Positions 1 through 64,000 of a DNA stretch of 64,000 nt are shown one piece after another. Position 1 is the stretch's first letter. Each line of letters opens with the position of its first letter. A program made the translations under genes and the position numbers. The stretch covers positions 62,001 through 126,000 of the forward strand of contig NZ_PVBR01000011.1 of assembly GCF_002980495.1 (NCBI RefSeq), read 5' to 3'. This stretch comes from Phyllobacterium phragmitis (GTDB taxonomy: Bacteria; Pseudomonadota; Alphaproteobacteria; Rhizobiales; Rhizobiaceae). The notes under the pieces were generated by a model. That model was given only the letters and a program-made list of their open reading frames with translations. It searched no databases and was not told the origin of the DNA.

Positions 1-1
1 C

Positions 2-1057
2 GCCGAAAAGCTTGGCCAGCGGGCACCCGGCGGCGCGGACGCCAAGCTTGACCGGATATTCTTCACCGGGTCAGGTTCGGAATCCGTCGATACCGCGCTC
101 AAGATCGCCATCGCCTATCAGCGCGCCATCGGTCAGGGAACGCGCACCCGCGTCATCGGCCGTGAGCGCGGCTATCATGGCGTCGGCTTCGGCGGCATCT
201 CTGTCGGCGGCCTCGTCAATAACCGCCGCGTATTCCCACTGCTCCCTGGCACGGACCATCTGCGCCACACCCACGATCCCGAGCGCAACGCCTTCGTCAA
301 AGGCCTCCCCGCCCATGGCGCGGAACTCGCCGACGATCTGGAACGGCTCGTCGCACTGCATGGTGCCGAGACGATCGCCGCCGTCATCGTCGAGCCCGTC
401 GCCGGATCGACCGGCGTCCTGCTGCCGCCAAAGGGCTATCTGGAACGGCTGCGCGCCATTGCCGACAAGCACGGCATCCTGCTGATCTTCGATGAGGTCA
501 TCACCGGCTTCGGTCGCCTCGGTACGCCTTTCGCCGTCGACTATTTCGGCGTCGTCCCCGATCTCGTCACCACCGCCAAGGGGCTCACCAACGGCGCTAT
601 CCCAATGGGCGCCGTCTTCGCCAGTCGCAATATCTATGACGCGCTGATGCAGGGGCCGGAAAGCCAGATCGAGCTTTTCCACGGCTACACCTATTCCGGC
701 CATCCCGCGGCCTGCGCGGCGGGACTGGCCACGCTGGAAATCTACGAGGAAGAAGGGCTACTCACGCGCGGCGCGGAACTCGCCCCTTACTGGCAGGACG
801 CGATCCATTCGCTGAAGGGTCTGCCCAACATCATCGACATCCGCACGATCGGCCTCGTGGCCGGCATCGAGCTTGCCTCGCGCGACGGGGCCGCCGGCGC
901 GCGCGCCTACGAGATCTTCACCGATTGCTTCAAAAAAGGCCTGCTCATCCGCGTCACCGGCGACACCATCGCCCTCTCGCCGCCGCTGATCGTCGAGCGG
1001 GAGCAGATCGACACGATGGTCTCCATGCTCAGTGAAAGCATCAAGCAAGCAGCGTAA
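2..1057 (+). CDS. Class III aminotransferase (omega-amino-acid:pyruvate type), 5'-truncated
   Basis: The gene enters from the left edge; 351 residues and the stop are present, so roughly the first quarter is missing. It is a PLP-dependent fold-type I transaminase that moves an amino group from an omega-amino acid or amine to a keto acid. Visible family marks are GSGSESVDTALKIA near the start, ERGYHGVGFGG (cofactor-stacking region), FDEVITGFGRLG (the Asp that contacts the PLP ring nitrogen) and TTAKGLTNG with the Schiff-base lysine. Substrate cannot be read from the sequence; beta-alanine:pyruvate transaminase is the closest general match. It ends 15 bp from the end of convergent hutC, so it is probably not part of the hut regulon. 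Confidence 0.85.
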   Translation, partial: AEKLGQRAPGGADAKLDRIFFTGSGSESVDTALKIAIAYQRAIGQGTRTRVIGRERGYHGVGFGGISVGGLVNNRRVFPLLPGTDHLRHTHDPERNAFVKGLPAHGAELADDLERLVALHGAETIAAVIVEPVAGSTGVLLPPKGYLERLRAIADKHGILLIFDEVITGFGRLGTPFAVDYFGVVPDLVTTAKGLTNGAIPMGAVFASRNIYDALMQGPESQIELFHGYTYSGHPAACAAGLATLEIYEEEGLLTRGAELAPYWQDAIHSLKGLPNIIDIRTIGLVAGIELASRDGAAGARAYEIFTDCFKKGLLIRVTGDTIALSPPLIVEREQIDTMVSMLSESIKQAA

Positions 1058-1072
1058 ATAGCTTGAAAAGAC

Positions 1073-1819
1073 TCATCCCTGCGCCGGTGTAAATCGGGCA
1101 ATGAGCGCGTGATTGTCGCCGGAATAGGTCAGCCGCACATGGGTTATCGGCTGGCCGGCATTCCAGGTGCGCCGTTCGACGACGAGGCACGGCGCACCCT
1201 CGGGAATGGCCAGCGCTTCCGCCGTTTCATGTTCCGCGGCGACGGCGCGAATGTTGTGCTCGGCATTGCTCCAGGGCACGCGGTCGAGAAGCCAGGGACC
1301 GGGAGCGACCTGCCGGAAATCCTCGCCGCTCGCCTCCGGCACGGAACTGAGATTGATGATGCGCTCCTCCAGGCAGAAAGGGCGCGGTCCGGCGAAATGC
1401 CGGCATGAAAGATCAAGCAGCGAAGCGTCCGTTCCAACATCCAGACGCTTGCGATCCGACGCACCGGCTTTTCGCTTGCGCATCTTCACCAATTCGTAGC
1501 GGTAGGGCAGCCCGAGTTGCTGCACCTCTTCCCGTATATCGTGGATTTCCAGGATCGCAGCCTGCGACTGCGGCTGGGCGACGAAACTGCCGGAGCGCCG
1601 CTTACGCTCGATCAGCCCCGCCTTGGCAAGCTGCGTCAGCGCCTTGTTCACCGTCATCCGGGAGCAGCCATACTGCTCGGTCAGCTCATGCTCGAATGGG
1701 ATGCGGTAGCCGGGCGGCCAATCGCCGGAGAAGATATGCGCCTCGATATCCCCGAGGATGCGTTGATGCAGCGAGGGCGGGCTCTCGCTTCCATTCCGGT
1801 CATTGGAATTGTGCACCAT
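1073..1819 (-). CDS. hutC: HutC, histidine-utilisation repressor (GntR family, UTRA domain)
   Basis: 248 residues. The N-terminal winged helix-turn-helix (about residues 15-80) contains PFEHELTEQYGCSRMTVNKA followed by LAKAGLIERKRRSGSFV, typical of the HutC subfamily. The remainder is a UTRA effector domain with CLEERIINLSSVP and ending in THVRLTYSGDNHALIARF. HutC proteins bind hut promoters and are released by urocanate. It lies 86 bp downstream of hutF on the same strand, so the repressor is probably co-transcribed with the deiminase gene and autoregulated from the divergent promoter at about 3304-3404, where a matching operator is visible. Confidence 0.92.
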   Translation of the reverse strand: MVHNSNDRNGSESPPSLHQRILGDIEAHIFSGDWPPGYRIPFEHELTEQYGCSRMTVNKALTQLAKAGLIERKRRSGSFVAQPQSQAAILEIHDIREEVQQLGLPYRYELVKMRKRKAGASDRKRLDVGTDASLLDLSCRHFAGPRPFCLEERIINLSSVPEASGEDFRQVAPGPWLLDRVPWSNAEHNIRAVAAEHETAEALAIPEGAPCLVVERRTWNAGQPITHVRLTYSGDNHALIARFTPAQG

Positions 1820-1905
1820 TCACCCCGTCCATTCGAATCGACACCTCACTGCAACCCTGGATAGGGTGCATACGCTAGGGTAAAAATACAAACTCCACCG
1901 ATCGC

Positions 1906-3303
1906 TCATCCCTGAAGAAGTTGCTTCAGCACAATATCGAATGCCCGCGCCGACTGGTCGCGCAGGCGATGCCGGCCGCCTTCCACCTGCTTCACGCCGC
2001 GCACCCAGACGTTGTCGACTTTTGCACGGCCTGCGAAAATCCAGCCATCCAGAACCGCATCGCCTTGGGCTTCCGCAAGCCTGCCCGTATCGAGCGAAAT
2101 CATATCCGCCGCCTGCCCCACCGCAACACCCTCGCCCGAAACGCCCAGCGCGGCGCTGCCGCCGGCAAATGCGCCATCATAAAGCGCACGCCCCGTTGAG
2201 CCCTCCGCCACAGCCATGACGTTGCGGGCCCGATGAAAAAGCCGTTGCGAATATTCGAGCTGCCGCAACTCGTCGCCAATACCGATCAGCACGTTGGAAT
2301 CCGAGCCGGTGCCGAACCGGCCACCATACGCGGCAAAGAGCGGCGCTTGGAACGTGCCATCGCCGAGATTGGCTTCCGTCACCGGGCAGAGGCCCGCAAC
2401 CGCGCCACTCTCCGCCATCCGGCGTGTCTCCTCATCCGTCATGTGGGTGGCATGGATCAGACACCAGCGGCCATCGACATCCACATTATCCAGGAGCCAT
2501 TCGACCGGACGCGCGCCCGACCACGCAATACAGTCCTCCACCTCCTTAACCTGTTCGGCCACATGGATGTGCACGGGCGTCTGCGGCAGGAGCTTACTCA
2601 CAACCGCCAATTCGTCCGGCGTTGCCGCGCGCAGACTATGTGGCGCAACGCCCAGAACCGCCCCGTCGAGCCCCGCTACCAGCGGCTTGCAGCCATCGAT
2701 CAGCCGCGCAAAACCGTCGAGATCATTGATGAACCGCCGTTGGCCGTCATTCGGCACGGCGCCCCCAAAGGTCGAGTGGGCATAGAACACCGGCAGCAAC
2801 GTCAGCCCGATCCCGCTCTGCCCGGCCGCCGACACGATGCGCGCCGCCATCTCCGCGATATCGCCATAAGCGCTGCCATCCCGGTCATGATGCAGATAAT
2901 GGAACTCGCCGACGCGGGTAAAGCCCGCCTCCAGCATCTCCACATAGAGCTGCAGGGCCACAGCTTCCACCTGTTCGGGCGTCATGGAAAGCGCGAAGCG
3001 GTACATCACATCGCGCCAGCTCCAGAAACTGTCCGCTGACGGGCCGCGCCGCTCGGCAAGCCCCGCCATGCCGTATTGAAAGGCATGGCTGTGCAGATTG
3101 GGCATTCCCGGCAGAATGGCGGCATGGTGTTCATCGTCAGCCCTTGCCGCCTCACCCGTTTCGACCGAAGCGATCAAACCGCCCGCAAATGAAATACGCA
3201 CATCCCGTGCCCAGCCGTTGGGCAGAAGCGCGCAACGGGCATGAATGGCCGCCTGTTTTTCACCCCCGTTGACCACGCCGTTTCCCGCATCATTTACTGT
3301 CAC
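1906..3303 (-). CDS. hutF: HutF, formimidoylglutamate deiminase
   Basis: 465 residues from the GTG at 3303; a longer frame opens at 3354 but the GTG has GAGGAGAG just upstream. HutF is an amidohydrolase-superfamily metal enzyme that turns N-formimidoyl-glutamate into N-formyl-glutamate and ammonia. Seen are the first metal motif PNLHSHAFQ, the conserved [25 protein letters not shown] and the late Asp in GTGSDSN. Together with hutG in the opposite operon it defines the five-step pathway, rather than the formiminoglutamase route. First gene of a leftward hutF-hutC unit. Confidence 0.92.
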
Positions 3304-3361
3304 AGCTCTCTCCTCGTCCGATCCACCCGAACCACTTCGGCCACTTGCGATCACTCGAAAT

Positions 3362-3373
3362 ATGTATATACAT
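3362..3373. promoter_or_regulatory. Candidate HutC operator
   Basis: A perfect 12-bp palindrome, ATGTATATACAT, lies between divergent hutF (starts 3303) and hutI (starts 3405). It contains TGTA-N2-TACA, the core reported for HutC sites in Pseudomonas. Its position would let HutC block both transcription units. No similar palindrome was seen between hutF and hutC. Confidence 0.7.
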
Positions 3374-3404
3374 TATCATCAAACAGGGGAAGCAGGAAAC
3401 CATC

Positions 3405-4631
3405 ATGGCGCAAAGCAAAAATCCCAGCAAAGACCGGCTCTGGCGCAACGCCCGGCTGGCCACGCTTAGCGAAAGCCTGCCCGGTCTCGGTATCGTGGAG
3501 AAGGGTGCCGTGGCGGTCCGGGACGGGCGCATCGCCTATGCCGGAACGGAGGAGGAACTGCCCGCGCCCCTCGCGGCACTGGAGCGCATCGACTGCGAGG
3601 GCCGTTGGATCACCCCCGGCCTGATCGACTGTCACACCCATCTCGTCCATGCCGGAAACCGCGCGCATGAATTCGAGCTGAGGCTTGCCGGGGCCACCTA
3701 TGAAGAGGTGGCGAAGGCCGGCGGCGGCATCGTCTCCTCGGTCAAGGCGCTGAGAGCCGCGAGCGAAGAGGATTTGCTGCGCGAGACCCTGCCCCGCCTC
3801 GATGCGCTGATCACCGAAGGCGTCACCACGGTCGAGGTCAAATCCGGTTACGGCCTGGATCTCGACAACGAGCGCAAATCGCTGAAGGTGGCCCGGCTGC
3901 TCGAAAACGAACGGCCCGTTTCCATATGCACCACCTTTCTCGGCGCCCACGCCCTGCCGCCGGAAGCCGATGGCGACAAGCAGGCCTATATCGACCGCGT
4001 CGCCAACGAGATGTTGCCGGCAATTGCAGCGGAGGGATTGGCCGATGCCGTGGACGGTTTTTGCGAAGGCATCGCCTTTTCGCCTGACCAGATCGCGCAA
4101 GTGTTTCGCGCGGCGCAAAAACACGGCCTGCCTGTCAAGCTCCACGCCGACCAATTATCGAACCTGCACGGGGCAAAGCTTGCCGCCGAGTTCGGCGCGC
4201 TTTCCGTCGACCATATGGAATATACCGACGAAGCCGGCGTGATGGCGATGGCGAAAGCCGCGACGGTCGCCGTGTTGTTGCCTGGCGCTTTCTATTTCAT
4301 CCGCGAAAAGCAGCTTCCGCCGGTCGAGCAATTGCGCAGGCATGGCGTAAAAATCGCCATCGCCACTGACAGCAATCCCGGCACCTCGCCGCTGACCTCG
4401 CTGCTGCTCACCATGAACATGAGCGCGACGCTATTCCGCCTGACGGTCGACGAATGCATTGCCGGCGTGACCCGCGAAGCCGCTCGCGCTCTTGGCATTC
4501 TCGCGGAGACAGGAACGCTCGAAGCCGGCAAATGGGCCGATCTCGCCATCTGGGATATCGAGCGCCCGGCTGAGCTTGTCTATCGCATGGGCTTCAATCC
4601 CCTGCACCAGCGGATATGGAGAGGCCAATGA
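3405..4631 (+). CDS. hutI: HutI, imidazolonepropionase
   Basis: 408 residues from the ATG at 3405, which follows AGGGGAAGCAGGAAAC; a longer frame from 3345 would overlap the promoter and operator. HutI hydrolyses 4-imidazolone-5-propanoate to N-formimidoyl-glutamate, step 3 of histidine breakdown. Metal and substrate motifs of the amidohydrolase family are present: [33 protein letters not shown] and [11 protein letters not shown]. It heads the rightward operon hutI-hutH-hutG-hutU and overlaps hutH by 4 bp (ATGA), which suggests translational coupling. Confidence 0.95.
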
Positions 4632-6169
4632 ACACGACGCTCTTGCTCCAGCCCGGTTCCGTGCCGCTGCGGACATTGGAAACCATCTACTGGACCGGTG
4701 CGGCGGCGCGACTCGATCCGTCCTTTGACGCGGGGATCGAAAAGGCGGCAGCACGCATTGCCCAGATCGCGCGGGGCGACCAGCCGGTCTATGGCGTCAA
4801 TACCGGTTTCGGCAAGCTGGCGAGCATCCGCATCGATGCCGCCGATGTCGCCACGCCGCAGCGCAATTTGATCCTGTCGCATTGCTGCGGCGTGGGGGCT
4901 CCTTTCGCGGAAGAGATCGTCCGCCTCATCATGGCGCTGAAACTCATCTCGCTTGGCCGCGGAGCCTCCGGCGTTCGCATGGAGATCATCCGGTTGATCG
5001 AGGACATGCTAAATAAGGGTGTCATCCCCGTCATCCCGGAGAAGGGATCGGTCGGCGCATCCGGCGATCTGGCGCCGCTTGCTCATATGGCGGCGGCGAT
5101 GATCGGCGAAGGCGAAGCCTTTTACGGCGGCGAACGGCTTGCCGCGAAAGAAGCATTGTCGAAAGCAGGGCTGAAACCCGTCATGCTCGCCGCCAAGGAA
5201 GGGCTCGCCCTCATCAACGGCACGCAGGTTTCCACCGCGCTGGCGCTTGCCGGCCTGTTCCGGGCGCATCGCGCAGCGCAGACGGCACTCATCACCGGCG
5301 CGCTTTCCACCGATGCCGCGATGGGCTCGTCCGCGCCGTTCCACCCGGAAATCCATACGCTCAGGGGGCATAAGGGCCAGATCGATACCGCTTACACCCT
5401 TCGCACCTTGCTGGAAGGCTCTGAAATCCGTGCAAGCCATCTCGAAGGCGATGAGCGTGTGCAGGATCCCTATTGCATCCGCTGCCAGCCGCAGGTCGAT
5501 GGCGCCTGTCTCGACCTGCTGCGCATGACAGCCCGCACACTGGAAATCGAAGCCAATGCCGTCACCGACAACCCCCTGGTGGTGAGCGATGGCCAAGTGA
5601 TATCGGGCGGCAATTTTCACGCCGAGCCGGTGGCTTTTGCCGCCGATCAGATCGCGCTTGCCATCTGCGAAATCGGTGCGATTTCCCAACGTCGTATCGC
5701 ACTGCTTGTCGATCCGGCGCTGAGCTTCGGCCTTCCAGCCTTTCTCGCCAGGAAGCCGGGTCTCAATTCCGGTCTGATGATCGCCGAGGTCACCTCCGCC
5801 GCGCTGATGAGCGAGAACAAGCAGATGTCGCACCCGGCATCGGTCGATTCCACGCCGACCTCAGCCAATCAGGAAGACCATGTTTCCATGGCCTGCCACG
5901 GCGCGCGCCGTCTGTTGCAGATGACGGAAAATCTGTTCTCCATCATCGGCATCGAGGCGCTGACCGCAGCCCAGGGCCTCGATTTCCGCCGGCCCCTCCG
6001 GACCAGCCCGGAACTGCTCAAGGCGCACGCCACGATCCGCGCCGCCGTGCCGGAACTCGAAATCGACCGCTATATGGCGCCGGACCTGAAGGCGGTCAGC
6101 GATCTCGTCGCCACCGGCGCGTTGAACGCTTCCGTTTCCAACGACATTCTTCCTACATTGGAAAATTGA
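4628..6169 (+). CDS. hutH: HutH, histidine ammonia-lyase
   Basis: 513 residues. The ATG at 4628 overlaps the hutI stop and has GGAGAG upstream; an in-frame ATG at 4616 lies inside hutI. HutH removes ammonia from L-histidine to give urocanate. The cofactor is formed autocatalytically from the Ala-Ser-Gly at residues 144-146 in [14 protein letters not shown], and the catalytic tyrosine region [13 protein letters not shown] is at about 53-65. Full-length with all conserved blocks, including [13 protein letters not shown] and the EDHVSM segment. Confidence 0.96.
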
Positions 6170-6170
6170 T

Positions 6171-6980
6171 ATGGCCATGTTCGAAGTCAGGCAGGGCAAT
6201 TCCCCTGTTATTCTCGGCCTTCCCCACACGGGAACCGAAGTGCCACCCGATATATGGGAAAGGCTCAACGCCAATGGCCGCCTGCTTGCCGATACCGACT
6301 GGCACATCCACAAGCTCTATGACGGGCTCCTGCCTGAGGTGACAACGGTGCGCGCGACGTTTCATCGTTACGTGATAGACGCCAACCGCGATCCAGCAGG
6401 GATAAGCCTCTATCCCGGCCAGAACACCACGGGCCTCATCCCCGAAACCGATTTCGACAACGCACCGATCTGGCTCCAAGGCCGTGCGCCCGATGAGGCC
6501 GATACAAGCACGCGGCTCGCCGTCTTCCATGCGCCCTATCATGCAGCGCTCGCCGCCGAGATCGATCGGGTCAAGGCGATCCACGGCATCGCCATCCTCT
6601 ATGACTGCCATTCGATCCGCTCGCATATTCCATTCCTCTTCGAGGGCAAGCTGCCGGATTTCAACATCGGCACCGATAACGGCAAGACTTGCGCACCCGA
6701 AATCGAGGCTGCGGCAAGCGACATCGTCAAGGCGGCGGAGGGATACACTTCCATCCTCAACGGACGCTTCAAGGGCGGCTGGACCACGCGCCATTACGGC
6801 AAGCCCGAAACCGGCGTTCACGCCATCCAGATGGAACTGGCGCAATCGACCCATCTCACCTCCGAGACGCCGCCCTTCGCCTATGACGAGGCGAAGGCTG
6901 AAAAGCTCCGCGTCCATCTGAAAACTATTCTCCAGCGCATCGAACAGATCGCGCCGACGCTAAAAGGGAAAGCCGCATGA
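6171..6980 (+). CDS. hutG: HutG, N-formylglutamate deformylase
   Basis: 269 residues, starting 1 bp after the hutH stop and overlapping hutU by 4 bp. It belongs to the N-formylglutamate amidohydrolase family and releases formate and L-glutamate, the final step when HutF is used. Motifs seen include [14 protein letters not shown] near the N-terminus, [28 protein letters not shown] (metal-binding region), DFNIGTDNG and GGWTTRHYG. Its partner hutF is in the divergent unit, consistent with one HutC-controlled regulon. Confidence 0.93.
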
Positions 6981-8650
6981 CCAACCCACGCCACAACATC
7001 CGCGAAATCCGGGCGCCGCGCGGAACCGAACTCAATGCCAAAAGCTGGATGACCGAAGCGCCGCTCCGCATGCTGATGAACAATCTCGACCCTGATGTGG
7101 CCGAGAACCCGAACGAACTGGTGGTCTATGGCGGCATTGGCCGCGCTGCGCGCACCTGGGACGATTTCGACCGCATCGTTGCCACCTTGAAGACGCTTGA
7201 GGAAGACGAGACGCTGCTGGTGCAATCCGGCAAGCCGGTCGGCGTGTTCAAGACCCATGCGAACGCCCCGCGCGTCCTTATCGCCAATTCCAATCTCGTG
7301 CCGCATTGGGCGACCTGGGATCATTTCAACGAGCTCGATAAAAAGGGGCTCGCCATGTATGGCCAGATGACCGCGGGATCGTGGATTTATATCGGCACGC
7401 AGGGCATTGTTCAGGGCACCTATGAGACTTTCGTCGAGGCCGGACGCCAGCATTATGGCGGCAGCCTCAAGGGCAAATGGATCCTGACCGGCGGTCTGGG
7501 CGGCATGGGCGGCGCGCAGCCGCTCGCCGCCGTCATGGCAGGCGCCTGCTGCCTCGCCGTCGAGTGCAACCCGGACTCAATCGATTTCCGCCTGCGCACC
7601 CGCTATGTCGATGCAAAGGCCGAAACGCTCGATGAAGCGCTTGACATGATCGACCGCTGGACCAAGGCGGGCGAGGCAAAATCCGTCGGCCTTCTCGGCA
7701 ATGCGGCGGAAGTCCTTCCCGAGCTGGTGCGCCGCGGCGTGCGCCCCGATATCGTCACCGACCAGACCTCGGCCCATGATCCGATCAACGGCTACCTGCC
7801 CAAGGGCTGGACGATGGCCGAGTGGCGGGAGAAGCGCGAAACCGACCCGAAGGCGGTCGAGAAGGCGGCTCGCGCGTCGATGCGCGAGCATGTCGAGGCA
7901 ATGCTCGCATTCTGGGAGCGAGGCATCCCGACGCTCGACTATGGCAACAATATCCGTCAGGTCGCCAAGGATGAGGGGCTGGAGAACGCCTTTGCCTTCC
8001 CCGGCTTCGTGCCGGCCTATATCCGCCCGCTGTTTTGCCGGGGCATAGGCCCGTTCCGCTGGGCTGCACTTTCCGGCGATCCGGAGGACATCTACAAGAC
8101 CGACGCCAAGGTGAAGGAGCTTCTCCCGGACAACACGCACCTGCACAACTGGCTCGACATGGCGCGCGAGCGCATCGCCTTCCAGGGCCTGCCCGCTCGC
8201 ATCTGCTGGGTGGGTCTCGGCGACCGCCACAAGCTCGGCCTCGCCTTCAACGAAATGGTGGCCAGCGGCGAATTGAAAGCGCCTGTCGTCATCGGACGCG
8301 ATCACCTCGATTCCGGCTCCGTCGCCTCGCCGAACCGCGAGACGGAGGCCATGAAGGACGGCTCCGACGCCGTCTCCGACTGGCCGCTGCTTAACGCGCT
8401 GCTCAACACCGCGTCGGGCGCGACCTGGGTCAGCTTGCACCATGGCGGCGGCGTCGGCATGGGCTTCTCGCAGCACTCCGGCATGGTTATTTGCGCCGAT
8501 GGCAGCGAAGACGCGGCGCGCCGCATCGAGCGCGTGCTGTGGAACGACCCGGCAACCGGCGTCATGCGCCATGCCGATGCCGGCTACGAAATCGCCACCG
8601 ACTGCGCCAGGGAAAAGGGCCTCCGCCTTCCCGCTATTCTGGGCAACTGA
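6977..8650 (+). CDS. hutU: HutU, urocanate hydratase
   Basis: 557 residues, the usual length for urocanase. It converts urocanate to imidazolonepropionate using tightly bound NAD+. The glycine-rich stretch [14 protein letters not shown] is the NAD-binding region, and the conserved cysteine block reads [15 protein letters not shown]. Starts inside the last codons of hutG (ATGA overlap) and ends 68 bp before the carrier gene. No truncation or missing motif was noticed. Confidence 0.96.
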
Positions 8651-8718
8651 GGAGAACCCGCGAGGCTCCGGGGGCTGCCTCGCTTGCTGTTAATCAAAAA
8701 GGATCATGGGGAACTACA

Positions 8719-10044
8719 ATGACAGATTCAGCATTTGCTCAACACCGCTCGCGCGGCACGGCCGCATTGAAGCTCATCATCTACAGCCTCATCGGCATTT
8801 TCTTCTTTTTCGTGCCCGTCACCATAGGCAGCAAAACGACCATCCTGCTGGATCACGCGGCGACGGCAATTGCCACGAATTTCCGGCCGGCGGCGCTCGT
8901 CTTCGTGACCGCGCTGATCGCCTATGGCGCGTTTGCACCCTTCATCCGCGGCACATGGAACAAGAATACCACCGAAACCGTGTTTTCCCTGCTGCGTGTC
9001 CTGGGCCTCGTTCTCACGGGCATGTATCTGGCGGGCATCGGCCCGGCTGCTATTTTCCAGCCCGACATGCTGCCCTTCCTGTTCGACAAGCTGGTGCTGT
9101 CCGTCGGCCTGATCGTTCCCATCGGCGGGCTGGCGCTCGCCTTTCTCATCGGCTACGGGCTTCTCGAACTCACCGGCGTCATCGTCCAGCCCATCATGCG
9201 CCCCATCTGGCGCACCCCCGGCTGGTCGGCCATCGACGCCGTTGTCTCCTTCGTCGGCAGCTACTCGCTCGCCCTGCTCATTACCGACCGCGTTTATAAG
9301 GAAGGCAAGTATACGGCGCGCGAAGCAGCCATCGTCGCCACCGGCTTTTCCACCGTTTCGGCAACCTTCATGATCATCGTCGCCAAGACGCTCGGCCTGA
9401 TGGGTTCCTGGAACCTCTATTTTTGGACGACCCTCCTCGTCACCTTCATCGTCTCGGCCATCACCGCCCGGCTCTGGCCGCTCCGCCGGATGGACCATCC
9501 CGCCGACCGTGACCTGCCACTGCCTGCGGGCAAGGGGCGTCTCATGGCAGCGGTAGACGCTGGTATCGAGCAGGCCCAGAAAGCGCCGGGGATATTGTCC
9601 CTGCTCGGCGCGACCTTTTTGGACGGCCTGCGTATGGCATCCATGATCCTGCCCAGCATCATGGCGGTCGGTCTTCTCGGATTGCTCGCAGCCAAATACA
9701 CGCCGATCTTCGACATACCGGGATGGGCGCTCTACCCCTTCACCTGGATCGCACAGCTTCCAGATCCGATGCTGGCCGCCAGGTCATTGTCCTCGGGTCT
9801 TGCCGAAATGTTCCTTCCTGCCATTTTGCTCAAAGACGCCGACCCAGTGCTGAAATTCGTGGCGGCGGTCGTTTCCGTCAGCCAGGTGCTGTTTCTTTCG
9901 GCCTCGATCCCTTGTGTGCTCGCGACCTCAATTCCGCTCAGGCTCCGCGACCTGATCGTGATCTGGTACATCCGCACCGCACTCAGCATCCTGCTCGCGG
10001 CGCCGATCGCCTTCTGGGCGGCTTCCAACGGTTGGATTGGCTGA
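8719..10044 (+). CDS. YjiH-family membrane protein (nucleoside-recognition/Gate domain), putative hut-linked carrier
   Basis: 441 residues from the ATG at 8719, preceded by GGGG. About ten hydrophobic segments are visible, beginning with LKLIIYSLIGIFFFFVPVTI, and the middle (AAIVATGFSTVSATFMII) resembles the Gate/nucleoside-recognition family that includes YjiH. It overlaps hutD by 1 bp (TGATG) and follows hutU, so it is probably part of the hut operon and could carry histidine, urocanate or a related compound. That role is inferred from position only. A Shine-Dalgarno site near the frame start at 8491 was not seen, and that region is coding for hutU. Confidence 0.72.
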   Translation: MTDSAFAQHRSRGTAALKLIIYSLIGIFFFFVPVTIGSKTTILLDHAATAIATNFRPAALVFVTALIAYGAFAPFIRGTWNKNTTETVFSLLRVLGLVLTGMYLAGIGPAAIFQPDMLPFLFDKLVLSVGLIVPIGGLALAFLIGYGLLELTGVIVQPIMRPIWRTPGWSAIDAVVSFVGSYSLALLITDRVYKEGKYTAREAAIVATGFSTVSATFMIIVAKTLGLMGSWNLYFWTTLLVTFIVSAITARLWPLRRMDHPADRDLPLPAGKGRLMAAVDAGIEQAQKAPGILSLLGATFLDGLRMASMILPSIMAVGLLGLLAAKYTPIFDIPGWALYPFTWIAQLPDPMLAARSLSSGLAEMFLPAILLKDADPVLKFVAAVVSVSQVLFLSASIPCVLATSIPLRLRDLIVIWYIRTALSILLAAPIAFWAASNGWIG

Positions 10045-10625
10045 TGGGCATATCGCTTCTGCGGGCGGAAGACCATCGCCGCATGCCGTGGAAGAACGGC
10101 GGCGGGGAGACGACGGAGATTGCAGTCTTCCCGCAAGGGGCGGGCTTTGCGGATTTCGGCTGGCGGGTGAGCATGGCCAAGGTGGCAGGCGATGGCCCGT
10201 TTTCGCACTTTCCCGGCATCGACCGCACACTGGCCATTCTCGACGGTAACGGTCTTGAGCTGACATTCGGCGACGGAAACCGTGCCTTTCTCGACGCAGA
10301 TGCCGACCCCTTGTCGTTTCCCGCCGATATCACGGTCGACGCCCGGCTGAGCGACGGGCCGATCACCGACCTCAACGTGATGACCCGGCGCGGCACGGTC
10401 ACCCACAAGGTAAGCCGGATCGAGATCGATGGTGCGATTGAACGGCAGACCGCCGGCATGCCGACATTGGCTCTCTGCCATAGCGGCAAGCTGGACGTGG
10501 AAACAGGCGACGCCCGCGTAAGCCTTTCCGCGCTCGACTGCGCACAGATCGAACCATTGCCGGAAACTCCGATGCGTCTTTCCGGTAAGGCGCACTGCTT
10601 CGTCATCGAGATTTTTTATGATTGA
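10044..10625 (+). CDS. hutD: HutD family protein
   Basis: 193 residues; the ATG overlaps the stop of the preceding carrier gene. The HutD family has a bicupin-like fold and is often found at the end of hut operons, where it has been proposed to limit hut expression (a fitness 'governor' in Pseudomonas). Seen here are the family opening RMPWKNGGGETTEIAVFP, FGWRVSMAKVAGDGPFS and FPGIDRTLAILDGNG, and the mid motif ITDLNVMTRRG. Last gene of the rightward operon; no T-rich terminator hairpin was recognised in the 152 bp that follow. Confidence 0.88.
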   Translation: MGISLLRAEDHRRMPWKNGGGETTEIAVFPQGAGFADFGWRVSMAKVAGDGPFSHFPGIDRTLAILDGNGLELTFGDGNRAFLDADADPLSFPADITVDARLSDGPITDLNVMTRRGTVTHKVSRIEIDGAIERQTAGMPTLALCHSGKLDVETGDARVSLSALDCAQIEPLPETPMRLSGKAHCFVIEIFYD

Positions 10626-10777
10626 TGGGTGAGCCATAAATCGTCGAGCACCGAGGCCATCCAGGAGGCGGGCACGGATAGATCGCGCCTCGAAATGAGC
10701 CGGCATGTTCCTCGGGCCTAGCCAGCGACGGCACACTCGCCTAAACTTCTCAACGGCTTAGCGAGCGGGGAAGTTCA

Positions 10778-11554
10778 GTGAAGAATCTTTTTCAATCCCT
10801 AAAGTTCGCCAGGTCTCCTCGGCGGGTCCAAAGACGGCGGCTTTCAATCGACATCTCGCGCATTGCAGCTTACGTCATCGGTGACGTGCATGGTTGCTAT
10901 GACCAGCTCATGACGCTCGAACGCATCATCGCCGCAGACGCCAGCCGGCTGCCTGGTCCGAAGCTGATCGTCATGCTCGGCGATTATGTCGACCGCGGGC
11001 CTGATTCTGCGCAAGTCGTCGAGCATCTCCTCAATCCACCGCCCCAGGATTTTCATCGCATCTGCCTCACAGGCAATCACGAGATGGCGATGCTCGATTA
11101 TCTGGATGGGCACCTCTCGTTGGAGCGCTGGCTGCAGATGGGCGCCGCCTCCACCCTGCTCTCCTATGGCATGGACGTGGATCACATGCGGCAGGTCTAT
11201 CGTTCACCGCAGGAACGCGACGACAGGATCCGCTCTGCGATTCCCGAAAGCCACAAGGAATTCCTGCGTTCCCTGCCGATCCTGATCGATGCCGATCGTT
11301 TTCTCCTCGTCCACGCGGGAATAAGGCCCGGCATACCGCTCGACGAGCAGACTGATGAAGACCTCGTTTTCATTCGCAGGGAATTTATCGATAATGCCCA
11401 TCTGCTGGAGCAATGGGTGATCCATGGTCACACACCGGTGGAAAAGGCACACCCGGAAGGACGAAGGATCAATATCGATACGGGCGCGTTTTATTCCGGC
11501 AGGCTCAGTGCGCTGCGCCTGTGGAACAAGAGGGGCCGCATCCTCTCGACCTGA
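10778..11554 (+). CDS. PPP-family metallophosphoesterase (serine/threonine phosphatase or Ap4A-hydrolase-like)
   Basis: 258 residues from a GTG at 10778 with GGGGAAG upstream. All PPP-superfamily signature blocks are present in order: GDVHG (about residue 35), GDYVDRGP (about 69), GNHE (about 98), VHAG and HGHTPV near the C-terminus. These bind two metal ions and the phosphate. Similar rhizobial proteins are annotated as serine/threonine protein phosphatases, but a dinucleoside-polyphosphate substrate is equally possible. It is convergent with exoP with only 10 bp between stops; whether it acts on the ExoP tyrosine kinase is unknown. Confidence 0.85.
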   Translation: MKNLFQSLKFARSPRRVQRRRLSIDISRIAAYVIGDVHGCYDQLMTLERIIAADASRLPGPKLIVMLGDYVDRGPDSAQVVEHLLNPPPQDFHRICLTGNHEMAMLDYLDGHLSLERWLQMGAASTLLSYGMDVDHMRQVYRSPQERDDRIRSAIPESHKEFLRSLPILIDADRFLLVHAGIRPGIPLDEQTDEDLVFIRREFIDNAHLLEQWVIHGHTPVEKAHPEGRRINIDTGAFYSGRLSALRLWNKRGRILST

Positions 11555-11564
11555 TCCCTCGTCC

Positions 11565-13892
11565 TTACGATTTGGACGAAGCGGAACCTGTATCGTCGAG
11601 GTAATAGCTCGAATAGCGGTCCATGAAATGCTCCGAACTTCCATAGGAACTGTATTTCGCAAGCCGCTTCATGTCTGCCTTGTTGAGAACCAGCCCCAGG
11701 ACCTTCGGCGTGATCTGGGTTTCCGCCTGCAGCATCGACCTGACGAGCGCGCGCGGCGTGACGCCCCATTCCGTCACCATGACGAAACCGTCGGCCAGAG
11801 GCGCAAACGCTTTTGAATCGACCACCGGACCGAGAGGCGGAAGATCGACAATGATATATTCGAAGATGCCCCGGGCTTCCTCAAGCAGATTTTTCATGCC
11901 CGCGCAGCAAAGCAGTTCGCTGGTATGCGACAGGTGCCGGGGAACAACCGCCGGGAGAATGGCCAGCTTGGTCTTGCTGTCGATCTTGACAGCGCTCTGC
12001 CAGGGCAGCTCACCGACAATGACTTCGACGAGCCCCTTTTGAGGTGCGAGAGACAGCGCGCGGGTCAGGCCCGGATTGCGCAAATCGCCGTCGATCAGAA
12101 GCGTCTTTGCGCCATTGGCGGCGAGAAGCCCGGCAAAGTTCGCCGCAATGGTGGATTTTCCTTCATTCGGCAGGACGGAAATGATGCCGATCACCTTACT
12201 TTCCCGGCCCTGCAGCACCACGTCGGCCGCGATCTTGGCACTGCGCAGGGTTTCGGCGAAAGCGGAGGCCGGCGCGTCGATGGCAACGCGCATCATGTTG
12301 GTCACACGCGGCGCAGGCCCCTGATCATCCGATGAGGAATTCCGCGAGCCGGCATCGCCGGCGCCGCTGACAACGGGCAAATAACCGAGGAATTTGACGC
12401 CCAAAAGTGCGCGGACTTCCTCGCCCACCCGGAAAAACCGCTCGCGGAACTCGCGCCAGGCGCCGATGCCCGCCCCCGCAAAAAGGCCGAGCAGCAGTGA
12501 TGCAGCGAGGACCATCTTCGTCTTCGGGCTCGACGGATCGGTCGGCTTTGATGCAACGGAGATGATGCGGGCCTTGGCGATCGGGAACGATTGCTGCTGG
12601 GAAGCCTCCTGATAGCGTTTGAGATAGGTCTGATAGAGATCGCTGAGCGCCTGCGACTTCTGCTCCAGTTCTCTGAGGTGGACCAGCGACTCATTTGCCG
12701 TGGAGGTCACGCCCGTAACCCTTTCCAGGCTATCCTTGAGAGACGTCTCGCGCGACTGCGCAACCTCATACTGGTTGTGCAGGCTTGCCGTCATCTGCTT
12801 GAGCTCCTGGAATATCTGCCGCCCGACTTCCTGTTGCTCGGTGCGAAGGCTCACGGCTTGCGGATGATCCTCGCCATAGAGGTTGGTGATTTCCTGGATA
12901 CGTTTGGTGATTGTCAGATAACGGGTTCTCAGCGTCGAGACGACCGACGTGTTCGACTGATCCGAAAGAACCGCAGCGTTGCTGACCGCCGCTTCCGGAC
13001 CGCTGTCAACGATCGATTTGTATTGGTTATATTGTGCCAGCGCCCGTGCCGTATCCGCCTGCGCCAGAATGAATTGGCTGTTGAGATCGGAAAGCTGCTG
13101 TTCGGAAACCAGGGCACCCTTCGCCGAAGTCAGGCCATTGGCCGCCCTGTAGCGTTCGACATCGAGAGCTGCCTTTTGCGAGCTCTCCTTGAGATTGACA
13201 AGACGGCTCTGCAGCCAAATGGTAGCCCGCTGCGTCGCATCAAAATTCGCATCGAGTTGGTCGGCGAGATAGACATCGGCATAGGCCCGCGTGATTCGGC
13301 CGGCAAGATCGGCATCATTCGACGTATAGTTCAGATCGATGACAAAGCTGCGCCCCTGCCGTTCAACGTTGAGATTGCGTTGAAGAATCGAGGCCGCATA
13401 CATGCGCCGCCCTGCCGATCCGGATATATTCGCCGTTTCTTCTGCTCCGCCTCCGAACATTTGCACGACGCTCTGCACCGTGCCTTTGATCCGCGAGAGG
13501 AGCGATCGCGGCGGGTTCATGAATGTCGCGTTTTCAGTCAGATTTTCGCGGTCCACCACCTTGGCGGCGAGTTCAGTCGATTTCAGGATCGCTATCTGGC
13601 TGAGAATGGTGGCGTCGGTCTGCGCGTTGGCGGGCATTGGTGACGGCTCGTCCGCCAGCTTGCCGAGATTGTCATCGAGCAGAATGCTCGTCCCAGCCGT
13701 GTAATAGGAGGTCGAGAAGATGAGGCTGACGATGCCGAGCATGAGCCCGATCGCCGCGATGATGGCCACCGTCTTTGCCTGGCGTTGCGCCATGGCGAGC
13801 AGATGTTCGACATCGATGAAATTGTCGGCATCCGTCTGCCCCTTCGCGTTTACCGCGAGCCTGTCGTTAAACGGGAGATTGCCTTGATGCAT
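11565..13892 (-). CDS. exoP: ExoP, polysaccharide co-polymerase with BY-kinase domain
   Basis: 775 residues. N-terminal Wzz-type chain-length domain with a first membrane helix at about 41-62 (TVAIIAAIGLMLGIVSLIF), a long periplasmic coiled region, and a second helix KMVLAASLLLGLFAGAGIGA near 455-475. The cytoplasmic domain from about 565 has Walker A VLPNEGKST, the bacterial-tyrosine-kinase Walker A' LLIDGDLRNP and the later IIVDLPP. The C-terminal tail is rich in tyrosines (YSSYGSSEHFMDRYSSYY), the usual autophosphorylation cluster. It controls succinoglycan chain length and export. Last gene of the leftward exoHKLAMONP run; an inverted repeat at 13929-13962 separates it from exoN. Confidence 0.93.
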   Translation of the reverse strand: MHQGNLPFNDRLAVNAKGQTDADNFIDVEHLLAMAQRQAKTVAIIAAIGLMLGIVSLIFSTSYYTAGTSILLDDNLGKLADEPSPMPANAQTDATILSQIAILKSTELAAKVVDRENLTENATFMNPPRSLLSRIKGTVQSVVQMFGGGAEETANISGSAGRRMYAASILQRNLNVERQGRSFVIDLNYTSNDADLAGRITRAYADVYLADQLDANFDATQRATIWLQSRLVNLKESSQKAALDVERYRAANGLTSAKGALVSEQQLSDLNSQFILAQADTARALAQYNQYKSIVDSGPEAAVSNAAVLSDQSNTSVVSTLRTRYLTITKRIQEITNLYGEDHPQAVSLRTEQQEVGRQIFQELKQMTASLHNQYEVAQSRETSLKDSLERVTGVTSTANESLVHLRELEQKSQALSDLYQTYLKRYQEASQQQSFPIAKARIISVASKPTDPSSPKTKMVLAASLLLGLFAGAGIGAWREFRERFFRVGEEVRALLGVKFLGYLPVVSGAGDAGSRNSSSDDQGPAPRVTNMMRVAIDAPASAFAETLRSAKIAADVVLQGRESKVIGIISVLPNEGKSTIAANFAGLLAANGAKTLLIDGDLRNPGLTRALSLAPQKGLVEVIVGELPWQSAVKIDSKTKLAILPAVVPRHLSHTSELLCCAGMKNLLEEARGIFEYIIVDLPPLGPVVDSKAFAPLADGFVMVTEWGVTPRALVRSMLQAETQITPKVLGLVLNKADMKRLAKYSSYGSSEHFMDRYSSYYLDDTGSASSKS

Positions 13893-13928
13893 GATACCGC
13901 CAATTCTTCATATCAATTCAAATGATGA

Positions 13929-13962
13929 GCGCGCGGCCCGCACCAGAATGCAGGCCGCGCGC
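13929..13962 (-). terminator. GC-rich hairpin between exoN and exoP
   Basis: Perfect 10-bp arms GCGCGCGGCC / GGCCGCGCGC with a 14-nt loop, just after the exoN stop (13974) and 37 bp before the exoP start. No long T-run follows on the minus strand, so it may be a partial terminator or an mRNA-processing/stability hairpin that sets exoP level relative to the upstream genes. Confidence 0.55.
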
Positions 13963-13973
13963 CCCGAGCTGTT

Positions 13974-14870
13974 TTACGCCGCTTCGGTCGCCTTCTCATG
14001 CGAGAGGATGATATCGCGCAATGGCTCGAAAATCTGACCGCTGATATCCGCCCGCGCCAGCGCAAAAGCCACATTGGCCTCGATGAAGCCTTCCTTCGAT
14101 CCGCAATCGAAGGTGCGGCCTTCGAACGGAAACGCGAAGAAATCCTGATCGTCTGAAAGGCGCAGCATGGCATCGGTCAGTTGAATCTCGTTACCCGCGC
14201 CCGGTTCCTGTTTTTCCAGTATATCAAAGACATCGGGCTGAAGGATATAGCGCCCATTGATGTAGTAGTTGGACGGCGCAACGGCTGGCGCCGGCTTTTC
14301 GACCATGCCGGAGATCTCGAAACCCTTGCCGATCTCGCGCCCCTTGGCGACGATGCCGTATTTGCCTGTCTCGGAGGGATCGCACTGTTCCACCGCGATC
14401 AGATTGCCGCCCGTGCGCCTGTAGAGATCGACCATGCCGGCCATGCAACCACGCGCGCCGAAAGTCACCATGTCAGGCAGGAGAAGCGCGAAGGGTTCAT
14501 CGCCGATGATATCGCGCGCGCACCAGACCGCGTGTCCGAGACCAAGTGGCGATTGCTGCCTCGTGAAGCTCATGCTCCCGGCTTTCGGCAAAAGGCGCTG
14601 CAGTGATGCAAGCTGCTCCGTTTTACCGGACTGGGTAAGCGTCGAAACGAGTTCCGGCTGAATATCGAAATAGTCTTCAATCGCCGCCTTGTTGCGGCCG
14701 GTGACGAAGACGATATGCTCAATCCCGGCCTCAAGGGCTTCATCGACGGCATATTGCACCACCGGGCGGTCCACGATCGTCAGCATTTCCTTTGGCATGG
14801 ATTTGGTCGCGGGGAGAAACCGCGTGCCAAGACCCGCAACGGGAATGATGGCTTTCTTGACGTCCTTCAT
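13974..14870 (-). CDS. exoN: ExoN/GalU-type UTP--glucose-1-phosphate uridylyltransferase
   Basis: 298 residues; ATG preceded by AAGGAAA. It makes UDP-glucose for the glucosyl units of the polysaccharide. The nucleotidyltransferase signature [19 protein letters not shown] is at the N-terminus, with LPDMVTFG and the later [13 protein letters not shown] and the distal [15 protein letters not shown]. The name exoN is preferred over galU because of its place in the exoHKLAMONP order; it could also be the only galU of the cell. A 104-bp gap separates it from exoO. Confidence 0.9.
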
Positions 14871-14974
14871 CGAAATTTCCTTTTCGTTCGAGAGCGGAAG
14901 AAAATACGTTTACTATTCAAGCCCCACCACCTGTTCCACGAGCGAATTTGTCGCTTCTCATTCAATACCCGACC

Positions 14975-15925
14975 TCAACCAGATTTCTGCGGCGCGGTCG
15001 ACGGGATGAGCCGCTTGAGGCGCACCGCAATGGGCATTGACAGATGCCGCAGCGCCAATGGATCCTGCAGTGCCACCTTGACGATCTCTCGGAATGACCG
15101 ACGCTTGATATGTCCGACCAGCGAAATGAAGGATCGCGCTTCCTCGAGACTTCGCGTCCGTCGCGCCTGAGCGGCGCTCGCCTTGTCATCGAGTTCGAAC
15201 GTCTCGAGAAACTTCCTGTCAGCCTCCAGCATCGAATGGATGTGGTGTAGTTCGAGAACCCGGGAAATCGAGCCGGAGCGAAGATGATAGGCATATCCGA
15301 CCGCGGGCTCGACGACGAGCTTGCCGCCTTTCGCCAGAATGGACGCGAGAAAGATGTAATCCTCGCCGATGCGTAAGTCCTCGTCATAGCGAAGACCGTG
15401 CGTTTCGATGAAATCGCGCTCGAAGATCGGTTTCATATAGCCGAAATTGAAGGTCGATTTGAAGACGAGGTTCGACGCGATGAAATCGGCAAGCGTGATC
15501 TCGTGGATCTTTTCCAGATGCCCGGAAGGAAACATCGGCTCCCCCCTCGCTTGGCCTTCCCCGATCACCTCGATATTGTCCACCACTGCTTGCGCGCCGC
15601 TCTTCTCCGCCCGCGCGATCATTCGGGCCATGCGGTCTGGAAGAACAGCATCATCGGCATCGAGCACCGCGATCCAGCGGCCCTTGGCGACGGCCAGTGC
15701 CGCATTGCGCGCGCCGCCCGGACCGCTGTTCTTCGCAAGCGTCACCACATGCACCCGGTTCGCCGGAAACGAAGCGGCGATTGCCGCGGTGCGATCGGTC
15801 GATCTGTCGTTCGCGACAATGATCTCGACGCTGACGCCGCGCTGCGCCAGTGCGCTTTCGATGGCGCGGCCGATCGTCTCCTCGGCATTATAGGCGGCGA
15901 TGACGAAGGTGACGTCAGGTTGCAC
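14975..15925 (-). CDS. exoO: ExoO-like family 2 glycosyltransferase
   Basis: 316 residues from the GTG at 15925, chosen because GGAGG lies 8 nt upstream; ATGs at 15940 and 15967 lack a good ribosome-binding site. GT-A fold with VTFVIAAYNAEETIG, the nucleotide motif VANDRSTD, and the metal-binding VLDADDAVL; acceptor-side motif LRIGEDYIF. ExoO adds a beta-1,6-linked glucose during assembly of the succinoglycan octasaccharide on undecaprenyl phosphate. It overlaps exoM by 11 bp. Assignment among the related ExoO/ExoU/ExoW proteins rests on gene order. Confidence 0.8.
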   Translation of the reverse strand: MQPDVTFVIAAYNAEETIGRAIESALAQRGVSVEIIVANDRSTDRTAAIAASFPANRVHVVTLAKNSGPGGARNAALAVAKGRWIAVLDADDAVLPDRMARMIARAEKSGAQAVVDNIEVIGEGQARGEPMFPSGHLEKIHEITLADFIASNLVFKSTFNFGYMKPIFERDFIETHGLRYDEDLRIGEDYIFLASILAKGGKLVVEPAVGYAYHLRSGSISRVLELHHIHSMLEADRKFLETFELDDKASAAQARRTRSLEEARSFISLVGHIKRRSFREIVKVALQDPLALRHLSMPIAVRLKRLIPSTAPQKSG

Positions 15926-16913
15926 GGGATTTGCCTCCATTCGCCGGCGCCATGGCCGTCTCGCCATATTGCTGGATTTCCCGGATGCCCATTAGTCCGC
16001 TGACGACGCCTGCATGCATGACGCCGCGCAGCAGCGAACGGTTGCGATGTACGGGCGAAAATGCAGTAACGAGTGCTGCGGCGAAGCTGTAGCAAGCCTT
16101 TGCCGTCGCAAGGCCCACCTGCTTGGAAAGGACTAACTGCTTGGAAAGACCAGCGCCGGTTGCCTTCCTGCTGAGCAGCCGTCCATGCGTCTGGCCGACG
16201 CGGAAGCGCCTTTTGCAAAGCCATGAGAACCTTGCCCGCCCCTCCGGAACAGGCTCATGCATCCAAGCCTCCGGAGCGTAGGCGATCTTGCCGCCGGCCT
16301 CGTGAAGCTCGGAGAAATATTGCGTATCTTCGCCGCCGCTGCGGCCAAGCGCCAGGCTGAAACGCCGCCCGGCGACGGAAGGCGAAGCACGCCGCAGAAG
16401 AACGTTGCACGTATAGCCGGTGCGGATTTCGCCCCCGATCCAGACGGGGAAGGTCGAATGGAAATCGCCCTTGCTCATCCAGCGCGGCGCATCCTTGCCA
16501 TAGGACGCTTGCACGGGTCCGAGAACCGCGTCAGCATCCGTGTCCTGCGCGGTGGTCAGGAGATAGGCCAGCCAATCTTCCGAGGCTGTTTCGTCATCAT
16601 CGATGAAGGCGATGAAATCACCATCGCTCGCATCGAGGCAGGCGTTACGGGCGATCGAAATATTGGACGCCGGGCTATGAATATAGCGCAGTTCGAAGGG
16701 CAACGCCGGCGCCAGTTTCGCGATGCGCTCCTTCGCGCTCGGCTCAACATCATTATCGGAGACGATGACACGGACGCGACAGTTTTCCGGCAGCGCCTGC
16801 TTTCCCAGCGAGCGCAGGGTCGCTTCCAACTCCGTGCGGCGATAGGTGCAGACGCCGATGTCGATCCGCAATTCCGCCGACCCATTATCCATCACTTCGG
16901 TAAAGCCGTTCAT
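15915..16913 (-). CDS. exoM: ExoM-like family 2 glycosyltransferase
   Basis: 332 residues. The opening LRIDIGVCTYRRTELEATLRSL, the IVSDND motif, the SPASNISIARNACLD segment and IAFIDDDE (metal-binding) match the ExoM group, which adds a beta-1,4 glucose in the succinoglycan repeat. A hydrophobic stretch near the C-terminus (ACYSFAAALVTAF) may contact the membrane. The start overlaps the exoA stop by 4 bp (ATGA) and the stop overlaps exoO, so the genes are translationally linked. An alternative ATG lies 7 codons downstream. Confidence 0.82.
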   Translation of the reverse strand: MNGFTEVMDNGSAELRIDIGVCTYRRTELEATLRSLGKQALPENCRVRVIVSDNDVEPSAKERIAKLAPALPFELRYIHSPASNISIARNACLDASDGDFIAFIDDDETASEDWLAYLLTTAQDTDADAVLGPVQASYGKDAPRWMSKGDFHSTFPVWIGGEIRTGYTCNVLLRRASPSVAGRRFSLALGRSGGEDTQYFSELHEAGGKIAYAPEAWMHEPVPEGRARFSWLCKRRFRVGQTHGRLLSRKATGAGLSKQLVLSKQVGLATAKACYSFAAALVTAFSPVHRNRSLLRGVMHAGVVSGLMGIREIQQYGETAMAPANGGKSRAT

Positions 16914-17941
16914 GAGGACGGATCCGGGCGTTTACGGAAACCGAGAAGTTGCAGCCAGAAACCCGTGGACCAGGCAAAATGCATGATCATCGCGGAAACC
17001 GCTGCAAGCGGGCCATAGGGATTGCGCTCGCCGACCGCCATCCAGATGCCGTAGCCAAGGCAGATCGTCACCCACAGCACGGCCGGCACCGCAGCCGACC
17101 AATGGAGGACGGCAAGGAAGGTCCCCGCCACCACCGGCAGCACCATGAGCGGCACCACCTGACGGAGCTTCGGGATGATGCGGTGCTTCGCGAGGTTCTT
17201 CGCCCTGCCTCTCCCGTAGCCGAGATATTGTCGGAAGAGCTGGGAAGCCGAGGCTCTGGGATAATAGACCATCAGCGTCTTGTCGGTCATCCAGATGCGG
17301 AAACCTGCCCTTGCGAGTCGGTAATCGAGTTCGGCATCCTCATTATGAGTGAAAGTTTCGTCATAACCGCCGACCTGCCGGAAGGCCGCGATGCGCATCA
17401 GCGCGTGGTGGCCATGGTCGGTCCAGTGCCCTTTCGCGCCGTGGCGATGCTTGGCGCCACCATTGCCGAGCTTGGAATTCTGCGCCGAAGCGGTGGCTTT
17501 CTGGAAAGTGCTGAAACCTTCCGTCGCCATGGCGACCACGACGGAATCGGCCTCCTTTGCCTCGACCTCTTCGAGAAGCCTCTCACAATAGTCGGCGGGA
17601 TATTTTCCATGTGCGTCGATGCGGATGAAATAATCATGGTCATCGCCATAGGTGGCGACCGCCAGATTGATGGCCGCGCTCTGGATGCGCTTTTCATTGT
17701 GCAGGAGAACGATACGGGAATTCCGCTGCATCATTTCTTCGACGATATGCGGCGTGCCGTCGGTGCTGCCTCCGTCCGCAACAATAATTTTCATGTCATA
17801 CCGTTCGGCATCGAGGCTGAATTGTTCAAGCAAGGCTCCGATATGCCGGGCCTCGTTCAGGCAGGGGATGACGACGAGGCATCGACCGGCAAAACTTTGC
17901 TCTGTTGCGCTTGGCACGGCTGTCTCATCTCCTGTTTTCAT
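16910..17941 (-). CDS. exoA: ExoA-like family 2 glycosyltransferase with C-terminal membrane helices
   Basis: 343 residues from the ATG at 17941 (GGGACTGAG upstream); an ATG at 17974 precedes it by 11 codons. Catalytic part: CLVVIPCLNEARHIG, IVADGGSTDGT, YFIRIDAHGKYP and THNEDAELDYR. Two or three hydrophobic segments follow (VVPLMVLPVVAGTFLAVL, AVSAMIMHFAWSTGFWL), as in ExoA, which adds the first beta-1,3 glucose onto the lipid-linked galactose. Ends in an ATGA overlap with exoM and starts 37 bp after the exoL stop. Confidence 0.85.
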   Translation of the reverse strand: MKTGDETAVPSATEQSFAGRCLVVIPCLNEARHIGALLEQFSLDAERYDMKIIVADGGSTDGTPHIVEEMMQRNSRIVLLHNEKRIQSAAINLAVATYGDDHDYFIRIDAHGKYPADYCERLLEEVEAKEADSVVVAMATEGFSTFQKATASAQNSKLGNGGAKHRHGAKGHWTDHGHHALMRIAAFRQVGGYDETFTHNEDAELDYRLARAGFRIWMTDKTLMVYYPRASASQLFRQYLGYGRGRAKNLAKHRIIPKLRQVVPLMVLPVVAGTFLAVLHWSAAVPAVLWVTICLGYGIWMAVGERNPYGPLAAVSAMIMHFAWSTGFWLQLLGFRKRPDPSS

Positions 17942-17977
17942 CTCAGTCCCCCAGTTCAGCGAAATCATCAGCAAAAA

Positions 17978-19150
17978 TCAGGCCGCGGCCTGCATGGCGC
18001 TCTTGCGTATTGGAACAAGCTGACACAGGCGCCCCACCAACGCGCGGCAATCATCTTCGTTGCACACCCACATCCTGCGGTCCTGCGCCGCGACCTTGGA
18101 GTGCGCGAGCTCATATTGCTTCGCATCGAGCCCATCGAACAGGGCAGTAAGCTCGCCCACATCAGGCTTGGAAAGCACGAAGCCGATATCGTTCGCCTTC
18201 AGGAACAGCGATGTTTCGGTCCCCTGCATCGCGATCGGGACGCAATGATAGCGGCAGCTCTCATAAAGCCTGTTGGGCAGAAGCCAATCCGAATTCTGCC
18301 CTTCCTCGAAGAAGTCGACGGCCCAGGAGAAATGCACGTCGCCATAGATGCGCGCCAAATCCTCCGGGTTGCGGTAGGGACCATGAAACTGCATGAACGG
18401 TTCGGCGGCGACGAAGCCGTCGAAATCCTCGAACTCCGTATAAGCCGGCCGCCCCCGCAGGATGATTTCCACCCTGCCCTCCATCCGGCGCGAGAATTCC
18501 GACAGAAGCTCCAGGGAACGGCGGCAGCGCAAGGCGCCGAACCAACCGATTTCCCAAGGTTCGCCCCCAGTTGGCACCGATGTCGGTGTGATCATTTGGT
18601 CCGTATGGTTCCCGAGTTCCAGCACCTTGTTCTCGACCAGTTCGACCGGCATGCCCAACTGGCCAAATGGCTCGAAATATTGCCTGACAAATGCCGGGGA
18701 CGAAGTGATGAGAAGCGCTGCATTGCGGCCGAGCGCGCGCTCCGCCGAGCGTATCGCCTTGCCGGCCAGATCCTGCCTTAGGAGCAGGCGGTGGACGTCG
18801 AGGCATTCATAGACGATCGGCGCATCGCCGGAAAAGATCGTCCTCGCCCGGTTGGCCAGCGCCAGCATTTCCAGATTGCGGCCGATGATCACGTCAGGCT
18901 TCGCCACATTCTTCAACACCGCCCCGAGCGACAACGCCGCCTGCGCCACCGCTGCAAGACGCTGCGCGAAACGGCCATCGCTGGTCTTTCCCAAGTCGAT
19001 GGGCATAACCCCCGCTACCTCCGCGACCGGTTCATGGCTGCGCCTGAAGCCGGCGAGCGTCACGACTGCGCCGCCCGCTTGCAACATGACCACACGGCGA
19101 CGAACCGCAGGGTCGGAAAGATCATGCACCAGGTACAGGACTTGCAGCAT
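17978..19150 (-). CDS. exoL: ExoL-like glycosyltransferase
   Basis: 390 residues from the ATG at 19150; the frame extends to 19204 but that part would run through the regulatory inverted repeat at 19197-19211. Start reads MLQVLYLVHDLSDPAVRRRV. The fold looks like a GT-B enzyme: an N-terminal half with IIGRNLEMLALA and VYECLDVHR, then a C-terminal half with EIGWFGALRCRRSL and ENKVLEL. ExoL adds the third sugar (beta-1,4 glucose) of the succinoglycan subunit. Two copies of the 15-bp repeat lie directly upstream, suggesting a promoter inside the exo unit. Confidence 0.82.
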   Translation of the reverse strand: MLQVLYLVHDLSDPAVRRRVVMLQAGGAVVTLAGFRRSHEPVAEVAGVMPIDLGKTSDGRFAQRLAAVAQAALSLGAVLKNVAKPDVIIGRNLEMLALANRARTIFSGDAPIVYECLDVHRLLLRQDLAGKAIRSAERALGRNAALLITSSPAFVRQYFEPFGQLGMPVELVENKVLELGNHTDQMITPTSVPTGGEPWEIGWFGALRCRRSLELLSEFSRRMEGRVEIILRGRPAYTEFEDFDGFVAAEPFMQFHGPYRNPEDLARIYGDVHFSWAVDFFEEGQNSDWLLPNRLYESCRYHCVPIAMQGTETSLFLKANDIGFVLSKPDVGELTALFDGLDAKQYELAHSKVAAQDRRMWVCNEDDCRALVGRLCQLVPIRKSAMQAAA

Positions 19151-19196
19151 GAGATCATTCCGCAGTTGATCTGGAAGGACAGGGTAATACAGCCTG

Positions 19197-19211
19197 TGTT
19201 GCACCGCAACA
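19197..19211. promoter_or_regulatory. exo 15-bp inverted repeat, copy 1 (upstream of exoL)
   Basis: TGTTGCACCGCAACA: perfect 6-bp arms with a 3-nt centre, 47 bp upstream of the exoL start. This is the most symmetrical copy of the repeat shared by the exo promoters. Confidence 0.65.
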
Positions 19212-19275
19212 TCGCAATGTCGACCGTCTCTTGAAGAACTTTACCATGTAATGCTCGACGCTTGTAAAAGATTTA

Positions 19276-19290
19276 TGATGCACTGCAACA
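19276..19290. promoter_or_regulatory. exo 15-bp inverted repeat, copy 2 (upstream of exoL)
   Basis: TGATGCACTGCAACA: one mismatch to the arms. Sits directly after the exoK stop codon at 19291, 79 bp from copy 1 start to start (about 7.5 helical turns), so paired occupancy is possible. Confidence 0.6.
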
Positions 19291-20100
19291 TTACTTGAGC
19301 GTACAGGCAACGGATTCAGGAAACTGACAGGGATCACCCAGGGCGGTGAAGGCGACACGGGTAAATTGCGCCGAGACAGGCTCGGTCGGATCGCTGAACT
19401 TTCCCAGCCATGACGCCAGATTATCGCTGGCCCAAAGGCTCAGATAAATCTTCTGCGCATGCGACGGCAGCGCCGCCGGATCGGTAACGGTATGGACCAG
19501 CTTGCCGTTCACATAATAACGCAAACTGTCCTTTTCCCAGACGAAGGCATAATCGTTGAATGCCGCGTTGGCGTTGCCCGGCACGGGAACCAGTTTCTCA
19601 TTGCCGCCCTTGCCGTTGACATAGGAATTGAGTTGGACCGTCGAAGGGTCCTTGCCCAGGAACTCGAAATCGATCTCGTCCCAGGGCTGTTTGTGGGTCG
19701 GGCCGATATAGGTGAAGAAGCTTGAATTGAAGCCCGAGCCCGCCACGGCCTTGATGCGGGCTTCATAGGTGCCATAGCTGAAACGTGCATAGGTCTGGAT
19801 CTCACCGCAGACATGCTGACGGTCTTTGGCCTGTCTGCGCGCATAGCTTAGGCTGAGCGTCCCATCGGCGATCTTCACCTGGTCCGCCGCCCATGTGCAA
19901 TTCTGGTGATCGCCATTGTTCCAGCCGTCGGAAACGTACCAGCGGCGTTTGTCGAGGCTGGAGAAATCTTCGACAAAGGATTTTCCGGTCTTCTGCGCCT
20001 GGTCGGTCTCCTGTGCCTGCGAAGACGGAACAGATGCCATGCCCGGGACAACAAGAACCAGGATGGCCAAAATCGGACGGATCGAGCTTGAGGTCGTCAT
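19291..20100 (-). CDS. exoK: ExoK, secreted endo-beta-1,3-1,4-glycanase (GH16)
   Basis: 269 residues from the ATG at 20100 (AAGGAA upstream); an alternative ATG at 20133 overlaps the exoH stop. A signal peptide (IRPILAILVLVVPGMASV, cleavage after SSQA) directs export. The family 16 active site is QPWDEIDFEFLG, with the two catalytic glutamates in DEIDFE. ExoK trims nascent succinoglycan to lower-molecular-weight forms. Lies between exoH and exoL, as in Sinorhizobium. Confidence 0.9.
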   Translation of the reverse strand: MTTSSSIRPILAILVLVVPGMASVPSSQAQETDQAQKTGKSFVEDFSSLDKRRWYVSDGWNNGDHQNCTWAADQVKIADGTLSLSYARRQAKDRQHVCGEIQTYARFSYGTYEARIKAVAGSGFNSSFFTYIGPTHKQPWDEIDFEFLGKDPSTVQLNSYVNGKGGNEKLVPVPGNANAAFNDYAFVWEKDSLRYYVNGKLVHTVTDPAALPSHAQKIYLSLWASDNLASWLGKFSDPTEPVSAQFTRVAFTALGDPCQFPESVACTLK

Positions 20101-20132
20101 GGACGGTTCCTTTTTGACAGATGGAGAATACA

Positions 20133-21185
20133 TCAGCCCCGGCTTCCCACGAGCAAGGCATAGGTGCCGGGAAACGAGCGCCGCGCAATCTCATTCGACA
20201 TGAGCAGGAGCAGCCCTCCTATCGCCAGGGCGCCGGCATAGAACACCACATATTCATTGAGGTTGACCCGGTTCCACAGCATCCAGAGCAGCAGAAGAAC
20301 CGGATAATGAGCACAGAATATCCAGAAACTCAGTCCCTTCGTGCTCGCCAGACGCTGCCCGAACTCCGACTGGATGAGCAGCGCCGACAGGGCCCAGAAA
20401 CCCGGAATACCGATGAGGATGAAGAAATTCCGGGTGACGTTCAGCCAATAGGGATATTCGGGCCCATATTGATAAAGTGCGGCGGCAAGCCTGGCGCTGG
20501 CAATGAGAAAAGCCGCAAAGACCGGTGCAGCATAGGGATCCATCTTCTTGATATCGACCTTGTGTATGGCAAACGACATGCCAAGGGCGAAACTGAGCAG
20601 AATCGACTTGCGCACCACGATATGGATCGGAACAGGCACCACCGTCAGCGCCAGCAGCAATGTCAGCGTGGAAAGCGGATAGCGTTTCACCAGAAAGGCC
20701 AGCACCGGCGAAAGAAGAATGCAGACGAAGAGATCGCGCAGAAAATACAAAGGCAGATTGATCGGCTCGCCGTTCAGCGCGAAAATCAGATTGAGCAAGT
20801 CGGGAAACGGCACATGCGTCACATCAGGCAGATAGCCCTCTCCGATGCCGCGGCTTTGCACGAGGAAGACGAAAAGGAAGAAAGCGCCGTTCCAGATCAG
20901 CAAAGGCAGCAGGATGCTCTGCATCTTGCGCCCCAAAACCTTCCGGTAGTCGAATGTCTCAAGCCCGTTGCGCAACAGGAGATAGCCCGAAATCGCGCTG
21001 AGGCAGGGCACCCCTACCCTGAAAACGCTTTCGGCAAGAAAAACCCTCAGCCAGTCAACGATCCCGTTGTCGCCGTTGAACGGCTCGGTTTCCGGTCCGT
21101 ATGGTACATGCACCAGAACGATGCCGCATATGAGCGTTATCCGGAGCAAATTGATCCGGGCGGATACGTTCGCATCCATCGTCAT
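20133..21185 (-). CDS. exoH: ExoH-like membrane acyltransferase (succinyltransferase)
   Basis: 350 residues, about ten membrane helices, acyltransferase family 3. Start follows GAGGTGGG. The family opening is RINLLRITLICGIVLVHVP, and VGVPCLSAISGYLLL holds the conserved Ser-Gly. In Sinorhizobium ExoH adds succinyl groups to the repeating unit, needed for ExoK cleavage and symbiosis. First gene of the leftward exoHKLAMONP unit; a copy of the 15-bp repeat lies 86 bp upstream. Confidence 0.85.
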   Translation of the reverse strand: MTMDANVSARINLLRITLICGIVLVHVPYGPETEPFNGDNGIVDWLRVFLAESVFRVGVPCLSAISGYLLLRNGLETFDYRKVLGRKMQSILLPLLIWNGAFFLFVFLVQSRGIGEGYLPDVTHVPFPDLLNLIFALNGEPINLPLYFLRDLFVCILLSPVLAFLVKRYPLSTLTLLLALTVVPVPIHIVVRKSILLSFALGMSFAIHKVDIKKMDPYAAPVFAAFLIASARLAAALYQYGPEYPYWLNVTRNFFILIGIPGFWALSALLIQSEFGQRLASTKGLSFWIFCAHYPVLLLLWMLWNRVNLNEYVVFYAGALAIGGLLLLMSNEIARRSFPGTYALLVGSRG

Positions 21186-21270
21186 GGCGACCCACCTCTG
21201 TTTTGGCTGCGCCCCCCAAAACAGCTCGTCAGACGAATTCAGGATTAAGATCGATGTCCAGCACGTTACT

Positions 21271-21285
21271 TATTGCACTGCATCA
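21271..21285. promoter_or_regulatory. exo 15-bp inverted repeat, copy 3 (upstream of exoH)
   Basis: TATTGCACTGCATCA, 86 bp upstream of the exoH start; the TGC-N3-GCA core is intact and each arm differs by one base from the consensus. The rest of 21186-21475 holds no gene that I can recognise. Confidence 0.55.
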
Positions 21286-21475
21286 ATTTCATAGATGTTG
21301 AGCCCGAGTGTCAACCAGCAAAAAGTTGCGAGGTCGCAGTCGCGTTTTTCCTTTTAAAATCAACCATTCAAAGTCTTTAGCGGCTCGAAGGGGCGGATTC
21401 CACCCATCGGCCGGGCCCAATTCGCGCCATATTCGGCGGCAAATGCACGAGGAATAGCGACCTCATCCACCGAGG

Positions 21476-21853
21476 TCAGGCCGGCGCGTTGGGCACCGCG
21501 TCAGCTTGCCAAAGACCGTTTTTGTCAGCGAACTCTGTGACGGACTGATCCACCCCTTGGAGGAAAGCAAGTTGCTTTTCCAGAAAAGCGATGCGCTGCG
21601 TGAAACGCTCCAGCGCCAGCGTGAAATCCTCAATTCTCGCCGATACTTTTTCAGTTTCGCCTTCGTTTTCCATGTTTTCCAGTGAGAATGCGGCATTCAT
21701 CGAGATTTCGTCATAGCGACGCTGAAAGCCATCACGCTCACGCTCGATCTCCGCGCAAACCTCATTGAGTGTTTGTTTGATGTCGGCGAAACGCGAGACA
21801 TCGGTCTGAAGATCCCTGTCAGGACTTCTTGTCCGGAAGCGAAACAGCGCCAT
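21476..21853 (-). CDS. Small coiled-coil protein of unknown function in the exo cluster
   Basis: 125 residues; ATG preceded by GAGAGGTATGAGAA. Not recognised as a known family. No signal peptide or membrane segment. The N-terminus is basic (FRFRTRSPDR), and residues about 20-100 are charged and helical with heptad-like leucine/phenylalanine spacing (IKQTLNEVCAEIERERDGF, ARIEDFTLALERFTQRIAFL), so a coiled coil is likely. It sits between exoH and exoV, a place occupied by exoI/exoT/exoW in Sinorhizobium, and so may serve polysaccharide production. That link is by position only. Confidence 0.6.
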   Translation of the reverse strand: MALFRFRTRSPDRDLQTDVSRFADIKQTLNEVCAEIERERDGFQRRYDEISMNAAFSLENMENEGETEKVSARIEDFTLALERFTQRIAFLEKQLAFLQGVDQSVTEFADKNGLWQADAVPNAPA

Positions 21854-22042
21854 TTCTCATACCTCTCTCGGTAAGCTCTAAAACGCTCCAAGCCGGCACA
21901 GCCTGATACGGCGCGACATGCTGCACGCATTGTCTGCACGGCATTTTGCCGCCAGCTTGTTTGCCGTGCCCGCTCCTGTCAAGCCGAAGGGCGAAGCTTC
22001 CATTCCGGTCGTGCCGATCGCATTACCAATGGCATTTTAGCA

Positions 22043-22057
22043 GAGTGCATTGCACAA
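22043..22057. promoter_or_regulatory. exo 15-bp inverted repeat, copy 4 (upstream of exoV)
   Basis: GAGTGCATTGCACAA, 124 bp before the exoV start, in the 327-bp gap between the coiled-coil gene and exoV. Core TGC-N3-GCA conserved; outer arm bases diverge on the left. Nothing else was recognised in this gap. Confidence 0.5.
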
Positions 22058-22180
22058 TTTTTTTGGAAGTTCTCGATCGTTACCTGTATTATGACATGGA
22101 TTTCCGCCACAATCATTGTTGGTTCATATCAATTGCCAATCCAGTCCTTCTCCACATAAAATTCACGGCAGAGAGGTTTC

Positions 22181-23137
22181 ATGCGCCCATTTCACTGGGA
22201 ATCCAATCACGGAAACTTTGGAGATGACCTTAATCTCTGGCTCTGGGATTTCCTGCTTCCCGGATTGCGCGACGGCAATGACGAAATTCTCCTGGTTGGC
22301 GTCGGCACGGTTCTCAATTCGACGCTGCTGCCGAAAAACGTCCTGAAACTGGTGATCGGAAGCGGCTACGGCTACGGAACCGTACCTCAGATTTCGGACC
22401 GCAGCGAGTGGGATATCCATGCCGTGCGCGGCCCGAAAACCGCCGCCAAGCTGGGGCTCGATGCCAAGCTGGGGATCGCCGATCCGGCGGTCATGGTCAC
22501 CGAAATGCCGGAGTTTCAAAACCTGCCGAAAAAGAACAAGGCAATTTTCATTCCGCATTGGGAATCGGCGATCGGCGGCATATGGGACAGCGTGTGCAAG
22601 ACCGTCGGCCTCACCTATGTCGATCCCTGCGGCGAAGCCAAATCGGTCATCAGGGAAATCGCCCAGTCCGAACTGGTCATTGCCGAATCCATGCACGCCG
22701 CCATCCTGGCGGACGCCTTCCGCGTCCCATGGATCGCGGTGAGCACCTCCGGCAACATCAACAGCTTCAAATGGAATGATTGGGCCGAATCCGTCGGGAC
22801 GATCTACAAGCCGCACCAGGTGCCGGTTTCCACCCGCGCGGAAGCTATTTTCAAGGGCGAGACGTTCTGGGGCATCAGTTACGAGAACCGGAGCCATCCC
22901 GTGACAAACATTTTCGAGACGCGCTATGCGCCGGATGGAACCGTCCTGACCGCCGGCCAGAAGCCGCTGGATTTTTCCATCAAGAACATTGCCAAGCAGC
23001 TTCTGGCCACGCCATCCATTCTGGCGCTGTGGCAGGCCAGCAAGGCCGAGCCGCATCTCAGCCCCGATGGCAGGGTAGATCAATGCAAAGAACGCTTCTC
23101 GGAAGCGCTCGAAGGCGTGCGGCGGCAATATTTTTAA
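22181..23137 (+). CDS. exoV: ExoV-like polysaccharide pyruvyl transferase
   Basis: 318 residues; ATG preceded by GAGAGG. Family signs are HWESNHGNFGDDLNLWLWD at the N-terminus, LVGVGTVLNSTLLP, VRGPKTAAKLG, and IAESMHAAILADAFRVPWI. ExoV adds a 4,6-linked pyruvate ketal to the terminal glucose of succinoglycan, using phosphoenolpyruvate. It is transcribed alone to the right and is convergent with exoU, with a hairpin between the stops. Confidence 0.87.
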   Translation: MRPFHWESNHGNFGDDLNLWLWDFLLPGLRDGNDEILLVGVGTVLNSTLLPKNVLKLVIGSGYGYGTVPQISDRSEWDIHAVRGPKTAAKLGLDAKLGIADPAVMVTEMPEFQNLPKKNKAIFIPHWESAIGGIWDSVCKTVGLTYVDPCGEAKSVIREIAQSELVIAESMHAAILADAFRVPWIAVSTSGNINSFKWNDWAESVGTIYKPHQVPVSTRAEAIFKGETFWGISYENRSHPVTNIFETRYAPDGTVLTAGQKPLDFSIKNIAKQLLATPSILALWQASKAEPHLSPDGRVDQCKERFSEALEGVRRQYF

Positions 23138-23177
23138 ATAGCGTCCAAAAGCAACCCCTGGAACAGAACCACCGAAT

Positions 23178-23196
23178 GGCGGCAGAAATTGCCGCC
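23178..23196. terminator. Hairpin between convergent exoV and exoU
   Basis: GGCGGCA-gaaat-TGCCGCC, a 7-bp stem with a 5-nt loop, lying against the exoU stop and 40 bp after the exoV stop. Suits a bidirectional terminator, though T-runs are short. Confidence 0.45.
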
Positions 23197-24245
23197 TACT
23201 CGGCTTCGGCACGCCCCGTGAAAAGATAGCGCAGGGCGACGGGCGTCCGGTTTGTATCGGTTTTTTTTCCATCCCGTTTGAGAAAGCCGTCCAGCTTGTC
23301 GGTGAACACGCCGTGCGCGATCGGCGCAACAGCGGACGGATTCTTCAGGCAATAGGCGAGAGCAGCACCAAACCCCTGTTGCGATTTAGTGTCCAGAAAC
23401 TGGCGGTGGTGATATTTTCCGCGAATGTGATGTTCGTGCTCGCGCACCGCTTTCCGCCCCTCGCCGGAGAGCGCACCACTCTCCAGAAGCGCCTTGTCAG
23501 CATCGGCAAGTTGCTTGAGATCATCAGTCCGGTGCCGTCCGCTCAGCGAATCCGCCCGCACCACCGCGCCATAACCGCAATTGTTGATGACCTGGAAACG
23601 CGCACCAACCGCCAACGCCCGCGTATAGAGATCATAATCCTCGCCGAGCCTGAGCTTTTCGTTGTAGCGCAAACCATGACGATCGAGGAAATCCCGGCGG
23701 ATGACCGGCTTCAGGAAGCCCAGTTCGCCGCGCTGCTTGTTGCGCCTGGAAATGTTGTGCTCGACGAATGTTGGCAGATCGAGAAATCTCGGGTCGGCAG
23801 AGAAGCGCTCTATGGCCGATGCATTGAAACCGCCCAGCCATTGTTGATCGACGAAGACGATATTATCGGCGGCCAGGTCCCAATCCTTATTTGCCAGGAG
23901 GCGGGAAAAGCGGCCGGGAATGAAAAAATCATCCGCATCCAGAATGCTGATCAGGGTTGCGGACGAAGCGGAAATGGCGTGATTGCGCGCACTGGCCGGC
24001 CCCTTATTGGTATCGAAGCGGATAATGCGCAACCGTCCGCTTCCGTCATCCGCCGCTCGCGCCGCGTCGGACGTTCCGTCCGTTGAACCATCGTCGACGA
24101 CGACGACTTCCGTCACATGGCTCTCGCCCAGTGCTGACGATATGGCAGCGCCGATGGTCCCCGCGGCATTCTTCGCGGCAATGATAACGCAAACGCTGAC
24201 ATCCGATCCGTTCGCGATCGTCTTCCGCTTCGACTGTGCCGCCAT
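23196..24245 (-). CDS. exoU: ExoU-like family 2 glycosyltransferase
   Basis: 349 residues from the ATG at 24245 (GAGGG upstream); the frame opens at 24275. Motifs: VSVCVIIAAKNAAGTIG, VVVDDGSTDGTSD, SILDADDFFIPG and LRLGEDYDLYTRAL, the same layout as ExoO. In Sinorhizobium ExoU adds the sixth sugar, a beta-1,6 glucose. Monocistronic leftward unit; a hairpin overlaps its stop codon. Separation of ExoU from ExoO or ExoW relies on context. Confidence 0.75.
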   Translation of the reverse strand: MAAQSKRKTIANGSDVSVCVIIAAKNAAGTIGAAISSALGESHVTEVVVVDDGSTDGTSDAARAADDGSGRLRIIRFDTNKGPASARNHAISASSATLISILDADDFFIPGRFSRLLANKDWDLAADNIVFVDQQWLGGFNASAIERFSADPRFLDLPTFVEHNISRRNKQRGELGFLKPVIRRDFLDRHGLRYNEKLRLGEDYDLYTRALAVGARFQVINNCGYGAVVRADSLSGRHRTDDLKQLADADKALLESGALSGEGRKAVREHEHHIRGKYHHRQFLDTKSQQGFGAALAYCLKNPSAVAPIAHGVFTDKLDGFLKRDGKKTDTNRTPVALRYLFTGRAEAE

Positions 24246-24347
24246 AGAGGCCCTCAATCCAGGTTGAACTGCCAAACCCGCTGTGCGCGTTGGCCTTCCC
24301 TATTTAAACGCCGTTTCCGCACACTATCCATGACCCGGCGCAGAAAA

Positions 24348-24372
24348 GCTCCCGGCGGGTCGCCCGCGGGAG
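24348..24372 (-). terminator. Intrinsic terminator after exoX
   Basis: Stem CTCCCGGCGGG / CCCGCGGGAG (one bulge) with a 3-nt loop, followed on the minus strand by CTTTTCTG. It is about 55 bp past the exoX stop and would isolate exoX from exoU. Confidence 0.6.
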
Positions 24373-24426
24373 AATACAATTGTTTCGATCCCCCGCAAGA
24401 GGCCGAAAATCCGATAATAAATAATT

Positions 24427-24696
24427 TCAGGGAGTTTTGGTGGCAGACGTGTTGAATGGCTGCGAAGGCTCTTGACTTGCCTCATCGCCAGACGACGATA
24501 CCTGCTTCCCGGCGTTTCGCGACTTCTCGCGCATCACGAGAAAAAGAATCGCACCGAAATAGCCGATCTGAATGACCACTGCACAAATCAACGTCTGAAT
24601 AACGGTCATCCAGAAAGAATGCGTCATCATGTAGGTCGTGACCGCGAAGGCAATCAGGACACCAAGCATCCCTACCAGAAACTTTGGAAAACTCAT
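24427..24696 (-). CDS. exoX: ExoX/SyrA-type exopolysaccharide production repressor
   Basis: 89 residues. Two hydrophobic segments (FLVGMLGVLIAFAVTTYMM and VIQTLICAVVIQIGYFGAIL) are followed by a short basic turn and a hydrophilic tail. This matches the small membrane 'exopolysaccharide production repressor' family (ExoX, SyrA), in which ExoX lowers succinoglycan output by acting on ExoY after translation. It is divergent from exoY across a 793-bp AT-rich gap, so the ratio of the two may be set by shared regulators. A perfect palindrome lies 72 bp upstream. Confidence 0.75.
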   Translation of the reverse strand: MSFPKFLVGMLGVLIAFAVTTYMMTHSFWMTVIQTLICAVVIQIGYFGAILFLVMREKSRNAGKQVSSSGDEASQEPSQPFNTSATKTP

Positions 24697-24767
24697 TTCG
24701 CCATGCCCCCATTCTCTACTCGAATCGGGGCCTTACTGAATGCCGCATCCTCTGCCTCTCCCCACAC

Positions 24768-24782
24768 GCATGTAAAACATGC
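24768..24782. promoter_or_regulatory. Palindrome upstream of exoX
   Basis: GCATGT-aaa-ACATGC, perfect 6-bp arms, 72 bp upstream of the exoX start. It has the same 6-3-6 geometry as the exo repeat but a different sequence, so it may bind another regulator. Confidence 0.45.
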
Positions 24783-25115
24783 ATATGGAAACCCGACTTC
24801 ATTATCATTGGCCCCAACCACATCATCAGCAGAAGGCTTTGAAATTGTATTAAACCAGCCTACCTTATGTAACATATAGCTTTAATCCGGGCTTTGCATC
24901 ACGGTTCCACGAAAAAAAATAAACTTGAACAGCTATCAAGAAAACGTGCCGGCAGGACCGGCTACTCAACCTTGACCTACTTCCCTTCGGCACATGATGC
25001 ATAATCAAACGTTAAAGATAACGCAGAAGTTGCTCGACAAGATTCTTGCCAGAAGGAAAAGACCGTATTTAAAATATTAACGGCGGTCCTTTTATAAAGA
25101 TAATTCCTAAAAATA

Positions 25116-25130
25116 CACTGCATTGCAACA
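25116..25130. promoter_or_regulatory. exo 15-bp inverted repeat, copy 5 (exoX-exoY gap)
   Basis: CACTGCATTGCAACA; right arm perfect, left arm partial. Mid-way in the exoX-exoY gap, about 360 bp upstream of the exoY start. Confidence 0.5.
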
Positions 25131-25421
25131 TAAATACAAAAATCACGACCTGACGAAATACACAGTATAACTTAATATATATTGGTTATCGTCCTGATGT
25201 AATAACAAGATTCTACAGCTAAAATTTGATACACGTAATATTATCCTACATTACAATATTTTATCACGGCGTCACATCGCTATTTCTAGGGTGCAAGATA
25301 TGGAAAAATAACGAGGAATCGTTGTTGCATCCCTTCTATATCTGGAACGATTCATGAAAATACCCAATTATACCACCACCAAATTAGGTACAGGTGTGTG
25401 AGCGTCCTGCGAACAACAGCC

Positions 25422-25436
25422 TGTTGCATTGCACAA
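25422..25436. promoter_or_regulatory. exo 15-bp inverted repeat, copy 6 (upstream of exoY)
   Basis: TGTTGCATTGCACAA; left arm perfect. It lies 54 bp upstream of the exoY start, the same distance class as copy 1 at exoL. Confidence 0.6.
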
Positions 25437-25489
25437 ATTTCGTGTTATCGTTCGTGCAACCATTCGTATCCGTTCCATGGAGCAGCATA

Positions 25490-26170
25490 ATGAAGCCTGC
25501 AACGAAGTTGGCCAGCTTCCCTTTTCTTCGACAGTCGAAAAAAACGGAAAAACTCCCTGTTGGCGGAGTCCTAAAGCGGTCATTCGATGTGATTGGCGCT
25601 GCCGCCGGTCTGTTTCTGCTCAGCCCGCTTTTTATCCTGGTGGCGATTCTGGTTAAATTATCCGACGGTGGATCGGCCTTTTACGGCCATCGCCGAATCG
25701 GCCGCGACGGAAATCCGTTCTATTGCCTGAAATTCCGCACGATGGTCCAAGATGGCGATGCCGTGCTGACCGCGCATTTCGCTTCCAATCCCGAGGCGCG
25801 CGCGGAATGGCTCGCTTCACGTAAACTCCAGAAGGATCCGCGGGTCACCAATGTCGGCGCCGTCCTTCGCAAACTCAGTCTCGACGAATTGCCCCAGCTG
25901 GTGAATGTGTTGCGCGGCGAAATGAGCCTCGTCGGACCGCGTCCCGTCGTCAAGGACGAGATCGATCTCTACGGTTCCGCCGCGATCTACTATTTCAAGT
26001 CCCGTCCGGGGCTGACCGGCGTCTGGCAGATCAGCGGCCGCAACGACGTTTCCTATGATGACCGCATCGCTTTCGACCGGCATTACGTGGAAAACTGGTC
26101 CTTTCAAAAGGACATTGTGATCATTCTCAAGACCATTCCCGCCGTGTGTGCGTCACGCGGATCATATTGA
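25490..26170 (+). CDS. exoY: ExoY, undecaprenyl-phosphate galactose phosphotransferase
   Basis: 226 residues from the ATG at 25490, with GGAG 7 nt upstream; the longer frame from 25394 would cover the repeat at 25422. ExoY primes succinoglycan assembly by moving galactose-1-phosphate to undecaprenyl phosphate. It has one hydrophobic hairpin (GAAAGLFLLSPLFILVAIL) and the cytoplasmic sugar-transferase core: FYCLKFRTMVQDGD, RLSLDELPQL-like KLSLDELPQLVNVL, GEMSLVGPRPVV and RPGLTGVWQISGRN. Heads the rightward exoY-exoF-exoQ set. Confidence 0.93.
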   Translation: MKPATKLASFPFLRQSKKTEKLPVGGVLKRSFDVIGAAAGLFLLSPLFILVAILVKLSDGGSAFYGHRRIGRDGNPFYCLKFRTMVQDGDAVLTAHFASNPEARAEWLASRKLQKDPRVTNVGAVLRKLSLDELPQLVNVLRGEMSLVGPRPVVKDEIDLYGSAAIYYFKSRPGLTGVWQISGRNDVSYDDRIAFDRHYVENWSFQKDIVIILKTIPAVCASRGSY

Positions 26171-26412
26171 TGGCGGCTGCGTCTTCACGAAAGATAGGCA
26201 GCGACTTTCTTTGTGATCTCCAAAAGCACCGAATGGGAATAGACAAAGCCTAAGTAGGCTGTCTTGAACGTCGAATAGCAGCTATAAGCATAATGGAATG
26301 GCAGACACATGGCGGGGGCACGCTATGGGCACCGGCGGCGATGCTCTGATCAGGAAGCAGCCGCGGCTGAGGTTGCAGCGTTGGGGGCCGGTCAGTCTTA
26401 ACAGGAGACCAT

Positions 26413-27717
26413 TTGTTGAAAATTGCCCCTATCGCCCTTACGAATTATGCTCGATCCGCCGTTTTGAGCGGCTCCGCCGAAGTCATATCCTGGCTGTTCC
26501 CTAGCCTGCTTCTCATGCTCGCCATGCTGCTGACGGCGTTGCCCGCCGGGGCGGCGGAATATAAGCTTGGGCCCATGGACAAGCTCTCCATCCGCGTTGT
26601 CGAATGGCAGACAGCGGAAGGAACGTTCCGGGAATGGCCGACGATCACCGGCGATTACACGGTCGGGCCATCAGGCTCTCTCTCCCTGCCCTTCGCGGGG
26701 GAACTGCAGGCGGGCGGGAAAACCACATCAGAGATCGCCAGCGAAATCGCCAAGAACCTGCAGCAGAAATTCGGCCTTCGCGACCTCCCGGAAGCATCCG
26801 TGGAGGTTGCCGAATTCCGCCCGATATTCGTTTCAGGCGATGTGCAGACACCTGGGAAATACCCCTACGATCCTGGATTGACGGTCCTGAAGGCCGTGAG
26901 CCTTGCAGGCGGGATGCGCCGCGCGGAAACGGGTCAGCGTTTTGAGAGAGATTTCCTCAATGCGCGCGGCAATTACGACGTGCTGGTCGCCGAACGCAAC
27001 AGGCTTCTGGCGAAGCGCGCCCGGCTGGAGGCGGAGCTCGCCAACGCGCAGACGATCAAGATTCCGAAGGAATTGACCGACGTCCCGGATGCACAGAAAC
27101 TCATCGACGACGAAGCGGCGATCATGCTGTCCAGGAAAGAATCCCTGACCTTGCAACTCCATGCGCTCGATGAACTCAAGACGCTCTATCAGAACGAGAT
27201 CGTGTCGCTGGAAAAGAAGATGGTCGTCCAGAACCGCCAGAAGGATCTGATGAGCAAGGAACTGGCCAGCATCGGCGGCCTTGCCGACAGGGGACTCGTC
27301 GTCAACTCGCGCGTCATCACCCTGGAAACATCTGTCGCCGACATGCAGAGCAAGCTTCTCGACCTCGATACCCTTTCCCTGCGCGCCAAGCAGGAGATCA
27401 ACAAGGCGGCCCGCAACGCGACCGATCTGGAAAACGACCGGAAAGCCGACCTCGCGAACCAGACCCAGGCGACCCAGGCCGCAATCGACGAAAACGCCCT
27501 AAAGCTCGGGATGTACAAGAACCTGATGACGGAAGCACTCGTCAATGCGCCGGATGCAGGTGCCCTTGCCGCCAGCGGAAGCGAAGGCCCCGTGCTGGAG
27601 TACAGCATCGTCAGAGGCGGCGGCGATGATGGAACGAAGGAAATTTCAGCCGACGAGAACACACCGCTATTGCCAGGAGATCTGGTCAAGGTGGTGATTT
27701 CCAACGCCCGTTCATGA
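26413..27717 (+). CDS. exoF: ExoF-like periplasmic polysaccharide export protein
   Basis: 434 residues; the start is taken as TTG at 26413 after AGGAG. A signal peptide region (SWLFPSLLLMLAMLLTALPAGAA) precedes YKLGPMDKLSIRVVEW, the start of a polysaccharide export (Wza-like) domain, and a SLBB-like part VFVSGDVQTPGKYPY-type segment (FRPIFVSGDVQTPGKY). A long coiled coil (about 200-370) follows. ExoF acts with ExoP and ExoQ in export and is needed for the first assembly steps. The 242 bp between exoY and exoF carry no gene. Confidence 0.87.
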   Translation: MLKIAPIALTNYARSAVLSGSAEVISWLFPSLLLMLAMLLTALPAGAAEYKLGPMDKLSIRVVEWQTAEGTFREWPTITGDYTVGPSGSLSLPFAGELQAGGKTTSEIASEIAKNLQQKFGLRDLPEASVEVAEFRPIFVSGDVQTPGKYPYDPGLTVLKAVSLAGGMRRAETGQRFERDFLNARGNYDVLVAERNRLLAKRARLEAELANAQTIKIPKELTDVPDAQKLIDDEAAIMLSRKESLTLQLHALDELKTLYQNEIVSLEKKMVVQNRQKDLMSKELASIGGLADRGLVVNSRVITLETSVADMQSKLLDLDTLSLRAKQEINKAARNATDLENDRKADLANQTQATQAAIDENALKLGMYKNLMTEALVNAPDAGALAASGSEGPVLEYSIVRGGGDDGTKEISADENTPLLPGDLVKVVISNARS

Positions 27718-27728
27718 TATCGGCCACC

Positions 27729-27743
27729 TTGTGCAGCGCACGC
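27729..27743. promoter_or_regulatory. Weak exo repeat upstream of exoQ
   Basis: TTGTGCAGCGCACGC, 30 bp before the exoQ start, shares the TGC-AGC-GCA core with the exoT copy but has poor outer arms. Listed as tentative. Confidence 0.3.
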
Positions 27744-27772
27744 ACTGACTGCTTTCCGTTAGGTCGACCGCG

Positions 27773-29041
27773 ATGAGAATTGCGAAATCCACATTGGTAC
27801 GGCCCGGCGAGAATTCCTGGTATGGAACGTTCGCCGTCGCCCTTTCGGTCTTCATTTTCGCCTATTCGGCACGCTTCGGCCAGGTTTCCGTTCTGGTATT
27901 TTACGCCCTGTGGCTGCCGCTCGTGCTGGTGGATTATCGGCATGTGATCGGCAATTATAGCCGGTTTTCATGGATATTGGCCTTCGGGCTTTTCGCCTGT
28001 CTTTCCTTCACATGGTCGGCGGCGCCTTCGGTCACCCTGCGCGCCGGCATTCAATACATGACCACTATCATTTGCGCGTTGATCGCATCGCGCGTCATTG
28101 ATTCCAAGACATTCGCGAGCGGCGTCAGCCTTGGCGTTGGAGTGGTCCTGCTTTATTCGCTGGCCTTTGGCCGATATCATTATGATCCGTTGGATGGCTC
28201 CTACAGTTTCGTCGGCGCCTTCTCCTCCAAGAACCAGCTCGGCTTCTTCGCCTCCCTCGGCCTCTATTTCGTCTTCGCCAGCTTCTTCGTGCTGCGCACC
28301 AGCATTGCGTGGCGCTGCATCGCGGTTCCCCTCGGCGGTTTGTCCGCTTATTGCCTGCTGGCGTCGAGCTCGGCCACATCCATCATCGCGACACTCGCCA
28401 CCTTCATGATCATCATAACGGTGGGCCTCGTTCTGAAATTCTCGCCGCGAAACCGCCGCGCGTTCTTCATCGTCGGGCTTGTCATCGCCGTGGCGGTCGC
28501 AGCCGTCGCCCTCAATGCAGGCGCAGTGAACCTGATCCTCGGTGCATTCGGCAAGGACACGACCCTTACCGGACGAACCTATCTGTGGGATCAAGGATTA
28601 CGGGCGGCTCAGGAATCGCCTCTCATCGGCGTCGGATATTATGCCTATTGGGTGCAGGGCTTCTCCGAAGCCGAGCGTCTATGGGACGAATTCTACATTG
28701 GCAGCCGCAGCGGCTTCCACTTTCACAACACCTATATCGAGGTGCTAGTCGAACTGGGTTATGTCGGGCTCGTCCTGATAAGCCTCGTTATGGTGCGCGT
28801 CTTGCTTGGCTATCTCAAGCGGCTTTTGACCGAAAGCTATACGCCCCAGGCGCATCTGATGTTCGGCATCGCCATCTTGCTGCTGATCCGCTCCTTCTTC
28901 GAGATCGATTTCATAACGCCCTACACGATCGGAGCATTCCTGCTCTATTATTCAGCCGGCATTCTGGCTATCCCGCAGCGTAACTCATTTACGGCTGTGC
29001 AGCCGCAGCAGCAGACTGCTGTTGGAGCAACTCCGGGATAA
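27773..29041 (+). CDS. exoQ: ExoQ, succinoglycan polymerase (Wzy/O-antigen ligase family)
   Basis: 422 residues with about ten hydrophobic helices. The Wzy_C-type periplasmic loop is visible at TLTGRTYLWDQGLRAAQESPLIGVGY and the nearby HFHNTYIEVLVELGYVGL, both typical of polysaccharide polymerases. ExoQ joins lipid-linked octasaccharides into high-molecular-weight chains. Starts 56 bp after exoF, probably in the same unit. Confidence 0.88.
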   Translation: MRIAKSTLVRPGENSWYGTFAVALSVFIFAYSARFGQVSVLVFYALWLPLVLVDYRHVIGNYSRFSWILAFGLFACLSFTWSAAPSVTLRAGIQYMTTIICALIASRVIDSKTFASGVSLGVGVVLLYSLAFGRYHYDPLDGSYSFVGAFSSKNQLGFFASLGLYFVFASFFVLRTSIAWRCIAVPLGGLSAYCLLASSSATSIIATLATFMIIITVGLVLKFSPRNRRAFFIVGLVIAVAVAAVALNAGAVNLILGAFGKDTTLTGRTYLWDQGLRAAQESPLIGVGYYAYWVQGFSEAERLWDEFYIGSRSGFHFHNTYIEVLVELGYVGLVLISLVMVRVLLGYLKRLLTESYTPQAHLMFGIAILLLIRSFFEIDFITPYTIGAFLLYYSAGILAIPQRNSFTAVQPQQQTAVGATPG

Positions 29042-29106
29042 GCGGAAACCGAATTTCACAGGAAAAGCTGGAATTGTTTTTGTGGTGCACCCGCCCGCTC
29101 GCCGAT

Positions 29107-29121
29107 TGTTGCACCGCAATA
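29107..29121. promoter_or_regulatory. exo 15-bp inverted repeat, copy 7 (upstream of exoZ)
   Basis: TGTTGCACCGCAATA, 80 bp before the exoZ start; differs from the perfect exoL copy by a single base in the right arm. Confidence 0.62.
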
Positions 29122-29200
29122 TATAGGTTGCAAGTTTGCCGGCTTGATCCTAATCTCCCGGCAAAAGGGCAAGCACTATATCGCGTGAGGGCGGGACGGC

Positions 29201-30178
29201 ATGACTCAGCTACGATCGATACAGGTTTTGCGCGCCATCGCGGCACTTGCGGTCGTGTTTTTTCACCTTTCTCCCTCCTCGTGGACGCTCGGGGCCGCGG
29301 GCGTCGATCTTTTCTTCGTTATCTCCGGTTTCATTATGGGTACGGTCGGGCTCAACGACAGCCCCGTCCGTTTCATGTTCAAGCGCATCATCCGCATCGT
29401 GCCGCTCTATTGGGCCATCACCTTCGCCATGTGCATAGCCTCGCTGATGCCGGGGCTTTTCGCCACCTTCACCTTCGACCTGCCACGGATCATCACGTCG
29501 CTCTTCTTCATTCCGTTCGAGGATCCGCAAGGCAAGGTCTGGCCTCTGATCGTCGTGGGGTGGACGCTGAACTACGAGATGTTCTTCTATCTTCTCTTTG
29601 CCCTCGGGCTCTGGTTGCGCCGCCCGATCATCGCGCCCATGCTGATCATAGCCGGGCTGGCGGCTGCCGGATGGCTGTTCCAGCCTGAGCAAACCATCCC
29701 GCATTTCTACACCGATGCGCTGCTGCTCGAATTCGTCCTCGGCCTCCTGCTCTCGCGCGCGGTCTTCTTCAAGAACGCGGCGCTCGGATCGGTGCTGGCG
29801 GCCGCGGGCTTCGTAGGCCTCTTGTCATGGGGACTTGGCGGCGACACGCCCGATTGGCGCATCATCTATTGGGGCCTGCCCGCTGCGGCGATCGTCGCCG
29901 GCTTCGTGGCGATCGAGCGTGCAGGCATGTTTCCCGGCCAGGCGCTACGCCCTCTCGAAAGGCTGGGCGATGCCTCCTATTCGCTTTATCTGACCCACGG
30001 CATCGTGCTCGGCATCATCGGCAAGTTCGTCAGGCATGAAAGCGGGTTCGCAATTCCCACCGCCCTTGCCGCCTGCATCGTGGTGGCGATGCTGTCCTAT
30101 TATCTTTTCGAGCGCCCGGTCGGGCAGATTTTGCGCGGTCTCATCGCCCGCCCGCAACGGCCTGAGGTGGCGACCTGA
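29201..30178 (+). CDS. exoZ: ExoZ-like acetyltransferase (acyltransferase family 3)
   Basis: 325 residues; ATG preceded by GGGCGGG. It opens with RSIQVLRAIAALAVVFFHLS and has the paired GAAGVDLFFVISGFIMG motif, followed by about ten helices and KRIIRIVPLYWAITF. In Sinorhizobium ExoZ acetylates succinoglycan. The stop codon lies in the second unit of a 12-bp tandem duplication (CCTGAGGTGGCG at 30161 and 30174), so the last residues may have been altered recently. Confidence 0.85.
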   Translation: MTQLRSIQVLRAIAALAVVFFHLSPSSWTLGAAGVDLFFVISGFIMGTVGLNDSPVRFMFKRIIRIVPLYWAITFAMCIASLMPGLFATFTFDLPRIITSLFFIPFEDPQGKVWPLIVVGWTLNYEMFFYLLFALGLWLRRPIIAPMLIIAGLAAAGWLFQPEQTIPHFYTDALLLEFVLGLLLSRAVFFKNAALGSVLAAAGFVGLLSWGLGGDTPDWRIIYWGLPAAAIVAGFVAIERAGMFPGQALRPLERLGDASYSLYLTHGIVLGIIGKFVRHESGFAIPTALAACIVVAMLSYYLFERPVGQILRGLIARPQRPEVAT

Positions 30179-30233
30179 GGTGGCGGTCCGAGCGGTTCTA
30201 CAATGCCGGCCGGCCTTCATCCTGTAAACTGCA

Positions 30234-31268
30234 TCACCAGTCCCAATTGCCGCTGCGCTTGTCCTTCAGCATGAGAGCCAGCGAAAGGGGAAGGCTGAGG
30301 ATTCGTGCCGGATCGAGCTTGAATATCTTCGACAGAAGCGTTCTGTTCGGCGCCCTGCCCTTGGCCATGCTGCGGGCGAGCAGATAGGCATAGACCTTGC
30401 TGAACTTGGCAAGTCGCGCCTCGATCATCTGCTTGTCGGGCTGCTCGATCTCGAAATTCCGTTTCAGCTTGGTCAGGAAAACCACGAGATAGCCATAGCG
30501 GTCGACCGTCTGCGGCAGGTTCCAGTCGAAGGCGGAGAAATAGATATTCACCCCCTGCCCGCAAATGACGTTGCACTCGGTGGAAAACACCGCCACGCCG
30601 GCCTTGCGGGCAAGCGTGATCCACAGCATGTGATCCTCGCCGGCGCTGCGCAGATCGGTATCGAACCTCGCCTCTGGAAATTTGGAAAAGCGGTAGACCA
30701 CTGTCGATGTCTGGCTCAGATATTCGGTCAGAAAAGCGCTGAACGCCAATCTCGAAGGCATCTGGTAGATGTTCTCGAGGCCCGGCACGCGGTCCGGCGC
30801 CGGGCTTATCTCGCCCTTCGTCCATTTCTGAAAAATCTCGCTCTCCTCGAACCAGCTCTTGTCCGTGTTGAAGCGTGTGTGGTCGCAGAAATAGAAATCA
30901 TAATCAGGCGCGGCTGAGAGTGTCGCAATGGCCTTGCGAAGATGGTCGGCTTTCCATTCATCATCCGAATCGAGAAAAGCGACGAATGACACCTCGGCCG
31001 GATCGAGCGCGGCAAGAGCCCGGTTGCGGGCGGCTCCCGGCCCGCCATTCTCCTGCACGATCAGTTCAATCTGCTGTCCCGGATCGAATGTGATGCTGTC
31101 TATTTCACCTGCGGGAGAAACCGGCGAAGCATCGTCGACAATGACGATCTTCAAGCGGACGTCTCCGGCGATATCCTGTGCAAAGACGGAACGAAGCGCA
31201 CGCGTCAAAATTCCTTTCTCGCGTTGGTAGAAAGGAATGACGACGGCAACGACTGTCTCGGAATTCAT
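30234..31268 (-). CDS. exoW: ExoW-like family 2 glycosyltransferase
   Basis: 344 residues from the ATG at 31268 (GAGGTG upstream); another ATG is two codons earlier. Motifs: VVAVVIPFYQREKGILTRAL, IVIVDDASPV, GPGAARNRALA and VAFLDSDDEWK, then DLRSAGEDHMLW. The PFYQREKGIL opening fits ExoW, which adds the seventh sugar (beta-1,3 glucose). Unlike in Sinorhizobium it is placed after exoZ on the opposite strand; no exo repeat was found in front of it. Confidence 0.78.
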   Translation of the reverse strand: MNSETVVAVVIPFYQREKGILTRALRSVFAQDIAGDVRLKIVIVDDASPVSPAGEIDSITFDPGQQIELIVQENGGPGAARNRALAALDPAEVSFVAFLDSDDEWKADHLRKAIATLSAAPDYDFYFCDHTRFNTDKSWFEESEIFQKWTKGEISPAPDRVPGLENIYQMPSRLAFSAFLTEYLSQTSTVVYRFSKFPEARFDTDLRSAGEDHMLWITLARKAGVAVFSTECNVICGQGVNIYFSAFDWNLPQTVDRYGYLVVFLTKLKRNFEIEQPDKQMIEARLAKFSKVYAYLLARSMAKGRAPNRTLLSKIFKLDPARILSLPLSLALMLKDKRSGNWDW

Positions 31269-31855
31269 CTGCACCTCTTGATCACGCCCCTGTGGAACGT
31301 CACGCGTCCGAACGGACTCGCAAAAGATCCTCTCACTTTGAGATATTATACCACTATCCTTGAACGGATTCCGGCTTGAGAAACGAGCAATAGCGATTGC
31401 AGAATTCTTCCCGATGACAACGCCACGATAAGCGAGAAATCACTATGCTCATGCATACCTATCATGACTATCCCCATATCCGATTGATGAACTTCCAAGC
31501 GTGAAAGCCCCCCCTTTAGTGATAGAACCACCATCAAACGCATTACAGCGCCGTGCGTCTTTTTGGAGACTACACAAGGACGCTGCAAGTTATTGAATCG
31601 GCGCGTCGCGCTTTCCGAAAACAAATTCCAGTTTTCGGACCGATACGCTACGTCTCACCGGATAATCCACAGATGCGGTTGATAAACCGGCGTCCAAAGG
31701 AGTACCTTGGGATAGAGCGGGTGGCGAAGGCAAAATCGGGAATCTCGCAGAGGACCGGTAGCCTACCAAATAGCCACGTTTTGTCCATCATACCCAATAC
31801 CGCCCGGTATTACACTGAAGCTCCCTTCTGAAATTCACGACAAAGGATTGTGACC
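31269..31855. other. Intergenic region exoW-MFS gene
   Basis: 587 bp between divergent genes with no convincing gene; short frames here cross the dispersed repeat at 31544-31648. No exo 15-bp repeat was seen. Otherwise nothing recognised. Confidence 0.4.
31544..31648. repeat. Dispersed double-hairpin repeat, copy A
   Basis: About 105 bp. First stem CAGCG ... CGCTG encloses a small hairpin; the second stem contains CCGAAAAC / GTTTTCGG. Aligns over its length with copies B (38690) and C (56939). Resembles the intergenic palindromic elements common in Brucella and other Rhizobiales. Confidence 0.65.
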
Positions 31856-33094
31856 ATGCTGGCGTCGGACCTGCGCCCGGAAATGCGCTCGGAGATGCGC
31901 TGGCTTTCCAGCGGCTTTCTTCTGACGCTCTGCTCCGGTTTCGGCCAGACCTATTTCATCGCTCTCTTCGCAGGTTACCTGAAAACCGATCTCGCCATCA
32001 GTGACGGTCAGTTCGGCAGCCTCTATACGATCGGCACACTGGCCAGCGCGGCGCTGCTGATGTGGGCGGGAAAGTTCGCCGACCAATTGTCGATCCGCTG
32101 GCTCGGAGTCGGCGTCATGGCGGGACTGGCGCTGACATCGCTGGCCATGGCATCGGTGGCTTCCGTCTGGATACTGGTCTTTGTGCTGTTTGGTCTCCGT
32201 TTCTTCGGCCAGGGCATGCTGACCCATGTGGCGATGACCGCCATGGGCCGCTGGTTCAATCGCAAGCGGGGGCGAGCCGTCTCCATCGCCGCGCTCGGCT
32301 TTCCCGCCGGTGAGGCGGTGCTGCCGATGATCGCGGTCGCAAGCATCGGCCTCATCGGCTGGCGTTCCACATGGGTCGCGGCCGCCATCGTTCTCTTCGC
32401 CTTGCCTATACCGATCCTGATCTGGCTTCTGAAACATGAACGTCGCCCGACCGCCGGCCTCGCTGTCGCCGAGACAGCTAATCAGGGCATCGCCCGCCGC
32501 GAATGGACGCGTAGCGAGGTTCTGAAAAGTCCGCTCTTCTATGCACTCATGCCCGGAGTGCTCACGCCCTCCTTCATCGTTACCGGCATCTTCTTCAATC
32601 AGGTCACCATCGTGGCGCTCAAGGGCTGGGAGCTTTCCTGGTTTGCCGCAAGCTTTCCTTTTTCCGCCGGTGTCAGCGTTCTGTCGGCGCTCACGGCCGG
32701 CTGGATGGTCGACCGCTTCGGCGCCCGCCATCTGCTGCCGACGTTCCTTGTTCCGCTCGGCCTCGCAACTTTGATCCTGACTTATGCGGCGAGCCCTTAT
32801 GTCCTGCCGGTGTTCATGGCGTTGGTCGGGCTTTCACTCGGCAGCGCCTCGACCATTCAAGGCGCGCTTTGGGCCGAACTCTACGGCACCGAGCATCTCG
32901 GCGCGATCCGGGCGCTCGTCATGGCCGGAGTGGTCTTCGCCTCCGCGCTGTCACCCGGGCTGATCGGTGTCCTCATGGATGCCGGCGTGCCGCTGGAAAC
33001 GCTGCTTCTGGCAATGGCCGCCTATTGCTTCATCGCCGCGCTGTGGATGGGTGCGCTCATGCCCCGGCTCCATCGTCTGGCTATGTCCTCATGA
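31856..33094 (+). CDS. Major facilitator superfamily transporter
   Basis: 412 residues from the ATG at 31856 with AAAGGA 8 nt upstream (a GTG two codons earlier is possible). Twelve membrane segments; the cytoplasmic loop MGRWFNRKRGRAVSIAALGF after helix 4 is typical of the oxalate/formate-antiporter-like or NNP-type MFS groups. Substrate unknown. It is an insertion relative to known exo clusters, lying between exoW and exoT, and may have nothing to do with polysaccharide. Confidence 0.78.
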   Translation: MLASDLRPEMRSEMRWLSSGFLLTLCSGFGQTYFIALFAGYLKTDLAISDGQFGSLYTIGTLASAALLMWAGKFADQLSIRWLGVGVMAGLALTSLAMASVASVWILVFVLFGLRFFGQGMLTHVAMTAMGRWFNRKRGRAVSIAALGFPAGEAVLPMIAVASIGLIGWRSTWVAAAIVLFALPIPILIWLLKHERRPTAGLAVAETANQGIARREWTRSEVLKSPLFYALMPGVLTPSFIVTGIFFNQVTIVALKGWELSWFAASFPFSAGVSVLSALTAGWMVDRFGARHLLPTFLVPLGLATLILTYAASPYVLPVFMALVGLSLGSASTIQGALWAELYGTEHLGAIRALVMAGVVFASALSPGLIGVLMDAGVPLETLLLAMAAYCFIAALWMGALMPRLHRLAMSS

Positions 33095-33138
33095 GGACAA
33101 GCCAGACACGAAACGCTGTTCACTCAATCCCTGCATTT

Positions 33139-33153
33139 TGCTGCAGCGCACAA
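33139..33153. promoter_or_regulatory. exo 15-bp inverted repeat, copy 8 (upstream of exoT)
   Basis: TGCTGCAGCGCACAA, 172 bp before the exoT start in the 230-bp gap after the MFS gene. Core TGC-N3-GCA retained; arms differ at a few positions. Confidence 0.45.
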
Positions 33154-33324
33154 ATTAGCGCTTTACGGCTTCGTAGCCGGTCCATAAGATTTGCCCGCCT
33201 GTCCCCTCTAGCCAAACAAAATATGCACCCAATCTTAGCCTAGGACCCTTCCCACGCGCTGCGCGCAACATCCTCGCGGACAGTTTGGACTGATCGGCGT
33301 CCGTAGCAACATCTGGAGCATTGT

Positions 33325-34770
33325 ATGGACAGCAGCAGGGCCAGCCGCAAGATCGTCAGGAATGTCGGCTGGAGCATCTTGTCCAAGGTTGCCGTCTTCT
33401 CGCTCAAATTCGTCAGCGTCCCGATACTTGCCCGCCTTCTGACGCCTGCGGAGTTCGGCATCGTCGCCACCGGCATGATCGTCGTTTTCTTCCTGTTGCT
33501 GATCGGCGGCGCGGGTCTTTCTGCCGGCCTTATCAGGGCGGAAAGGGAGGATCCCGAAACCCAGGACACCGTCTTCTGGACCAATCTGACAGTCGCAAGC
33601 GTGCTCGGCATCCTTCTCTATTTCAATGCTGCATTCGTCGCAGGGCTCCTCGGCGCGCCGGAAGCCAAATGGCTCCTTGAGATATTCGCCTTCCTCTTTC
33701 CCATCTATCTCGGTGCGGACGTCGCGTCTTCCATTCTCTCGCGGCGCATGGCCTTCGCGAAGGATGCGTTCTGGAACGTGGTGTCGGAGGCCCTGGGCGC
33801 AATTGCCGCCATCGCGGCCGCTCTCGGCGGCCTCGGCGTCTGGGCGTTGATTCTCCAGCAATTCGTGAGTGCGATCGTGCGCTGGTGCGGCCTCATGTTC
33901 GCAAGCCGATATGTGCCGCGCTTCCGCTTCTCCTCTGCAAAACTCCGTGCCCTGTTCGGATATGGCAGCCGTATTGCCGGCGCTGATTTCGCCAATTTCA
34001 TTTCATTTCAATCGCCCCTCGTGGTGATCACCAGGATCCTCGGCCTTTCCGACGCCGGCGCTTTCAGCGTTGCGAACCGCCTCTCCGATCTGCCCAACCA
34101 GATCGTGCTATCGGGGCTGATGGGCGTCCTTTTTCCGGCCTTCTCCACCATGGCGGACCAACCCGAACGCAGAAGCCGCGTCCTCATGCAGAGCACGCAG
34201 ATGACAAGCATTCTGCTCGCGCCGATGCTGTTCGGATTCGGGGCCGTGGCCGAACCGGCCATGAACGTCGTCTTCGGGGCACAATGGACCTATGCCTGGC
34301 CGGTGCTGGGCCTGCTCGCCGTCGCCAAGGGCATCATGACACCGTGCGGCAGCTTCATTCCCTTTTTGAAAGCCACAGGCCATGCTGGCGTATTGTGGTG
34401 GTTCGCCCTTGCGCGCGCTGCGGTGATCGTCGTCGGGACGTGGATCGGCGCGACGCTCGATGGCCTGATCGGCGTTTGCCTCGCGCTCTGCATTGCCAAC
34501 GTCTTCATCATGATCGGCTATGCCGCGGTCGTATTCAATGTCGCGAAGATTCCCATGCGGGCCGCTGTCGATTGCGTCATCCTCCCGCTCGGGAGCGCGG
34601 TCGCGATGGCAGCGCTCGTCCGCATTCTCCTTGGATATGCCCGACCTCATATCGCGAGCGATCTGCTCCTGCTCCTCGCCGGGGCCGCAGCCGGCACGGT
34701 CATTTATCTCCTGCTCATGTTTGCGACCCAGAGGGGGGCGCTTACCTCGCTTCTTGCGCTCCGCCGTTAA
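33325..34770 (+). CDS. exoT: ExoT-like polysaccharide flippase (Wzx/MATE-like)
   Basis: 481 residues; ATG preceded by GGAG. About 12-14 helices; the opening NVGWSILSKVAVFSLKFVSVPILARLLTP and DVASSILSRRMAFAKDA match the polysaccharide-transport family PST that includes ExoT and WzxC. It flips lipid-linked subunits to the periplasm for ExoQ. Displaced from the exoI-exoT-exoW position known in Sinorhizobium. Confidence 0.83.
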   Translation: MDSSRASRKIVRNVGWSILSKVAVFSLKFVSVPILARLLTPAEFGIVATGMIVVFFLLLIGGAGLSAGLIRAEREDPETQDTVFWTNLTVASVLGILLYFNAAFVAGLLGAPEAKWLLEIFAFLFPIYLGADVASSILSRRMAFAKDAFWNVVSEALGAIAAIAAALGGLGVWALILQQFVSAIVRWCGLMFASRYVPRFRFSSAKLRALFGYGSRIAGADFANFISFQSPLVVITRILGLSDAGAFSVANRLSDLPNQIVLSGLMGVLFPAFSTMADQPERRSRVLMQSTQMTSILLAPMLFGFGAVAEPAMNVVFGAQWTYAWPVLGLLAVAKGIMTPCGSFIPFLKATGHAGVLWWFALARAAVIVVGTWIGATLDGLIGVCLALCIANVFIMIGYAAVVFNVAKIPMRAAVDCVILPLGSAVAMAALVRILLGYARPHIASDLLLLLAGAAAGTVIYLLLMFATQRGALTSLLALRR

Positions 34771-34795
34771 AATCCGAACAGAGCGGAGGACCGGC

Positions 34796-35716
34796 TCACG
34801 TCGCGTAGATTCCGTGCACATAATCCTTGCGCACCGTATCGACTTCGACGCCCGGCATCGGCAGCAGGCGGAGCATCTCGGAGCGCACGACGTCCGGGTC
34901 GACAGTCAGCCTCTGCTGCGCCAAATCGAAATTGTGCTTCGCATCGGCGCGCGACCATTGCAGGGATTCGAGCGGTGCGTTCATCAGGCGATATCTGAAG
35001 CCCTCATAGGCGTCGCAGGGTTCTTCGACGACGGGCAAGGCACCGCAGATCACCGCTTCGAAGAAACGATAGGTCCAGGCGATGCCGTTGTTCTTGAAAT
35101 CGCCGCTCGGGCAAAGCACGAATTTCGAGTTGAGCAGCAGATCGTAATATCCGGTATTCCAGGATTTACGCGGGAAGACGCGGCCCTGGTCGGACATGTA
35201 GATCTTGACGTTTTCGGTACCCACATAATCGGCAATCGAAATACCGGCCTTGCGGGCGACCTTGCGCGCGATAGTGCCTAGATATGTCGGCTTCTTATCG
35301 GGAACGGAAAGCTGTTCCAGGCCGGACAGATGAAGCCATTCATTGATGGCCGTGCGGCGGCTATCGGTGAGGAGACCGGCGAAGGAGACATCCACCCCGC
35401 GATGTTCCGGCCATCGCTCTTGGCAATGGCGAAAGATCGCGGCGGGCATGATCAGCGCCCGCTCGATCGACCCGATCCGGCTCACCGGCGTCATATGATC
35501 GATGTAAAGACCGGAAACCTTGCGCGCGCCGGACATGCCGACTTTGTAATCGAGCCCGAAGATCTTCTTCAGCAGGACGAGCTTCTTCTCCTCGCCCGGT
35601 TCGATGCAAATCCGGAAACCCGCTTCGCTGATCGCATGAACCAATCTCAGCGTTTGCAGCAGATCAAACGGGAGATCGATTGTCACATCAATTACGTTCT
35701 CATCCCTTCTGCTCAT
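34796..35716 (-). CDS. Exostosin-like (GT47-type) glycosyltransferase, putative
   Basis: 306 residues; ATG follows GGGGAA. The C-terminal half has LLLNSKFVLCPSGDFKNNG and YRFFEAVICGALPVVEEP, the layout of exostosin/GT47 domains where a nucleotide-sugar is bound. No signal peptide or membrane helix, so it would be cytoplasmic. Position beside the nucleotide-sugar genes suggests that it attaches the sugar they make, possibly as a decoration of the exo polymer or of lipopolysaccharide. The donor cannot be told from sequence. Confidence 0.6.
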   Translation of the reverse strand: MSRRDENVIDVTIDLPFDLLQTLRLVHAISEAGFRICIEPGEEKKLVLLKKIFGLDYKVGMSGARKVSGLYIDHMTPVSRIGSIERALIMPAAIFRHCQERWPEHRGVDVSFAGLLTDSRRTAINEWLHLSGLEQLSVPDKKPTYLGTIARKVARKAGISIADYVGTENVKIYMSDQGRVFPRKSWNTGYYDLLLNSKFVLCPSGDFKNNGIAWTYRFFEAVICGALPVVEEPCDAYEGFRYRLMNAPLESLQWSRADAKHNFDLAQQRLTVDPDVVRSEMLRLLPMPGVEVDTVRKDYVHGIYAT

Positions 35717-35792
35717 CTGAATTCCCCAATCTGGCTAAGAGTTAATTTGCCTTATCCACTTCAGTCCCATTTCAAGCTCACTTCAGGCGTTT

Positions 35793-36569
35793 TCACGCCC
35801 AGAGCTTCCACGGCGCCTTGCCGCCTGCCCATTCCTTCTCAAGCACCATCTTGTCGCGCAGCGAATCCATGCTTTGCCAATAGCCCCGGTGCCAGTACGC
35901 ACCGAGCTTGCCACCTTCTATCACCCGCTCCATCGGTTCCTCCTCCCATACGGTCTGATCGCCGTCGATGAGATCGAAGACCTCCGGTTCGCAGACGAAG
36001 AAACCGCCATTGATCAGGCCGCCGTCGCCTGCCGCTTTTTCGCGGAATGCCCGGACCTTTGCCGCATCCTCCGATAACCCAAGCGCGCCGTAGCGGCCCG
36101 GTTGAGTGACCGCCGTCAGCGTGATCCAGTTGCCGCCCTCCTCATGCACCTTGATCGCTTCCGGAATATTCGCGTCTGACACACCGTCGCCATAGGTCAG
36201 CAGGAAGCGCTTGTCGCCAATGACGTCCCGTGCACGCTTCAGGCGCCCTCCTGTCATCGTATCGAGGCCCGTATCGAGAACCGTAATCTTCCAGTTCTCC
36301 GAGCATCTGCGTTTCCAAATGATCTCACCGGTGGCGAGATCGGCGGTGAAATCGCTGTTCATCATGAAATAATTCAGGAAATAGGATTTGATGAAATCGG
36401 CCTTGTATCCGGCAAGGATGATGAAATCGGTGAACCCGTAATGGGAATAGATTTTCATGATGTGCCAGATAATAGGGCGATCGCCTATTTCCACCATCGG
36501 CTTTGGCCGTGAAGTGGTTTCCTCCGTAAGCCTGCTGCCATAGCCGCCCGCGAAAATGACCACTTTCAT
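35793..36569 (-). CDS. rfbF: RfbF, glucose-1-phosphate cytidylyltransferase
   Basis: 258 residues. Nucleotidyltransferase opening VVIFAGGYGSRLTEETTSRPKPMVEIG, then PIIWHIMKIYSHYGFTDFII and LTYGDGVSD (metal Asp), and GFFVCEPEVFDLIDGD. Makes CDP-glucose, the entry to CDP-deoxysugars or CDP-linked branched sugars. Start overlaps the stop of the SAF oxidoreductase gene (ATGA), so they are coupled. A CDP-glucose 4,6-dehydratase of obvious RfbG type was not found nearby. Confidence 0.9.
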   Translation of the reverse strand: MKVVIFAGGYGSRLTEETTSRPKPMVEIGDRPIIWHIMKIYSHYGFTDFIILAGYKADFIKSYFLNYFMMNSDFTADLATGEIIWKRRCSENWKITVLDTGLDTMTGGRLKRARDVIGDKRFLLTYGDGVSDANIPEAIKVHEEGGNWITLTAVTQPGRYGALGLSEDAAKVRAFREKAAGDGGLINGGFFVCEPEVFDLIDGDQTVWEEEPMERVIEGGKLGAYWHRGYWQSMDSLRDKMVLEKEWAGGKAPWKLWA

Positions 36570-37960
36570 AAAACACCCGTCCTTTCGTTTTCCTGATTGG
36601 AATTCCGTTTCCGCAAATTCGCACCGGCATCGGAGCCGAGCGCGGAAACCGTTTTTTCATGATGATCGATGGGAAAGAGAGCATCCTGCTGGCGCCGCAA
36701 GGCGTGTGCAGTACTGCCGGACGGCGTCTCGACATCATCATAGGTAAGCGCCTGATCCATCGGAACCTCGCGCTTCAGCCGACAGCCCTCGGCAAGCCCC
36801 ATCGGCAGCAGGTTTTCCCCTCGCGAAATGTCGTAATTCTCGGCGACGCCATAGGTCATGTACCCGCCGATGCCGTCGATGGTTTCGCCTTGCCGCAGCG
36901 GTCTTTTCGCAGCCGCCACGACATCGACCGATGGCGCATTGGTGTTGCCGATCACCACGTCGCGGCAGAGCGCCACGCGGGCGATCGATATGCCGAATTC
37001 GAGCGTCGTCAGATGCCAGGCGGTGTAGAAGCTGTAAAGCGGTCCCTTGCCGAGCTTGCCCAGATTGAGGAAGAACGCCTGGTTTTCATCGCGCGCTTCG
37101 GCAAGAACATAGATGCCTGGGCTGGGCCGGGTTCCAACGACATAATCGACGATGCCCCCAAGCGCCCGCAACGCGTCGATATCATAGAAATCGACGAGAT
37201 CGTCGACATGCCCTTCATATTCCCGGCCGATCATGCCGCGCTGCGAAACCTTCAGCCCCACGGCATTGGCGACGATCGCCTGTTCGGCCGTCATCTTGGT
37301 CCCATCGGCGAAGCTCGCGACCATGCTGGGCGTCTGGTTCCATTGTCTGGCGAACGCTTCCTGCGTCGTCGGGTTGCGGGTGCGGTCCTGCAACCCCTTG
37401 ATGTTGCCGCAAACAAGAGGTCTGAGCCCCATCGCCTCGACATGACGCACGAGGTTCATCGTCACGCCGGGCTGGTCGCCATCGGCGCCGGAAAAGATCA
37501 CGCCTGCCGCCTCGGCCTTCACGCGCAGCAATTGCCCGACCGTCGCATCGAGTTCGACATTGAGGGAGACGATATCCTTGCCGTTTTCGATGCATTCCAT
37601 GGTGATGCGGGCGCCATATTCCACATGGCCCGTCGTTTCCAGCACTATATCGATCATCGCCGAGCGCGCGATCAGCGAAGGATCGCTCGTCACCACCCTT
37701 TTTCCGGCCCTCAGCGCATGGGCCATGGCCGACGCCGTCGTCACCTCGACGATTTCACCGCGCCCGACGCCGGCATCGACGAATGCGTTGATCGCGCGTT
37801 CGACATTGCGGTTGCAGATGGCCGCCACATGCAGGACCTTCATGGTGCGCTCGACATTGATGAGCATGCCGCGGCCCATGAAGCCGATGCCGTACATGCC
37901 GACGACGACGGGACGTCCCGCCCGCATCCGGGCCTTGATGGCATTATCGACAATAATCAT
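36566..37960 (-). CDS. NAD(P)-dependent oxidoreductase with SAF domain (homoserine-dehydrogenase-like)
   Basis: 464 residues from the ATG at 37960, which overlaps the rfbC stop; the longer frame to 38284 is shadow coding over rfbC. N-terminal Rossmann fold VVVGMYGIGFMGRGMLIN, mid region FSGADGDQPGVTMNLV, and a C-terminal SAF-type part (VPMDQALTYDDVE) as in sialic-acid synthase antifreeze-like domains. The family is seen beside rfbF/rfbC in polysaccharide loci and is thought to act on a sugar precursor; exact reaction unknown. Confidence 0.8.
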   Translation of the reverse strand: MIIVDNAIKARMRAGRPVVVGMYGIGFMGRGMLINVERTMKVLHVAAICNRNVERAINAFVDAGVGRGEIVEVTTASAMAHALRAGKRVVTSDPSLIARSAMIDIVLETTGHVEYGARITMECIENGKDIVSLNVELDATVGQLLRVKAEAAGVIFSGADGDQPGVTMNLVRHVEAMGLRPLVCGNIKGLQDRTRNPTTQEAFARQWNQTPSMVASFADGTKMTAEQAIVANAVGLKVSQRGMIGREYEGHVDDLVDFYDIDALRALGGIVDYVVGTRPSPGIYVLAEARDENQAFFLNLGKLGKGPLYSFYTAWHLTTLEFGISIARVALCRDVVIGNTNAPSVDVVAAAKRPLRQGETIDGIGGYMTYGVAENYDISRGENLLPMGLAEGCRLKREVPMDQALTYDDVETPSGSTAHALRRQQDALFPIDHHEKTVSALGSDAGANLRKRNSNQENERTGVL

Positions 37961-38574
37961 GCTTGCGCTCCGTGAACTGGGGAGCCGCCGTTCGGAGGAG
38001 CCGGAGCGACGGCAAGCGAACGAAACCCCTCGACACCGTGATATTCCAGGTCGAACAGCCGCCACGATGTATCCTTGGCTGATATTTCGACAGGCTGGCA
38101 TGGCCATTCGATCGCGAAGAAAGGATCGTCCCACCGCAGGCCCCGCTCCTGCTCCGGAGCGTAGAACGCACTTACCAGATAGAAGGCCTCGGCATCGTCG
38201 GTCAGCGTGATGAAGCCATGCGCAAAGCCGCGCGGCACATACATCATCGTCCGGTTTTCGGCGCTCAACGTCGCGCCGAACCATTTGGAGAATGTCGGAG
38301 AATGGGGACGAAGATCAACGATGCAATCCCAAAGCGCGCCCTGGATGCAGCGCACCACCTTGGCCTCAGCCGAAGGCATCAGCTGATAATGCATGCCGCG
38401 CAGCGTTCCGGCCTTGGCGCTCAGTGAAGTGTTGATCTGGACAAAATCGGTTTCCAGCCCTGCGGAAGCAAATTCGTTCTCGCAGAAGAGCCGTGCAAAG
38501 AAACCGCGTTCATCGCCTCTCTTGGTGAGATCGACGAGCCAGGCGTCCTTCAATCCCGTTTCACGGAATATCAT
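37957..38574 (-). CDS. RfbC/RmlC-like dTDP-4-dehydrorhamnose 3,5-epimerase family protein
   Basis: 205 residues, cupin fold. Visible: KRGDERGFFARLFCENEF, TLRGMHYQL (catalytic His region), VRCIQGALWDCIVDLR and PRGFAHGFITL. As it sits with a cytidylyltransferase rather than rmlA/B/D, the substrate is probably a CDP-4-keto sugar, not dTDP-rhamnose precursor. First gene of a unit with the SAF protein and rfbF (4-bp overlaps). The 335 bp upstream hold dispersed repeat B. Confidence 0.82.
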   Translation of the reverse strand: MIFRETGLKDAWLVDLTKRGDERGFFARLFCENEFASAGLETDFVQINTSLSAKAGTLRGMHYQLMPSAEAKVVRCIQGALWDCIVDLRPHSPTFSKWFGATLSAENRTMMYVPRGFAHGFITLTDDAEAFYLVSAFYAPEQERGLRWDDPFFAIEWPCQPVEISAKDTSWRLFDLEYHGVEGFRSLAVAPAPPNGGSPVHGAQA

Positions 38575-38689
38575 TCAGGCAGTCCCCACATGTCCTCTCC
38601 CGGTATATTTTTCCCTCTGCCACCCTTTCTCGTATCGGCCCGCTGTAAAATTGATCTTGGGGGCGCGATAGTCGAAGACTGGCGTCTTC

Positions 38690-38788
38690 TTACAGCGCCA
38701 TGCATCCATCAGGACGCGCAAAGGGCGCTGCAACTTATTGTCCGCGCATCGTGCCTTCCGAAAACCGATCCAGGCTTCGAGCCGATGC
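38690..38788. repeat. Dispersed double-hairpin repeat, copy B
   Basis: About 99 bp between the epimerase stop (38910) and rfbC start (38574). Begins TACAGCGCC, includes CATCC/GGACG small hairpin and the long stem GCGCATCG ... CGATGCGC. Clearly alignable with copies A and C. No gene was recognised in 38575-38909. Confidence 0.65.
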
Positions 38789-38909
38789 GCAAGATTTCGG
38801 CAGGCCGTGAAAATCCCCTCACGGCCAATACCGATCTCTCTCGCCGCCACACAAAATGGCGGGGTATGTCAATTTCCGCGCGCCCAATCGCGGAATTGCA
38901 GAAAATGAA

Positions 38910-40019
38910 TTACGCGGCGTTCGCTGCCTGTGCCGCGTCAAAAACCGGCATACGTACGGGCCGGCTCGTTCCCAGATCGGCCCATCGCAAATCGGGCCGC
39001 AACCGGCCCTGTTCCAGTGCTGCCCCCAGCACATTGAACCGGATGAAACTGGATGCACGATAGTCCGGATCAGCGAACCCCATCGCCGTGAGACCATCGC
39101 GTATGTCCTCGATCGCCTCTTTCAGGAAGATCCGAGGCTGATGATCCGGCGCGAGCGATCTATAAAGCCCGAAATTCACGCGGTAGGAGCGCTTGTCCGG
39201 CAGTGCATTCCTGTTGATATCGACCTCGGTCCCGGGAATGGCTGCGCGCACGGCTTCCGCCAGTTCCGCTACCTGATAGTTCCATTCCTCGCATCCGGCA
39301 TTCACGGCGAGAAACTGATCATCCGCCATGGCGGGACGCGAAATCGCCCATTCTATGGCGCGCGCCATGTCCTTCACGTGGATAAGCGGGCGCCAGGGTG
39401 TCCCGTCGCTCAGAACAGAAACACGGCCCGTCGCCAGCGCGGAAGCAACGAAATCATTGAGCACGAGGTCAAGGCGTATGCGGCCTGAGAAACCGCACGC
39501 CGTGGCAAAGCGCAATGCGGTCATCGTCATATCGCTTTCGGCGCAGATTTCTCTCAAGCCGATCTCCGCCCCAACCTTGGACCGGGCATAAGCCGTCAGC
39601 GGATTGAGAGCATCGTTCTCCGAGCGCTCTCCACCCTCGGCATAGCCATACATCGAGCAACTCGAGGCGAAGACGAAACGCCTCACCCCGGCCCCGGCGG
39701 CTAGCTTCGCCACACGGATCGTCGCCTTCTGGTTGATCTCTTCCGTTACCACCCCAAAGCGCAGCCCCATCGGATCGTTGGAGACCGCGGCAAGATGCAC
39801 GACCGCGTCAACCCCCTCGAACAGAGCAGAATCAAGGTCGCGTACATCGCGGAATATCTGGATGTCGACTTCGTGTTCGGGAAGACTTTTTTGCGTAATG
39901 CAATGAGCAAATAGCCCGCTATCCACGCCGATGATCGTCGAATATGGAATAGTTTTCCGTATATGCGAGATAAGGGCCGGGCCAACGTACCCCATATTCC
40001 CTGTAATCATAATATTCAT
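38910..40019 (-). CDS. NAD-dependent epimerase/dehydratase (extended SDR)
   Basis: 369 residues from the ATG at 40019, with GGGAG upstream. Rossmann motif ITGNMGYVGPAL, HLAAVSNDPMG, FASSCSMYG (catalytic Ser) and YARSKVGAE (YxxxK). Extended SDRs of this type act on nucleotide sugars; with RfbF and the RfbC-like epimerase it may provide the dehydratase or epimerase step on a CDP-sugar. A copy of the exo 15-bp repeat lies 110 bp upstream, tying it to the exo genes. Confidence 0.82.
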   Translation of the reverse strand: MNIMITGNMGYVGPALISHIRKTIPYSTIIGVDSGLFAHCITQKSLPEHEVDIQIFRDVRDLDSALFEGVDAVVHLAAVSNDPMGLRFGVVTEEINQKATIRVAKLAAGAGVRRFVFASSCSMYGYAEGGERSENDALNPLTAYARSKVGAEIGLREICAESDMTMTALRFATACGFSGRIRLDLVLNDFVASALATGRVSVLSDGTPWRPLIHVKDMARAIEWAISRPAMADDQFLAVNAGCEEWNYQVAELAEAVRAAIPGTEVDINRNALPDKRSYRVNFGLYRSLAPDHQPRIFLKEAIEDIRDGLTAMGFADPDYRASSFIRFNVLGAALEQGRLRPDLRWADLGTSRPVRMPVFDAAQAANAA

Positions 40020-40129
40020 CTTCGCACGCTCCCATACTCGCAATATATACTAGCGTATGCAGGAAACTAACCTATGTAACTCAAAGATTAGCAGTAGTTA
40101 ATCTTGATTTTTAGCAATGTGTGCTATTT

Positions 40130-40144
40130 TGTTGCAGTGCAATG
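40130..40144. promoter_or_regulatory. exo 15-bp inverted repeat, copy 9 (upstream of epimerase)
   Basis: TGTTGCAGTGCAATG, with TTGCA-G-TGCAA symmetry, in the AT-rich gap before the SDR gene. It extends the repeat family to the nucleotide-sugar block, about 21 kb from the first copy. Confidence 0.58.
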
Positions 40145-40375
40145 TAGCATACGGTTTTTTAACTATCTACAGAAAAATACAACTTATTGGGATGAATTTG
40201 TTAGGTAGCGGAAAATTAAAGAGAATTTTGCATTTTCAACCTTGAATTTTGGCTCGCGGCACATGGGGGATAACCACCTACCACCATACGGTTCCCTGCA
40301 GGAAGCTGATCTCAATCAGGCCTTGCAACAAAGCAACGTGAATCGACAAGAATATCGCCGACATCTCGTCTCTGT

Positions 40376-40543
40376 TCAGGACGATACCTTCACCGCAACG
40401 ATGGCTTCGACGACTGCCCTCAGCCCCGCATCCAGGACTTTGTCGTTGCGCAACACTAGACCAAGCTAGCGCTCCAATTGCTTGACCTGAAGGCTCACGG
40501 CAGGCTGACTGAGGTTGAGGTCTTTCATCAAAGAAATCCTTAT
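40376..40543 (-). pseudogene. Remnant of a LysR-family regulator (N-terminal HTH)
   Basis: Read on the minus strand, the frame gives MKDLNLSQPAVSLQVKQLER, the hallmark LysR helix-turn-helix, then an in-frame TAG (40468-40470), then LGLVLRNDKVLDAGLRA, which continues the LysR pattern to a TGA at about 40376. The rest of the gene is absent. The remainder of 40020-40629 is AT-rich and has no other gene I can support. Confidence 0.6.
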
Positions 40544-40629
40544 GGACGCATAAAAATAATAAGCTTTATTTCGGACAAGACACGCGCCAAATTGAGGACC
40601 GAACGCCTGCCTGATCCACGGAGTGCCCC

Positions 40630-41187
40630 TTGCCAGCCCAGCCCATCACCGATGAATTCATCCTGCGTAATTGCGAAGCGGGTGACATACCGGACATCAC
40701 CGCGATCTACCGCCATGCGGTCCTTGCCGGCTCGGCAAGTTTCGAAATCGAGCCGCCATCCGAAAGCGAGATGGCCAGGCGACGCGAGGCGCTCGTCGCC
40801 GGCAATTTTCCCTATGCCGTAGCCATCATTGACGGTGATCTGGCCGGCTATGCCTATGCCGGCGCCTACCGGCCGCGGCCTGGCTATTCCAACACCGTGG
40901 AAAGCTCGGTTTATATACGCGAAGGCTTTCAGGGTCGCGGCATCGGCAAGGCGCTGATGGCAAGGGTGATCGAGGAAGCCGAGGCGCGCGGCTTCCGGCA
41001 GATGCTGGCGGTCATAGGGGATTCAAGCAATGATGCTTCGATCAGGCTGCACGAAAACCTTGGCTTTCGCATTGTCGGCACGCTGCAGTCGGTCGGCTGG
41101 AAACACGGCAGATGGCTCGACACGGTGCTGGTGCAACGGGCGCTCGGGCCGGGGGATACACTGCCTCCGGCAAGCACGAGCCGATGA
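40630..41187 (+). CDS. Phosphinothricin-acetyltransferase-like GNAT N-acetyltransferase
   Basis: 185 residues; TTG start at 40630 with GGAG 6 nt upstream. Features of the Pat/Bar-type GNAT group: ILRNCEAGDIPDITAIYRHAV, SFEIEPPSESEM, YSNTVESSVYI, the acetyl-CoA loop GFQGRGIGKALM and SNDASIRLHENLGF. These acetylate free amino groups of small molecules such as methionine sulfoximine or phosphinothricin. Convergent with matB; probably independent. Confidence 0.82.
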   Translation: MPAQPITDEFILRNCEAGDIPDITAIYRHAVLAGSASFEIEPPSESEMARRREALVAGNFPYAVAIIDGDLAGYAYAGAYRPRPGYSNTVESSVYIREGFQGRGIGKALMARVIEEAEARGFRQMLAVIGDSSNDASIRLHENLGFRIVGTLQSVGWKHGRWLDTVLVQRALGPGDTLPPASTSR

Positions 41188-41208
41188 CAACCACCGGCTC
41201 AAGCTGTT

Positions 41209-42732
41209 TCAGGCATTGACGGAATAGAGATCCGCATAGGCATCGCGCAAAACGTTTTTCTGCACTTTTCCCATCGTGTTGCGGGGCAGATCCTCGACAA
41301 AGATGATGCGCTTTGGCTGCTTGTAGCGTGCAAGCCGTTCCTTCAGCGCAGCGAGAATAGCTTGTTCATCCAGATCGGAATCCGGCTGCCTGACCACGAC
41401 AGCGGTGACACCTTCGCCGAAATCGGGATGCGACACGCCGATAACAGCGCTCTCCACGACACCCGGAAGCTGGTCGATCTCGCTTTCGACCTCCTTCGGA
41501 TAGATGTTGTAGCCGCCTGATATCACCAGATCCTTGCCCCGCCCGACGATGTGCACATAACCCCGCGCATCGATCTTGCCGAGATCTCCGGTGATGAAGA
41601 ACCCGTCGTCGCGGAATTCGGCTTTGGTTTTCTCCGGCATGCGCCAATAGCCCTTGAAAACATTGGGCCCCCTCACCTCGATCATCCCCGTCTCTTCCTG
41701 CAGCAGCGGCGCTCCGCTTTCCGGATCCGCGACCCGCACCTCCACCTCGGGCAGCGGGAAGCCGACGGTCCCCGCAATACGCTCGCCATCATAGGGATTG
41801 GAGGTATTCATGTTCGTTTCGGTCATGCCGTAGCGTTCGAGGATGGCCTGCCCCGTGCGCTCCTGGAACGCGCGATGCGTCTCGGCCAGAAGCGGCGCGG
41901 ACCCGGAAGTGAAAAGCCGCATGCCGGCGGCGACGCCCCGATTGAGCCCTTCATGCTGCAGCAGACGCACATAGAATGTCGGCACACCCATCATGGCGGT
42001 CGCTTTCGGCATCAGCGACAACACCTGGCCGGGATCGAATTTCGGCAGAAGGAACATCGATGCGCCCGCCGTCAGAATCACGTTCGTCGCAACGAAAAGC
42101 CCGTGCGTATGAAAGATCGGCAGGGCATGGATCAGCCGGTCGGCGGGCGTGAAGCGCCAGTAATCCTTGAGCGTCAGTGCATTCGACAGGAGGTTGTCAT
42201 GCGTCAGCATCGCCCCCTTGGAGCGCCCCGTTGTGCCCGAGGTATAGAGGATGGCGGCGAGATCGTCAGATCCGCGACCGACATCTTCGAATTCTGTATC
42301 GGCTTTCGCTGCGCGTTCGAGCAGCGATCCGCCTCCGGCGGCATCAAGCGTCTCGACATGCGAACCGTATTTCGAAGCGATCGATCTGATGCCCTCGGCC
42401 GCTCCAGGCGAAGCGACCACCAGACGCGGTTCGGCGTCGCCGATGAAATAATCGAGTTCGGCCAGCGTATAGGCGGTATTGAGCGGCAGATAGACGGCGC
42501 CGGCACGAAGGCAGGCGAGATAGAGCATCAGCGCTTCCGGGCTCTTTTCCACCTGCACGGCAACGCGGTCACCCGGCTTCACCCCTGCGGCGATCAATAT
42601 GTTCGCCAGCCGCCCCGACCATTGCAAGAGATCGCCATAGGCCCACAGACGCCCATTGGTGGTTTCGATGAACACCGCATCGGGCGCCGGAACAGCGTTG
42701 CGGATGGCATCGAACATGTGATTCATCGTCAT
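41209..42732 (-). CDS. matB: MatB, malonyl-CoA synthetase
   Basis: 507 residues, ANL adenylating enzyme. AMP-binding motif ILYTSGTTGRSKGAMLTH, then ALPIFHTHGLFVA, ILERYGMTETNMN, and hinge region GRGKDLVISGGYNIYPKEVE; catalytic lysine region TMGKVQKN near the C-terminus. Activates malonate to malonyl-CoA with ATP and CoA. The TMGK end and RYGMTE(T)NMN are as in rhizobial MatB. Overlaps matA by 4 bp; last gene of the malonate operon. Confidence 0.9.
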   Translation of the reverse strand: MTMNHMFDAIRNAVPAPDAVFIETTNGRLWAYGDLLQWSGRLANILIAAGVKPGDRVAVQVEKSPEALMLYLACLRAGAVYLPLNTAYTLAELDYFIGDAEPRLVVASPGAAEGIRSIASKYGSHVETLDAAGGGSLLERAAKADTEFEDVGRGSDDLAAILYTSGTTGRSKGAMLTHDNLLSNALTLKDYWRFTPADRLIHALPIFHTHGLFVATNVILTAGASMFLLPKFDPGQVLSLMPKATAMMGVPTFYVRLLQHEGLNRGVAAGMRLFTSGSAPLLAETHRAFQERTGQAILERYGMTETNMNTSNPYDGERIAGTVGFPLPEVEVRVADPESGAPLLQEETGMIEVRGPNVFKGYWRMPEKTKAEFRDDGFFITGDLGKIDARGYVHIVGRGKDLVISGGYNIYPKEVESEIDQLPGVVESAVIGVSHPDFGEGVTAVVVRQPDSDLDEQAILAALKERLARYKQPKRIIFVEDLPRNTMGKVQKNVLRDAYADLYSVNA

Positions 42733-44165
42733 ATGAATTCCTCGTTCCCTTTTCTTTTTGCTTCGCTTTTCGATCCATCATCCGAAACGGGTACGATGCT
42801 GCGTGCCGGCCGGCCGTTGCGTAGCAACCGCCGCACCGCAGTCGTGGCGACGACCTCGCCGCGTCCGGCAAACGCCTCGTGATTGGCTTCGATATCGTCG
42901 AGCTTGTAGAGATAATTGACCATCAGCCCGTACGCCTGCCGCATGGCGCGCGGTGAGCGGTCGCCCAGGAAATTCAGCCGTTCCAGCCGTGCGCCATTGC
43001 CGAGATGAAAGCGGGCGACGGGATCGACCGGCTTGCCCCTCGGCGTCCGCGCCCTCAGGAAATACCAGGCCGCAGCCGGCATCAGTGCCGCCTTGACGGC
43101 GGGCGCAACGGTGGGATCGTCGGCCCATCCGGGTTCATCCAGCGCGGCAAGAATGGTTTTGTCCTCTTCGCTCAAGGCGTCCGAAACCTCTGCCTTTCGC
43201 TCCCGTGCGAGCCAGTTCGCAAACCCGGGCACAGGCGACAAGGTGACGAAGCTATCGAGCTTCGGCATATCCCGGCGCAGATCCTCGACGACCTGCTTGA
43301 TCAGGAAATTGCCGAAGGAAATGCCCCGCAGCCCTTCCTGGCAATTCGAGATCGAATAGAACACAGCCGTCGTCGCATCGCCCGGATGGATCGGCGCGCG
43401 GCCTCCGTCGAGCACGTCCCCATCGAGAACGTCATTGATCGCCTCCGGGATCATGGTCGTCAGCGCCACTTCGACGAAGATCAGCGGCTCGTCGACAAGC
43501 TGCGGATGGAAGAAGGCGAAGCAGCGCCGGTCTTCCGGCGCAAGCCGTCGCCGCAATTCGTTCCAGTCGCGGATCTCGTGCACGGCTTCATAATGGATGA
43601 TTTTTTCCAGGATATCAGCCGGGGTCGACCAGTCGATCGGCCTTAGCACCAGGAAGCCGCGATTGAACCAGGAGCCGAAAAGATGCGCGAAATCCGCGTC
43701 GACAGCATCGAGATCCGGCTCCCCGGCTTTCAGCTTCAACAAGGTTTCGCGCATCCGAACGAGCGTGGCGATCCCGTTCGGCGCCAGATTGAGCCGCCGG
43801 ATAAGCTCCTGCCGGCGCGGCTCCGCCGCGGCGTTCAGTTCCAGCAATGCTTGCGGCGTGCGTTGCGACCGGTATGCATCGATAGCCCTTTCGAGCCTGT
43901 CGGTATCCGGCCCGAAACGCTCGAGCAGGATACGCATGAATGCCCGCTGCTCTTCCTCCCCAAGCAGCGACCACCGCCCGAGAATATCCTTGGCAAGCGC
44001 CATGCCGGACGCTTCGCCGCGGCTCGACAGAAGCGCCTCGCATTCCGTCTCCAATCCCTTGGTGCCCAACGCGCTGCTCTGGTCGCGTGGGGCGAAGGAA
44101 AGGAGCTTTCGGCCACGCTCCGTGATCGTCTGCAACATATCGCCAAAGAAGGACGAACTGCTCAT
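42729..44165 (-). CDS. matA: MatA, malonyl-CoA decarboxylase
   Basis: 478 residues from the ATG at 44165, which overlaps the dctM stop; the frame to 44273 is inside dctM. Family blocks include FFHPQLVDEPLIFVEVALT, NCQEGLRGISFGNFLIKQV and ARFHLGNGARLERLNFLGD with catalytic His and Ser. It releases CO2 from malonyl-CoA to give acetyl-CoA. Coupled to matB, it completes malonate degradation. Confidence 0.92.
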   Translation of the reverse strand: MSSSSFFGDMLQTITERGRKLLSFAPRDQSSALGTKGLETECEALLSSRGEASGMALAKDILGRWSLLGEEEQRAFMRILLERFGPDTDRLERAIDAYRSQRTPQALLELNAAAEPRRQELIRRLNLAPNGIATLVRMRETLLKLKAGEPDLDAVDADFAHLFGSWFNRGFLVLRPIDWSTPADILEKIIHYEAVHEIRDWNELRRRLAPEDRRCFAFFHPQLVDEPLIFVEVALTTMIPEAINDVLDGDVLDGGRAPIHPGDATTAVFYSISNCQEGLRGISFGNFLIKQVVEDLRRDMPKLDSFVTLSPVPGFANWLARERKAEVSDALSEEDKTILAALDEPGWADDPTVAPAVKAALMPAAAWYFLRARTPRGKPVDPVARFHLGNGARLERLNFLGDRSPRAMRQAYGLMVNYLYKLDDIEANHEAFAGRGEVVATTAVRRLLRNGRPARSIVPVSDDGSKSEAKRKGNEEFI

Positions 44166-45478
44166 AGAGGCGCTCCCATCATCTGGTTCGGCAGCCATGT
44201 GACGATGCCCGGAAAGACGCAGAGGATCGCGATCGCCAGGAACATCACCAATACATATGGTAACGAGCCCCATAATATCTCGCGCGTCGGCACATCGGGC
44301 GCCACTGCGTTGATCACAAACAGGTTAAGTCCGATGGGCGGCGTGATCAGCCCGACCTCCATGTTGATCGTCAGGATGATGGCGAACCAGTATGGGTCGA
44401 AGCCGGCCTGGGTGATGATCGGGAAGAGCAGCGGCGCCGACATGACGATCACCGCGACCGGCGGCAGGAACATGCCCGCCACCAGCAGGAAGAGATTGAC
44501 CATCCCCATCAGCACCCAGCGGTTGACCTCCATGCCGGCGATGGCCGTGGCAATGGTCTGGGTGATGAAAAGGGATGACAGGGCGAAGGCGAAGAGTTCC
44601 GCTGCCGCCATGATCATCATGATCATGACGCTTTCCCGCATGGCCGAGCCGAAGATGTTGGCAATCGGCTTGATCCTGAACAGCCGATAGGCGATGACGA
44701 CCACGAGAAGCGTCAGCAAGGCGCCGGCGCCCGCCGCTTCCGACGGCGTGGCGATGCCGCCGTAGAGAACGTAGAGCGTTCCCGCGATGATCAGCAGAAA
44801 CGGCACGATCCGGGGCATTCCCGCCAGCTTTTCACGCAATGTATAGCGCAAGGCCCGCACATCGAACTCATAGCCCTTGCGCTTGCAGTCGATGATCGCC
44901 CACGCCATGAACATGACCGTCAGCATGATGCCGGGGAAGACGCCCGCCATGAACAGCCTGCCGATCGATGTTTCCGTGGCGATCCCGTAGACGATCAGCG
45001 TCACCGATGGCGGAATGAGGATGCCGAGCGTGCCGCCGGCGGCAATCGAGCCCGTTGCGACGGATGCGGGATAGCCACGGCGCATCATTTCCGGAATGCC
45101 CATCTTGCCGATGGCCGCGCAGGTCGCCGGCGACGACCCTGTCATGCCGGAGAAAATCGCGCAGGCGCCAAGGTTCGACAGAACCAGACCGCCTGGAACG
45201 CGGTTCAGCCAGCGGTCGAGCGCCGTGTAAAGGTCGGCCCCGGCCGGTGACGATGCAACGGCGGCGCCCATCAGCACGAACATCGGGATTGCGACATAGG
45301 CGAGATTGGCAATTCCAGCGTACATCGTTTCCGACAAGACGTAGAAGATGTCGAACCCGCCTTGCATGACCAGTGCCAGTATGGCGGCAAGTCCCAGCGC
45401 GAAGGCAATCGGCATACCGGTGCCCAGGAGAACGAAGAGGCCCGCTATGATGGCAAGGCCGGCCATGGTGGGGCTCAT
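44162..45478 (-). CDS. dctM: TRAP transporter large permease DctM, malonate-linked
   Basis: 438 residues, about 12-13 helices of the DctM family: GTGMPIAFALGLAAILAL at the N-terminus, GMTGSSPATCAAIGKMGIPEM and AAGGTLGILIPPSVTLIVYG in the middle, and PPIGLNLFVINAVAPD late. Forms the transport channel with DctQ. Stop overlaps matA start, start overlaps the dctQ stop (ATGA), so the operon is tightly coupled. Confidence 0.9.
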   Translation of the reverse strand: MSPTMAGLAIIAGLFVLLGTGMPIAFALGLAAILALVMQGGFDIFYVLSETMYAGIANLAYVAIPMFVLMGAAVASSPAGADLYTALDRWLNRVPGGLVLSNLGACAIFSGMTGSSPATCAAIGKMGIPEMMRRGYPASVATGSIAAGGTLGILIPPSVTLIVYGIATETSIGRLFMAGVFPGIMLTVMFMAWAIIDCKRKGYEFDVRALRYTLREKLAGMPRIVPFLLIIAGTLYVLYGGIATPSEAAGAGALLTLLVVVIAYRLFRIKPIANIFGSAMRESVMIMMIMAAAELFAFALSSLFITQTIATAIAGMEVNRWVLMGMVNLFLLVAGMFLPPVAVIVMSAPLLFPIITQAGFDPYWFAIILTINMEVGLITPPIGLNLFVINAVAPDVPTREILWGSLPYVLVMFLAIAILCVFPGIVTWLPNQMMGAPL

Positions 45479-46044
45479 CGCGGGATCTCCTTCAGATTAT
45501 GTGCAGAGGGAATTTGACCGGCAATACCCGCCTCGACGACCGGCGCGGGATTCGCCACGCCGATATTGGCGAACAGCTTGAGGATTTCGGCGATGTACTG
45601 CAGGCAAAGCATCCCGAAACCCAGAGGCAGAGCCGCCAGCGGAATCCAGAGCGGCGGAGCCCAGACACTCGAATGCTTCCAGTTTCCCGCCCAGGCGTCG
45701 TGGAAATGAATCCAGGCTGCCGCCAGCATGGCCGCACAAAAAAGCAGGCCGAGGAAACTTGCGACGATCCGCAAGCCATGGCGCACCTTGTCGCCGACCA
45801 TCAGTTCGACGACATCGACACCGACATGACCGCCTTTCAAGAGCACGTAAGGCGCACCGAGAAAGATCGCGGCTGTGGCCGAAAACACCACGAAATCCGT
45901 CTGCCAGATCGTGGCCATTCGCAGGATGTAGCGTACCGTGATCATCTGGCAGACGACGAGCATGGCGGCTATGAGAAGCAGCGTCGCCAGAACGGCGAAA
46001 GCCCGCGAAAGATTGTTCACGATGAGGATATAGGTCTTCACCAT
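45475..46044 (-). CDS. dctQ: TRAP transporter small permease DctQ
   Basis: 189 residues with four membrane helices (FAVLATLLLIAAMLVVCQM, FVVFSATAAIFLGAPYVLL, IVASFLGLLFCAAMLAA, LWIPLAALPLGFGMLCLQ), the usual DctQ plan with GGHVGVDV after helix 2. Lies 69 bp after dctP and overlaps dctM. Confidence 0.87.
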   Translation of the reverse strand: MVKTYILIVNNLSRAFAVLATLLLIAAMLVVCQMITVRYILRMATIWQTDFVVFSATAAIFLGAPYVLLKGGHVGVDVVELMVGDKVRHGLRIVASFLGLLFCAAMLAAAWIHFHDAWAGNWKHSSVWAPPLWIPLAALPLGFGMLCLQYIAEILKLFANIGVANPAPVVEAGIAGQIPSAHNLKEIPR

Positions 46045-46112
46045 TGTCAGGAGTCCCGTCAGGTCATCCGGCTGCCGGCATGGACTTGCCGGCAGCCATG
46101 TTCATCGAATGA

Positions 46113-47117
46113 TCATTTGACCGCGAGAGCCTTCTGGATCAGCTCTGCACCGCCCGGAACCTGTTCGGCGAACTTCTTGTAGGAAGATTCCTTCGCTATG
46201 GCGAGCCAGGCATCGTAATCCGCCTTGGACATCTCGACGACTTCGACATTGGCTTGCTTGAAAGCATCGACCAGTTTCTGGTCACCCTTGCGGACCTCCT
46301 CGTTGAAGAAAATCTCGGACTTTTCACCGGCGGCAAGAATGGCTTTCTGCTGATCGGCATTGAGGCCGTCGAAGACCTTCTTCGACATAAGCACCGGCTC
46401 ATACATGAACCAGAGCGCGTTTTCCCCCGGCGCGGTCAGGCACTTCGCCTGTTCGAAAAGCCGGTAGGACACGAAGCTCGCCGACGACGTATTGGCCGCG
46501 TCGAGAACCCCCGTCTGCATGCCCGTATAGATTTCCGATGACGGCATCGATGAAATCGAAGCGCCCGCCGCCACCAGCATTTCCTCGAATGCCGGACCTG
46601 CGGCGCGGATCACCTGGCCCTTGATGGTATCGGGCGAGGTGATGCAGGTTTTTTTCGAAGCAAAGGCCCCGGAAAGCCAGGCATCGGCGATGACGACCAC
46701 GCCCGCATCTTCGATGACCTTCTTGATGTCCTTCATGAAGTCGGAATCATTGAGCCGCATCGCCCTGTCGAAATTTCCGACCAGCCCCGGCATCAATGTC
46801 GCCGAAAACTGCGGATGCCGGCCGGAAGCATAATCGAGCGGGAAAGACGACATGTCGAGCAGACCGCGCGCCAGCGCATTCCACTGATCGTTCGGCTTGT
46901 AAAGCGATGCACCGGGGAATACCTGAATTTGCAGGCCGACATCTGCCGCCGCGACGTCGCGCGCGATCATCTGCACCATCTCGTCGCGTATGTCGCCCTT
47001 TCCGCCCGGAAACTGGTGTGATGCCTTCAATATGGTTTGCGCGCCCGCGCCCGATGCGACGACGCAGCCAAAGGCGATGCAGGCCGCAGCCTTCAGAACT
47101 CTCGTGAACTTTTTCAT
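46113..47117 (-). CDS. dctP: TRAP solute-binding protein DctP, probable malonate receptor
   Basis: 334 residues from the ATG at 47117, with a strong GGGAGGA site upstream; the frame to 47459 is spurious. Signal peptide KKFTRVLKAAACIAFGCVVA ending near GAGAQ. DctP-type features: KASHQFPGGKGDIRDEM, IQVFPGASLYKPNDQWNAL and SGAFASKKTCITSPDTIKG with IRAAGPAFEEML (carboxylate-binding Arg). First gene of the dctP-dctQ-dctM-matA-matB operon, which makes malonate or a related C3-C4 dicarboxylate the likely ligand. Confidence 0.88.
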   Translation of the reverse strand: MKKFTRVLKAAACIAFGCVVASGAGAQTILKASHQFPGGKGDIRDEMVQMIARDVAAADVGLQIQVFPGASLYKPNDQWNALARGLLDMSSFPLDYASGRHPQFSATLMPGLVGNFDRAMRLNDSDFMKDIKKVIEDAGVVVIADAWLSGAFASKKTCITSPDTIKGQVIRAAGPAFEEMLVAAGASISSMPSSEIYTGMQTGVLDAANTSSASFVSYRLFEQAKCLTAPGENALWFMYEPVLMSKKVFDGLNADQQKAILAAGEKSEIFFNEEVRKGDQKLVDAFKQANVEVVEMSKADYDAWLAIAKESSYKKFAEQVPGGAELIQKALAVK

Positions 47118-47160
47118 ATTTTCCTCCCTTGCGTCCTGCTCTCCAATCAGGACCGCCAAT

Positions 47161-47205
47161 CGTGCATATATCTTGCACGCAATGTCAAACATATTGTATG
47201 CAAGA
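47161..47205. promoter_or_regulatory. Candidate MatR operators, dctP-matR divergent promoter
   Basis: Two overlapping symmetries: CGTGCA-tatatct-TGCACG (47161-47179), and TCTTGCACGCAA (47171-47182) facing TTGTATGCAAGA (47194-47205), so that TCTTGCA/TGCAAGA form a 35-bp inverted repeat. The TCTTG/CAAGA elements fit the TCTTGTA-type half-sites reported for rhizobial MatR. Confidence 0.55.
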
Positions 47206-47235
47206 ACGATTATTCTGTATGTGATCGGAATCGAT

Positions 47236-47901
47236 ATGGCGGAAAACATTGTCCAGGGACTAAGGGACAAGATCGAGAACGGCATCGTCACCGGACTTTT
47301 TGCCCCGGGCGAAAGGCTGGATGAAGTGCAACTGGCAAAGCGTTTCGGCGTATCGCGGACGCCTATCCGCGAAGTGCTGATGCAGTTGAGCGCCATCGGG
47401 CTCATCGAAATCCGTCCACGACGCGGCGCGGTCGTCGTCGAGCCCGGTCCGCAACGCATCTACGAGATGTTCGAGGTCATGGCGGAACTGGAAGGCATGG
47501 CAGGCGCGCTCGCTGCCCGTCGCCATACCGAAGAAGATCGGGCCGATCTTCTGGCCGCCCATGACAAATGCCAACAATCGTCCAACAGCGGCGATACAGA
47601 CGCCTATTACTACGATAATGAGCTGTTCCACGGCGCGATCTACCTCGCCGGCCACAGCGCGTTTCTTGCAGAGCAGTGCACGACACTGCATCGCCGCCTG
47701 CGCCCCTACAGGCGGCTGCAGCTGCGCGTCCGCAACCGCATGAAGACCTCATTCAGCGAACATACTGGAATTGTCGAGGCGATACTGGCCGGCGACGCGG
47801 AAGCCGCACGCGCCTTGCTGAGAAGCCATATCGCGGTGCAGGGCGACCGTTTCGGCGATCTCGTATCGACGCTTGCAAAGCGGGAAGCCCGCACGGCCTG
47901 A
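47236..47901 (+). CDS. matR: MatR-like GntR regulator (FadR/FCD subfamily)
   Basis: 221 residues from the ATG at 47236; upstream GTG and ATG codons at 47221 and 47218 are also in frame. N-terminal wHTH GERLDEVQLAKRFGVSRTPIREVL followed by IEIRPRRGAVVV; C-terminal FCD helical domain with metal/effector residues in DNELFHGAIYLAGHS and SFSEHTGIVEAIL. Divergent from the malonate operon, so probably its malonate-responsive repressor. Confidence 0.82.
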   Translation: MAENIVQGLRDKIENGIVTGLFAPGERLDEVQLAKRFGVSRTPIREVLMQLSAIGLIEIRPRRGAVVVEPGPQRIYEMFEVMAELEGMAGALAARRHTEEDRADLLAAHDKCQQSSNSGDTDAYYYDNELFHGAIYLAGHSAFLAEQCTTLHRRLRPYRRLQLRVRNRMKTSFSEHTGIVEAILAGDAEAARALLRSHIAVQGDRFGDLVSTLAKREARTA

Positions 47902-47930
47902 ACCAGCCGGTGCCTTATCCCCACCTGGGA

Positions 47931-49559
47931 TCAGGACATGTCCACATGCGTCTTGTGGGCCGCGATATCCTGCGGAAGAATGGTTTGCCGTTCGATCATG
48001 CGGTGCACGCGCGGCTCGTCCGGTCCGCGATGCAGCGCCCTGATCTTGTCACTGGTTTCCGCATCCGCCTGTGTCCGCCGCTGGTTGTGGCGCACATATT
48101 CCACCCACGTCGGAACGTGATAGCTTTCGGTCCATATCTCCGGATTTTCGAGGTCCCGCATCAACGCCCACTGTCCTGCTCCATCCCGGATACGGATGCG
48201 CCGCCGATCCGTCATGGCGGCAAGAAACGCGGGAACGTCCTCTCCCGCGATATTGTAATCGATCATGACGACAATCGGGCCACTGCGCGGCTGAAGGTCC
48301 ATCCGCAAAAACGGCTCGCTGAAACGGTTGAGCGGATCGAGATTGAGTGTTGTGAATTCAGGCAGGGCGAAGCGCAATCCGAGCGCCGCACCGGCCAGCA
48401 TCAGCACGCCGGATGCAAGCAGCGCATTATCCGCGCCATATTCCTCCGCTGCGAGACCCCATATCCAGCTACCGCCGGCAATACCCCCAAAAGTCATGGT
48501 CTGGGATAGCGAGAGGGCCCGGCCAACCACCCAGCGCGGCGTCGAAAGCTGCACCGTCACGTTGAACAGCGACAGCGCGAGAACCCAGCAGGCGCCGGAT
48601 ATCATAAGCGCGGCATTGGTCGACCAGGCATTGGAGCTGAACCCTATGATCCCGGCACTGGCGGCAAATCCGAGGAAAGCCCACCGCACCACCCCTTCAC
48701 TCGACAGGACTTCGCGCAATCGGCCGCTGAGAAGCGCGCCGCCGATCGCGCCGATACCAAACGAACCGAGCATGACGCCATAGACAAGCGGCCCGCCGCC
48801 GACGAGATCGCGCGCCACGAACGGCAGCAGCGCCAGGACTGCGCTCGCCGAAAGGCCGAAGAAGAAGCCGCGGAATACCACTTTTCCGATATTCGGCGAC
48901 ATCGCGACATAACGCAGGCCCGCCCCGATGGCGCGCCCCAGCGTCTCGCGCGGCAGCGTTCTCGGTGTGATGCCGGGCTGCCAGCGTAGAAGCGCGAAAA
49001 TGATGGCGAAATAGCTCATCGTATTGACGGCGAATGCAGCCGCCGCCCCCGCCGCAGCCACGATCATGCCGCCGATCGCAGGCCCGACGCTGCGTGTGAT
49101 ATTGAAGCCCATACTGTTGAGCGCCACTGCGGCGGGAAGATCGTCGCGCGGCACCAGATCCCCCACCGACGCCTGCCATGACGGATTGTTGAGAGCCGTC
49201 CCGCAACCGAGCAGGAAGGTGAATGCCAGCAAAAGCCACGGCGTGATGAAACCCAGATAGGCGAAAACCGTCATCAGCGCCGAGATGGCCAGCATGAAAC
49301 ATTGAGCGACAAGCATGATTTTGCGCCGGTCGAGATTGTCCGCAAGCGCGCCAGAAACCAGCGAGAACAGCATGATGGGCAAGGCTGTCGATGCCTGCAC
49401 CAATGCGACCATGTTCACCGAATTGGAAATGGATGTCATCATCCAGGCGGCTCCCACGGCCTGGATCAGCCCACCGAAATTGGACGCAAGGCTCGCGATC
49501 CAGATGGTCCGGAACGTGTCATGTTTAAACGGAGCCAGTGGCGATCTTCGGTCCGGCAC
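47931..49559 (-). CDS. MFS exporter (EntS/MFS_3 type) with C-terminal monooxygenase-like domain
   Basis: 542 residues, about 130 more than a simple MFS protein. Residues 1-400 hold 12 helices; RTIWIASLASNFGGLIQAVGA and loop LADNLDRRKIMLV fit the MFS_3 'transmembrane secretion effector' group. From about 410 a soluble domain follows (PIVVMIDYNIAGEDVPAFL, RRIRIRDGAGQWALMRDL, TWVEYVRHNQRRT), which resembles the ABM/NIPSNAP-type ferredoxin-like fold. Substrate unknown; drug or siderophore export is usual for the family. Convergent with matR (29 bp between stops). Confidence 0.78.
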   Translation of the reverse strand: MPDRRSPLAPFKHDTFRTIWIASLASNFGGLIQAVGAAWMMTSISNSVNMVALVQASTALPIMLFSLVSGALADNLDRRKIMLVAQCFMLAISALMTVFAYLGFITPWLLLAFTFLLGCGTALNNPSWQASVGDLVPRDDLPAAVALNSMGFNITRSVGPAIGGMIVAAAGAAAAFAVNTMSYFAIIFALLRWQPGITPRTLPRETLGRAIGAGLRYVAMSPNIGKVVFRGFFFGLSASAVLALLPFVARDLVGGGPLVYGVMLGSFGIGAIGGALLSGRLREVLSSEGVVRWAFLGFAASAGIIGFSSNAWSTNAALMISGACWVLALSLFNVTVQLSTPRWVVGRALSLSQTMTFGGIAGGSWIWGLAAEEYGADNALLASGVLMLAGAALGLRFALPEFTTLNLDPLNRFSEPFLRMDLQPRSGPIVVMIDYNIAGEDVPAFLAAMTDRRRIRIRDGAGQWALMRDLENPEIWTESYHVPTWVEYVRHNQRRTQADAETSDKIRALHRGPDEPRVHRMIERQTILPQDIAAHKTHVDMS

Positions 49560-49862
49560 GTTGTCGTCTCTTTTTTGTTTCGATGAATCAGAGCCGTGGA
49601 ACAGACACAGTTATAGCCACGGTCGCCTGCAATGCCAGTGAGCCGCCCGAATGATTGTTCAATTTTGGAGTCTGACCTTGGGATTAGTGGGCCTGCCAGC
49701 CATCCTGGGACAGTCATCTTGAACGGACGCGCCGCGCGAACGGAACATTTTCACAACTTGCCGGGTTCGAACCAACACAGAATCTGTGATAAGGAGGCGG
49801 GCCTCTCCACTTGAGGGAAATAAGCTTATCCGAGGTTCCGCCGATAGACAGGAAATAACGTG
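49560..49862. other. Divergent intergenic region, MFS exporter-fadA
   Basis: 303 bp, no gene seen. It holds CACAGA-a-TCTGTG (49776-49788), a 13-bp perfect palindrome 75 bp before fadA, and CCGTGG ... CCACGG (about 49593-49621) near the exporter start. Both are operator candidates. Confidence 0.45.
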
Positions 49863-51254
49863 ATGGCCCAGAAACCGAAATCCGCGGCCCCGACCAAGAC
49901 GAAGAGCCGGGCTCGTGCGCCAAGACCGGCCACCTCCACAGCGCCCGTAGCCGGCGGGATCGCGGCAGCTTCCGGCCGCCCCGTCTATCTCGTCGACGGT
50001 GCACGCACACCTTTTTTGCGGGCACGCGGCAAACCGGGACCATTCACGCCTGTCGATCTTGCGGTCCAGTGCGGACGGCCGTTGCTCGCCCGCCAGCCAT
50101 TTTCGCCCGAGATCTTCGACACGGTCATCCTCGGCTGCGTCAACGTGCTTGCCGACGAGATGAACCCGGCACGCGTAGCGGCTCTCAGGCTCGGCATGGG
50201 CGCGGCGATGACCGCCTTTACCGTCCAGATAAATTGCGGCTCCGGCATGCAGTCGATCGACACCGCCTTTCGCACGATCGAGGCCGGCAAGGCCGACCTG
50301 ATCCTGGCCGGCGGCGCAGAAGCGCTGTCTCATTCGCCGCTGGTTCTCAGTCAGGAGGCGACCAAATGGTTCGGACGTTTCGCAACGGAGAAGACAGCCT
50401 GGGGCAAGACCGCTGCGCTGGCGGAGTTTCGGCCGGAAATGGCAAAGCCTGTCATCGGACTGGAACGTGGACTGACTGATCCTATGACCAATCTGAATAT
50501 GGGTCAGACGGCGGAAGAAATCGGCCATCTCTTCGGCATCACGCGGCAAGCTGCCGATGCCTATGCGCTTGAAAGCCATAGGCGATTGTCGCACGCCCAT
50601 AAGGACGGCTTTCTCGACGGCGAACTGGTCCCGGCGATCAGCCGCGATGGGATGCTCTACGATCATGATGATGGCGTGCGCCCCGATACATCGATGGAGA
50701 AGCTCGCAAATCTCAAGCCGGTTTTCGAAAAGCCTTACGGCAACGTTACCGCCGGCAATTCCTCCCAGATCACCGATGGCGCTTCCTGGGTCATCCTTGC
50801 TTCCGAGGAAGCGGTGAAAAAGCATAGGCTGAAGCCGCTCGCCCGCATCATCGATGCCGAATGGTCGGCGCTCGATCCCTCGATCATGGGTCTGGGGCCG
50901 ACACTCTGTTCCACCGCCCTTCTCCGGCGCCGGGGCCTCACCCGCGAGGACGTCGATCTCTGGGAATTGAACGAGGCCTTCGGCGCGCAGGTGCTGGCCT
51001 GCCTCGCCGCATGGGAGGATGAGCAATATTGCCGCGACGTGCTCGGCCTCGAAGGCACATTCGGCCCTATCGAGCGCGACCGGCTCAATGTCGATGGCGG
51101 AGCGATCAGCCTTGGCCATCCCGTCGGCGCGAGCGGCAACCGCATCGTGCTTCATCTCGTCAACGCCATGCGCCGGCTCGGACTGAAGCGCGGCATGGCC
51201 ACCGAATGCATCGGCGGCGGCCAGGGCGGCGCGATGCTTATGGAGGTTGTCTGA
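49863..51254 (+). CDS. fadA: FadA-type acetyl-CoA acyltransferase (thiolase)
   Basis: 463 residues from the ATG at 49863 after CAGGAAA. The first ~35 residues are a Lys/Arg/Ala/Pro-rich extension absent from most thiolases. Then RPVYLVDGARTPFLRARGK, the nucleophile INCGSGMQSID, NEAFGAQVL, GHPVGASGNRI (His) and CIGGGQGGAMLME (second Cys). Cleaves 3-ketoacyl-CoA in beta-oxidation. The stop overlaps the fadB start (TGATG). Confidence 0.9.
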   Translation: MAQKPKSAAPTKTKSRARAPRPATSTAPVAGGIAAASGRPVYLVDGARTPFLRARGKPGPFTPVDLAVQCGRPLLARQPFSPEIFDTVILGCVNVLADEMNPARVAALRLGMGAAMTAFTVQINCGSGMQSIDTAFRTIEAGKADLILAGGAEALSHSPLVLSQEATKWFGRFATEKTAWGKTAALAEFRPEMAKPVIGLERGLTDPMTNLNMGQTAEEIGHLFGITRQAADAYALESHRRLSHAHKDGFLDGELVPAISRDGMLYDHDDGVRPDTSMEKLANLKPVFEKPYGNVTAGNSSQITDGASWVILASEEAVKKHRLKPLARIIDAEWSALDPSIMGLGPTLCSTALLRRRGLTREDVDLWELNEAFGAQVLACLAAWEDEQYCRDVLGLEGTFGPIERDRLNVDGGAISLGHPVGASGNRIVLHLVNAMRRLGLKRGMATECIGGGQGGAMLMEVV

Positions 51255-53362
51255 TGCCGGTCACCAACACGTCCGTGTGGAACACGCTCGCACCCCGCAA
51301 TATGGAGCTCGGACCGCAGTCCGGCTCGACGAAGATCCTGACCCACTGGCGGCTGATCAAGGGGGACGATGATATCGTCTGGCTCATCCTCGACAGAGCC
51401 AATGAAAGCACGAATACCCTGTCGGAAGCCGTCCTTGCCGAACTCGATACGGCGCTTGGCGATGTCGCGGGCATGGGTGCCAAGGGCCTGGTCATCCGTT
51501 CTGCCAAAAAAGCCGGATTCATCGCCGGTGCCGACATCCGCGATTTCAGGGGCGTGACCGACATGCGCGAGGTCGAAACGCGCATGACGCGGGCGCACGA
51601 GATCGTCGATCGCCTGGCGGCTCTCGATATCCCGACGGTCGCCGTCCTCCACGGACATTGCCTCGGCGGCGGGCTCGAACTCGCTCTCGCCTGCAAATAC
51701 CGCATCGCCGTCGGCGACGCCAAGCTCGGCTTCCCCGAAGTGCTGCTTGGCCTGCATCCGGGGCTCGGCGGCACATTCCGTCTGACGGCGCTGATCGATC
51801 CCATCGAGGCGATGACGATGATGCTGACGGGAAGAACCGCGCATGCGAAAAAGGCTAAGGCGCTTGGCCTCGTCGATGCGGCGATCGAGGAGCGCCATGT
51901 CGAGAACGCTGTGCGAGCGGCGGTTTCAGGCGCGATGAAGACCCGCCGCGGAAGCCTCAAATCCCCTGTTTTCGGTTTCCGGCCGGCACGGCAGATCGCT
52001 GCCCGCCAGATGCGGGCCCAAGCGGAGAAACATGCGCCGAAGCAGCATTATCCCGCGCCCTATCGCCTCATCGATCTCTGGGAAGAGCATGGCGGTGATG
52101 CCAAGGCGATGCAAAAGGCCGAGATAAGATCGTTTTCGGAACTGCTTGTCGGCGACACCGCGCAGAACCTCATCCGCGTCTTCTTCCTGCACGAAAAGCT
52201 GAAAAGCTCCGCCAAGGGCGAAAGCGGCATCCGCCATGTCCATGTCATCGGCGCCGGCATGATGGGTGGCGATATCGCCGCGTGGTGCGCCACGCGCGGC
52301 CTGTCGGTGACGCTCGCCGACCTCGACCGCAATGCCGTCGCCAGGGCCATCGGTCGCGCGGCCGAGTTCTACGAGAAAAAGCTCCATTCAGGCATCGAGC
52401 GGCGCGACGCACTCGACCGACTGATGCCCGATTTTGCGGGATCAGGAATTGCCAAGGCGGACCTCATCATCGAGGCTGTAGCGGAAAACACTGACATAAA
52501 ACGCCGGGTCTTCGACGCCATCGCACCAAAAATGAAAAAGAACGCCATTCTTGCCACCAATACGTCGAGCATTCCGCTCGAAGTGCTGCGCCAGGATTTG
52601 CCGTTCGCGGACCGTCTGGTCGGCCTGCATTTCTTCAATCCTGTCGCCAAGATGGAATTGGTCGAGATCGTCGCGCACGATCAGGCAAGCCAGGCGACAC
52701 TCGACAGGGCCCGCGCTTTCTGCGGCACGATCGGCAAATTGCCCGCACCGGTGAAAAGCGCGCCGGGCTTCCTCGTCAACCGGGCACTGACGCCATATCT
52801 GGTGGAGGCTTTCGTCATGCTGGATGAAGGGACCGCCAAGGAGACGATCGACCGCGCCGCAAAGGATTTCGGCATGCCCATGGGGCCGATCGAACTTGCC
52901 GACCGCGTTGGGCTCGACATCTGCCTCGAGGTCGCCCGCATGCTCAAGGAGAAGCTCGACGAGCCCATGCCGGAAATTCCGGCATGGCTTGTCCAAAAGG
53001 TCGAGAGCGGCGAGACCGGTCGAAAGGCTGGCAAGGGGCTCTACATCTATGACGACAAGGGCAGGCCGAAAAAGGCATCCGATGCGGCTGCCCCAAGCAA
53101 CGAAATGGCCGATCGCCTCGTCCTGCCGATGCTCAACACCTGTATACGCTGCCTGCGCGAAGGCATTGTGGAAGACGACGACACGCTCGACGGCGCCATG
53201 ATCTTCGCCACCGGCTTTGCGCCGTTCCGCGGCGGCCCCATCCATTACGCCCGCACCCGTGGTGCTGCCGATATCGTGGCGGCGCTGCAGCGGCTCGAGC
53301 AGCAGCACGGCCCCCGCTTCGCGCCCGATGAGGGCTGGAACACACTCGGCACAAACGCCTGA
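51254..53362 (+). CDS. fadB: FadB-type enoyl-CoA hydratase / 3-hydroxyacyl-CoA dehydrogenase
   Basis: 702 residues. N-terminal crotonase domain (about 25-230) with SAKKAGFIAGADIRDF, GHCLGGGLELALACKYRIA and FPEVLLGLHPGLGGT holding the two catalytic glutamates. From about 325 a 3-hydroxyacyl-CoA dehydrogenase: VHVIGAGMMGGDIAAWCA (NAD), TNTSSIPLE, GLHFFNPVAKMELVE (catalytic His) and a helical C-terminal pair of HCDH domains. Pairs with FadA for fatty-acid beta-oxidation. Confidence 0.92.
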   Translation: MPVTNTSVWNTLAPRNMELGPQSGSTKILTHWRLIKGDDDIVWLILDRANESTNTLSEAVLAELDTALGDVAGMGAKGLVIRSAKKAGFIAGADIRDFRGVTDMREVETRMTRAHEIVDRLAALDIPTVAVLHGHCLGGGLELALACKYRIAVGDAKLGFPEVLLGLHPGLGGTFRLTALIDPIEAMTMMLTGRTAHAKKAKALGLVDAAIEERHVENAVRAAVSGAMKTRRGSLKSPVFGFRPARQIAARQMRAQAEKHAPKQHYPAPYRLIDLWEEHGGDAKAMQKAEIRSFSELLVGDTAQNLIRVFFLHEKLKSSAKGESGIRHVHVIGAGMMGGDIAAWCATRGLSVTLADLDRNAVARAIGRAAEFYEKKLHSGIERRDALDRLMPDFAGSGIAKADLIIEAVAENTDIKRRVFDAIAPKMKKNAILATNTSSIPLEVLRQDLPFADRLVGLHFFNPVAKMELVEIVAHDQASQATLDRARAFCGTIGKLPAPVKSAPGFLVNRALTPYLVEAFVMLDEGTAKETIDRAAKDFGMPMGPIELADRVGLDICLEVARMLKEKLDEPMPEIPAWLVQKVESGETGRKAGKGLYIYDDKGRPKKASDAAAPSNEMADRLVLPMLNTCIRCLREGIVEDDDTLDGAMIFATGFAPFRGGPIHYARTRGAADIVAALQRLEQQHGPRFAPDEGWNTLGTNA

Positions 53363-53607
53363 TCGTCTATCCCACGGTCAAGACCTGACAGCGGAACATT
53401 TTATCACGCCGTTGGTTTGGCCAAAGGAGTGGATGCCGGTTCAAACAGTGACCGTATTTTCGTCATATCAGCGATGCGCGTGCTGGACGTGCTCTCGCTT
53501 ATCGGCATCGCATTGGCCAGCGCCACCGTGTTCCTGCTCGACCCCTGCGCCAAGCTCCGGTGATCGATGCATCGCTGGTCGATCGGCCCATTATGAAAGG
53601 GATATCG

Positions 53608-54654
53608 TCAAACTGCCCTCCCGACTCTAGCCCTATAGAGAATGAAGGCAAAAGCCGGCGCACCGAACAGCGCAGTCACCACACCGATCGGCAATATCTG
53701 CTGCGGGACGATGATCCGCGACATGATATCGGCAAGCACCATGAATATCGCCCCTGATATCGCCGATGCCGGGATCAGCCGCAGATGTCTGGGCCCGACG
53801 AGGAAACGGGCCGCGTGCGGAATAACCAGTCCGACAAAACCGATCGAACCGACGATGCTGACCATCGTCGCAGTCATGATGGAAGTCAGCCCCAGGAGAA
53901 CGATCCTCACCCGGGCAACCGGAACGCCCAGCGCCACAGCGGCACCCGTCCCGAAGGTCAAGGCATCGAGCGCCCGCGCATGCAACATACAGGCGAGAAA
54001 GCCGCCGATCGCAACCGGCGCCGCCATATAGACGTCCGGCCAGCGAACGCCGCCAAGGCTGCCCAGAAGCCAGAACATCACGCCGCACGCCTGTTCCGCA
54101 TTGGCTGATGTCGTGACGATATAGGATGTGAGCGCATTGAAGAGTTGCGAGCCGGCGACGCCTGCCAGGATGATCCGGTCATGACTACCGCCCGAACCCA
54201 CAGCGAGGATGGAGACCAGGGCAAAGGCGCCGACGGCACCCGCGAAGGCTCCGCTCGACAAGGTGAGTACACCATGGCCGAGACCAAGGATCATCACCGC
54301 CACCGCACCCGTTGAAGCACCTGCGGAGATGCCGAGCACATAAGGCTCAGCCAGGGGATTGCGCAACAGGGCCTGCAGGATGACACCGGAAAGCGCCAGC
54401 GCCGCTCCGCAACTGGCGGCAACGAGCGCGCGGCTCAGGCGATAGTTCCAGATGATGCCCTCTTGGATGTCGCTGAGCTCAAAGCCCATGCCGAACATTC
54501 GATTGGCGATGACCTTGAAGGTCGTCGTCAAAGGAATCGTCATCTCGCCGATGGAAATCGCCATGGCAATGCAGATGACAAGGGTTGCGATCAACAGGAC
54601 GGCAAGCGAGGCCTGCATGCCTCGCCTCCCTCTATGCATGGAATGAAAGCTCAA
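53608..54654 (-). CDS. FecCD/BtuC-type ABC transporter permease
   Basis: 348 residues, about ten helices. FecCD family: IIWNYRLSRALVAASCGAALALSGVILQALLRNPLAEPYVLGISAGAS is unmistakable though quoted here only in part as LRNPLAEPYVLGISAGAS, followed by IILAGVAGSQLFNAL and GFVGLVIPHAARFLVG. With the upstream binding protein and cobalamin riboswitch, it most likely takes up vitamin B12 or a cobinamide. The matching ATPase gene is not downstream; the next gene is convergent fadB. Overlaps the binding-protein gene by 4 bp. Confidence 0.88.
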   Translation of the reverse strand: MSFHSMHRGRRGMQASLAVLLIATLVICIAMAISIGEMTIPLTTTFKVIANRMFGMGFELSDIQEGIIWNYRLSRALVAASCGAALALSGVILQALLRNPLAEPYVLGISAGASTGAVAVMILGLGHGVLTLSSGAFAGAVGAFALVSILAVGSGGSHDRIILAGVAGSQLFNALTSYIVTTSANAEQACGVMFWLLGSLGGVRWPDVYMAAPVAIGGFLACMLHARALDALTFGTGAAVALGVPVARVRIVLLGLTSIMTATMVSIVGSIGFVGLVIPHAARFLVGPRHLRLIPASAISGAIFMVLADIMSRIIVPQQILPIGVVTALFGAPAFAFILYRARVGRAV

Positions 54655-55697
54655 TCTGCCAGTCCGAATGTCTTGATGCCATGAGCAAGCGCCTCGATCC
54701 CGTCGATGGTGCGGATCGTCGGGTTCATCGACTGCGCATCCATCATGACGAAATGCTTCTTCCCGACCGCATCGAGATGGCTGGTGACGGGATCGGTTTC
54801 GAGAAATTTGATTTTCACGGCCGGGTCATCGGCGGCATAGCGACGCCGATCCATTTCCGCGATAACGATCACCGCAGGATCTTTGCCGACGATCGTTTCC
54901 CAACTGACGAGCGGCCATTCCTCTTCCGTGTCGATCACGTTTTTCGCACCAAGAGCCTGCAGGATATAGGCGGGCGCGCCGTTTTTACCCGCAACGAAGG
55001 CATCGCCGCGAACGTCCTTGCTGGAAAACCAGAAGACGACAGGCAAACCCGCCGTCTTGCTTCCGGCAACCGAGGCGATAGCATCTGCCTCGCGCTTCTT
55101 CAGATCGGCCACCAATTGCTCGCCGCGCTCGTTGACATCGAATATCTGCGCCAGTTCGCGAATTTCCTGGTAAACCAGTTCCATCGTGAATCGCTCTTTT
55201 CGGACCCCGTCACCACCACCGGAATTGTCCTTGGCGACGCAATCCGCGGGAGAGATATAAGTCGGGATACCGAGCTCGGAGAACTGCTCGCGCGTGCCGA
55301 CCGCGCCATTCTGGCCGACATCCCATTCGAACTGGACGGCAACGAGATCCGGTTCCTGGGCGACGACCGATTCGAAGCTCGGGCTGTTGTCCGAAAGCCG
55401 TTTGATCTTTTCGTTCTGGCTCTCGAACCCTTTGAGGACAGGCCCCACCCAGACGGCGGTTCCAACTATTCTGTCGGAGAGACCGAGCGACAGCAGGATT
55501 TCCGTGCTGCTCTGGCCGATCGTGACGGCTCTTTCGGGTGGTTTTTCGAACGTGACCGAAACGCCGCAATTGTCGAGCGTCAGCGGATACGCAGTGCGTT
55601 CTGCGGCATTGCCGATCGAAGCGCTTCCTGTGACGCCTAGAACGATCGCAACGGCGAAAGCGACCCCTCGGGCACGCTTTTGAATGGAGTTTTGCAT
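54651..55697 (-). CDS. BtuF-like periplasmic binding protein of an ABC transporter
   Basis: 348 residues with a signal peptide (GVAFAVAIVLGVTGSASI, cleavage near GNAAE). Periplasmic-binding domain of the BtuF/FecB kind: ERAVTIGQSSTEILLSLGL, GTAVWVGPVL, ESVVAQEPDLVAVQFEW, then WETIVGKDPAVIVIAEMDRR. No lipobox cysteine was seen. It is the first large gene after the cobalamin riboswitch, which points to cobalamin or a precursor as ligand; an iron chelate is the alternative. Confidence 0.85.
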   Translation of the reverse strand: MQNSIQKRARGVAFAVAIVLGVTGSASIGNAAERTAYPLTLDNCGVSVTFEKPPERAVTIGQSSTEILLSLGLSDRIVGTAVWVGPVLKGFESQNEKIKRLSDNSPSFESVVAQEPDLVAVQFEWDVGQNGAVGTREQFSELGIPTYISPADCVAKDNSGGGDGVRKERFTMELVYQEIRELAQIFDVNERGEQLVADLKKREADAIASVAGSKTAGLPVVFWFSSKDVRGDAFVAGKNGAPAYILQALGAKNVIDTEEEWPLVSWETIVGKDPAVIVIAEMDRRRYAADDPAVKIKFLETDPVTSHLDAVGKKHFVMMDAQSMNPTIRTIDGIEALAHGIKTFGLAD

Positions 55698-55801
55698 GGT
55701 TTTCCCCAGATGGCTTGATAATTTGAATGTGCGACGCTGACACGAACCGGCGCGATCCTGACGAATGCAGCGAGCAAACGGGAATGGATGCAGCGCCGGT
55801 G

Positions 55802-55897
55802 TCAGCCGGAGGCCGGCCCCGACATGGGCAATGATTGATCAAGCGGATGGAAAACGAGCGAAAGAAGCCGGTCTACCCGGCTGAAAGACTTGGCCAT
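55802..55897 (-). CDS. Small ORF (31 codons) between riboswitch and binding-protein gene
   Basis: Starts MAKSFSRVDRLLSLVFHPLD and ends SGPASG. A near-ideal ribosome-binding site AGAGGAG lies 6 nt before the ATG. A short hairpin ACGGGC / GCCCGT (55910-55927) sits between the riboswitch and this site. It may be a leader peptide that couples riboswitch control to the transporter, or a real small protein; I know no homologue. Confidence 0.45.
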   Translation of the reverse strand: MAKSFSRVDRLLSLVFHPLDQSLPMSGPASG

Positions 55898-55940
55898 GAT
55901 GTCTCCTCTACGGGCAACCCCGCCCGTGAAAATGGATTTC

Positions 55941-56151
55941 GACTTCGACGGCAGGTCTCCTGGCTCACGGATATCTGCTCCACATCTGCCTTCCCGCCGG
56001 TTCGTTGAAGAACCCGGCAGTGGCATGACATCCCAAAGAGAAAGGATGTCACAACGACGTTCGGCAATCCGCTTACAGTTGCGGGGGCAGCCACGGTCTT
56101 GGTCCCGATTGGGTCGTCCGCACCGTGTTCCCTATTAATCCCCTGGAAGTC
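55941..56151 (-). ncRNA. Cobalamin (AdoCbl) riboswitch
   Basis: On the minus strand the element runs from GACTTC to GAAGTC (P1 pairing) and shows the core of the family: GACGACCCAATCGGGA-type 5' arm, GCCCCCGCAACTGTAAGCGG region, GCCACTGCC, GGGAAGGC and the B12 box GAGCCAGGAGACCTGCC. It would shut off the downstream binding protein and permease when cobalamin is plentiful. About 240 nt separate it from the binding-protein start. Confidence 0.92.
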
Positions 56152-56392
56152 ATTCTTCGGGGAACCGTCACCACGTTCTTAGGCCCGACGGAAGGCTGCC
56201 GTCAAGATGAAGCTCTCAGGACAATTTCACCTCATCATACAGTCCACCACATCAGCATCGCCACAGAATTTCATCTCGCCGTCTGGCTCCGATCAATACC
56301 GCTCGATCGCACGATGAGCCTTGTAACGTAATAACATATCGAGTCAAGTTCATTCTCGTGGCTGACTGGAGAGAGCCTGTCAGACGCTCCGC
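56152..56392. other. Upstream region of the cobalamin riboswitch
   Basis: About 240 bp; must contain the promoter for the leftward riboswitch transcript. No gene recognised. Confidence 0.4.
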
Positions 56393-56560
56393 TCAACCTG
56401 AAACAGCAAGCTCCGTTTCACGATCGAACAGATGAACGCTTTTGGGAGAGATGTTGAGGAGAATGGCGCTGCCCCTTTCCACGCCCGCATCCAAGGCAAG
56501 GCCATCCTCGACCGACGCGAACGACGTTGCCAAACAGCGCCGGCTCGGCGTGATCCTGCA
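56393..56560 (-). pseudogene. C-terminal remnant of a UgpC/MalK-type ABC ATPase
   Basis: The frame ends in SAILLNISPKSVHLFDRETE and then LAVSG with a stop at 56393-56395, which is the typical end of the TOBE domain of sugar-ABC ATPases (pattern 'pe-x-vHLFD-x-etG'). Nothing of the Walker motifs is present and the frame degenerates upstream of FASVEDGLALDAG. The overlapping longer frame at 56380-56676 is not coding-like. Confidence 0.5.
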
Positions 56561-56701
56561 TCCATACTCGGCTCTGGAACCCTACACGGGCCGAAACGCC
56601 TCATGAATCGGCTAAGCCGTTCGATCAAACGTACCCAATATGTGGATATTTCCACGATCCTGATCTTTCGCCACATTGCCCAGGCTGTTGGTTTGACAGC
56701 C

Positions 56702-56740
56702 GAGGCCCGGTGCCCCCGCCCCCAACTCTAACCGGGCCTC
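56702..56740. terminator. GC-rich hairpin
   Basis: Perfect 10-bp arms GAGGCCCGGT / ACCGGGCCTC with a 19-nt loop. Its stem is similar to the hairpin at 58664. No gene directly upstream on either strand is certain, so the transcript it would end is unknown. Confidence 0.4.
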
Positions 56741-56938
56741 GTCATGCTCACACCATGAATGGCCGGCTGAAGCCACCGCATACTTTGCCGGGCGCCATTT
56801 CAATCCTGCTCATAAGCCTACCACCCAATGGCTTTCTACTTCTGCGGAGGAACAAAGTCGCGCACAGCAGGTTACGAAAAGCACCGGCAGCTTGTGAAAC
56901 ACACCAAGCCAAGTCTGCCGGTGTTGGCACGCGAGACA

Positions 56939-57045
56939 TAGAGCGCCACGCATCCCATTGGATGCGCAAAGGACGCTCTAACATCTTGAAATGCTGCATA
57001 GTTTCATCCTCAAATCGGTTCCGATTCAAGGAACTGTGCAGTAGC
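56939..57045. repeat. Dispersed double-hairpin repeat, copy C
   Basis: About 107 bp. First stem GAGCG ... CGCTC (compare CAGCG/CGCTG in copies A and B, a paired change), with inner hairpin CGCATCC-catt-GGATGCG. The second part is a long stem CTGCATAGTT ... GGAACTGTGCAG around AAATCGG-tt-CCGATT. Best preserved of the three. Confidence 0.7.
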
Positions 57046-57083
57046 CGACAGAGAGGCTTATCGGCTACTACCCGTCTCTCATC

Positions 57084-57127
57084 AGGCCCGACGACAATGG
57101 TCATACCCTCTCGCTGTCGTCGGGCCT
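57084..57127. other. Perfect 13-bp inverted repeat
   Basis: AGGCCCGACGACA / TGTCGTCGGGCCT with an 18-nt loop, 91 bp before the small membrane ORF at 57218. No T-run on either side; a structured RNA or a terminator remnant. Confidence 0.5.
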
Positions 57128-57217
57128 ACACGTTCAACTTCAGGACGCGATGAAGACGCTGTTGACATTTCGTTAATAATACTATTTATCTCTCGCAACT
57201 TCTTGGGGGGTATTGCA

Positions 57218-57331
57218 ATGAACGAAGCAAATGACCGGGTACTGAAAGACCTGCTGTTGTGGCTGAGCTATGCCAGCGTCTTTGTTGTGATCTGCATTGC
57301 GGTGAATGAGCTGCGTGGCGCCATCGTCTGA
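57218..57331 (+). CDS. Small membrane protein (37 aa), unknown
   Basis: Reads MNEANDRVLKDLLLWLSYAS, then VFVVICIAVNELRGAIV. A Shine-Dalgarno stretch TTGGGGGG lies 9 nt upstream. One membrane helix (about residues 11-29) with a charged N-terminus. Too short to recognise; the clean start site and the hydrophobic helix favour a real gene. Confidence 0.5.
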   Translation: MNEANDRVLKDLLLWLSYASVFVVICIAVNELRGAIV

Positions 57332-57410
57332 ATAGATATTGCGGGCGTGATCCGAGCGGTTCCGTTTCGACACGATCGAAAAATCGGCTCCTACTTTTCC
57401 CAGACTCCTT

Positions 57411-57809
57411 TTAGTCCCACCGTCCTTCGAAGAGCGGCTTTACCGGATGCCGCGATTTCACTATACGCAGCCGGCGCACCGTATCGGCATGTCCATAATC
57501 GGCGGGATCAGTGTCGAGTTCGATGCCATAAGCTGCCTCCGGGTCTTTCCTGGCGCCCACGAGAAGAAACTCGGCGCCCTCGAAATTGAGCAATTCCACA
57601 TCCTCGCGGTCAAAACGCCGGTCTCGGAACTCTTCCTGCAACTTTTCCGGATAGTCTGCCTTGTCCTGTTCCCGCAGGCCCGCATAGGCTGGGCTGCCTT
57701 TCTCCGGATTCTTGACGGAAAGCACATAGCTCGCTTCCGGTGTAATTCTGAAGGTTTTCTGCACTTCACCCCTGCGCTCTGAAAGCTCGAGTGATAAGAT
57801 TAAGTGCAT
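57411..57809 (-). CDS. Hypothetical protein, 132 aa
   Basis: ATG at 57809 with AGGA 7 nt upstream. Charged, soluble, no signal peptide or helix; includes ITPEASYVLSVKNPEKGSPA and EDVELLNFEGAEFLLVGARK, beta-rich. A frame of 111 codons on the other strand (57447-57782) is its mirror. Not recognised as a known domain. Confidence 0.55.
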   Translation of the reverse strand: MHLILSLELSERRGEVQKTFRITPEASYVLSVKNPEKGSPAYAGLREQDKADYPEKLQEEFRDRRFDREDVELLNFEGAEFLLVGARKDPEAAYGIELDTDPADYGHADTVRRLRIVKSRHPVKPLFEGRWD

Positions 57810-58064
57810 TTGGCATCCTGGAGCGTGATCACATAGACCCCTCCCCTGCCGGCCGTGCGGCAGGCTCCGTGCGTTCTCACGGGTTTTGGTTCATAGGAGC
57901 CGCCGCGTAGTTTCTACTCTATATCTGCAAGCGTCTGAAACGCTGGCAATATTTGAAACAATTTGACTCTTTTTCGTGTGAGGCCCACACTTTTTTCGTG
58001 CCTAGGCAACTCCAACCATTTTGCGATATCTTGCAGAGCCCGGTATAGCTGAACGGAGAGCGAC

Positions 58065-58325
58065 ATGCCCATAAGAGGTGGCTATCCAGGCCCTGAATCC
58101 GCTTATACGAGCGAAGACTGGCGGATCATGCAGGCAGCCTATCATAGAGCCACCGCTCTCCTCGGCCATGGCCCTGCCCTGGGCAAAAATGCCGATCGGC
58201 TCGCCAGAGAAGTGATGCGTCTCTATAATCTCGGATACCGGGATATCGAAGCCTTGGCGTTCGCCGCCGCAAACATCGAGAACAATCGTAGAGACCAGGA
58301 CAAAACGAGCGCCGCCTCCGCCTGA
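58065..58325 (+). CDS. Small hypothetical protein, 86 aa
   Basis: ATG preceded by CGGAGAG. Sequence begins MPIRGGYPGPESAYTSEDWR, then a helical middle (ADRLAREVMRLYNLGYRDIE). No membrane segment. Looks like a conserved small alphaproteobacterial protein of unknown function. The 255 bp before it hold no gene. The ArsR remnant lies directly downstream on the opposite strand. Confidence 0.55.
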   Translation: MPIRGGYPGPESAYTSEDWRIMQAAYHRATALLGHGPALGKNADRLAREVMRLYNLGYRDIEALAFAAANIENNRRDQDKTSAASA

Positions 58326-58329
58326 TACC

Positions 58330-58486
58330 GCCTCCGAAGGAGAATTGGCTTTCGCGGCCAACCCGGCTGCAGCTCACCAGACCCGCATTCTCCAGCACGC
58401 GAAGGTGCTTGGTGATGGCCTGCCGTGTGATCTCCGTATCCGCTGATAGCTTTGCGCGCGATGCTTTTCTCGATACGATCAGACAT
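58330..58486 (-). pseudogene. Remnant of an ArsR-family regulator
   Basis: One minus-strand frame gives ADTEITRQAITKHLRVLENA then GLVSCSRVGRESQFSF, a textbook ArsR wHTH, while the only start (MSDRIEKSIARKAIS, 58486) is in a different frame. A frameshift near 58440 and loss of both ends make it a broken fragment. Not expected to be functional. Confidence 0.65.
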
Positions 58487-59161
58487 ATGCGACTTCCTGG
58501 CTGGTTATATGCTGATTATATCATGACAAGATCAGGCAAAAAGCGTAACCATTGCGCTGCCTTTAATTAAGGCAAAACCGTGGCAAATTGCCCCCCATTT
58601 ATTAGGGTTGCGATCCACCAATCATTATCGCACAAATTGCAAGCCGGATGTTCCATCGGCGCTGAGGCCCGGCCCCACCCGCAAACACCTCAAAGCCGGG
58701 CCTCTTTCCCCTTCTCATAGAAACATGGAAATCCTGATTTCAGAGCCGCGGCTGCACCAACCCGCGACGGACGGAGGCAGCCGGCCCGCTTGCGTGTCGG
58801 CAGGCTGTCCGATGACGAAGCTCGCGAAGCTGCTATCGGAAGTTGATTCCCCAGTATAAATACAATCTTATACTCTCCACTCCTTTGGAAAATAAAGTAA
58901 AAGAAACCAACGGTCGCGCATTGAAGGCATGCTTTTTTGGCTGATCTATCATGAACGTCATCCGAAGCATGTTGGGCATTGACACAAGAAACACGGTCCG
59001 CACGACTGCCCTGCGCCTCGTCGCAACGGCGATCGCGGTTCTCGGCGTTGAAAGTTCATACGAATTGGGCCTTGACGGAGAGATCGCCATGGAAATCTCA
59101 ATGGATTTCTGGGATTTCAATGCATCAACCGTTGGATTCTTCCTACGGCTGGCGCCCATTA
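58487..59161. other. Low-content region beside decayed genes
   Basis: 675 bp with no gene that I can support apart from a hairpin at 58664. A 44-codon frame at 58724 and a longer frame from 58951 that runs into the IS5 fragment show no domain or good start site. Probably degraded DNA. Confidence 0.4.
58664..58712 (+). terminator. Rho-independent terminator-like hairpin
   Basis: Perfect 10-bp arms GAGGCCCGGC / GCCGGGCCTC with a 21-nt loop, followed by TTTCCCCTT. Nearest rightward gene is the 86-aa ORF 340 bp upstream. Confidence 0.5.
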
Positions 59162-59448
59162 TCAGGCTATGGTGCGCAGCAGTCCTTCCTCACGCCAGCG
59201 CCAGAAGTATTTCTGAACCGTCGAGAACGGCGGAAAGTCCTTGGGCAGAGCCGCCACGCGCAGCCGGCCGAGGCCATATACAAAAGCGCGTTCACCACCT
59301 CGCGCAGGTCCGTCTTGCGCGATCGGCCAAGCCGCTTCGGCGCTGGCATCATCGGCTTGATCAGCCCCCATTCAGCATCCGGCATATCGCTTGCGTAGCG
59401 GGGGCAACGCCGCTCATAGTGCGGCCGGGTGATTTCAGTCCAGGGCAT
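59162..59448 (-). mobile_element. Truncated, frameshifted IS5-family transposase
   Basis: ATG at 59448 (GGAG upstream) gives [20 protein letters not shown] and [20 protein letters not shown], then [20 protein letters not shown]; the rest, [19 protein letters not shown] and [10 protein letters not shown], is in another frame ending at 59162. Together they form the N-terminal third of an IS5-type (DDE) transposase. The catalytic domain is gone, so the copy is dead. Confidence 0.8.
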
Positions 59449-59522
59449 CGTGATCTCCATCAAATCTCGCAAATCCGACGGAATCACAACCTGCTGAAAT
59501 CACTCAACTCTTTTTGGAACGG

Positions 59523-59612
59523 ACACTGACTGGCGGGCCGACAATCCGCGTTGATCTGGTGTTGTTCGTCAATGGCATTCCGCTTGGCGTGATTGAGGTG
59601 AGCCGACCGTAA
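59523..59612 (+). pseudogene. Fragment of HsdR (type I restriction subunit)
   Basis: The frame reads TIRVDLVLFVNGIPLGVIEV then SRP and TAA (59610-59612). The block 'DLVLFVNGIPLGVIE' is the N-terminal nuclease-domain signature of HsdR. Neither the motor domains nor hsdM/hsdS are nearby. It borders the IS5 fragment, pointing to past loss of a restriction locus. Confidence 0.55.
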
Positions 59613-59680
59613 CACGAGAGAGGCAGCACGATAGGTGCAACGTTGGCTGGAAGCGGGCATGAGCCATCCGGTATTTCGCC

Positions 59681-60673
59681 TCAGACGGGAATTCCGGACT
59701 CGGCCGGGCACCAGCCTGTTTGCTCGGGTAGACTTGACCTCAAAGCTTTTGCGATCTCGCGCAGATGCTCGTCGCCCGTGCCGCAGCAGCCTCCGAAAAC
59801 GTCCATATGCGGGTACCGGGCATGCAGATCCTTTAGCTGCCCTGCAAGCTCGACCGGATTTCCGTCTTCAAGATGGTTCAGTTTGCACAGTGCCATTTTT
59901 TCCATCTTCGACGCGTTTGGTCGCACGCCGCGCAGTCGCCTGATCCACGCGCCATCGTCGAGCGCAGGCTCGTATTCCAACGGATGCGAACAGTTCACCA
60001 GGTAGTAGTCCGGCGCATCGAGCCCGGTTTGCGCATCAATCTCGGTGATTGCTTCGCCAAGCGTTGGGCCGGACTTGAGGCGATGGGTGCGGTCAAGCGT
60101 CAGCGCAACCGAGAGCGGAACGCCGATCCGCGCGGCGGCGCGTGCCGCGCCGACGGCCTCCGGGATGTTGTTGAAGGTCATCGCACAGGCAAAATCCACC
60201 TTCGCCCGTTTCAGCGTTTCAAGCTGAACCGCGTGATACGCCTCCGCACTTTCAGCGGTTATATCGCGGTTCAACCCGTAGGCATCGCCACGCGGGCCTA
60301 GGATTCCCCCGATAAAAAGGCTTGGGATCTGGTCGCGGTAGTCGTCTGCGATCTCCTGCAGAAAGGCGATGGCCGCGATGTTGGCATCTGCCAGCGCCGT
60401 CACCGAATAGCCCAGTTTGGCGCCCCAGTCCGGGCTCGCTCGATAGTCGAGCCCGGATAGCAGGAAACCAAGGCCGAACTCGGCTGCCACATCCAGTTGT
60501 GCGCGGAACATGTCGCGCATGGCGGTGACGGCGCTTGGGATGTCGAGCAATGGGAACATGGCGAATTCGGGCAGTTCGAAGCCATGACGATACATGATTT
60601 CGGTTTCGGACCCGCCTTCGGTAAAGAAGACAGTGCCCGACCCGGCCACGGGAAGTAGTGACGGCGCGCGCAT
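59681..60673 (-). CDS. Homocysteine S-methyltransferase family protein
   Basis: 330 residues. Family signs: FFTEGGSETEIMYRHGFELP, ALTLDRTHRLKSG-type region and zinc ligands Cys in YYLVNCSHPLEY and in FGGCCGTGDEHLREIA. Such enzymes move a methyl group from S-methylmethionine, betaine or a similar donor to a thiol. Only 1 bp separates it from the upstream flavoprotein gene, so they form one unit, apparently controlled by the divergent GlxA-type regulator. Substrate not known. Confidence 0.85.
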   Translation of the reverse strand: MRAPSLLPVAGSGTVFFTEGGSETEIMYRHGFELPEFAMFPLLDIPSAVTAMRDMFRAQLDVAAEFGLGFLLSGLDYRASPDWGAKLGYSVTALADANIAAIAFLQEIADDYRDQIPSLFIGGILGPRGDAYGLNRDITAESAEAYHAVQLETLKRAKVDFACAMTFNNIPEAVGAARAAARIGVPLSVALTLDRTHRLKSGPTLGEAITEIDAQTGLDAPDYYLVNCSHPLEYEPALDDGAWIRRLRGVRPNASKMEKMALCKLNHLEDGNPVELAGQLKDLHARYPHMDVFGGCCGTGDEHLREIAKALRSSLPEQTGWCPAESGIPV

Positions 60674-60674
60674 A

Positions 60675-62084
60675 TCAAGTCCCCGGTGCGATGTTCTGGT
60701 TGAAGCGGAACCGGTTTTCAGGGTCGTACTTCGTCTTGATGTCTACAAGACGCTGGTAATTCGATCCAAAACTGGTGCGGGTCAGCGCGGCACCGTCTTC
60801 GCCGTGGCCGGGGAAGTTGAGATAGACGCGACCGTGATGGCCGAAGCGCTCCGATGCCTTCCAGCCATCGCGGGCCCAGGCAATGTTCGCGGCATCGTCG
60901 CCAGGATCGGACCAGACACCGTCCAGAGAATACATCCACCCCATGGATCGGTCGCCGAAAGCAGTGGCCTCAACCGGGACCTGCGCCGTCGCCCCACCGA
61001 AATTCCACAGAGATGACAGCGTATTGTCCGAGGGCGCAGTCATGGCGTACTGCATTGCAAGGTCAATCATCTCGTCGCTCAGGCCGGTCAGATACCGCGC
61101 TTTCCAGTAGCAACGGAAATCGCCTGATGGCATCAGCGTGTCGAAGAGCTGCTGAACATCGCAGTAGTCCATCCGACCGGAAAAATCGGTGACCATGGTG
61201 CCGAGGTCGCGCAAGGGCTGAAGCAACGTCTCGCCTTCCGCAGCATCCCCGTTATAGACGCAAGCCAGCGTATAGACGCGCTTTCCCCGGTACTTTTCCG
61301 GGAAATCCTCGCCGCCGGCAGTGGAGAACTCGCAAAGCGATCCGACACGATCACCATGTCTGGCCAGAAATTCGCGCCATGCGCGGATCGGGCCGGGGCC
61401 GTCGTCGAGGGCATATATGGGGGCCGCGAACATCACTTCGGGGCCGATGGGGTGAAGCGCGAATTCGAACCGGACGACGACCCCGAAATTACCGCCCCCA
61501 CCCTTGAGCGCCCAGAGCAGGTCAGGGTTTTCATCGTCACTGGCACGGACAAGAACGCCGTCTGCCGTGACCACATCCGCCGCGATCAGATTGTCGACCG
61601 AAAGTCCGTGCCTGGCGCGCAGCCATCCGATCCCGCCGGACAGGGTCAACCCGGCCACGCCGGTCTCCGAGATGAGACCGCCGGGCGTCGCAAGGCCATG
61701 CGCCTGGCTGGCCTTGTCGACATCGCGCCACAGGGCGCCACCTTCGACGACGGCAACGCGCGCCTCGGCATCCACCGTGACGCCGCGCATCAGCGACAAG
61801 TCGATCATGACGCCTTCGTCGCAGACTGCGTGACCCGCCACATTATGGCCGCCGCCACGGATTGCTATGGGCAAATCCTGCGTCACAGCCAGCGATACGG
61901 CCGCTATCACGTCATCCACGTCCTTGCAGCGCGCGATAAGCGCCGGGCGCCGGTCGATCATGGCGTTCCAGACCATTCTTGCCGCGTCGAACCCCGGGTC
62001 GCCGGGTCGAAATATCTCTCCGCCGAAATCTTCAGTGCCAAAACTTTCAGTGATCGGGTTGAGAGCCGTTGTCAGATCATTCAT
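60675..62084 (-). CDS. FAD-binding oxidoreductase (BBE/VAO type)
   Basis: 469 residues from the ATG at 62084 (GGAG upstream). VAO/PCMH FAD fold with PIAIRGGGHNVAGHAV, where the His may carry FAD covalently, then GLTLSGGIGWLRARHGLS and GGGGNFGVVVRFEF; C-terminal berberine-bridge motif NYQRLVDIKTKYDPENRFRF. Oxidises an alcohol, amine or sugar. Pairs with the methyltransferase-like gene in a probable catabolic operon. Confidence 0.85.
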   Translation of the reverse strand: MNDLTTALNPITESFGTEDFGGEIFRPGDPGFDAARMVWNAMIDRRPALIARCKDVDDVIAAVSLAVTQDLPIAIRGGGHNVAGHAVCDEGVMIDLSLMRGVTVDAEARVAVVEGGALWRDVDKASQAHGLATPGGLISETGVAGLTLSGGIGWLRARHGLSVDNLIAADVVTADGVLVRASDDENPDLLWALKGGGGNFGVVVRFEFALHPIGPEVMFAAPIYALDDGPGPIRAWREFLARHGDRVGSLCEFSTAGGEDFPEKYRGKRVYTLACVYNGDAAEGETLLQPLRDLGTMVTDFSGRMDYCDVQQLFDTLMPSGDFRCYWKARYLTGLSDEMIDLAMQYAMTAPSDNTLSSLWNFGGATAQVPVEATAFGDRSMGWMYSLDGVWSDPGDDAANIAWARDGWKASERFGHHGRVYLNFPGHGEDGAALTRTSFGSNYQRLVDIKTKYDPENRFRFNQNIAPGT

Positions 62085-62226
62085 TTCAAAACTCCTTTGC
62101 AACTGCGATGGAGCTACGACGATCCCAGCGGTCGGGGCAGTGGCGATTTGGTCATGAACGGGTCATACTGGACAGGCGACCGGGGCATACGCGCCAAAAC
62201 CGTGCCAAAATGGTTGGAAGACCACT

Positions 62227-63264
62227 GTGAACAGTTCAAAAAAGCCATTGATCGTATTGCTGGCGGAGCCGGAAACCTCGGCCTCGGTCCTCTATGGCCT
62301 CTATGACGTATTGCTGTCGGCCGGGGCGGTATACACCGATATGGTCGCCGGCACGCCGGGGCAGGAACTTCTGGAGGTCAAGATCGCTTCGGCGGACGGC
62401 AAGGCGTTTCACTGTCTGGGCAATATCCCGGTCGAGCCACACGCAGCCATCGACGATTTGGACAGGGCGGACGCGGTGATCGTCTGCGACATGTATACGT
62501 CGATCCATGATGTGCCCACGGGCCGCTACCCACGAGAGGCGGCCTGGCTGAAGAGACTCCATCGAGATGGGGCGCTCGTCTGCTCGGTCTGTTCCGGGGC
62601 TCTCCTGATCGCCGAAACCGGCCTCTTGAACGGGCATAGGGCGACGGCCCATTGGGCCTATCGAAGCATGTTCCAGCGTAACTATCCCAAGATCGCATTT
62701 CGCAACGAGTCCGTCCTTTGCCTGGAGGCGGAAGGCGACCGCATCGTAACCGCCGGCGGGGTCAGCGCCTGGCACGATCTGGCGGTCTATCTGATCGCCA
62801 GATACTGCGGATATCGGCAAGCGATCGAGACCGCGAAAGTATTCCTGATCAGCGGGCATTCCGAAGGCCAATCCCCCTATGCGGTGATGACCCGTCCCAT
62901 GGCGTCGGAAGACGGGCCGATCTCGGATTGCCAGACCTGGATCGCCGACAACTATGCAATGGCCAAACCGGTGGAGCGAATGGTCGCGCGGTCCGGTCTG
63001 AATGCGCGCACCTTTTCGCGCCGTTTCAAGGCGGCCACGGGCTTTGCGCCGATAGAATACGTACAGGCATTGCGAATCGAAGAAGCTAAGCAAATGCTGG
63101 AGACTGACACTCTATCGGTCGACGAGGTCGGCGTCTCGGTCGGATATGATGACCCGGCCTCTTTTCGCAGGGTCTTCAAGCGTGGCGTGGGATTGTCGCC
63201 GTCTGCCTACAGGAAGAAGTTCCAGCGTATCGCGCAGATCGCCAGACCGCTTGAGGTCCATTGA
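62227..63264 (+). CDS. GlxA-type regulator (GATase1-like domain + AraC HTH)
   Basis: 345 residues from GTG at 62227. N-terminal DJ-1/PfpI-like domain (about 8-190) with LVCSVCSGALLIAETGLLNG and RIVTAGGVSAWHDLA; C-terminal AraC HTH pair (about 235-335) with ARSGLNARTFSRRFKAATGF and PASFRRVFKRGVGLSPSAYR. Close to regulators of choline, carnitine or glycine-betaine catabolism in Rhizobiales and Pseudomonas. Divergent from the flavoprotein/methyltransferase operon, its likely target. Confidence 0.85.
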   Translation: MNSSKKPLIVLLAEPETSASVLYGLYDVLLSAGAVYTDMVAGTPGQELLEVKIASADGKAFHCLGNIPVEPHAAIDDLDRADAVIVCDMYTSIHDVPTGRYPREAAWLKRLHRDGALVCSVCSGALLIAETGLLNGHRATAHWAYRSMFQRNYPKIAFRNESVLCLEAEGDRIVTAGGVSAWHDLAVYLIARYCGYRQAIETAKVFLISGHSEGQSPYAVMTRPMASEDGPISDCQTWIADNYAMAKPVERMVARSGLNARTFSRRFKAATGFAPIEYVQALRIEEAKQMLETDTLSVDEVGVSVGYDDPASFRRVFKRGVGLSPSAYRKKFQRIAQIARPLEVH

Positions 63265-63375
63265 TTTCGCGCTGTGCCACCCTCGACAATCCGGATTTTC
63301 TCTTCGTCTGTCCAATCCCGTCGCCGCCGAAAATCATCAGCGGGAAGGACCTCAATTTGTGAAACGACCGTAGCG
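63265..63375 (-). mobile_element. Fragment of an IS66/IS3-type transposase orfA
   Basis: On the minus strand a frame reads VVSQIEVLPADDFRRRRDWT then DEEKIRIVEGGTARNQ. The block 'RRRRxWTDEEKxRIVE' is the start of the HTH protein encoded by IS66 orf1 and related elements. The frame is cut by the end of the GlxA-type gene, so only about 35 codons survive. Confidence 0.5.
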
Positions 63376-63550
63376 CATGACATAAGGCATGGACTTAAAG
63401 CATGTTCTCAAATCAAGTCAGACGGCCTTCGGCAGAGGGATACAGAAGGTCCTTCGAGCGTCGCGTTCACCAGCCGTTCCCTCGTCCTCACTGGTTCTTT
63501 CTATGTAGGGATGCCGACGTTCGCCTCCATGCCAATCGGCGCCCAGTTGA

Positions 63551-64000
63551 TCAGGAACCATGCGGAACGGCGTCAATCTGGATTGAGATTGCATTGTGCC
63601 GCCAGTATTCCAGGTCACAATCGATGAGACGCCCAGCCAGATCGCAGTTGACGCGCGTGATTTTCAGTCCGTATGCGCCCTCGGTACAATGCAATTTATC
63701 AGCGATCATACCGCGCAGCGCTATAGGATTGATCTCGAAATAGGCCGGGCCGTAGTCGATCCCATAATACTCTTGATAGATTGAGGTGAGCGAGCGGCGC
63801 AGATCATGCTGCAAAATGTTCGGGAACACCGTTTTCGACAGATAATGCTCGACGAACAGCACCAGCCGGCCGTCGATGCGGCGCCGGCGGCGAACGCGCC
63901 AGAACTCGGTGCCGAGCGCGCATTTCATTCGTACGCAGATGTCGTCGGGCGCAGGCGCTGAAACCGCATCGACCAGTTCGGTCTCCGCCCGCCGCTCCTG
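63551..64000 (-). CDS. GntR-family regulator, UTRA domain (5' end outside window)
   Basis: 150 residues to the stop at 63551 and open to the right edge. The visible part is a UTRA effector domain: CALGTEFWRVRRRRRIDGRL, LFVEHYLSKTVFPNIL, SLTSIYQEYYGIDYG and IADKLHCTEGAYGLKITR, then DLEYWRHNAISIQIDA at the end. The DNA-binding half must lie beyond 64000. Substrate class not apparent. The 175 bp between it and the IS fragment show no recognisable gene. Confidence 0.75.
   Translation of the reverse strand, partial: QERRAETELVDAVSAPAPDDICVRMKCALGTEFWRVRRRRRIDGRLVLFVEHYLSKTVFPNILQHDLRRSLTSIYQEYYGIDYGPAYFEINPIALRGMIADKLHCTEGAYGLKITRVNCDLAGRLIDCDLEYWRHNAISIQIDAVPHGS

Follow-up and report, generated by a model that had tools for sequence, protein, structure and literature searches.

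Predicted PhaR operators at numerous exo transcription units in Phyllobacterium phragmitis

The closest described counterparts of the locus analysed here are the PhaR systems of Sinorhizobium meliloti and Bradyrhizobium diazoefficiens. For S. meliloti, PhaR binding and repression have been published for exoH, exoL and exoY, the consensus of the bound site is given as WNWD2NYGCRNYGCRNH2WNW, and the targets listed include ppdK, manX, ppa, phaZ, gltA and zwf (PMC12542648). The B. diazoefficiens protein recognizes sites with the core TGCRNYGCASMA and is described as binding at the promoters of phaP genes and of an operon that includes exoZ, and loss of phaR raises EPS in that species (PMC6201568).

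Here, we analysed a 64-kb stretch of the P. phragmitis genome (the window), in which a 15-bp palindrome recurs throughout the exo region. There is little doubt that this palindrome is the operator already described for PhaR (AniA), a repressor that responds to poly-hydroxybutyrate (PHB), the carbon stored in granules. An earlier sequence-only reading of the window had not recognized the motif and had described the locus as dispersed; the genes lie largely in one contiguous exo cluster, and identification with the PhaR site means that the finding adds to an already published connection of stored carbon with slime production rather than introducing a new regulator. The central idea of that reading, that one palindromic dimer-type operator marks many exo-region transcription units, is upheld as a prediction. 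The predicted operators, with scores from the scan described below, and the associated genes are as follows.

19197..19211, unstranded: predicted PhaR-type operator, proximal copy before exoL (14.5 bits, rank 8)
19276..19290, unstranded: predicted PhaR-type operator, distal copy before exoL (25.7 bits, rank 1; exact 21-bp consensus)
21271..21285, unstranded: predicted PhaR-type operator before exoH (19.2 bits, rank 4; exact 21-bp consensus)
22043..22057, unstranded: predicted PhaR-type operator, divergent gap between exoV and a small gene (13.3 bits, rank 9)
25116..25130, unstranded: predicted PhaR-type operator, distal copy before exoY (19.6 bits, rank 3)
25422..25436, unstranded: predicted PhaR-type operator, proximal copy before exoY (17.7 bits, rank 6)
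29107..29121, unstranded: predicted PhaR-type operator before exoZ (17.7 bits, rank 7)
33139..33153, unstranded: predicted PhaR-type operator before exoT (24.6 bits, rank 2; exact 21-bp consensus)
40130..40144, unstranded: predicted PhaR-type operator before the SDR gene heading the nucleotide-sugar gene set (19.0 bits, rank 5)
17978..19204, minus strand: exoL glycosyltransferase, longest ORF (Pfam PF13579, 30.6 bits, cut-off 29.7; nine named relatives at 42-83%)
19291..20133, minus strand: exoK endo-1,3-1,4-beta-glycanase (NCBIfam NF052392, above cut-off)
20133..21185, minus strand: exoH acyltransferase (Pfam PF01757; named from domain and gene order)
22181..23137, plus strand: exoV polysaccharide pyruvyltransferase (Pfam PF04230; named from domain and cluster position)
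25490..26170, plus strand: exoY sugar transferase (Pfam PF02397 on the longer ORF 25394-26170; start taken as 25490)
29201..30178, plus strand: exoZ acyltransferase (Pfam PF01757)
33325..34770, plus strand: exoT, flippase-like (Pfam PF13440)
34796..40043, minus strand: nucleotide-sugar set, a putative operon judged from strand and order, of an SDR epimerase, a dTDP-sugar isomerase-like gene, a DRL-domain oxidoreductase, a glucose-1-phosphate cytidylyltransferase and a weakly GT47-like gene (match below the Pfam cut-off)

The scan used a 21-bp matrix built from 17 PhaR-bound S. meliloti sites and independent of the window sites. Across all window positions its nine best hits, running from 25.7 to 13.3 bits, are 19276, 33139, 25116, 21271, 40130, 25422, 29107, 19197 and 22043; the tenth-best position, 3406, reaches 10.8 bits. 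The same nine come out on top with a 14-site matrix from which the three exo training sites were removed. At 12 bits or more, nine sites were observed against a mean of 1.35 and a maximum of 3 in 20 order-2 Markov sequences, and all nine top hits of the real matrix fall in exo intergenic DNA, compared with a mean of 1.18 and a maximum of 6 for 200 column-shuffled palindromic matrices. Outside 19197-40144 the window contains nothing that scores 11 bits or more, so that the hut, malonate and fad blocks are empty at that level, as had been noted by eye.

Ten copies had been listed by the sequence-only reading, and nine of them prove exceptional (matrix ranks 1-9). The other, at 27729 before exoQ, was rejected as an operator at 6.3 bits and window rank 28, and no site of at least 12 bits occurs in the exoF-exoQ gap of any of six related loci scanned. 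The consensus offered with that list, TGTTGCA-N-YGCAACA, is enriched in the window, with 24 strand matches at up to three mismatches against a mean of 8.57 and a largest value of 18 in 100 shuffles; it fails to describe 22043 and 27729, which both differ from it at more than three positions. The strict S. meliloti 21-bp consensus with its AT-rich arms is exact at only three of the nine sites (19276, 21271 and 33139). Used for scanning, it found 36 sites in the genome and 14 in the control, and it was replaced by the matrix and the 15-bp pattern.

The sites had been described as intergenic, which is clear for eight of the nine. The exception in doubt, 19197, shares bases with the opening codons of the longest ExoL reading frame (GTG at 19204). 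Of nine named ExoL relatives, two align from residue 1 and in the other seven the alignment begins only at residue 10 to 21, and a Met stands at residue 19 of this ORF; the true start of exoL may thus lie near 19150, which would make 19197 possibly, not surely, strictly intergenic. Since exoV is the plus-strand ORF at 22181-23137, the 22043 site sits in the divergent gap between it and the small gene at 21476-21853. A minus-strand ORF at 22163-23329 was discarded as exoV: it has no family match and is a shadow of the plus-strand gene, which carries PF04230.

The likeness to S. meliloti extends from the palindrome to its targets: exoL, exoH, exoY, phaP1 or the phasin gene, ppdK, manX or a manX-like gene, and ppa are common to both among the targets listed for that species that were compared (PMC12542648). 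The two differ in reach. In the exo region of S. meliloti AK76, sites of at least 13 bits occur only before exoL, exoH and exoY, with none before exoT, exoV or exoZ, whereas here sites are also found at exoV, exoT, exoZ and the nucleotide-sugar set, and exoL and exoY carry doublets. A stretch from S. fredii had no site at exoZ, and exoH, exoT and exoV were not found in it by similarity. In B. diazoefficiens the bound EPS operon described is a single one containing exoZ (PMC6201568), in contrast to the unit-by-unit marking of a whole exo cluster here. New, as predictions, are the operators at exoV, exoT, the nucleotide-sugar operon and, variably, exoZ.

The sequence-only reading had correctly found no gene for the regulator in the window. 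The genome has a single phaR (PF07879; TIGR01848, 148.6 bits, cut-off 109.45), on a different contig, where a thiolase gene adjoins it and one PhaR-type site lies between the two. A type I PHB synthase, PhaC, is also encoded (TIGR01838, 728.8 bits, cut-off 622.65). One gene belongs to Phasin_2, the phasin family searched, and it is preceded by a pair of sites scoring 25.6 and 25.2 bits, both of which rank in the top three for the own-genome loci scanned beyond the window; they are 18 bp apart, the same spacing as the two sites of S. meliloti phaP1 (PMC12542648). Sites also precede ppdK, the EIIA-man (manX-like) gene, ppa and others. The predicted regulon is thus not private to polysaccharide, as had been supposed, with the phasin gene, ppdK, the manX-like gene and ppa also carrying sites. 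A genome scan, which had been proposed as a check, gave 46 copies of the 15-bp pattern against 5 for a backward control; six of the pattern copies are in the window. Among the 40 outside it, 25 reach 13 bits and 15 fall below, and several own-genome hits lie inside long ORFs, so a share of them is due to chance.

The other proposed check, conservation before orthologous exo genes, was made in same-genus relatives; four loci (L061-L064) come from the same assemblies as G003, G002, G005 and G001 and were counted once. All five relatives have two sites at the exoK-exoL junction, a site upstream of the exoH/exoK unit (exoH itself was not found in G002), a site at the small gene beside exoV (exoV was not found in the G003 stretch) and the proximal exoY site. 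The exoT site is present in all four relatives with exoT in the stretch and the SDR site in all three with the SDR gene. Support is weaker for the distal exoY site, which reaches at least 13 bits in 3/5, and for the exoZ site, found in one of four relatives with exoZ, at 13.0 bits. Pairwise identity among same-genus genomes is 86% in sites and 62% in the surrounding intergenic DNA with gaps left out, or 86% against 43% with gaps counted as differences. In ranks that count gaps, the proximal exoY site is the most conserved 15-column stretch of 475 and the exoT site the most conserved of 218, whereas the distal exoY site (148 of 475), the exoH site (36 of 278) and the distal exoL site (21 of 94) are not clearly conserved above their surroundings. 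Farther afield, Devosia (L068) and Chthonobacter (L069) loci had no site before exoL. A P. zundukense plasmid locus (L130) had none at its exoY; taken up as an exo cluster, it turned out to hold an isolated exoY paralogue and says little about the cluster.

We consider it very probable that the nine palindromes are PhaR operators and that they mediate PHB-gated repression of exo genes as in S. meliloti. Motif identity, the phaR, phaC and phasin genes, shared targets and conservation are the observations from which we infer binding, repression and the PHB response in this bacterium. By analogy with S. meliloti, we envision that free PhaR, presumably as a dimer, would bind the nine operators and, when PHB is low, repress the exo transcription units. 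With excess carbon, PHB granules would form and sequester PhaR from its operators, and expression of the phasin gene would then rise jointly with the synthesis, decoration, flipping and precursor supply of the succinoglycan-type polymer.

A variant of this model, which we regard as unlikely though worth weighing, is that PhaR occupies these operators but that at several (exoZ, exoV and distal exoY) its main role is activation or its influence is slight. The motif is reported at seven PhaR-activated genes of S. meliloti, where the wgeA promoter was bound weakly with no PhaR regulation seen (PMC12542648), and the patchy retention of the exoZ and distal exoY sites fits such a variant. Set against it, repression was seen at each of the three exo promoters assayed in S. 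meliloti (PMC12542648), and the exoV-side site is kept in all five relatives. A different, polysaccharide-specific dimeric regulator reading this palindrome or a close variant of it is far less plausible: the protein is deduced from the motif alone, which leaves room for one, but the palindrome also precedes the only Phasin_2 gene, ppdK, the manX-like gene and ppa, and in S. meliloti it is PhaR that occupies the promoters of the orthologous exoH, exoL and exoY (PMC12542648). In 142 Alphaproteobacteria, kinship ignored, the pattern-to-control ratio is 6.2 in the 82 genomes with PhaR, in favor of the PhaR assignment, and 2.6 in the 60 without it, so that part of the pattern excess is compositional. 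Chance or compositional palindromes of AT-rich intergenic DNA are nevertheless hardly credible, since, for all that the matrix arms are AT-rich, the window far exceeds the Markov expectation, none of the 200 shuffled matrices reached 9/9 and most sites are conserved against their flanks.

On PhaR repression as the preferred reading, we favor, with some reserve, a scenario in which PhaR operators spread in the Phyllobacterium lineage to separate succinoglycan-type units (pyruvylation, flipping and sometimes acetylation) and to the neighbouring nucleotide-sugar set, placing the whole polymer pathway under one PHB-gated switch. Operators may be gained as operons break up: the two genomes in which 131-160 bp separate exoQ from exoZ have the exoZ site, and the three with a spacing of 24 to 66 bp lack it. 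Assignment of the palindrome to PhaR predicts that in Phyllobacterium-like bacteria, as in S. meliloti, exopolysaccharide production should track PHB reserves through PhaR. The assignment further suggests a PHB-EPS link that is not confined to Sinorhizobium and Bradyrhizobium and that has come to include more exo units, which bears on the engineering of PHB or EPS yield.

Promoter-element matching near the sites returned weak pairs only, from which no conclusion is drawn. The 21271 site abuts one promoter-like pair, TTGACA-N17-TGAAAT, itself a weak match.

The constant TGC-N3-GCA core of the palindromes, which we took to be PhaR-like, was the starting point for their identification. PhaR (AniA) is a repressor that senses poly-hydroxybutyrate (PHB). 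The B. diazoefficiens PhaR motif, TGCRNYGCASMA, was derived from footprints and aligned bound promoters (PMC6201568), and the S. meliloti consensus, WNWD2NYGCRNYGCRNH2WNW, is published with a site table that includes binding results (PMC12542648). We made a symmetric matrix from 17 tabulated S. meliloti sites (PMC12542648) and scored all window positions. The sequence-only reading had listed ten copies of a motif it did not recognize; the motif fits PhaR, and the matrix places nine of the ten at ranks 1 to 9 (25.7 to 13.3 bits; the next-best window position has 10.8). These begin at 19197 and 19276 (exoL), 21271 (exoH), 22043 (exoV), 25116 and 25422 (exoY), 29107 (exoZ), 33139 (exoT) and 40130 (SDR gene). 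Leaving out the three exo training sites did not change the top nine. Order-2 Markov sequences gave a mean of 1.35 matches of at least 12 bits (maximum 3, 20 runs), and with 200 column-shuffled matrices a mean of 1.18 of the best nine matches fell in exo intergenic DNA (maximum 6, never all nine). The original consensus, with up to three mismatches, has 24 strand matches in the window versus a shuffle mean of 8.57 and maximum of 18 (100 shuffles). The remaining copy, at 27729 (exoQ), is rejected as a PhaR-type site, ranking 28th among window positions with 6.3 bits.

About 84% of 11565-41187 is coding by our own gene calls. Eight of the nine sites are intergenic as described, with exoV on the plus strand and exoY starting at 25490; the ninth, 19197, extends into the opening codons of the longest ORF for ExoL. 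Whether it is strictly intergenic depends on the ExoL start, since most relatives align further in and a Met is present at residue 19: among the nine loci returned by an ExoL search of named genomes, alignments begin at residue 10 to 21 in seven and at residue 1 in two.

A single PhaR N-terminal domain was found in the P. phragmitis genome (5.6 Mb, 139 contigs), in a protein scoring 148.6 bits with TIGR01848 (cut-off 109.45). The phaR gene and a thiolase gene are transcribed divergently, and a 16.7-bit site lies in the gap between them; the thiolase is above the TIGR01930 cut-off, and its match to the PhaA equivalog model is below that model's own. Searches confined to the type I PHB synthase and Phasin_2 families found the synthase and one phasin gene. 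Genome-wide, the pattern TDNTGCRNYGCANHA has 46 occurrences (six inside the window) versus 5 for a backward-read control. All 40 occurrences outside the window were scored, 25 reaching at least 13 bits and 15 falling below. A further scoring covered loci L001-L060 of this genome rather than a full matrix scan, and sites missed by both patterns escape it; the first consensus search had given 36 genome sites, whose loci were included in part. Several matches in L001-L060 are inside long ORFs and may be chance. Among these loci, the phasin gene has two upstream sites (25.6 and 25.2 bits) that are two of the three best, and they stand 18 bp apart, as do the two tabulated for S. meliloti phaP1 (PMC12542648). 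Sites also precede genes for pyruvate phosphate dikinase (19.3 bits), EIIA-man (17.6) and inorganic pyrophosphatase (15.4), counterparts of the listed S. meliloti PhaR targets ppdK, manX and ppa (PMC12542648), as well as ClpP, M24 peptidase, second pyruvyltransferase, UDP-sugar dehydrogenase and PQQ-dehydrogenase genes and a DUF1127/DUF2157 pair.

Across the class, 82 of 142 sampled genomes have PhaR, and the pattern-to-control ratio is 6.16 with PhaR versus 2.64 without; because this baseline is 2.6 in PhaR-less genomes, the backward control underestimates chance. With ancestry uncorrected, the pattern excess per Mb differs between the two groups (Mann-Whitney p 2.8e-9), also within genomes of 1.4-2.7 Mb (22 vs 42, p 6.6e-5) and 2.0-3.2 Mb (22 vs 17, p 8.7e-5). 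This co-occurrence is correlative.

The following genes neighbor the sites:

21476-21853, small ORF of 125 aa, 65-75% conserved in five same-genus relatives
31850-33094, MFS transporter gene between GT30234 and exoT
34796-40043, minus-strand genes for an SDR epimerase, a dTDP-4-dehydrorhamnose 3,5-epimerase-like protein, a DRL-domain oxidoreductase and a glucose-1-phosphate cytidylyltransferase, and a weakly GT47-like gene

We compared five same-genus genomes around the exo cluster, four of them assemblies also in the ExoL search, using a cut-off of 13 bits. All five have two sites at the exoK-exoL junction, one upstream of the exoH/exoK unit (exoH was not found in G002), one next to the small gene at 21476 (between it and exoV, except in the G003 stretch, where exoV was not found), and the proximal exoY site. 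The exoT site occurs in 4/4 and the SDR site in 3/3 of the genomes with the gene in the stretch. The exoZ site recurs in 1/4 and the distal exoY site in 3/5. When gap cells are ignored, pairwise identity over six intergenic regions (that of exoZ not included) is 86% within the sites versus 62% in the remaining columns, the latter figure dropping to 43% if gaps count as differences. Three sites (proximal exoY, exoT and proximal exoL) top the conservation ranking of their regions, and the exoV and SDR sites rank 3rd of 312 and 5th of 192; lower ranks fall to exoH (36th of 278) and to the distal copies at exoL (21st of 94) and exoY (148th of 475). Sites upstream of exoY, and of exoL or the exoH/exoK unit, are also found in Mesorhizobium zhangyense, M. 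xinjiangense, Shinella and the same-family genome G016. The Devosia exo locus has a single match, inside exoP, and that of Chthonobacter has no site. In S. meliloti AK76, sites mark exoL, exoH and exoY; exoT, exoV and exoZ have none. In S. fredii CCBAU 45436 they lie upstream of exoL, exoY and, in exoH's place, exoK, but not exoZ; its stretch gave no match to exoH, exoT or exoV.

The link between PhaR and exo genes is already published: S. meliloti PhaR binds and represses the exoH, exoL and exoY promoters, most strongly in a phbC mutant lacking PHB, in which removal of phaR restores EPS (PMC12542648). In B. diazoefficiens, an operon that includes exoZ has a PhaR-bound promoter, and EPS increases when PhaR is lost (PMC6201568). 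By analogy, P. phragmitis PhaR would bind exo promoters and repress EPS genes. The text of PMC12542648 does not mention exoT, exoV or exoZ, and we found nothing in the open-licence literature on PhaR sites at exoV, exoT, exoZ or the SDR gene, which does not establish their absence from print. The sites predicted there from sequence are an addition to a known kind of system.

The glucose-1-phosphate cytidylyltransferase gene of the 34796-40043 set is above its NCBIfam cut-off, and the set, preceded by a conserved PhaR-type site, is possibly a CDP-sugar pathway. The MFS gene looks inserted in the P. phragmitis lineage, with the exoT operator retained, because GT30234 and exoT are near-adjacent in four relatives (about 140 to 330 bp). 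The 125-aa ORF has no Pfam or NCBIfam match; it and exoV diverge from one intergenic gap, in which their common PhaR-type site lies. A plasmid of Phyllobacterium zundukense carries an isolated exoY paralogue (L130, 20001-20660) that has no upstream PhaR-type site of at least 13 bits. The site about 270 bp upstream of the ClpP gene (L047, 1498-1518; 25.3 bits) is one of the top three in the P. phragmitis loci scanned outside the window. The DUF1127/DUF2157 pair has two PhaR-type sites between its genes (L043, 1501-1551), of 22.4 and 23.1 bits; their 30-bp separation is close to the 28 bp at the S. meliloti phaP2 promoter.
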